This document shows, piece by piece, positions 1-25,689 of a stretch of DNA of 25,689 bases. Location of the stretch: positions 1 through 25,689 of the IMG/VR virus record IMGVR_UViG_3300033064_001612; one strand, given 5' to 3'. The notes below the pieces were generated by a model, which saw only the letters and a program-made list of their open reading frames with translations, was not told where the DNA came from and searched no databases. The stretch is from a virus. The translations under genes and the position numbers were made by a program. Every line of letters begins with the position of its first letter. The first letter of the stretch is position 1.

Positions 1-1
1 A

Positions 2-1558
2 TTAGATCGTTTAGCAAAACAGACTACTGGTGCATATACGTCTACTAGCTCTATGAGACGTTCCGCCTCTATTTTAGCAGAAGACTCTAAAGGATTTAGA
101 GAGTTAGGTTCTAAGCAAGGCAGGACTAGATTAATTGTAACTGAAGATACATTAAAACAATTATTAGATCAATTCGGACTTAGCACAGTATCAGAAGAAG
201 AAGCTATACAGATGTATATGGAGTTTTTGTCTAATACTTACGGTCAAAAATACAGAGCGTCGCATTTTGAATTTTATACCCCCTCTGGCGATATACTGCC
301 TGGCGCAAAAATTAGGACGCCTCTTGGGGAATACGTAAAGTCAATGGCAGGCAAGTCTGTAATAGCAATTCGCGGATTAAATTTTTCTCATGAAAATACG
401 CTAAAACATATGGCGGAATTTTTAATGTATGCTAAGCCAAGTAACATTGCTGGTTTAACCTTAAAAGAAGTACAAGAAGCAATTTCACGAATTTATGAGC
501 GAGGACATATAATTGCTACTACTACAGGTAGACAGCAAGTATCTATTGGAAATATATCAGACGAAAATACAGTACTAGATAAAATTGTACAATTAAGCGC
601 TGATCTAGATATTGCTTCGTCTTCTCTTAGTAATCCAAAATACGCAAAAATACTATCGTCAGTTAACAAAGACTTTTCTGGCAATAGAATGTTTATGAAT
701 ATTGAGTTTCAGCTAATTCGTAATGAAACTGGAACAGGTAACCAGGATAGTGCCGATATTACCCGAGGTTTACGTATTATATCTACGCTGTATAATTTGC
801 TAGATAATATAAAACTATCGTCTAGAGGCTCTTTGTTATCAATTCCTATAGCTACCAATTTAAAAAATGCTGCAAAACAGATGGATAATCTGTTAAAGAA
901 ATTAGAAAAGCAAGAAGAATACATTACAAAAGTATTGGCAGGATATATAGAAAACCCTGAAAAATATATACTAGACTTAAAGTCATCAGATACTTTTAAA
1001 GAACAGTTAAAAAAACGTATTGTAGCTCCCCTAAAAGGAGTTGCTGCCCCTGTTTTAAAAGTTAGACATAATAATGTACTTGCAGCCAACAGTAATATAA
1101 TGCCAGCAAAAATAGCGTCTGTAAAAACAGATGTTAAAAAGCTAGTAGCACAAACTAAAAAAGAATTAGAAAACGCTAAGCGACTACAGCATGCAACTGC
1201 TGTCAAACCCAAACGTGTAGAATCAAATCAAGTAAATTTAACTAACTTGCAAAATTTGATTAATCAGCACTTACAAAGCGTAGTTTCGGCTAACATGGGC
1301 AACGGCACTCAGCGTAGCGTACTAAACTATCGTACCGGCCGATTTGCAGAATCAGTTAAAGTAGAAAGAATGAGTGAAAGCCGTGAAGGTATGATTACCG
1401 CTTTTTACTCATATATGAAAAGTCCGTATCAAACTTTTGAGCCTGGATTTCGTCAAGGCACTCCAAAAACACGTGACCCTAAACTGCTGATTGCTAAGTC
1501 AATTCGTGAAATTGCAGAAACACGTGTAACAAATAGAATGAGAGCTGTTTCGATATGA
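2..1558 (+). CDS. Neck / tail-completion-like virion protein, 5' partial
   Basis: The frame is open from base 2 with no stop before the first ATG at 53, so the gene most likely begins upstream; 518 residues are visible. Most of the protein is helical and charged, with a Lys/Glu-rich, possibly coiled-coil stretch near the middle (KKLEKQEEY) and a Lys-rich linker (about nt 1130-1220). The C-terminal 90 residues carry an R-TGRFAESV segment, then FYSYMKSPYQTFEPG and PKTRDPKLLIAKSIREIA. This resembles the end of head-tail joining proteins of the HK97 gp10 type, in which an R-TG-L-S motif precedes a Tyr-rich strand. It overlaps the tail terminator gene by ATGA, as expected for a neck or tail-completion protein next to the terminator. 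At over 500 residues it is far longer than a normal gp10-like protein (about 100-150), so the N-terminal part has an unknown extra role. Function is inferred from position and the C-terminal motif. Confidence 0.45.
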   Translation, partial: LDRLAKQTTGAYTSTSSMRRSASILAEDSKGFRELGSKQGRTRLIVTEDTLKQLLDQFGLSTVSEEEAIQMYMEFLSNTYGQKYRASHFEFYTPSGDILPGAKIRTPLGEYVKSMAGKSVIAIRGLNFSHENTLKHMAEFLMYAKPSNIAGLTLKEVQEAISRIYERGHIIATTTGRQQVSIGNISDENTVLDKIVQLSADLDIASSSLSNPKYAKILSSVNKDFSGNRMFMNIEFQLIRNETGTGNQDSADITRGLRIISTLYNLLDNIKLSSRGSLLSIPIATNLKNAAKQMDNLLKKLEKQEEYITKVLAGYIENPEKYILDLKSSDTFKEQLKKRIVAPLKGVAAPVLKVRHNNVLAANSNIMPAKIASVKTDVKKLVAQTKKELENAKRLQHATAVKPKRVESNQVNLTNLQNLINQHLQSVVSANMGNGTQRSVLNYRTGRFAESVKVERMSESREGMITAFYSYMKSPYQTFEPGFRQGTPKTRDPKLLIAKSIREIAETRVTNRMRAVSI

Positions 1559-1992
1559 GTCGTAGAACATCAATTTTAAAAGCACTAACAGAGAAGCTTA
1601 AATTAATAGACGGCAATACGCCTTATCAAATTAACCTTTTCAACAACGCTTATCCTAAGCTAAAGTTTTGGGACGAAGTAAATGACTTTCCTTGTGTATA
1701 CGCCACTCCTGGAAGTGAAACTCGTGAGTATTTAGGCTCAGACTTTACTTGGGCTTGGCTTGGCGTTTCACTAAAAGTGTACTGCAAAGGCGAAGACGCT
1801 CAACAGCAACTAGAGTACTTACTAGAAGACATTGAAGCTGTTGTTCATGATAATCGTGTTTTACAATACGATGCAGAAAAAAATTATGAAACTACCGAGA
1901 TATTGGTAGTTTCGATAACAACTGACGAAGGGCTATTAGCGCCTTATGCAGTCGGTGAAATTAATTTACAAGTGCGTTATGCGCTTATGTAA
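1555..1992 (+). CDS. Tail terminator / tail-tube capping protein (gpU-like)
   Basis: This 145-residue protein probably caps the head-proximal end of the tail tube, sets its final length and provides the surface that joins the head. Its length and order of elements fit the lambda gpU / T5 p142 group: an N-terminal helix (MSRRTSILKALTEKL), a PY-containing segment, an FPCVYATPGSE strand-turn, a long hydrophobic strand (FTWAWLGVSLKVYCKGEDA), a helix ending EDIEAVVHD, and two closing strands with GLLAPYAVGEINLQVRYAL. The ATG overlaps the upstream stop as ATGA and there is no good Shine-Dalgarno, so translation is probably coupled. It lies directly before the tube protein gene, the usual place for the terminator. 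The family call rests on pattern and context. Confidence 0.7.
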   Translation: MSRRTSILKALTEKLKLIDGNTPYQINLFNNAYPKLKFWDEVNDFPCVYATPGSETREYLGSDFTWAWLGVSLKVYCKGEDAQQQLEYLLEDIEAVVHDNRVLQYDAEKNYETTEILVVSITTDEGLLAPYAVGEINLQVRYALM

Positions 1993-1993
1993 T
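1965..1993 (+). promoter_or_regulatory. Putative sigma-70 promoter for the tube protein gene
   Basis: TTTACA at 1965-1970 and TGTAAT at 1988-1993 are separated by 17 bases; each matches the sigma-70 consensus in five of six positions. It overlaps the end of the terminator gene and lies about 80 bases before the tube protein start. A dedicated promoter would suit the most abundant tail protein, but there is no experimental support. Confidence 0.4.
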
Positions 1994-2075
1994 CAATCAA
2001 CGCACAAACATTAATACAGATAAAAGTCTAGTCAAAATGTTTTAGTGTGTCAAATAATCACAAAAAGGAAAGATT

Positions 2076-3218
2076 ATGGCATTAAATTTAGTACGTAACA
2101 GTAGAGTATTCTTTACTACAGATGTTAACGCTACCACAGGTGTAGTAGACACTGCTGCTTTAGAAGCAGCAAAAACATTTGAAATTCAAGTTCTAGACGG
2201 ACTTACTTTTTCACAAAACACCAACCAAGAAACAGTAACCATTAACGAAGCAGGCTCGTCACCAGTTCGTGGACAGCGTAGCTTTAACGTTAGTTTAGCT
2301 CCTGTAGACTTTTCAATGAGCACTTATATTCGTCCGCGCAAAACCACAACTACGGGTACGCCTGCACTTGTAACCATTGACGCAGAAGAAAGTGTACTAT
2401 GGAATGCGCTATCAAGCGTAAGTGGTGACGGTTGGACCGCAGGTGCCATAAGCTCTGAGCTTAAGTTTAACAAATCTAACGCTAACCAGCTTCAAAAGTT
2501 TGGTTTAATTATTATCTTAGATAACGTTACTTATGTTATTGATGACTGTGTACTAACACAAGCAACAATTGACTTTGGTATTGACGCTATTTCTACAATT
2601 GCATGGACTGGTCAAGGTAAAACTCTTCGTAAGTTAGAATCAAACGGCACAACTAGTTTAGTTGAAGGTGTACCTACGTTTAGTGGTGGTTTAGCTGGTA
2701 GTTATACTCCAAAAACTATTGATGCACCTTTTATTGCTAATAAATTGAGTACTGCTACAGTTGCCAAAGGCACAGGTACTGCTTATGAAGTAGCTATTAC
2801 TGGCGGTTCCATAACTATTAACAACAACGTTACTTATTTAGTACCAGCTAACTTAGCTGTTGTTAACCAACCAGCTACTTATTTCACAGGTACTCGTGCT
2901 ATTAGCGGTAGCTTAAATGCTTACTTAAAAACAGGCGGTACAACCGACACCGGCGCGCTACTTGCTAGCATGCTGTCAGACACAAGTAACGTTGAGCCTA
3001 ATTTTAACGTACAGGTTGCAATTGGTGGAAGTACAGGCGCTGTTAAGGTAGAGTTAAGCATGCCTACAACTATGTTGACAATTCCAACAATTGATGTACA
3101 ACAAGTTGTTTCTACTACAATTAACTTTACTGCTCAAGGTTCTGCAACCGGTAATGCTGGTAGCAGCTATGACATTGACGCTGCAAACGAACTATCTGTT
3201 AAGTACTACGCAACTTAA
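2076..3218 (+). CDS. Major tail tube protein, T5 pb6-like
   Basis: This 380-residue protein is predicted to form the non-contractile tail tube. It matches T5 pb6 (from memory) along most of its length: an N-terminal ALNLVRNSRVFF strand, NEAGSSPVRGQRSFNVSL at about residues 57-74, an STYIRP strand at 82-87, GGSITINNNVTYL near 243-255, and a closing SGSLNAYL region near 278. In T5, pb6 carries a duplicated tube fold so that rings are trimers rather than hexamers; the length and the two similar halves here suggest the same. T5 pb6 is longer (464 residues) and ends in an Ig-like domain, whereas this one stops soon after the second tube domain at LSVKYYAT. Shine-Dalgarno AAGGAA at 2065-2070 sits 5 bases before ATG. 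A likely promoter precedes the gene and a hairpin terminator follows it, consistent with high, separate expression. Confidence 0.88.
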   Translation: MALNLVRNSRVFFTTDVNATTGVVDTAALEAAKTFEIQVLDGLTFSQNTNQETVTINEAGSSPVRGQRSFNVSLAPVDFSMSTYIRPRKTTTTGTPALVTIDAEESVLWNALSSVSGDGWTAGAISSELKFNKSNANQLQKFGLIIILDNVTYVIDDCVLTQATIDFGIDAISTIAWTGQGKTLRKLESNGTTSLVEGVPTFSGGLAGSYTPKTIDAPFIANKLSTATVAKGTGTAYEVAITGGSITINNNVTYLVPANLAVVNQPATYFTGTRAISGSLNAYLKTGGTTDTGALLASMLSDTSNVEPNFNVQVAIGGSTGAVKVELSMPTTMLTIPTIDVQQVVSTTINFTAQGSATGNAGSSYDIDAANELSVKYYAT

Positions 3219-3239
3219 TTTAGTGTAGTTTTTACACAA

Positions 3240-3273
3240 AGGGGTGGCTTGATCACCACCCCTATTTTTCTTT
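3240..3273 (+). terminator. Intrinsic terminator after the tube protein gene
   Basis: AGGGGTGG (3240-3247) pairs with CCACCCCT (3256-3263) around an 8-base loop, followed by ATTTTTCTTT. The GC-rich stem and T-run fit a Rho-independent terminator. Some read-through is expected, because I see no convincing promoter between it and the chaperone gene. Confidence 0.8.
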
Positions 3274-3296
3274 ATTAAAATAGGATATAACTCCAA

Positions 3297-3716
3297 ATGA
3301 CAAATCTATCACTTAAATCTCTTTTAGTACCTTCAAAAAATGTTGACATTGAGTACCCAGGAATGCCTGGATTCAAGATTTCAGTAGCATTTTTATCACG
3401 CGAAACACTTGTAGGTATTCGCAAGAAAGCTACAAAAACAGCTTTTAAAAATCGTCAACCAGTTGAAGAATTAAACGATGATTTATTTTTACAACTATAC
3501 GTTCAAGCCTCTGTAAAAAGTTGGTCAGGACTTAAGCTTAGCTATTTAGAGCAGCTAGCGCCAGTAGACTTAACGGGACAAAAGTTAGAAAGTGAACTTG
3601 AGTTCTCAGAAGAAAATGCTCTTTTCTTGATGAAGAATTCCTCAAACTTTGACGCGTTTATTTCAGAAACGGTTACTGACTTGGGAAACTTTCAGAGCAG
3701 CAGCGAAAAGAAATAA
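3297..3716 (+). CDS. Tail assembly chaperone, short form (G-like)
   Basis: This 139-residue, acidic-ended protein sits between tube and tape measure genes, where siphoviruses encode the chaperone pair that binds the tape measure and recruits tube subunits (lambda gpG/gpGT). The N-terminal half has beta strands (VDIEYPGMPGFKISVAFLS) followed by helices around RETLVGIRKKATKTAF, and the C-terminal half is helical with repeated Glu residues. The sequence is not obviously like lambda gpG; identification rests on position, size and the slippery heptamer near its 3' end. The start has a weak, distant AGGA (3282-3285) 11 bases upstream. Expression probably depends on read-through of the preceding terminator, which would keep chaperone levels below the tube protein. 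Confidence 0.8.
   Translation: MTNLSLKSLLVPSKNVDIEYPGMPGFKISVAFLSRETLVGIRKKATKTAFKNRQPVEELNDDLFLQLYVQASVKSWSGLKLSYLEQLAPVDLTGQKLESELEFSEENALFLMKNSSNFDAFISETVTDLGNFQSSSEKK
3683..3689 (+). promoter_or_regulatory. Programmed -1 ribosomal frameshift site GGGAAAC
   Basis: In the frame of the G-like gene this reads G GGA AAC, a perfect X XXY YYZ slippery heptamer; lambda G-T uses the near-identical GGGAAAG. After tandem slippage the P-site re-pairs on GGG and the A-site on AAA. Decoding continues at 3689 in the -1 frame, which is open from 3680 (after a TGA at 3677-3679) to 4063. The site is therefore only six bases downstream of the point where the -1 frame opens. I see no strong downstream stem-loop. 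Confidence 0.88.
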
Positions 3717-4063
3717 GTGAAATGATTACTTCATACTTTCAAAATAGTCAAGTGTCGATGACAAAAGAACTTTATTTTGAAATGTGTGAAGCATTTGGTA
3801 ACGAGCCAAATGATTCAGAAATTCCTGTGGAATTAATGGATTTTCCAGATGAAATACAAGACGTTTTTTCTCTTTATTATAAGCTACGAGACGACTGGGA
3901 TACTATGAATGGAATTTACTTAGGTAAAAACTATTCTGGTATACTCGATACTTTAGAAATTTACGAAGTAGAAAAAATAGACCGAAAGTTTTATATGGAA
4001 TGGTTCTCGGTTATTGATGCTGCTAGATCAAAGATACTTGCAGCTAATCGCCCTAGTAAGTAA
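3689..4063 (+). CDS. T-domain of tail assembly chaperone, made as G-T frameshift fusion
   Basis: This segment is in the -1 frame relative to the upstream gene and has no usable Shine-Dalgarno before its first ATG at 3722. It is therefore most likely translated only as an extension of the G-like protein after slippage at 3683-3689. The fusion would have 131 residues from the zero frame plus 124 from this frame (255 total), with the junction reading DLGN-LSEQQRKEISEMI. The T part is acidic and helical with aromatic residues (YFQNSQVSMTKELYFEMCEAFG, LYYKLRDDWDTMNGIYLGKNY, KFYMEWFSVIDAARSKI). In lambda the T domain binds the tube protein while G coats the tape measure; the same split of roles is inferred. 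If annotated separately, the ORF would be 3722-4063 (113 residues). Confidence 0.82.
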   Translation, partial: LSEQQRKEISEMITSYFQNSQVSMTKELYFEMCEAFGNEPNDSEIPVELMDFPDEIQDVFSLYYKLRDDWDTMNGIYLGKNYSGILDTLEIYEVEKIDRKFYMEWFSVIDAARSKILAANRPSK

Positions 4064-4073
4064 ACAAAAAGAT

Positions 4074-4110
4074 AAAAGCCCTGTAGATGAAAATTTACAG
4101 GGCTTTTTTG
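4074..4110 (+). terminator. Intrinsic terminator after the chaperone genes
   Basis: A perfect 12-bp stem, AAAAGCCCTGTA (4074-4085) with TACAGGGCTTTT (4096-4107), encloses a 10-base loop and runs into a T-tract (4104-4109). This is a strong Rho-independent terminator. It separates the tube/chaperone transcription unit from the tape measure unit. Confidence 0.9.
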
Positions 4111-4131
4111 TTTGGTTAAAAAATTTATGCA

Positions 4132-4160
4132 TTGACACACAAGGGCTGTTATGCTATAAT
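4132..4160 (+). promoter_or_regulatory. Full-consensus sigma-70 promoter with extended -10
   Basis: TTGACA (4132-4137) and TATAAT (4155-4160) match the sigma-70 consensus in all twelve positions with the optimal 17-base spacer. TGC directly before the -10 box adds the extended -10 element. Transcription would start near 4167, giving a leader of about 70 bases before the tape measure ATG at 4236. It lies 22 bases after the preceding terminator. Confidence 0.92.
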
Positions 4161-4235
4161 ATGGTGATTAAATGAAAATTGTAGCAAGTGGATAAATTAT
4201 ATCTGCTTATAAATACGGCTAATAGAAGGAAACCT

Positions 4236-7200
4236 ATGGCAACAGAAAATATTAAGATTGGTATAGACGTTGTATCTAATACAGATGCAGAAACTGCCAA
4301 AGCTATAAAACTAAAAAAGGCGTTTGAAGACGCAAATCGAGCTGCAGGTAACACAGGCGGTACTGCAGGTTCTCGCGCAGTTTCTGCTAAAGCGGCTCCT
4401 AGTGGACCCGGCATGACTGGTGCTCAATACAATATATCAAAAGGTGTTGGTGGAACAAGCGCCAGAGACTTTGCAGATGAGGCTAGGGGTCTAGGTGGAT
4501 TAGTTCGTGCATATGCTACTTTTGCTGCTAATATTTTTGCTGTAAGCGCAGCATTTACAGCACTAAGAGATGCAGCACAAACAGATAATTTAGTAAAAGG
4601 GTTAAACACACTTGGTGCAACAGCCGGTATAAGCCTTGGAACTTTAAGCAAACGACTAGTGGAAGCTACTGATGGGGCTATTTCACTAAGAGATGCTATG
4701 ACAGCTACAGCACAAGCGTCCTCAGCAGGTATGTCATCTAAAAACTTAGAACGTTTAGCAGTGGTAGCAAAAAATGCTAGTACTGCTTTAGGTGTATCTA
4801 TGTCAGATGCCTTAAGTCGTTTAAGTCGTGGTATTACTAAGTTAGAACCAGAATTACTAGATGAATTAGGAATATTTACTAAAATAGGTCCTGCTACAGA
4901 AAAATATGCTTTACAAATAGGTAAAACAGCCTCGCAGCTTAGTGACTTAGAAAGACGTCAAGCATTTGCAAATGCAGTACTAGAAGAAGGTGAAACTAAG
5001 TTTAATAGCTTAAGTTCTTCTTCAGCTAATGCGTATGATAAGTTGCTGGCTACAGTAAAAAATGCAGGCCAAGAAATTCTTAGCAGCATTAATGTAATAT
5101 TAGAACCAATAGCTAAGTTTTTAGCCAACAATCCTTTAATTGTAGCTGCTAGTACTATCGGGATAGCAGCAACACTTTTAAAAAGAGCTATACCTGATTT
5201 ACTGGGTGACTACACCAGAATACAAGCAGCAAATGAAAAAGCTCTAGAAACTCAAACTAAATCTTTGGAAAGCTCAAAAAAGCTACAAGCACAACTACTA
5301 CAAGAAAAAGCCGCAGCGGAAGCAATGGCTAAATCAGCTGCTATAAATGCTGATCGCAGATTAGCAGAAGCTGATGCAGCCGACACAGCAGCATCAAAAA
5401 TTAAGCAGAGCAAAAGTAGATCAGCAAAATTAGACGAAATACTTGGACCGCAAACGGATTATGCAGACGTTAGCAAATCACAGTTAGCGGCCTTAGAACA
5501 ACAAGCACAAAAATTTGATGGAAAAAACAAAAAAGCTGCAGAATCGTATAGATCTTTGGCTACTGCAATATCTGCATATCAATTAGAGTTAACAAAAGAA
5601 TCTGTTTCAACCGAGGCAGCAAAAGCAGCTACGGATAAACTAGCACAATCTAAACAAAGATTAATTGTTATAGAAAAAGAAATGCAAGCCGCACAAGCTG
5701 CAGCAGCTTTAAGTAACGCTAAATTAGCCGCTGCAAACAATCTACAAGAAAAAGGCTTTTTAGGTATATTTTCTTCTGTAGGTATTTTAAACAAAGGTTT
5801 AAAAGAGTTGGGCACTACTACGGGCACAAAGTTTGTAGAAATAGGAAAATTTATTGGTAGCGCACTATTAGGTGGACTAGGTAAAATGTTATCTGGTTTA
5901 AATATGGTTACAATAGCTTGGGCAGCTTTAACTTTACTATTAGATCTTGGCGCCGCTGTTTTTAGTAAAAATGCTAAGGAAATGGAAGCATTTTCCAAAG
6001 CTGCTGAAACAGCTAAAGATAGTGCCGACAATGTGAGCAGAACTATAGATGCGCTAAATAAAAAAGGTGGCTTTGCAAGCGGTACAATTGACGGCATTAA
6101 TGCAATGTCTAATGCTTTTACTGAATTAGCAGATTCCGCAAAAACAGCTACAGATGCGGCTGCCAAAGCCCAAAAATCTTTAGACTTTTCTTGGTGGGAT
6201 AAGGCTGCTAATAGTATTAAAAAATTAATAGGTGGAGATATTGCAAACAAAGAAGCGGATGCTTTAGGTGCTCAAATAGAAAATGCTTCTAAAATAATGG
6301 CTAGAGTAAGTGGAGGAGGTACTGCAACTTCCAAACTAAAAGGAATGTTAGGTATTACTAGCCTGGATGCTGAATCTGCTAGTCAAGCATTTAAAAAATT
6401 AGACGACGTTTCCAAAGGAAAAATAGTTGCTTACTTAAAAGAATTTAGTAATGAATTAAATACTACTTCACAGAAATTAACTAATTTTAAAACAAGTACA
6501 GATACTGCATATAAATCTCTTCAAGAATTTATACAGTCAACAGCAGTAAATAATCCACTATTAAAGCTTGGTCAAAGTTTACAAACTGTTGGCTTAAGCA
6601 TGACAGAAATATTTACGTCTAACGATCCTTCAAAGATGTTAGCTGCAATGGATGATTTGGTAAAAAATACTGAAAAAGCTGCATTATTTGGTCCAAAATT
6701 TGTAGAAGGAATAGTGAGTGTAAGAACTGAGTTTGCTCAGGCTACAAAAGAGGTAAAAGGTGTACAAGATGCACTAGCCGATAATACACTAGAATTAGAT
6801 AAACAGCAAAAAATTGTTGATAAATTTAATAAAACTTATGGTACAACACCAGTAGAACTAAAAGCGACGTCCAGTGTAGGACAATTTATAGATTCATTTT
6901 CTGCTGACACTGCTAAAAAAGAAACAGAGCGTTTACAAAGCGATAGGCGTGAACTTAATAAGGCTGTTAGCGCGGGTTCTGAAAAATATAGCGACGTATT
7001 TAAAAAGGCTACTTTATTATTTACCGATGGATTAAATACTGCTTTTAAATCAGGTGCAGAGTATATAACTAAAGCTCTGGGCCAAGTAAAAGAAAAAAAT
7101 GCATTGGACTTTGCAAGAGCTCAAGCAGGTGGTTTAAGTGGTGAAAATCAAGCAACAAAAATAGCCCAAATTAATCAAAAAGATGCTGAGTTACAGATAC

Positions 7201-10200
7201 AGCTTATTAATACAAATATAAGTCTAATTAAATCTCAAGAAGATTTAGCAGCAACAATTAATGAAGCAAACGCTCTTGCAAATGCAGCAATTGTAGGTAA
7301 AAATGCAGATCTTCCTCAAACAGCAAAAGATCAAGCACAATCTTCCGTGGCGGCAGCACAAGCATATAAATCTTTTGTAGGTGATGTAACTTCCAATAAG
7401 GCTAATACTAGTCAAAAAAGCATAGAAAGTTATGCTACTGGAAAAGGTCTAGACAGTTTTGCAACAGCTTTATTTAAGTCGTTAGCAGGAAAGTTATCTT
7501 CTGCTTTAGCAGGACAAGAGGCTGCTAAAGAAACCACTAAAGGTAAAGCTCGTGCACAAGGTGAAACAGATAGACAAAATATTGAGTCTGGACGTTTTGG
7601 TGATTTAGCTAAAATTAGTCAACAAGAACAACAAATTCTATCTGCAAAAATACAGCAAAAATCAATTCTTGACTCTATTGCAGGTGTAACAAGTCAAGAA
7701 GCTATATTAAGCCAACAAAAACTAGATAATAGTTTATTAGAGAAAAAACAGAGTCTAGAGTTAGAAGATATACAGTCTCGTATGGTTAAAGCTGGTTCAG
7801 ACGAAAAAGAAATAAACAAGCTAGATAAAGAAAAAACAAGTATACAAGAACGGCAAAAACTAGAAAAGGATAATGCCGGTTTAGTAGTTAGACAAAAATT
7901 ACTAAATTTAGAATTAGATAAAATTAGCCAACAGTATGAACTTATTGCCTCTAATGCCGAACTACAAAAAACCACGGCTTTAACCAAATTAGATTATGAC
8001 TCTCAGGAGCTATCACTACTATCTTCGGCGTATGATATAACAAAAGAGTATGCTATTGTTAAACAAACGCAGTTAGATAAAGAAAGGGCACTAGTAGAGA
8101 CTAGCATTACTATGCAGCAAGTTCAAGACGTGCTTAACAAAAAGCGTGAAGACGGCGAGTTGCGAATAGCCGAACTTGGAGGCAGCAGAACATCGGCTCA
8201 AGCTGAAGCTATTCTTGCAGAAATAGCTAGGCAAGAAACCTTAACTAAAAATACTATTTCAGGTTTATCCGTACAGTATAATAGTAAAATAGCAGTACTA
8301 AATAAAACAAAAGAAATAAACCTAGAACAAGAACGATACAATCAATTACTTGAAAGTAGCGTAACATTTGCTGAGTCGTTAAAAGGTGCATTTGGCGAAG
8401 TAGGTGCAGCTATTGGTGGTTTTGTTACATCTTTAACTGAAGTAACAATACAAAATGAAAGAAATACTAAAGCACTTGAAAAAGCCACTAAAGCTAAAAA
8501 AGAAGCTTACGATAGTAAAGATGTTGACAAAATAGCCGATGCTGATTTAGCGTATAATGCACAAAAACGCAAGTCACAAAAAGATGAGTTAAGCGGAAAC
8601 ATAAAGCTAGTATCTTCAGCTAAAACTATGTTTAACGAAAAAACTGCTACTTACAAAGCACTAGATAAAGTTGAAAAAACAATGCATTTGTATAGAATGG
8701 CTATGGATGCAAAAGAACTAGCTTTTAAAGTTGGTAACGCAATAATGGGTGTTACAGCCAAAGCAGGAGCAGAGGCAGCAAGTACGGGAATAACCTTTGC
8801 AGGCGTTGCAGCAAGACTACCTGCTTATATTGCAGAAATTTATGCTAGCTGGGGTGCTATGGGTCCCTGGATGGCAGCAGCAGCAGGGGTATTTATTGCC
8901 AGTAAACTTGGGGCATTTGGTGGCGGTGGTGGCGGCAGTGTTCCTACATTTAGCGCTAACTCCGAACAAATACAGGAAACCCAAGGTACGGGAATGACCT
9001 ATGACTCAAAAGGTAACAAAGTTTCGGACATAGGCGGTATTCTTGGTGATGACGAGGCAAAAGCTAACTCTATAGTTAATTCTTTAGAAATACTAAAAGA
9101 AAACTCTTTTGAAGGCCTGGACTACGACAATAAGCTGCTACGCAGTTTTGAAAATGTAGCTGGCGCAATAGGTAAAGCTACTAACACAGTACTAACTTCA
9201 GGGCTAAGAACTGTAACTAGTGAAATACTTGAAATTATGTCACCTAAAAAAGAAGGCGGTTTTGGTTCAAGTATACCTATTTTAGGGGGTATTATAAGCG
9301 GGATATTTGGAGGAGATCGCTCAGAGTCAAGCAGTATTAACAGCCAAAGACTAGAGCTTAGCGGAACTTTTTATAACGTATCTAAAGATATAGAAAGTGG
9401 GTTAAGCCAAGTAACTGACGTGTTAGTTAAATGGGAAGAAGATGGTGGGTGGTTTGGAAGTGACGACTCAGGTAGTTATATTAAACCAATAACAGGTACA
9501 GTTCCTGATGACATAAAAGAAGCATTTACTAGCATTTTTGATAATCTTGAGCAAGGCTACCAAGAAATAGCTAAAATGATGGGTAATAAAGATTCGTTTA
9601 CTTTTGTTACTGATAAACTAAAAACCGTAGAATTAAGAGGCCCCAAAGGCAACCCTCTTAAGTTTGATTATACCGGACTTAAAGGTGACGAACTTAAAAC
9701 AGAATTAGAAGCATACTTTAGCAAAATAAACAATATTGCAATAAAAGCGCTGTTTCCAGAATTTAAAGAATTTGAAACTGCAGGCGAAGATTACGGTACT
9801 ACCGCTGTTCGTGTTTTACAAAATACAAAACAAGTAAGAATAGGCTTAAATTCTATTGGATCAGCAAAAGCCGGTTCAATTGGTGAAGGGCTTTCCGGAT
9901 TCAGAGCTGCAGACGACATTTTAAAAGAAGCAGGCGGCTTAGATGTTTTTGCAGATCAAATAAAAGCTTTTTCTGACAATTTTTTAACTGAAGCTGAGCG
10001 TTTAGTTCCTAAACAAAAAGCAGTTACAGATGAAATGAACAGGCTTGGTTATGCAAGTGTTGACACGCGCGAAGAATTTAAAGCACTAGTACAAAGCGCA
10101 AGTATTTCAAAAGAAGACTTTCAGTCATTAATGAATATTCAAGCAGGATTTCTTGCAATAAGAGATGCAGAAGAAAAAGCATTAAAGGCTCGTACAGACA

Positions 10201-11255
10201 GCTGGAATAGTTTCTTTGATAAGTTCGCTAGTGCAAGTGCTAAAGCAAGTAAAAATACTGGTGAAATTACTACTGTATTTAGTAAGTTTGGTATACAAAT
10301 ACCAAAAACTAAAGCACAGTTATTTGAGCTACTAGAAACACTGCGTAGAAGTGCTCCTGATACTGCCGACGCTATACTAGATATTTCAAGCGCGCTAGAC
10401 ACCTATTACAACTCTGCTGAAAGTTTTGAAAAAGTAACGCTTTCACTAAGCAACAGCTTAAAAACTACATCAGATACGCTAAAATCACAAATTAAAACAT
10501 TAAAAGATTATAACACTAATTTACTACTAGGTTCACAATCGGCTCTAAGTGCAAAAGATCAGTACGGAATAGCAAAAGATCAAGTTGCCAGACTGCAAGG
10601 AATTATACAAGGTGCCGCAAATACACCAGAAGAAGTAAAAACCCGCAACGACGCAATTAGCTCATTTACTGGTGCTTCTGATACTTTCTTAAAATTATCT
10701 AGTACACTTTTTGCAAGTGGTCCTCAGTATCTTAGCGATTTTAACTCAATACGTTCTGCTGTTCAATCAACTACTAGTGCATTAGAAAGCCAGTTAACTG
10801 ATACTGAAAAACAGCTAGAAAAATTAACCGAGTCTAATACCTTTTTACAAGAAATTAGCACAGCAACAAAAACAACTAGTGAGTATTTAGGCGCATATTT
10901 AAAAGCAGGTGGCGTATCAATTAGCACTGCTTCTAGTTTTGCTGTAGGTACTAACTATGTTCCACAGGATATGATTGCACAAATTCACCAAGGTGAACGA
11001 ATTATTCCTGCCGCTGATAACGCAATGTTAATGCAAAATTCCAAAAACAATAACGCACAAACACAACAACTAGTAAATCAAATTGTTAACTTAACAAAGC
11101 AGGTAGAAGAGTTGGCTGCAGTAGTAGCTGATGGGGCTATCCTTAACGCTAAGGCTACCGATCGTAACACACAAGAAATTACTAAAGTTATTTCTAGTGC
11201 TAATGATAAGGCAATTCAATCTAACCGCTTACAGGCTAAAGCCGGCATTAAGTAA
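4236..11255 (+). CDS. Tape measure protein (2339 aa)
   Basis: The protein spans the tail lumen, sets tail length during assembly and is thought to be ejected into the host envelope at infection. ATG 4236 is chosen because AGAAGGA (4224-4230) sits just upstream and MATENIKIGIDVVSNTDAE is a typical tape-measure beginning; the frame stays open back to GTG 4188, which lacks a good site. Features in order: a hydrophobic segment RAYATFAANIFAVSAAF near residue 90; a conserved LSRGITKLEPELLDELGI motif near 198; membrane-like stretches near 298-320 and 551-575; long Ala/Lys/Glu/Gln-rich coiled coils to about 1450; a third hydrophobic stretch GPWMAAAAGVFIASKLGAF near 1545 followed by six glycines; a folded-looking region to about 2200; and FAVGTNYVPQDMIAQIHQGE near 2234, a common tape-measure C-terminal motif. 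It is about twice the length of the T5 tape measure. Confidence 0.95.
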   Translation: MATENIKIGIDVVSNTDAETAKAIKLKKAFEDANRAAGNTGGTAGSRAVSAKAAPSGPGMTGAQYNISKGVGGTSARDFADEARGLGGLVRAYATFAANIFAVSAAFTALRDAAQTDNLVKGLNTLGATAGISLGTLSKRLVEATDGAISLRDAMTATAQASSAGMSSKNLERLAVVAKNASTALGVSMSDALSRLSRGITKLEPELLDELGIFTKIGPATEKYALQIGKTASQLSDLERRQAFANAVLEEGETKFNSLSSSSANAYDKLLATVKNAGQEILSSINVILEPIAKFLANNPLIVAASTIGIAATLLKRAIPDLLGDYTRIQAANEKALETQTKSLESSKKLQAQLLQEKAAAEAMAKSAAINADRRLAEADAADTAASKIKQSKSRSAKLDEILGPQTDYADVSKSQLAALEQQAQKFDGKNKKAAESYRSLATAISAYQLELTKESVSTEAAKAATDKLAQSKQRLIVIEKEMQAAQAAAALSNAKLAAANNLQEKGFLGIFSSVGILNKGLKELGTTTGTKFVEIGKFIGSALLGGLGKMLSGLNMVTIAWAALTLLLDLGAAVFSKNAKEMEAFSKAAETAKDSADNVSRTIDALNKKGGFASGTIDGINAMSNAFTELADSAKTATDAAAKAQKSLDFSWWDKAANSIKKLIGGDIANKEADALGAQIENASKIMARVSGGGTATSKLKGMLGITSLDAESASQAFKKLDDVSKGKIVAYLKEFSNELNTTSQKLTNFKTSTDTAYKSLQEFIQSTAVNNPLLKLGQSLQTVGLSMTEIFTSNDPSKMLAAMDDLVKNTEKAALFGPKFVEGIVSVRTEFAQATKEVKGVQDALADNTLELDKQQKIVDKFNKTYGTTPVELKATSSVGQFIDSFSADTAKKETERLQSDRRELNKAVSAGSEKYSDVFKKATLLFTDGLNTAFKSGAEYITKALGQVKEKNALDFARAQAGGLSGENQATKIAQINQKDAELQIQLINTNISLIKSQEDLAATINEANALANAAIVGKNADLPQTAKDQAQSSVAAAQAYKSFVGDVTSNKANTSQKSIESYATGKGLDSFATALFKSLAGKLSSALAGQEAAKETTKGKARAQGETDRQNIESGRFGDLAKISQQEQQILSAKIQQKSILDSIAGVTSQEAILSQQKLDNSLLEKKQSLELEDIQSRMVKAGSDEKEINKLDKEKTSIQERQKLEKDNAGLVVRQKLLNLELDKISQQYELIASNAELQKTTALTKLDYDSQELSLLSSAYDITKEYAIVKQTQLDKERALVETSITMQQVQDVLNKKREDGELRIAELGGSRTSAQAEAILAEIARQETLTKNTISGLSVQYNSKIAVLNKTKEINLEQERYNQLLESSVTFAESLKGAFGEVGAAIGGFVTSLTEVTIQNERNTKALEKATKAKKEAYDSKDVDKIADADLAYNAQKRKSQKDELSGNIKLVSSAKTMFNEKTATYKALDKVEKTMHLYRMAMDAKELAFKVGNAIMGVTAKAGAEAASTGITFAGVAARLPAYIAEIYASWGAMGPWMAAAAGVFIASKLGAFGGGGGGSVPTFSANSEQIQETQGTGMTYDSKGNKVSDIGGILGDDEAKANSIVNSLEILKENSFEGLDYDNKLLRSFENVAGAIGKATNTVLTSGLRTVTSEILEIMSPKKEGGFGSSIPILGGIISGIFGGDRSESSSINSQRLELSGTFYNVSKDIESGLSQVTDVLVKWEEDGGWFGSDDSGSYIKPITGTVPDDIKEAFTSIFDNLEQGYQEIAKMMGNKDSFTFVTDKLKTVELRGPKGNPLKFDYTGLKGDELKTELEAYFSKINNIAIKALFPEFKEFETAGEDYGTTAVRVLQNTKQVRIGLNSIGSAKAGSIGEGLSGFRAADDILKEAGGLDVFADQIKAFSDNFLTEAERLVPKQKAVTDEMNRLGYASVDTREEFKALVQSASISKEDFQSLMNIQAGFLAIRDAEEKALKARTDSWNSFFDKFASASAKASKNTGEITTVFSKFGIQIPKTKAQLFELLETLRRSAPDTADAILDISSALDTYYNSAESFEKVTLSLSNSLKTTSDTLKSQIKTLKDYNTNLLLGSQSALSAKDQYGIAKDQVARLQGIIQGAANTPEEVKTRNDAISSFTGASDTFLKLSSTLFASGPQYLSDFNSIRSAVQSTTSALESQLTDTEKQLEKLTESNTFLQEISTATKTTSEYLGAYLKAGGVSISTASSFAVGTNYVPQDMIAQIHQGERIIPAADNAMLMQNSKNNNAQTQQLVNQIVNLTKQVEELAAVVADGAILNAKATDRNTQEITKVISSANDKAIQSNRLQAKAGIK

Positions 11256-11258
11256 GTA

Positions 11259-11288
11259 AAATAGGGGTCTTTAATTAGACCCCTATTT
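11259..11288 (+). terminator. Hairpin terminator after the tape measure gene
   Basis: A perfect 12-bp stem, AAATAGGGGTCT (11259-11270) with AGACCCCTATTT (11277-11288), surrounds a 6-base loop. The downstream T-run is short (TTTATT), so termination may be partial. That would let the Dit/hub/J genes be transcribed from the tape-measure promoter, since I see no clear promoter between 11256 and 11311. Confidence 0.7.
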
Positions 11289-11311
11289 ATTACCTTTATA
11301 AGGATAACAAA

Positions 11312-12133
11312 ATGGCAAATTTAAGAGTAATACATACTAACGTTGCAGATTTGGCAACAATAAGTGTTGGCATTAACAACACAGCCGCAGGGTTTGATAT
11401 AAAAAATGTACAAAATACTAAAAAAACTAGTGTACATAGAAGCTTAGCTAGTACAGTAAATTATGAACTAAAATGGGAAGGTAACCCACAAAAAGTAAGT
11501 GCAATAGCACTGCCAGCTACAAATTTATTAGATGGTGCAAGTATAAGTGTAAAGCTATACACAGGGGTTAACGATACCACAGCTAGAGCTGATAGCGGTA
11601 CATTAACCGCAGCAAAAGATAGAACAATATTAATACCCCGTAACGGTACTTATGATAGTAATGTTTTTGCGTATAACGGGGCTACTAAAACTAGTGTGTG
11701 GTTTAATGCGGAATATCTTGTAGAAAAAATAATTATATCTGTTGTTAGCGGAGCCCCTGTTGATTGCGCAAGAATAGTATGCGGAACTTACTGGGAAAGC
11801 AGTAGGCAAGTAAGTAACGGCATTACACTTGGTATTACAGACAATAGTGTAATAACTACTAGTAGGGCTGGCGATGTATACGCAGACCGTAGACCTAAGC
11901 AAGAAACAATGCAGTTTCAGCTACAGTACTTAAGCGACACAGATAGACGTAAACTTCAACAAATTATGAATGCTTATGGCTCAAACGGGTTACTGTTTGC
12001 ATGCGTATTTCCAGATAATACAAATCCTGAAGTCACTCAGGCTTATTCAATATATGGAAGAAGTCAAGATAATAACTTAGAGTATGTTTTATTTAGTTTG
12101 TATAACAGTAGTATGACTATAAACAGTTGGTAA
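11312..12133 (+). CDS. Putative distal tail (Dit-like) protein
   Basis: This 273-residue protein follows the tape measure gene, where the distal tail protein that links the tube to the tip is normally encoded. The first half looks like a beta-sandwich of galactose-binding type (TVNYELKWEGNPQKVSAIALPATNLL, ASISVKLYTG, VEKIIISVVSGAPVDCARIVCGTYWE). The second half reads YADRRPKQETMQFQLQYLS and then a helix with DRRKLQQIMNAYG, ending in short strands with YVLFSLYNSSMTINSW. A charged helix after a YADRRPKQ-type strand recalls the way tip proteins present a partner-binding strand. It does not resemble T5 pb9 as I remember it. Shine-Dalgarno AAGGA (11300-11304) is 7 bases before ATG. The role is inferred from position and could instead be another tip component. 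Confidence 0.5.
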   Translation: MANLRVIHTNVADLATISVGINNTAAGFDIKNVQNTKKTSVHRSLASTVNYELKWEGNPQKVSAIALPATNLLDGASISVKLYTGVNDTTARADSGTLTAAKDRTILIPRNGTYDSNVFAYNGATKTSVWFNAEYLVEKIIISVVSGAPVDCARIVCGTYWESSRQVSNGITLGITDNSVITTSRAGDVYADRRPKQETMQFQLQYLSDTDRRKLQQIMNAYGSNGLLFACVFPDNTNPEVTQAYSIYGRSQDNNLEYVLFSLYNSSMTINSW

Positions 12134-12137
12134 ATAA

Positions 12138-13637
12138 ATGAAAAAAGTAAGTGAATTAATAAATTGGTTAAATACACCAGATCATATAAAATGTACGCTT
12201 GTGGACATAGTAGGAGTAGGCGGCACGACCGATTCTTTTTACTTATCTAGTGTAGCATATAATAGCACAATAAATTACTGGCCTATAATTAACGGCGGCT
12301 TAATTTTTACCGAAAGCCTATCTGTGGACGGCTCTGTATCCTCAAGTTTTGGCAGCTTAGAGCTAGTTAACTTTAATGGTGAATATGATTACTTGTTAGA
12401 CTATGTGTGGAAACGCAGAAGAGTAAAAATTTATTTAGGTGATCCTTCTTGGCCAAAAAGTGACTTTGTGTTAATATTTGATGGTTTAGTAGAGGATTTA
12501 ACTTGTGATAGCGAAAGTAGTTTAACTATATCAATATTTGATAAACTACAAAAACTAAATGATAATATTACAGAAAAAACACTGCTAAATACCAGCTATT
12601 CTCAAAATACTCAAAACACAATATTGCCCCTACTATTCGGAGAGTGCTTTAATGTTCAGCCATTGTTTGTAGGCACCGACAATACCAAAGATATTCGTAA
12701 TGTATACATGTACCACGATGGTGTAAAAACTGGGGGCGGTACTAGTGGTTTAATTGAAGTACGTGACAACGGTATACCTGTTGAAGTAGTAGAAGATATA
12801 ACTGAAGGTACTTTTTCTTTAATATCTGACCCAAGAGGTACTGTAACTTGCAGCGCACAAGGATACGCACCCTATACTAATACTGTAGCAGGAATTATAG
12901 CTGCTATTGTTAAAAACTATGGTGCCAACCATAATAAATTTACAGATTCAGATATTGCTTTTGAGGATTTTACTAACACCAAAAAAGTAGGTATATTTAT
13001 AAAAGACAGGATTAATATACTAGACGTATGCTCGCAGCTTGCTAAAAGTGTTAATGCTGGGTTAATCTGCCCTAGTATAACTATTGCAAATGATACTGTT
13101 AGTGCCAGTAAACTAAAACTAATTGAACTAACTGCCCCTAAGATTCTTGCGGACTCTGAGTATAAATTTAAGTTTACTGATGCGTCTATGGTTGAAGGCA
13201 GTTTAGCAATTTCTCAAACATTTCCAGTTCGTCCTATTATAAAGTTATCATATTGTAAAAATTATACTGTACAAGCAACAGTAGCTGAAGGAGTAAATCC
13301 GGCCGTAAATTTTTCTTATGAGTATTCCTATGTAACGGCTAAAGATGATGCAAAACAAATACTGTACAATGATAGCGGTACTGCTACAGAAGAACCTACA
13401 TTATTACTAGTAGAATCAGAAGCAGAAGAAGAAGCTGCCAACAGGCTACTGCTGTGGTCAAAACAGCGATTTTTAGTAACAGCAATATATTTTCCTGAGT
13501 TTATTTTTGTGCAATTAGGTGACAGAGTAAGTATACAATCAAGTAGATTTAATTTAACTACAGCAAAACCGGGTATTGTGTTTTCGATTCAAAGAGACTG
13601 GGTAACTGGTATGGTACAAATTGGAGTATTAATTTAA
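12138..13637 (+). CDS. Baseplate/tail-tip hub-like protein
   Basis: This 499-residue protein probably belongs to the tail-tip hub that closes the tube and holds the central fibre. The N-terminal part (about residues 50-140) has strands typical of hub proteins: GGLIFTESLSVDGSVSSSFG, WKRRRVKIYLGDPSW, then FVLIFDGLVEDLTCDSESS and SISIFDKLQKLND-like segments. Near residue 160 comes ILPLLFGECFNVQPLFV, similar to the Pro-hydrophobic-Gly strand that begins the next domain in such proteins. The C-terminus (FVQLGDRVSIQSSRF, then SIQRDWVTGMVQIGVLI) matches the usual hub ending, in which a strand describing the result is followed by a D-TG-V-I hairpin. It starts 4 bases after the previous stop with no clear Shine-Dalgarno, and its stop overlaps the next ATG by one base, so the three tip genes are probably translationally coupled. 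Confidence 0.55.
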   Translation: MKKVSELINWLNTPDHIKCTLVDIVGVGGTTDSFYLSSVAYNSTINYWPIINGGLIFTESLSVDGSVSSSFGSLELVNFNGEYDYLLDYVWKRRRVKIYLGDPSWPKSDFVLIFDGLVEDLTCDSESSLTISIFDKLQKLNDNITEKTLLNTSYSQNTQNTILPLLFGECFNVQPLFVGTDNTKDIRNVYMYHDGVKTGGGTSGLIEVRDNGIPVEVVEDITEGTFSLISDPRGTVTCSAQGYAPYTNTVAGIIAAIVKNYGANHNKFTDSDIAFEDFTNTKKVGIFIKDRINILDVCSQLAKSVNAGLICPSITIANDTVSASKLKLIELTAPKILADSEYKFKFTDASMVEGSLAISQTFPVRPIIKLSYCKNYTVQATVAEGVNPAVNFSYEYSYVTAKDDAKQILYNDSGTATEEPTLLLVESEAEEEAANRLLLWSKQRFLVTAIYFPEFIFVQLGDRVSIQSSRFNLTTAKPGIVFSIQRDWVTGMVQIGVLI

Positions 13638-16600
13638 TGTTAAAAACACCTGTTAACAGCAAAGACACTGCTTTACAAGCATTGCCGCAGCGAGTAGTAT
13701 CGCTAAACACAAATTTTATATCTTTGGCTTCTCCGTATCTAGAATTTGTGTACGGAGGAATTAATGATACAGCTTTTCCTACAAGCATAACCGTAACTGC
13801 TCAGTTGGCAGGTAATCTACAAGGCGTTGTTGAGTTCCCTCCTATTGATGGTTTAAAAGAAGGCACAACTTTTGAGCAGGTTGGCAATACTCTAATAATA
13901 GACCCCAGTAAATTTGCTGGGTACTATATAACCATACAGGCCACACTAGACTTTAATGGTGCAACATATACCTCTAACCCCGTAGTTATATCCAAAAGAT
14001 ATACTAGCCTATCTACAAGGTTAACCAGAACTTTTGATGTTATAAGCAGTGATTCGGACGGCAAAAATTATATATTACCAACCGACGCTAATACTCTAGA
14101 ACTGTATAATGGTAGTATTAAGCTAACAAAAGATGTAGTTTATGGAATACTTGGAGAAAGTGTTCTTAACTATAAAACAGTTGATGGGTTAACATTAACC
14201 ATAAACAAAAACACTGGCGCAATATCTCTTAGCGATGCTTCTACGTCTACTAAATGGGATAAAGATAGTGCAACTTTTGTTTTAACAGCAACTATTGGTT
14301 TAACTACATTTTCGTCTACTTATACTATAAACAAGTTAAGAGAAGGCGGTGTTGGAGTAGATCCCACTGTAGCCCCTACCCCTACAGGACTTAAAGTGTC
14401 GGGCGGAACATCTTTTATATTTGTTTCAGTTGGCGTTCCAGATTATACTGTAGGACACGGACACTCAAAAACTAAGATATATGCACTAAGTAAAAAACAA
14501 TACCCAGAAACAGAAGAACAAATTTTTGCTAACGCTACACCTAAGTCAGAGTTTACTGGAACTATTGGTAGTTTTGAGTCTGCTGCTGACACTACTTGGT
14601 TAGTATGGGCGTCTTGGGTAACTATTGACGGTTTTGAGGGCAACACGGCAGGACCTGTGCTAGCCTCTAGTTCACTAGATACAACAGCACTTGTTGACGC
14701 AGTTCTTGCCGAAAACAACAAGCAGTTTGAGGTAATTAAAACACCCGAAGTTAGGTTTTTTGGTACTCCTCAACAGATTACTATTCCTGCCGGTGTTTAT
14801 GCAAAAGCCGCTTTTATTACTGATGGTTTTATTACCAATGCAAAAATTGCGGATGCTGCAATTGATAGCGCAAAAATCTTAAACTTAGATGCTATACACC
14901 TTACTGCCGGAGACGGTACAATTGGTGGAGTACTAAAAAGCGGTAACTATAATTACTTAGTTGATGCTAATGGCGTGCCAAGACGTGGATCAAATCAAAA
15001 CGGCTGGGCAATATTTCCAGATGGTTCTGTTGATTTTGCAGCAGCAGATATTCGGGGGCAATTAACTGCTGGTCAAATTGACGGCACAGGTTTATCAATT
15101 AAAAGAAGAAACAGCGATGGTACTTACACCACTATTTTAGATTCTGGTCTGAGTATACAACAACAAATTAATAACTATGCGGTAAATGCTTCAGCAGGTA
15201 TTACACTTAATTTTGACCCTACCTGCTCTAACACAACAGCGTGGAATAGTGAAAATATTGCTACTATAACTGATGGCACTACAGGTAATAAGGTATTAGC
15301 TGGCAGTAATGGGGAACATTTATTTGAAGGTATTACAATTAACAAAGCGTATACCATTAACTATGACCCAAAAAAGCGTTATCAGTTATCTGCATTAATT
15401 CGCAGAACAGCTGGAGCAGTTAAAGGCGATGTACACCTAGGTTTGCTAGAAATTGATACAAATAATACGGCTCGGTATGACTGGGGCGGATACTTAGCAG
15501 GTAAGTTTGCAGTAAACAACTTAACCACAGAATTTAAACGCTACTATGCTTATTTTAGTCCCGGTGATTTACATACAGGCGTATCAAAAGTAATTGTACA
15601 TACTGTATTAGGTTATTCACCAGATGGTACTGGCACAGGTGGCGGACGTGTAGAAATTCAAGACATTAATCTTGAGGATATTAGTCTAGGCCATGCGATT
15701 CAATATCAAACTGTGACTACAGCAGCAATTGATACTACGGTTAAAACTACTGCTGTTTTAAATACTACTCAAAGCAACATGGGTATTAATAGCTGGGTAG
15801 TTAACCGCTATTCAGTAAGTACTACAGCTGGCACAATTCCTGAATACACATTTTTTGCTAACGTTACCCCCGTACAGACAGTTACTTTTGCAGATGCAGC
15901 TAGTTTAACAGGCAGTACTATATTTGGCGCTGATTATAGTAACTATATTGGTGTAGCAACCTCTAACGTATACTGTGAAACCGCTACTACATGGACTACT
16001 ACTGTTAGTGGTGACGACGGGCATAATCTTTATGTTAACGGTATATCAGTAATTAAGAGCGGCAATGCGCGCGCAGCTACTGCTGTAACAATTAACTTTC
16101 CAAAAGGTTGGTCTACAGTAGAAGCTGTGTGGTGTGAACAAGCAGGCGGTGACGGCTTTGGTTTTGCTACTAAAATTTCTGCAACCACAGGTGTCAAAGA
16201 AATGTGGGCTTTTGTTGGAGGAACATTGGCAACTAATGGTATAGCAGCTAGCGCAGCTACTACATCTACTTGGTCTGGGACTATAAATATTCCTTATGAT
16301 AAAATATTTGCTACAGACGCAACAACTACCTTAGGCTTTAATCCTTCGTTTGAATTATGGACAGGGGCGTATCCAGATAAGTGGAACTCATGGGGCGGAA
16401 CAGCTCCAGTAAAAGAAACTACAGATACTAGATTTGGTACTAATGCAGTAAAATACATTGCAAGTGGAGAAGCCGGACTAGGTATTGAGCGTAGCACCAC
16501 ATGGACACAACCAATGCCTAAAGGAACGTTTATTTCTGGCACTATGGATGTAAATTTATTAACAGTTACTAGAGGACTACCTGGAATACTTGTTAGATTA

Positions 16601-18136
16601 TTTACTAAAGTTGTTGATTTAAATAATCCTGCATTAAATACTTATGTTGATACAATTGTACAGCCAACTAATGCTACTAACACATGGCAGCGCGTACCTT
16701 TTACTGCTCGTGTGGGTTTAGCTCAAGAAATATACGGAGTTCAAGTATTCATAATTGGCTCTTGGAGCGGGTTTACTTCCGGAAAATTTACGGGCACAGT
16801 AGTTTTTGACGGACTTACTTTTGCGTTTTTTGATAACACAATTGATAACAAAGATATTACTATTGATGGTGACGGTAAACTAACAGGCACTGGTGCTAAA
16901 GATGTAGTAGTTAACAACAAAATTATTAAAATTGATGATAATGGTAAATTAACTGGAGTAGGTACCGATAATGTAGTAGTTAATAACGGTTCTATAAGTA
17001 TAAACACTGTTGGTGAATTACGAGGTATTGGTGGTACTGAATATGTAGTTGTTAACAACAAAATAATAAAAGTAAATGAAACAACAGGTGTACTAGAGGG
17101 CGTAGGTACTGAAAGTGTGGTAGTTAACAACAGCATAATTAATGTTGATGGTGACGGTAAACTAACAGGTACCGGTGCTACTAATGTAGTAGTTAACAAT
17201 CAAAAAATTACTGTTAGCGGAACAGGTACGCTAACTGGTATCGGTACAGCAAATGTAGTAGTTGATAATTCAAAAATAGTAGTGGGTGGTACTAACCTAA
17301 TACGTAACGGTGGTAATTTTAATTATTCTGAAGGCTGGCAAACAACAGGCAGTGGTTTGGTTAGTATTAGCAATACTATTAAATATGGTACAAAAAATAC
17401 TTTACAAATTAAGGAAAGTTTAGGTACTACCGGGGGAATTAGAAGTGCTACAATAATGGAGTTAAAGCCAGATACCGAATATATTGTTAGCGCTATAGTT
17501 AAAGGTAATAAAGCAATAAGTGGCGGCGTAAATAAAATACTTAATATAGAAAATTGGACTACCGGCAACTCAACGGCTAGAAGTCCTGGTTCTTTATCAG
17601 CAGTTAATACAGACGTTACTACAGCTTGGAAACAAATTTATCAAGTTTTTACTACTCTGCCAGACGATGGAACTGGTGGTATTGTATACTGTCGTTTCTC
17701 TTTTTCACCAATAATTAGCGCACAGTTAAATATTGCTTATGTACAGCTAGAGCAAGGTAATAAAATAACAGACTGGAGCCCTTGCCCCGACGACATACTT
17801 AGTGAGATTAAAAATGTAGCCGATAATAGTATTGCTCCAGATAAAGTTATTAAATCTCAAGCCGCTAATATTTTGCCAGCTGATGGTGAGTTTACTATAC
17901 AAACACCAAACTTTGATGTACCAAGCGGAGGTAACGGTGTATTAATATCAGCTAGGGGAATAGTGGGTAGAAAAACCGAAAGTATTAATGGAGTTAATAC
18001 TACTAAAGAAACTTTTGCTATTGATACAAATGGTGACGCAAGTTTTAGAGGTACAGTAGTTGCTTCTTATATGCACGACGGTGATAATAAATTTGTTATA
18101 GATTTAAAAAATAGGTTTATTTCTATTTCTGTATAA
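13637..18136 (+). CDS. J-like central tail fibre / tip attachment protein with sugar-binding-like modules
   Basis: This 1499-residue protein follows the hub gene and has the outline of a lambda J-type tip protein. Beta-rich Ig-like segments fill residues 1-350. A J-like stem follows near 390 (AAFITDGFITNAKIADAAID, DAIHLTAGDGTIGG). Then come a beta-sandwich near 528-684 (WNSENIATITDGTTGN to VEIQDINLED), a PA14-like segment near 778-805 (SGDDGHNLYVNG), and a second carbohydrate-binding-like sandwich near 898-1065 (NPSFELWTGAYPDKWNSWGG). Six tandem 23-24 residue repeats occupy 1073-1212, and a third sandwich runs about 1219-1385 (NLIRNGGNFNYSEGW to LEQGNKITDWSPCPDD). The C-terminus has FAIDTNGDASFRGTVVASYM, common at the end of such fibres. 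It probably binds the surface receptor. ATG overlaps the preceding TAA (TAATG), with GGAG (13623-13626) upstream. Confidence 0.72.
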   Translation: MLKTPVNSKDTALQALPQRVVSLNTNFISLASPYLEFVYGGINDTAFPTSITVTAQLAGNLQGVVEFPPIDGLKEGTTFEQVGNTLIIDPSKFAGYYITIQATLDFNGATYTSNPVVISKRYTSLSTRLTRTFDVISSDSDGKNYILPTDANTLELYNGSIKLTKDVVYGILGESVLNYKTVDGLTLTINKNTGAISLSDASTSTKWDKDSATFVLTATIGLTTFSSTYTINKLREGGVGVDPTVAPTPTGLKVSGGTSFIFVSVGVPDYTVGHGHSKTKIYALSKKQYPETEEQIFANATPKSEFTGTIGSFESAADTTWLVWASWVTIDGFEGNTAGPVLASSSLDTTALVDAVLAENNKQFEVIKTPEVRFFGTPQQITIPAGVYAKAAFITDGFITNAKIADAAIDSAKILNLDAIHLTAGDGTIGGVLKSGNYNYLVDANGVPRRGSNQNGWAIFPDGSVDFAAADIRGQLTAGQIDGTGLSIKRRNSDGTYTTILDSGLSIQQQINNYAVNASAGITLNFDPTCSNTTAWNSENIATITDGTTGNKVLAGSNGEHLFEGITINKAYTINYDPKKRYQLSALIRRTAGAVKGDVHLGLLEIDTNNTARYDWGGYLAGKFAVNNLTTEFKRYYAYFSPGDLHTGVSKVIVHTVLGYSPDGTGTGGGRVEIQDINLEDISLGHAIQYQTVTTAAIDTTVKTTAVLNTTQSNMGINSWVVNRYSVSTTAGTIPEYTFFANVTPVQTVTFADAASLTGSTIFGADYSNYIGVATSNVYCETATTWTTTVSGDDGHNLYVNGISVIKSGNARAATAVTINFPKGWSTVEAVWCEQAGGDGFGFATKISATTGVKEMWAFVGGTLATNGIAASAATTSTWSGTINIPYDKIFATDATTTLGFNPSFELWTGAYPDKWNSWGGTAPVKETTDTRFGTNAVKYIASGEAGLGIERSTTWTQPMPKGTFISGTMDVNLLTVTRGLPGILVRLFTKVVDLNNPALNTYVDTIVQPTNATNTWQRVPFTARVGLAQEIYGVQVFIIGSWSGFTSGKFTGTVVFDGLTFAFFDNTIDNKDITIDGDGKLTGTGAKDVVVNNKIIKIDDNGKLTGVGTDNVVVNNGSISINTVGELRGIGGTEYVVVNNKIIKVNETTGVLEGVGTESVVVNNSIINVDGDGKLTGTGATNVVVNNQKITVSGTGTLTGIGTANVVVDNSKIVVGGTNLIRNGGNFNYSEGWQTTGSGLVSISNTIKYGTKNTLQIKESLGTTGGIRSATIMELKPDTEYIVSAIVKGNKAISGGVNKILNIENWTTGNSTARSPGSLSAVNTDVTTAWKQIYQVFTTLPDDGTGGIVYCRFSFSPIISAQLNIAYVQLEQGNKITDWSPCPDDILSEIKNVADNSIAPDKVIKSQAANILPADGEFTIQTPNFDVPSGGNGVLISARGIVGRKTESINGVNTTKETFAIDTNGDASFRGTVVASYMHDGDNKFVIDLKNRFISISV
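16853..17272 (+). repeat. Six tandem 23-24-residue coding repeats in the J-like gene
   Basis: Residues 1073-1212 consist of six head-to-tail units of 23, 23, 24, 24, 23 and 23 residues. The pattern is I-x-I/V-D-G-D-G-K-L-T-G-x-G-x-x-x-V-V-V-N-N, and a seventh begins as KIVVGG. Units 1 and 5 share an exact 25-base DNA match (16863-16887 and 17145-17169). The regular hydrophobic/Gly/Asn pattern suggests a beta-solenoid or trimeric beta-prism shaft between two sugar-binding-like modules. Confidence 0.9.
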
Positions 18137-18145
18137 TGTGGGTAT

Positions 18146-18175
18146 AAACAAGATAAAAAAATTTTATCTTGTTTT
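18146..18175 (+). terminator. Intrinsic terminator after the J-like gene
   Basis: A perfect 13-bp stem, AAACAAGATAAAA (18146-18158) with TTTTATCTTGTTT (18162-18174), encloses a 3-base loop. The stem is AT-rich and there is little T-tract beyond it, so efficiency may be modest, although the right arm itself is T-rich. It starts 10 bases after the J-like stop codon. Confidence 0.65.
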
Positions 18176-18197
18176 ATACAGGTATAGGTGATATAAT
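18169..18197 (+). promoter_or_regulatory. Extended -10 promoter for the fibre genes
   Basis: TATAAT (18192-18197) is preceded by TGA, giving a perfect extended -10 element. TTGTTT (18169-18174), 17 bases upstream, is a partial -35 box. The -35 lies inside the right arm of the preceding hairpin, so terminator and promoter overlap. Transcription would start about 20 bases before the gene at 18225. Confidence 0.7.
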
Positions 18198-18224
18198 AGG
18201 TAATAAAATATTAAGGGTATAAGT

Positions 18225-21200
18225 ATGGCAACAGTATCAACAGAACTACAACAAGCATATAATATAGCCATTGCAGCCAAAACTCCAGTTGATTTAATGT
18301 CGGAAGATGCTTCTGTTTCAATTAATGTTGCTACAAGCGATCAAACAAATCTTTTCTTAAAAAGCGCTGCATTATCAAAAAATTTAGCAGATTTAACTAG
18401 TGCTAACTCAATAGCAACGTCCGCAGATGTTGTCAAAACTGTTGCCAATGTAGCTTTAGCACAACAGCAAGTAACATTGGCAAATGAAGCTAAAACAGCA
18501 GCAGAAACTGCTCGCGATGCTGCTGTAATTTCCGCAAATATATTTTCCTCAATAGCTGCCGGATTAAACGGCACAACTAATGATAAATATTTTAGTGTTC
18601 CGTCCCCTATAGATTCGGAATACTTAATACTTTATCGTAATGACAATAACACCGCAAAAGAAATAAAACGATACCCCAGTGCTATTGGTTTAGAGTACAC
18701 TACAGGTAACACACTATATGTTAAATCTAATGGTAACGATTCCTATGATGGAGGTAGTTGGAAAACAGCTTTTCTTACTATTGAGCACGCATTGGCCGTT
18801 GCCACAGAGCTACAAAAATTAAACATCAATACACTAATTGAAATTGGACCTTTTAGCGACTATCGTACAAAAGGGCATTTAGATATGCCCGATAATTGCG
18901 TTGTTAAAGCTGTACACCGTACGGTTTTTGTACGCCCGGAAAAAGGCTATGAACAGCGTAATGTATTTCGTATGGGTAGCGGATGCTTTTTAGAAGGTGT
19001 AATGTTTGAAGGCTGGCAAGTAGACAGTTTTGAAAATCCTACAGAGGGTTTTGCCGTTAGTTTTCGCCCTGGTGCAAAAATTATGCGCGTTCCTTACGCA
19101 CATAAAATAGCTGTTCGAGCAACACCTGATTGGGGTATAATCCCTCCTCCACTAGATGCAGCAAATGGAAATCCCTATGTAAAACGTGCTGGAGGTGTTT
19201 GTTTAGCAGACGGCGCCGTTATTTCGCAGTATAGTATATTCCCAAACATCATGACTTGGGGTGCTACACCAGTATTACCAAATGGTATTGGTTACTGTGC
19301 TAAAAATGGTGCACTAATTAACGCTGTTAATGCTGTCTCAATCTGGGCACACAAACACTTTATGGCAATTAGTGGGGGTCAATTAATTTTAAGCGGCTGT
19401 TCCACACAGTTCGGAGATTACACACTATTTGCTAGTGGCGGACGCAGTTTGGTTAGTCCGGTTAGGTTACCTGATTCTTTTAATATAAAAAACCAAAAAA
19501 TAGTAGAGCTTATTACCAAAGACAATGTTACTTCTACTACCGATATTCTTGGTAACCCTATTATATTTAAAAACACTGATATAATTATATATCATCTATT
19601 AAATGAATTAACTGCTAAAAAGTACGACATAAATTTAGACCCAACAATGCAGGAAAAAACAGGATCAGACGCTAGACTACTATTACAGTGTTTAGTATGG
19701 TCTGTTGGTAGTGGAAATCAGCAGCCTATGCTTGATTTTGCTAAAGGTATGTTTGATACTAATAGCACTCCTGTATACCTAGGATTAAGTAAGTCTGAAG
19801 TTACTCCTACAGTGCAAGATGCAGCTGCTATGATTATTAATGATGCAGAACCACAAATTATTGACGCTGTGTGTGTTGCACTACAGTCTGCTGGGTATAC
19901 TACTACGTGGAACTGGATTAATGCAGACGGTAGTGACGGAACTGATAAAGCGTTTACTCGCAGAGACACTCTTACGCTGCTAAATGCGCTAGAACAAGTA
20001 CTACAAAACGGTGATGAATCTTCAATGCATACCTTTGCAAAAGGGTTATATACACCAACAGGTACACTTGTAATTGGTGATAGTAAATTTGGTGGAACAC
20101 TATATTCATTTAATTTTATACGTGATTATATAGTTGCGCTACCTGGTATTAGTACACAAGCAGTTGCATTAATAAAATCATTATTTACTGCACTAATATA
20201 TAAACTTAATAAAGCAAAACCAACAAAAACAAATATTACTTATACACCAAACTCTACTGTTAGAATTAATGATAGTGATAAACTAGGTATTATTGATGCT
20301 GTATGTGATACATTAGTTTCTGGTAGATATACCTCTACTTGGAATTGGGGTACAAACGCGGTTCCGGGTATTGATCAAATTTATACTCGCAGAGACACTA
20401 ATACACTACTGGTAGCACTACAAAATACTATAAATACTGGTAATGAACAGTATATGATGGATTTTGCTATTGCACTATATAACTATAAAGGTGAGCTTGT
20501 ATTTAGTGACCAAAAAATACCTGGGTTTAAATTTTCTTTTACAACAATACGAGACAGAGTTTTATCTTTACCAAGTATTAGCGCATCCGCTTCAGCTAGA
20601 GCTTATATAACACAACTATTTGCGGCTTTAAATAGTTCAATTAGCGTAGAAATTTCAACAGCTATACCAGTTGTGCGGTATACAGGTACCCCAGATGTAC
20701 TTGTTATAAATGACACTATTCCTGAAGATATGTGGAATGAGTTAACTTTTGCAAAATATACCACAGGTTGGTCAACAACTGACAAAGAACTTACTATTCG
20801 TGATGCAAAAAATTTAATGACATCTATTAGAACTAGTATTTATGCAGGTAACGATACTGCATTAAAAACATTTATACAAGGTTTATTTACCTCACCCGGT
20901 AGGTTTGTAATCAGCGAAGGTAAAGCTGAAGCTACAATTGTTGGTTTAAACTACATACTTAAAGCAGTTAAAACTAACCCTAGCACAGTACAAAACTACC
21001 CGCAAATAGCAGCATTAGTTGATAATTTATCTAATTTAATGTTTGCAACAATAAATAAATATAGCAATGTATTTAGCGGTAAAAATGCTTTTACATTTTC
21101 ATTCAACACTATAACTAATAAAATAATTGATTTAATGGATACAAGCACAGACTATGCGTTTACACCAGCAGATAAAACAATTGTCACTACATTAATTAGC

Positions 21201-21521
21201 ACTATGAAAAGCAACATATTTAGTCCGAGTTTTATTATAGAACCAAGCCGCATTACCGCTATTGGGCACACTTGGACTTCTGTAATGGGTGGTGTTGCAC
21301 TTACAAAAATACCTCCAGCTAATAATAATGCAAGTATTCAAGATTCTATTGTTGAAGAAAATGATGCCATTGTTATTGCGTCAGGACAAGACGATCAAGG
21401 TAATGCACTATTTGTTGGTGGATTACAAATTAGTGCAGATACTGGGGAATTAGGCGGTACACCGTTTGATCAAGCAGTACGCAGGGTAGCTACCAGAGCC
21501 TCAATTTCTAGGAGTTTTTAA
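18225..21521 (+). CDS. Beta-helical tail fibre-like virion protein, cyanophage-type, with repeated helical domains
   Basis: This 1098-residue protein is probably a trimeric fibre or appendage. An Ala/Lys/Glu-rich coiled coil spans about residues 43-115. Next comes a right-handed beta-helix, roughly 163-405. It opens with NTLYVKSNGNDSYDGGSWKT and a following TAFLTIEHALAVA, the usual start of this fold in phage virion proteins. It ends with NAVSIWAHKHFMAISGGQL and TQFGDYTLFASGG, a pattern I recall from T4-like cyanophages. Residues about 430-940 are four related helical units containing motifs such as TTTWNW, TRRDTLTLLNALEQVLQNGD and FAKGLY. The C-terminus (EPSRITAIGHTWTSVMGG, then VIASGQDDQGNALFVGGLQI) again resembles cyanophage structural proteins. 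Shine-Dalgarno AAGGG (18213-18217) is 7 bases before ATG. Role in receptor binding or enzymatic polysaccharide cleavage is not proven; no catalytic residues were identified. Confidence 0.7.
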   Translation: MATVSTELQQAYNIAIAAKTPVDLMSEDASVSINVATSDQTNLFLKSAALSKNLADLTSANSIATSADVVKTVANVALAQQQVTLANEAKTAAETARDAAVISANIFSSIAAGLNGTTNDKYFSVPSPIDSEYLILYRNDNNTAKEIKRYPSAIGLEYTTGNTLYVKSNGNDSYDGGSWKTAFLTIEHALAVATELQKLNINTLIEIGPFSDYRTKGHLDMPDNCVVKAVHRTVFVRPEKGYEQRNVFRMGSGCFLEGVMFEGWQVDSFENPTEGFAVSFRPGAKIMRVPYAHKIAVRATPDWGIIPPPLDAANGNPYVKRAGGVCLADGAVISQYSIFPNIMTWGATPVLPNGIGYCAKNGALINAVNAVSIWAHKHFMAISGGQLILSGCSTQFGDYTLFASGGRSLVSPVRLPDSFNIKNQKIVELITKDNVTSTTDILGNPIIFKNTDIIIYHLLNELTAKKYDINLDPTMQEKTGSDARLLLQCLVWSVGSGNQQPMLDFAKGMFDTNSTPVYLGLSKSEVTPTVQDAAAMIINDAEPQIIDAVCVALQSAGYTTTWNWINADGSDGTDKAFTRRDTLTLLNALEQVLQNGDESSMHTFAKGLYTPTGTLVIGDSKFGGTLYSFNFIRDYIVALPGISTQAVALIKSLFTALIYKLNKAKPTKTNITYTPNSTVRINDSDKLGIIDAVCDTLVSGRYTSTWNWGTNAVPGIDQIYTRRDTNTLLVALQNTINTGNEQYMMDFAIALYNYKGELVFSDQKIPGFKFSFTTIRDRVLSLPSISASASARAYITQLFAALNSSISVEISTAIPVVRYTGTPDVLVINDTIPEDMWNELTFAKYTTGWSTTDKELTIRDAKNLMTSIRTSIYAGNDTALKTFIQGLFTSPGRFVISEGKAEATIVGLNYILKAVKTNPSTVQNYPQIAALVDNLSNLMFATINKYSNVFSGKNAFTFSFNTITNKIIDLMDTSTDYAFTPADKTIVTTLISTMKSNIFSPSFIIEPSRITAIGHTWTSVMGGVALTKIPPANNNASIQDSIVEENDAIVIASGQDDQGNALFVGGLQISADTGELGGTPFDQAVRRVATRASISRSF
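19560..21060 (+). repeat. Four degenerate ~93-145-residue protein repeats in the fibre gene
   Basis: Units begin near 19580, 19858, 20290 and 20723; the last three are spaced about 432 bases (144 residues) apart and the first is shorter. Shared features in order: a helix (IIDAVCVAL, IIDAVCDTL, EDMWNEL), an aromatic YTTTWNW/YTSTWNW/YTTGWS segment, a TRRDT/TIRDA turn, a helix ending in GN/GD with FAKGLY-like residues, a strand G-L-V-x-x-D/E, and a final helix (FNFIRDYI, FTTIRDRV, LNYILKAV). Units 2 and 3 share 16 identical bases (19955-19970 and 20384-20399). Confidence 0.75.
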
Positions 21522-22034
21522 TTGTCCAGAATTAAATGTAAAGTTCCCTCAACAGGGTACACAAAAAATTATACGTCTTGTACTAGAGATAACGGTACAA
21601 TTACACAAACATTGTTAGAAGGCGAATGGGTTACTATAATGGAAGCCCCCGATTACTCCGTGCCAGACACTCGTTTAATATATCCGGCTAGAGACCCCGA
21701 TGACAATGGTAGGGCTATTAGACCCGGCGAAACTTTTGTTATGACACCTATTTTTGCTAGAAATACTAGTGAGAGCGCTTCGTTTGAAGTATATGCTGAG
21801 CTTGTATTAGAGGGCACTATTGTTGGCATACCTTGCCCTGGAAAAATGATAATACCTGCTGGCGATACGGTAATGATTCCTGTGCAGGGTAGAAGTTTAT
21901 TAAAACGAAACAAAGACAGTGAGTTTGGTGACAGAATACGCTTAAGAACAAATACTGGCGCGGCTGGTTTTATTTATGTGTGGGGTTCTGGCGAAGAAAA
22001 ACTTTCTGCGGAACATACTGGAGTTATAAGTTAA
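21522..22034 (+). CDS. Small beta-rich virion protein of unknown role
   Basis: The protein has 170 residues and starts at TTG, which follows the previous TAA directly; AGGAG (21510-21514) lies 7 bases before it, making this start likely despite the rare codon. It is rich in short strands (GEWVTIMEAPDYS, LIYPARDPDD, ETFVMTPIFARNTSESASFEVYAELVL, MIIPAGDTVMIPVQGRSLL, RIRLRTNTGAAGFIYVWGSG) and has no membrane segment or signal peptide. It looks like a compact beta-sandwich. Position between two fibre-type genes suggests an adaptor, hinge or decoration protein of the adsorption apparatus. Its ending EEKLSAEHTGVI is of a type I recall from cyanophage virion proteins, but I cannot name the family. 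Translation is probably coupled to both neighbours. Confidence 0.6.
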   Translation: MSRIKCKVPSTGYTKNYTSCTRDNGTITQTLLEGEWVTIMEAPDYSVPDTRLIYPARDPDDNGRAIRPGETFVMTPIFARNTSESASFEVYAELVLEGTIVGIPCPGKMIIPAGDTVMIPVQGRSLLKRNKDSEFGDRIRLRTNTGAAGFIYVWGSGEEKLSAEHTGVIS

Positions 22035-25000
22035 TGGCAAATTTAAGTGATCAAAAGACACTGCAAAATAAGTCGGCAGTAATGGGGCCAACAATAGTTC
22101 ATGCAGACGATCTAGCGGATTTAGATCCTGCGCCTTACGTGGGTTCATTTGCTTATAGCGCAGATGGAAGAATGTATTTTTCTAATGGTTCGGTATGGAG
22201 AACTACCGAAGACCCTCCAGTTAAAACACCTACAGCAGTTTCACCTTCTAGTACTACTGCTCAACGTCAACTAACTTTAAGCACTTTTTTAAACAGTAGT
22301 ACTTCACCTGACCTACAGTTTAAGCAAATAGGTATTGTTTTTCAAGTTAGTTTGAGCCCTACTATGAGTCCTTTGATTATGCAAAAGGAACTTAGTACTA
22401 CTAAAAAGAACGCTCAAGGTAATGATATTGAATGGCCTACTGTTAATTCGTATAACTTACTTGCCACAGATACTATACCAAATCTTACACCGGGTAAAAC
22501 ATTTTATTGGAGAGGTAAATATCTTGCAACCGCAGGCCAAGCTTCTGGCTTTTCTAAAATTTTTGAACAAAAATTTCCAGAGCTTATTGATACTCCTACA
22601 CCTAAAACTGGTACAGGTTTAGGTCAAGTTCAGAACTATATTGAAGTAACTCCATACAAAAGTCCTTTTGAAATTGAAAATTTATATCCGCCCTTTCAAA
22701 TAGAGTGGCTACTTTCATTAGATAACTTTAAAACATCTTTTCCAGGTATTAAAACTGATATTACGTCTGGAAACCCTTTTGATACTTTTAAATTTATTAG
22801 AGAAGCAGGTACTACCTTCTACTGGAAAGCCAGATATTACAGTACTCCAGCAAGCGCAGGCGGCTCAAAAGTTTCTGCCTATAGTCCTGTAGGAATAAAT
22901 GTACAAGTAAAAGATGTTCTTACGCCAGCAACTATAAACGTTCCAGGTGTTACAGCAAAAACGGTCAGGTTAAAGTTATCGCCTTATAGTAGTGTAACAA
23001 AAAAAGCCAGAATAAGAACTGAGTGGTTAGTTGCAGATTCTTTAGAAAATTTAGAAGTTTTACAAACTAATGCTGAAACAGTACGCCCTGAACTTACCAA
23101 TAACAGCGATAGTTTAGATATACTTACACTACCTGCAGCAATACTAGCAGATAGCAGTACTATATACTACTGGAAAGCTAGGTATATAAACAGCGATAAT
23201 ATAGCTTCAGATTTTTCTCCAACTGACACTTTTGTTAGGTATCCGGAATTTGTTACTCCTGCAATTATAACTGTTAAAAACGCAGATACTAAAACACTTA
23301 CTATAAGTGATTTTAAAAGTGAGTATAGTACAATTTATCCTTATGAATCAACAGAGTGGGTGTTGTATGATATAACTACTAATCAAGTATTAGTACCTGC
23401 AACACCTACAGTTGGTAACACTTTTGATGTATTTAGTTATTCAGAAACTTCATTACAACCAGGTAAACAGTTTAAATGGACTGCTAGGCAAAAAAATAAA
23501 CGCGGTGCTTATAGCACACTGGTTCAGTCAGAAAACTATCAAATACCTTGGATTGATACTCCAAAAGCAATTTCAACAGGTAACACGTCTAGTTTAATAT
23601 CTAGTCAGTATAGCTCAGCGTACTTTGTAAGAGCAAAATTTTCAGTAATAACAATAACTGGCCCCGATGACGTAAACATAATAATTACATCAAGTGCTGA
23701 CTCTAATACCATTAATAAATTTGAACGTTTATTAGGATATTCATCAGAGTTAATACAGGGTACAACTTATAACTGGAAAGTTATGTATATAGGAGAAACA
23801 GCTAGAGGCGGAACAGTGACTTCTAAAGAATCTAGTGTTTCCTCATATGTTCAGCCTGATATTGTTAAAACTCCTGTAATTAAAACTCCAACTGAAGCAC
23901 AAATTAACGGCCCTAAAATTGATCTTAGCTCAAGCGACCTTGCTTTGTATACATCCCCTGGCATTGTAAAAGCTGAACACCTATATAGTGACTGGGAAAT
24001 GAGTACTAATCCAGGTTTTACACAAAGCGGCTATGTCGATTCTGTTAGTAAAAGCACTATTCATAAAACAACATGGACCACAGATAAATTAAAAATAAAT
24101 ACCGCGTACTATGTTAGGGTAAGGTACTATAGTGATGTAGGTAAGTCATATTGGAGCGATACTAGCACGTATTTATTTAAAACTCCTGATGCATATAACC
24201 ATAGCTTAAATTACACTCCAATACCAAGACAAATTGCAAAAGAATATCCGGCGGCCGGCGGTTATTATGCTGGTGACATATGGCATTATGCCACAAGTGC
24301 AACAAACTCTGCATATACTATAGGAGGTCCTTCAACAGTAAAAAATGGTGTCCCAATTCTTTTTAAAGTTCCAAATATGCAGTTTGCACCGCTGTTTTAT
24401 CTTGGTCAAAAAGTGCAAATAAGAAGTCAAGAGTATCCAAGGTACATTCAAATAGAGGGAGTTGTACGGATTGCTTCAGCTGATGAACTTACAATAGAAG
24501 TTACTAACGTATTTAAAGACAGCTCTATCACTGCTAATAGTATTATTATTAGTACTTGGGTTGTTATGAGTTTATACAGAATTATATTGTCGTATAAATC
24601 AAAAGGAGAAGTTAGCGGTACTAATGCCACTATTAGAGGTAGAACAGTAACTTCTGGAAGAACCAACTATCCAGACTCAGGAAACGGTACTGGTTGGGGA
24701 ACTAACGCCACCAATACTATGAATTTTGCCCTTTTAGAAAAACCTTTATTAGAAGATCCTGATTATTTTACCCCTTTTAGCTCTAGTTCAACTTTTATAG
24801 ATTGGCCAGACGAGTTTTTAAGTTTAAGTGACGGGTCTTTAATACAAAAAGCAATGTGGAGACATAGTTGGTTAGTTTATGCATTAAGTCAAATTCCCGG
24901 AGTAGTTAGCGACCCTGTTGAGAGAGCAAATACAAAATATTTACCAGAAAATTTATATCCGCTTGCACACTATGTATACGAATTTAATAAAGTTGAGGAT

Positions 25001-25645
25001 ATAGCCAAAAAAGCCAATACTGACCCTACTAAATACTATTTTTCAGACTGGTATGCTCCAAGCAGGGATGAGCTAGAGGTTTGTTTTAGAAATCTTACTC
25101 CAACAGAGCCTAGCACTACTGCTGGTCAAGTATCTACTACTAGAGGAATTTATTATGACACTAGTGTCTCTGTTTCTAGCCAGTTTTTAAGACTTAATTC
25201 TGCTGCAAGCGTATATGGTCAGATTAGTGATAGCTATAGTACTGATTTAACATATTCTCCTACAATACGTACAGCTAACGGTAGTAATAATAACTCAAAA
25301 CCTATTGTGCATGCTTATGCTTATAAGTACAACGACCTTAACTCTAATGGTACTAAGGCAGGCTTTTTTAGTTTAAAAGTACCTCCAAAAGGATATGTTA
25401 CCCCATATTTAAAAACTACTTTAGAGAAATTTGCTTTTAATGGAACAGAGTCACTGTTAAAAGCAGGTTATCTTACTATGATTTCAACATCAACATCCGA
25501 TACTGTGCCCACTGATACTGCTAAAAATCATAGAGTTTTTACTATGTATGTTGCTGCTGATCTAAGTTTTTTTGGTAAACAAGGTGTGGTACTTGGAGAA
25601 AACTCATCATCTTATACAAGACTAATACGTAGAGAATTGGCTTAA
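22034..25645 (+). CDS. Large fibre/receptor-binding protein with six FN3-like repeats and a lectin-like C-terminal region
   Basis: ATG 22034 overlaps the preceding TAA by one base, with GGAG (22020-22023) upstream; the frame is open back to GTG 21980, but that lies inside the previous gene. The 1203-residue protein begins with an attachment-like segment at 21-57 (ADDLADLDPAPYVGSFAYSA, then GRMYFSNGSVWRT). Six FN3-like units follow at about 64-183, 186-295, 297-405, 407-505, 508-608 and 612-717. Each opens with a TP-containing linker and carries an aromatic core strand: FYWRGKY, FYWKARYY, YYWKARYI, FKWTARQ, YNWKVMY, YYVRVRYY. The remaining 480 residues are distinct; SDWYAPSRDELEVCFRNL near 1004-1021 resembles the DUF1566-type motif (W-x-x-P-S-x-D-E-L) found in C-type-lectin-like phage tips. 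It is probably the side fibre or receptor-binding protein. No intramolecular chaperone or enzymatic motif was recognised. Confidence 0.65.
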   Translation: MANLSDQKTLQNKSAVMGPTIVHADDLADLDPAPYVGSFAYSADGRMYFSNGSVWRTTEDPPVKTPTAVSPSSTTAQRQLTLSTFLNSSTSPDLQFKQIGIVFQVSLSPTMSPLIMQKELSTTKKNAQGNDIEWPTVNSYNLLATDTIPNLTPGKTFYWRGKYLATAGQASGFSKIFEQKFPELIDTPTPKTGTGLGQVQNYIEVTPYKSPFEIENLYPPFQIEWLLSLDNFKTSFPGIKTDITSGNPFDTFKFIREAGTTFYWKARYYSTPASAGGSKVSAYSPVGINVQVKDVLTPATINVPGVTAKTVRLKLSPYSSVTKKARIRTEWLVADSLENLEVLQTNAETVRPELTNNSDSLDILTLPAAILADSSTIYYWKARYINSDNIASDFSPTDTFVRYPEFVTPAIITVKNADTKTLTISDFKSEYSTIYPYESTEWVLYDITTNQVLVPATPTVGNTFDVFSYSETSLQPGKQFKWTARQKNKRGAYSTLVQSENYQIPWIDTPKAISTGNTSSLISSQYSSAYFVRAKFSVITITGPDDVNIIITSSADSNTINKFERLLGYSSELIQGTTYNWKVMYIGETARGGTVTSKESSVSSYVQPDIVKTPVIKTPTEAQINGPKIDLSSSDLALYTSPGIVKAEHLYSDWEMSTNPGFTQSGYVDSVSKSTIHKTTWTTDKLKINTAYYVRVRYYSDVGKSYWSDTSTYLFKTPDAYNHSLNYTPIPRQIAKEYPAAGGYYAGDIWHYATSATNSAYTIGGPSTVKNGVPILFKVPNMQFAPLFYLGQKVQIRSQEYPRYIQIEGVVRIASADELTIEVTNVFKDSSITANSIIISTWVVMSLYRIILSYKSKGEVSGTNATIRGRTVTSGRTNYPDSGNGTGWGTNATNTMNFALLEKPLLEDPDYFTPFSSSSTFIDWPDEFLSLSDGSLIQKAMWRHSWLVYALSQIPGVVSDPVERANTKYLPENLYPLAHYVYEFNKVEDIAKKANTDPTKYYFSDWYAPSRDELEVCFRNLTPTEPSTTAGQVSTTRGIYYDTSVSVSSQFLRLNSAASVYGQISDSYSTDLTYSPTIRTANGSNNNSKPIVHAYAYKYNDLNSNGTKAGFFSLKVPPKGYVTPYLKTTLEKFAFNGTESLLKAGYLTMISTSTSDTVPTDTAKNHRVFTMYVAADLSFFGKQGVVLGENSSSYTRLIRRELA
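22223..24184 (+). repeat. Six tandem FN3-like protein repeats
   Basis: The units are about 100-120 residues long. Trp is conserved at residues 159, 264, 380, 482 and 581, replaced by a Tyr/Val strand in the sixth unit, within a xY/F-x-W-K/R-x-R-Y strand, and each unit follows a (D/K/L/V)TP linker. They are divergent in DNA, so they are old domain duplications, not recent tandem copies. Confidence 0.75.
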
Positions 25646-25657
25646 AGGAACTAATTT

Positions 25658-25689
25658 ATGAAATATATAAAATTTACATACGTAGATAG
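25658..25689 (+). CDS. Start of next gene, 3' truncated by the window end
   Basis: ATG 25658 follows AAAGGAA (25644-25650) at good spacing, 12 bases after the preceding stop. Ten codons are visible (MKYIKFTYVD) before the window ends. Too little is present to assign a function; its place next to the fibre gene suggests another virion or host-interaction gene in the same transcription unit. Confidence 0.6.
   Translation, partial: MKYIKFTYVD

Follow-up and report, generated by a model that had tools for sequence, protein, structure and literature searches.

A T5-type tail with a probably replaced tip and a putative three-gene host-recognition cassette shared among uncultured phages of several tail types

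The 25,689 bases analysed here make up a complete IMG/VR record (hereafter the window). Judging from gene content and homology, they probably cover the tail genes of an uncultured siphophage of the T5-like kind in which the tip of the tail was replaced as a module. The replacement would run from inside the tape-measure gene onward and end, again with good probability, in a mobile host-recognition cassette. This cassette consisted of a fibre, a 170-aa protein (p170) and a large protein (gene 3), conserved at the N-terminus and variable thereafter. That it belongs to an adsorption module crossing morphotypes is well supported by the sequence comparisons. A broader reading is slightly more likely than not: the cassette, with an anchor-swappable fibre, p170 and a gene-3 protein combining a fixed joint and a variable tip, would be common among uncultured phages and unrepresented among cultured ones, serving as an exchangeable host-recognition device that passes between virions of the T4-like, T5-like, lambda-type and podo-like kinds with only the N-terminal anchor changed.

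All main genes of the window were on the plus strand, in the order p143-like protein, tail terminator, tube, two chaperones, 2355-aa tape measure, p273, p499, 1499-aa protein, 1098-aa fibre, p170 and a protein of about 1200 aa; those for p143, p142, the tube, the chaperones and the tape measure stood in T5-like order. The window's DNA sequence recurred unchanged within a 42-kb record (G001), where head genes were also present, encoding the large and small terminase, the portal, a protease/major-head-like protein and a head-tail adaptor. A megablast search of the whole window against phages returned no match.

Homology makes the T5 label sound for the p143-like gene, the terminator and the tube. 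The tail completion-like protein (53..1558), encoded by a frame open to the contig start, was akin to T5 p143 in its C-terminal part (PF25747 T5_p143; E = 1.2e-8, over the cut-off). With 544 aa in the longer contig G001 (L045:5182-6813) against 253 positions in the T5 p143 family profile, it was roughly double the size of that profile, and only the C-terminal part matched. The terminator (1555..1992) was of the T5 p142 type (PF23818, E = 5e-34; phrog_3907, E = 9.7e-34). The tube protein (2076..3218; 380 aa) belonged to the T5 pb6 family (phrog_3575 'major tail protein', E = 2.9e-60) and matched the PDB entry for pb6 (7qg9; E = 1.6e-38) over pb6 residues 1-341 of 464. A preliminary description of this DNA had recognised a T5-type tube by pb6 landmarks, and both landmarks, NEAGSSPVRG and GGSITINNNVTYL, indeed lay at the aligned places of NEAGPRPTRG and GGTFTINNNITYL in T5 pb6. 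No real match extended past pb6 residue 341, the remaining approximately 120 aa of pb6 (its C-terminal extra domain) being absent; the tubes of some relatives were longer (482-588 aa). By tblastn, 902 of 50,697 phage records contained a match to the tube. Most belonged to T5-like phages of Vibrio, Salmonella, Escherichia and Klebsiella, identities among the matches listed being 31.7-34.9%. Two tail assembly chaperones followed (3297..3716, phrog_313, E = 8.7e-17; 3722..4063, phrog_3914, E = 1.3e-13).

The tape-measure gene (4188..11255; 2355 aa; phrog_3779, E = 1.3e-48) was composite when compared by segment with blastp: its N-terminal part was common to two T5-like relatives without the fibre (G003 and G004), whereas its C-terminal part (from about aa 1911, position 9918 on) was common to the fibre-carrying relatives. 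Compared with the window, G003 (locus L050) had a tube identical at 82%, a chaperone at 81% and a tape-measure start at 61%, but a tape-measure end at only 21%, and it possessed other tip genes; G004, with a tube 80% identical, also had another tip. The tape-measure end was 37-58% identical in G002, G009 and G019, which also possessed p273, p499 and the fibre. As this end was kept with the fibre carriers but lost relative to G003, the divergence starts inside the tape-measure gene. The fall from 61% to 21% along a gene that follows such similar tubes marks a candidate recombination point.

The same split was found downstream. Tail-tip protein p273 (11312..12133; phrog_8610, E = 3.1e-17), a member of the tip module, was 56-66% identical in fibre-carrying relatives and 28-35% in other T5-like relatives, and p499 (12138..13637; phrog_8917, E = 6.7e-36), the probable hub, was 56-65% identical in fibre-carrying relatives (63-65% in G002, G009 and G019). 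Searched against the PDB, the profiles of these two proteins matched no relevant solved structure, the T5 tip included, and a PDB sequence search with the fibre, p499, p273 and p170 gave nothing usable. The next gene (13637..18136) encodes a 1499-aa tip or central fibre protein, 41-47% identical in the fibre-carrying T5-like relatives, with a weak match under the cut-off to a carbohydrate-binding domain. This protein also contained a run of repeats of about 20-30 residues of the kind GKLTGTGxxxVVVNNxIIxI.

The fibre (18225..21521; 1098 aa), the first cassette gene, was characterised by PHROG profiles, tblastn and a family HMM. It comprised an N-terminal anchor (aa 1-153; 18225..18683), in which a coiled-coil stretch precedes an ARDAA...YFSVPS...KRYPS motif; a body domain (aa 150-410; 18672..19454) akin to Synechococcus phage tail and baseplate proteins; four alpha-helical repeat units (aa 435-950; 19527..21074); and a C-terminal domain conserved in the fibre family (SRITAIGHTW...DDQGNALFVGG...SISRSF; 21174..21518), with SRITAIGHTW and DDQGNALFVGGL near the protein's end. 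Residues 141-384 matched phrog_13163 'baseplate wedge subunit' (E = 2.8e-15). Among the 50,697 phage records, tblastn with the body domain matched only Synechococcus phages, at 27-32% identity; the N-terminus gave a further short match, to Pseudomonas phage Meara. As these were both cyanomyoviruses (ACG-2014f, DSL-LC03) and cyanopodoviruses (S-RIP2/KBS-P-1A), the body domain already spans two cyanophage morphotypes. The family HMM placed this relationship far past chance (S-RIP2, E = 6e-24; ACG-2014f, E = 5e-21).

The AlphaFold2 model of the fibre was of low overall confidence (pLDDT 66, pTM 0.36), with a coiled-coil helix at residues 33-102, a strand-rich stretch at 163-260, a low-confidence stretch at 285-401 and then the helical units. 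Its best Foldseek match was a glycoside hydrolase (5mqp; 90 residues, E = 0.05), none falling under 1e-3. The beta-helix opening proposed in the preliminary description corresponds to a region that does match cyanophage proteins, but as a fold it is weakly supported by these models. The motifs described there at the protein's end (SRI-A-GHT and DQ-GN) were likewise present, but their likeness to cyanophage proteins was weaker than that of the body (phrog_17885 'tail fiber', E = 4e-4); profile-profile comparison of the C-terminal domain with cyanophage segments (hhalign) gave an unconvincing 6% probability. Phycocyanin- and globin-like folds obtained by Foldseek for the helical units (E of 0.09 and above) were not significant and perhaps due to chance. 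Most fibre relatives were about 540 aa long and contained the N-terminus, the body, one helical unit and the C-terminal domain; with four units in the window and six in L069, differences in unit number likely change the length of the stalk.

Two kinds of N-terminal anchor were distinguished. According to an anchor HMM, the ARDAA...YFSVPS...KRYPS type occurred in the T5-like carriers, in the lambda-type contig G020, in some other non-T4 carriers and in a fibre-like protein of Pseudomonas phage Meara (PV565044; 58% identity over 65 residues). Most T4-like carriers, together with cyanophage DSL-LC03, possessed an RSAVPGKVPTxxQLxLGELAINTYDGKLFLKR type, and N-termini of the GELAxNTxDG kind were absent from the T5-like fibres. 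Anchor type tracked virion type in most carriers; on sequence grounds, such a carrier-dependent N-terminus is the mark expected of one body mounted on different virions. Among the fetched loci, no other T5-like phage had the same anchor on another body.

The module was larger than in the preliminary description, which ended at 21521: it comprised three genes and extended to 25645. With the body domain as query, 31 IMG/VR loci were found at 60-77% identity (the identical G001 copy left out), and a p170 homologue was called directly after the fibre in 28 of them; in L085 it was recovered by HMM scan, while the loci L072 and L096 are cut off within the fibre gene. Conversely, p170 (21522..22034), predicted to have a beta-rich fold, matched at least 122 IMG/VR contigs, of which 80 were kept, and the fibre was directly upstream, mostly within 15 bases, in all 54 distinct p170 sequences inspected. 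A third gene on the same strand followed p170 in 53 of the 53 loci with room for it. In the window this gene (22034..25645; the likely start is the ATG at 22034, the listed ORF beginning at 21980) encodes a probable receptor-binding distal protein with a conserved N-terminus, MANLSDQKTLQNKSA...YSADGRMYFSNGSVW, and a variable remainder. In the relatives, conserved residues such as LSDQKLLSGR or FLSGRVKKTP marked the opening (counted with a loose pattern and read by eye), after which length and content varied freely.

Additional arrangements were observed at single loci. A second, strongly diverged pair of fibre and p170-like genes lay a few kb ahead of the main cassette in L083 (487-4956) and L092 (2011-4669); L092 lies in a gp23-positive record, and the second set of L083 also had a third gene with the usual kind of N-terminus. 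Immediately upstream of the fibre gene, L079 (5736-9830; 1365 aa) and L082 (6319-9780; 1154 aa) contained very long opposite-strand ORFs.

Beyond these viral contigs, a pattern scan of 84,980 prokaryote genomes for p170 and a scan of prokaryote genomes for the body domain found no relatives, and therefore gave no clue to a host or prophage. In the phage collection p170 had no credible match (best E = 0.9), and no description of a cassette of fibre, p170 and gene 3 was found in the literature searched.

The role of p170 admits a second interpretation. Instead of a virion joint, p170 may act on the fibre or on the gene-3 protein as a maturation chaperone or a transient cap, a possibility to which we give about one chance in four. 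A small gene directly beside fibre genes in every locus would suit such a role, and a fibre-chaperone pair common to unrelated phages is already known, the fibre chaperones of Alteromonas phages A5 and V22 having been proposed to act in maturation (PMC10579305). However, p170 lies between two large structural genes and not after the receptor-binding gene, it matched no chaperone family, and its model was compact and beta-rich (pLDDT 78). Foldseek gave this model no PDB match under 1e-3. A joint within the virion is the preferred role.

The cassette was found on contigs of several tail types, as the preliminary description had anticipated in suggesting an exchange of adsorption modules across morphotypes. 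Carriers were typed by marker genes on incomplete contigs, several by one marker only, and morphology was read from these markers. T5-like carriers (G000/G001, G002, G009, G019 and G021) were judged by tape-measure and tip genes. Among T4-like carriers, gp23 exceeded the Pfam cut-off in 20 cassette contigs (4 of 29 and 16 of 38), including records of 201 to 382 kb; sheath genes were found in cassette contigs G027, G032 and G040, and a sheath PHROG in G037. Few markers underlie the lambda-J class (G020, E = 2e-144; J fragments in G039 and G042) and the podo-like class (G024 and G025, in which the fibre is closely preceded by terminase and a portal/head-tail adaptor gene). The body domain was 70-72% identical between the window phage and podo-like or lambda-type contigs, in which the T5 tube was not found. 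A search for the T5 terminator in 38 further cassette contigs found none, a weak indication of absence since the control genomes also lacked this family. In podo-like contigs (L074:2131-9024), terminase and portal-like genes immediately preceded the cassette, and a separate 87-aa gene encoded the conserved gene-3 N-terminus.

In fibre-body trees, the T5-like sequences clustered (94/91; inner four 95/89) in a group that also held lambda-J and podo-like contigs; the remaining typed diversity was mostly T4-like, and the cultured cyanophage proteins formed long outgroup branches. The trees are unrooted, place the T5-like sequences with moderate support and give neither donor nor direction. The window fibre did not group with Kyanoviridae, contrary to the grouping expected in the preliminary description, which had called the fibre cyanophage-type. 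Of that label, the relationship of the body domain to T4-like cyanophage proteins stood (phrog_13163 and the family HMM). The two outcomes that the description had named as contradicting its reading did not occur: the fibre had matches outside T5-like phages, and its kinship with cyanophage virion proteins could be detected. A Kyanoviridae type or cyanophage origin of the fibre is not supported by these comparisons, in which cyanophages are remote outgroups and not a demonstrated donor. The cassette should rather be attributed to uncultured phages, many of them T4-like, with a remote relationship to cyanophage tail proteins. A specific transfer from Kyanoviridae into a T5-like phage is unlikely. 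Only Synechococcus phages matched the body domain among deposited phages, DSL-LC03 has the anchor of most T4-like carriers, and the gp23 of the T4-like carrier G069 was closest to cyanophages (65%); however, the cyanophage homologues are at only 25-32% identity and on long branches, p170 was found in none of the deposited phages, and the nearest fibres were in other T5-like, lambda-J and podo-like contigs. The gp23 of G073 was nearest to that of Sinorhizobium phages (68%), so that, together with G069, the T4-like carriers do not form one cyanophage group.

Old vertical inheritance, in which tailed phages had the cassette from a shared ancestor, most lines lost it and no recent exchange took place, might explain the wide spread over tail types and the remote homologues in cultured cyanomyoviruses and cyanopodoviruses. 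It is very improbable given a body-domain identity of 60-72% between phages with no detectable relationship among their tail genes, T5-like tubes down to 32-57% in many pairs, and the lack of the fibre in G003 and G004 despite tubes of 80-82%. Mis-assembly of a T5-like tail with an unrelated fibre, conceivable in that the window and G001, having the same DNA sequence, might stem from a single assembly, can practically be dismissed because four further T5-like contigs (G002, G009, G019, G021) with diverged sequences had the same gene order, and G+C was even along the window (35-38%).

The directly observed features (homology, gene order, carrier diversity, tip switch and anchor difference) suggest how the exchanged module may be built. 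The T5-type terminator, tube, chaperones and tape-measure start would have been kept, with a different tip from within the tape-measure gene onward. A virion-specific N-terminal anchor may hold the fibre on this tip, the stalk may consist of the body plus helical units in varying number, and the C-terminal domain with p170 may form the joint between the fibre and the gene-3 protein. The latter would be tied to the joint by its conserved N-terminus, its variable distal part facing and binding the receptor. The joint and stalk roles are putative, because the p170 model had no significant PDB match and the fibre model was poor. Changing the anchor would let the rest work on another tail type, and changing the distal part of gene 3 would change the host range.

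If correct, this model would allow the host-range gene, and its decisive part, to be predicted for numerous uncultured phages, large T4-like phages among them, and the mounting of one adhesion device on contractile, flexible and short tails would become testable. It would also provide a clear case of module exchange in which the attachment domain is replaced, as well as a caution that fibre-based prediction of host or taxonomy across morphotypes can mislead.

Among known systems, the T5 tail (pb6, p142, p143) is represented in the window by a homologous terminator and tube and a p143-like protein, ordered as in T5-like phages; unlike in T5, the window tube ends where the pb6 match ends. The profiles of p273 and p499 matched no T5 tip structure. 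The Meara protein has the anchor motif in common, the rest being unrelated. ACG-2014f gp269, a Kyanoviridae baseplate-region protein, and the S-RIP2 tail-region protein possess a homologous body domain at about 25-32% identity, but they have a different N-terminus and run on into long fibre sequence where the window's protein ends; p170 was not found in the fetched regions around them. The closest parallel is the host-recognition module shared by Alteromonas phages A5 (a schitovirus), V22 (a myovirus) and P24 (a siphovirus) (Gonzalez-Serrano et al. 2023, PMC10579305). In the phage collection, which may lack these three, the fibre, p170 and gene 3 matched no Alteromonas phage. In both cases one adsorption module occurs on phages of podo-, myo- and siphoviral type whose genomes are otherwise unrelated, and the fibre has a small partner gene. 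Unlike that module, from which it differs in sequence, the present cassette was found on T5-like and T4-like backbones, with exchanged anchors and helical units that differ in number, and only in uncultured phages. Cross-morphotype module exchange is thus already known from A5, V22 and P24, and the present cassette adds a variant of it.
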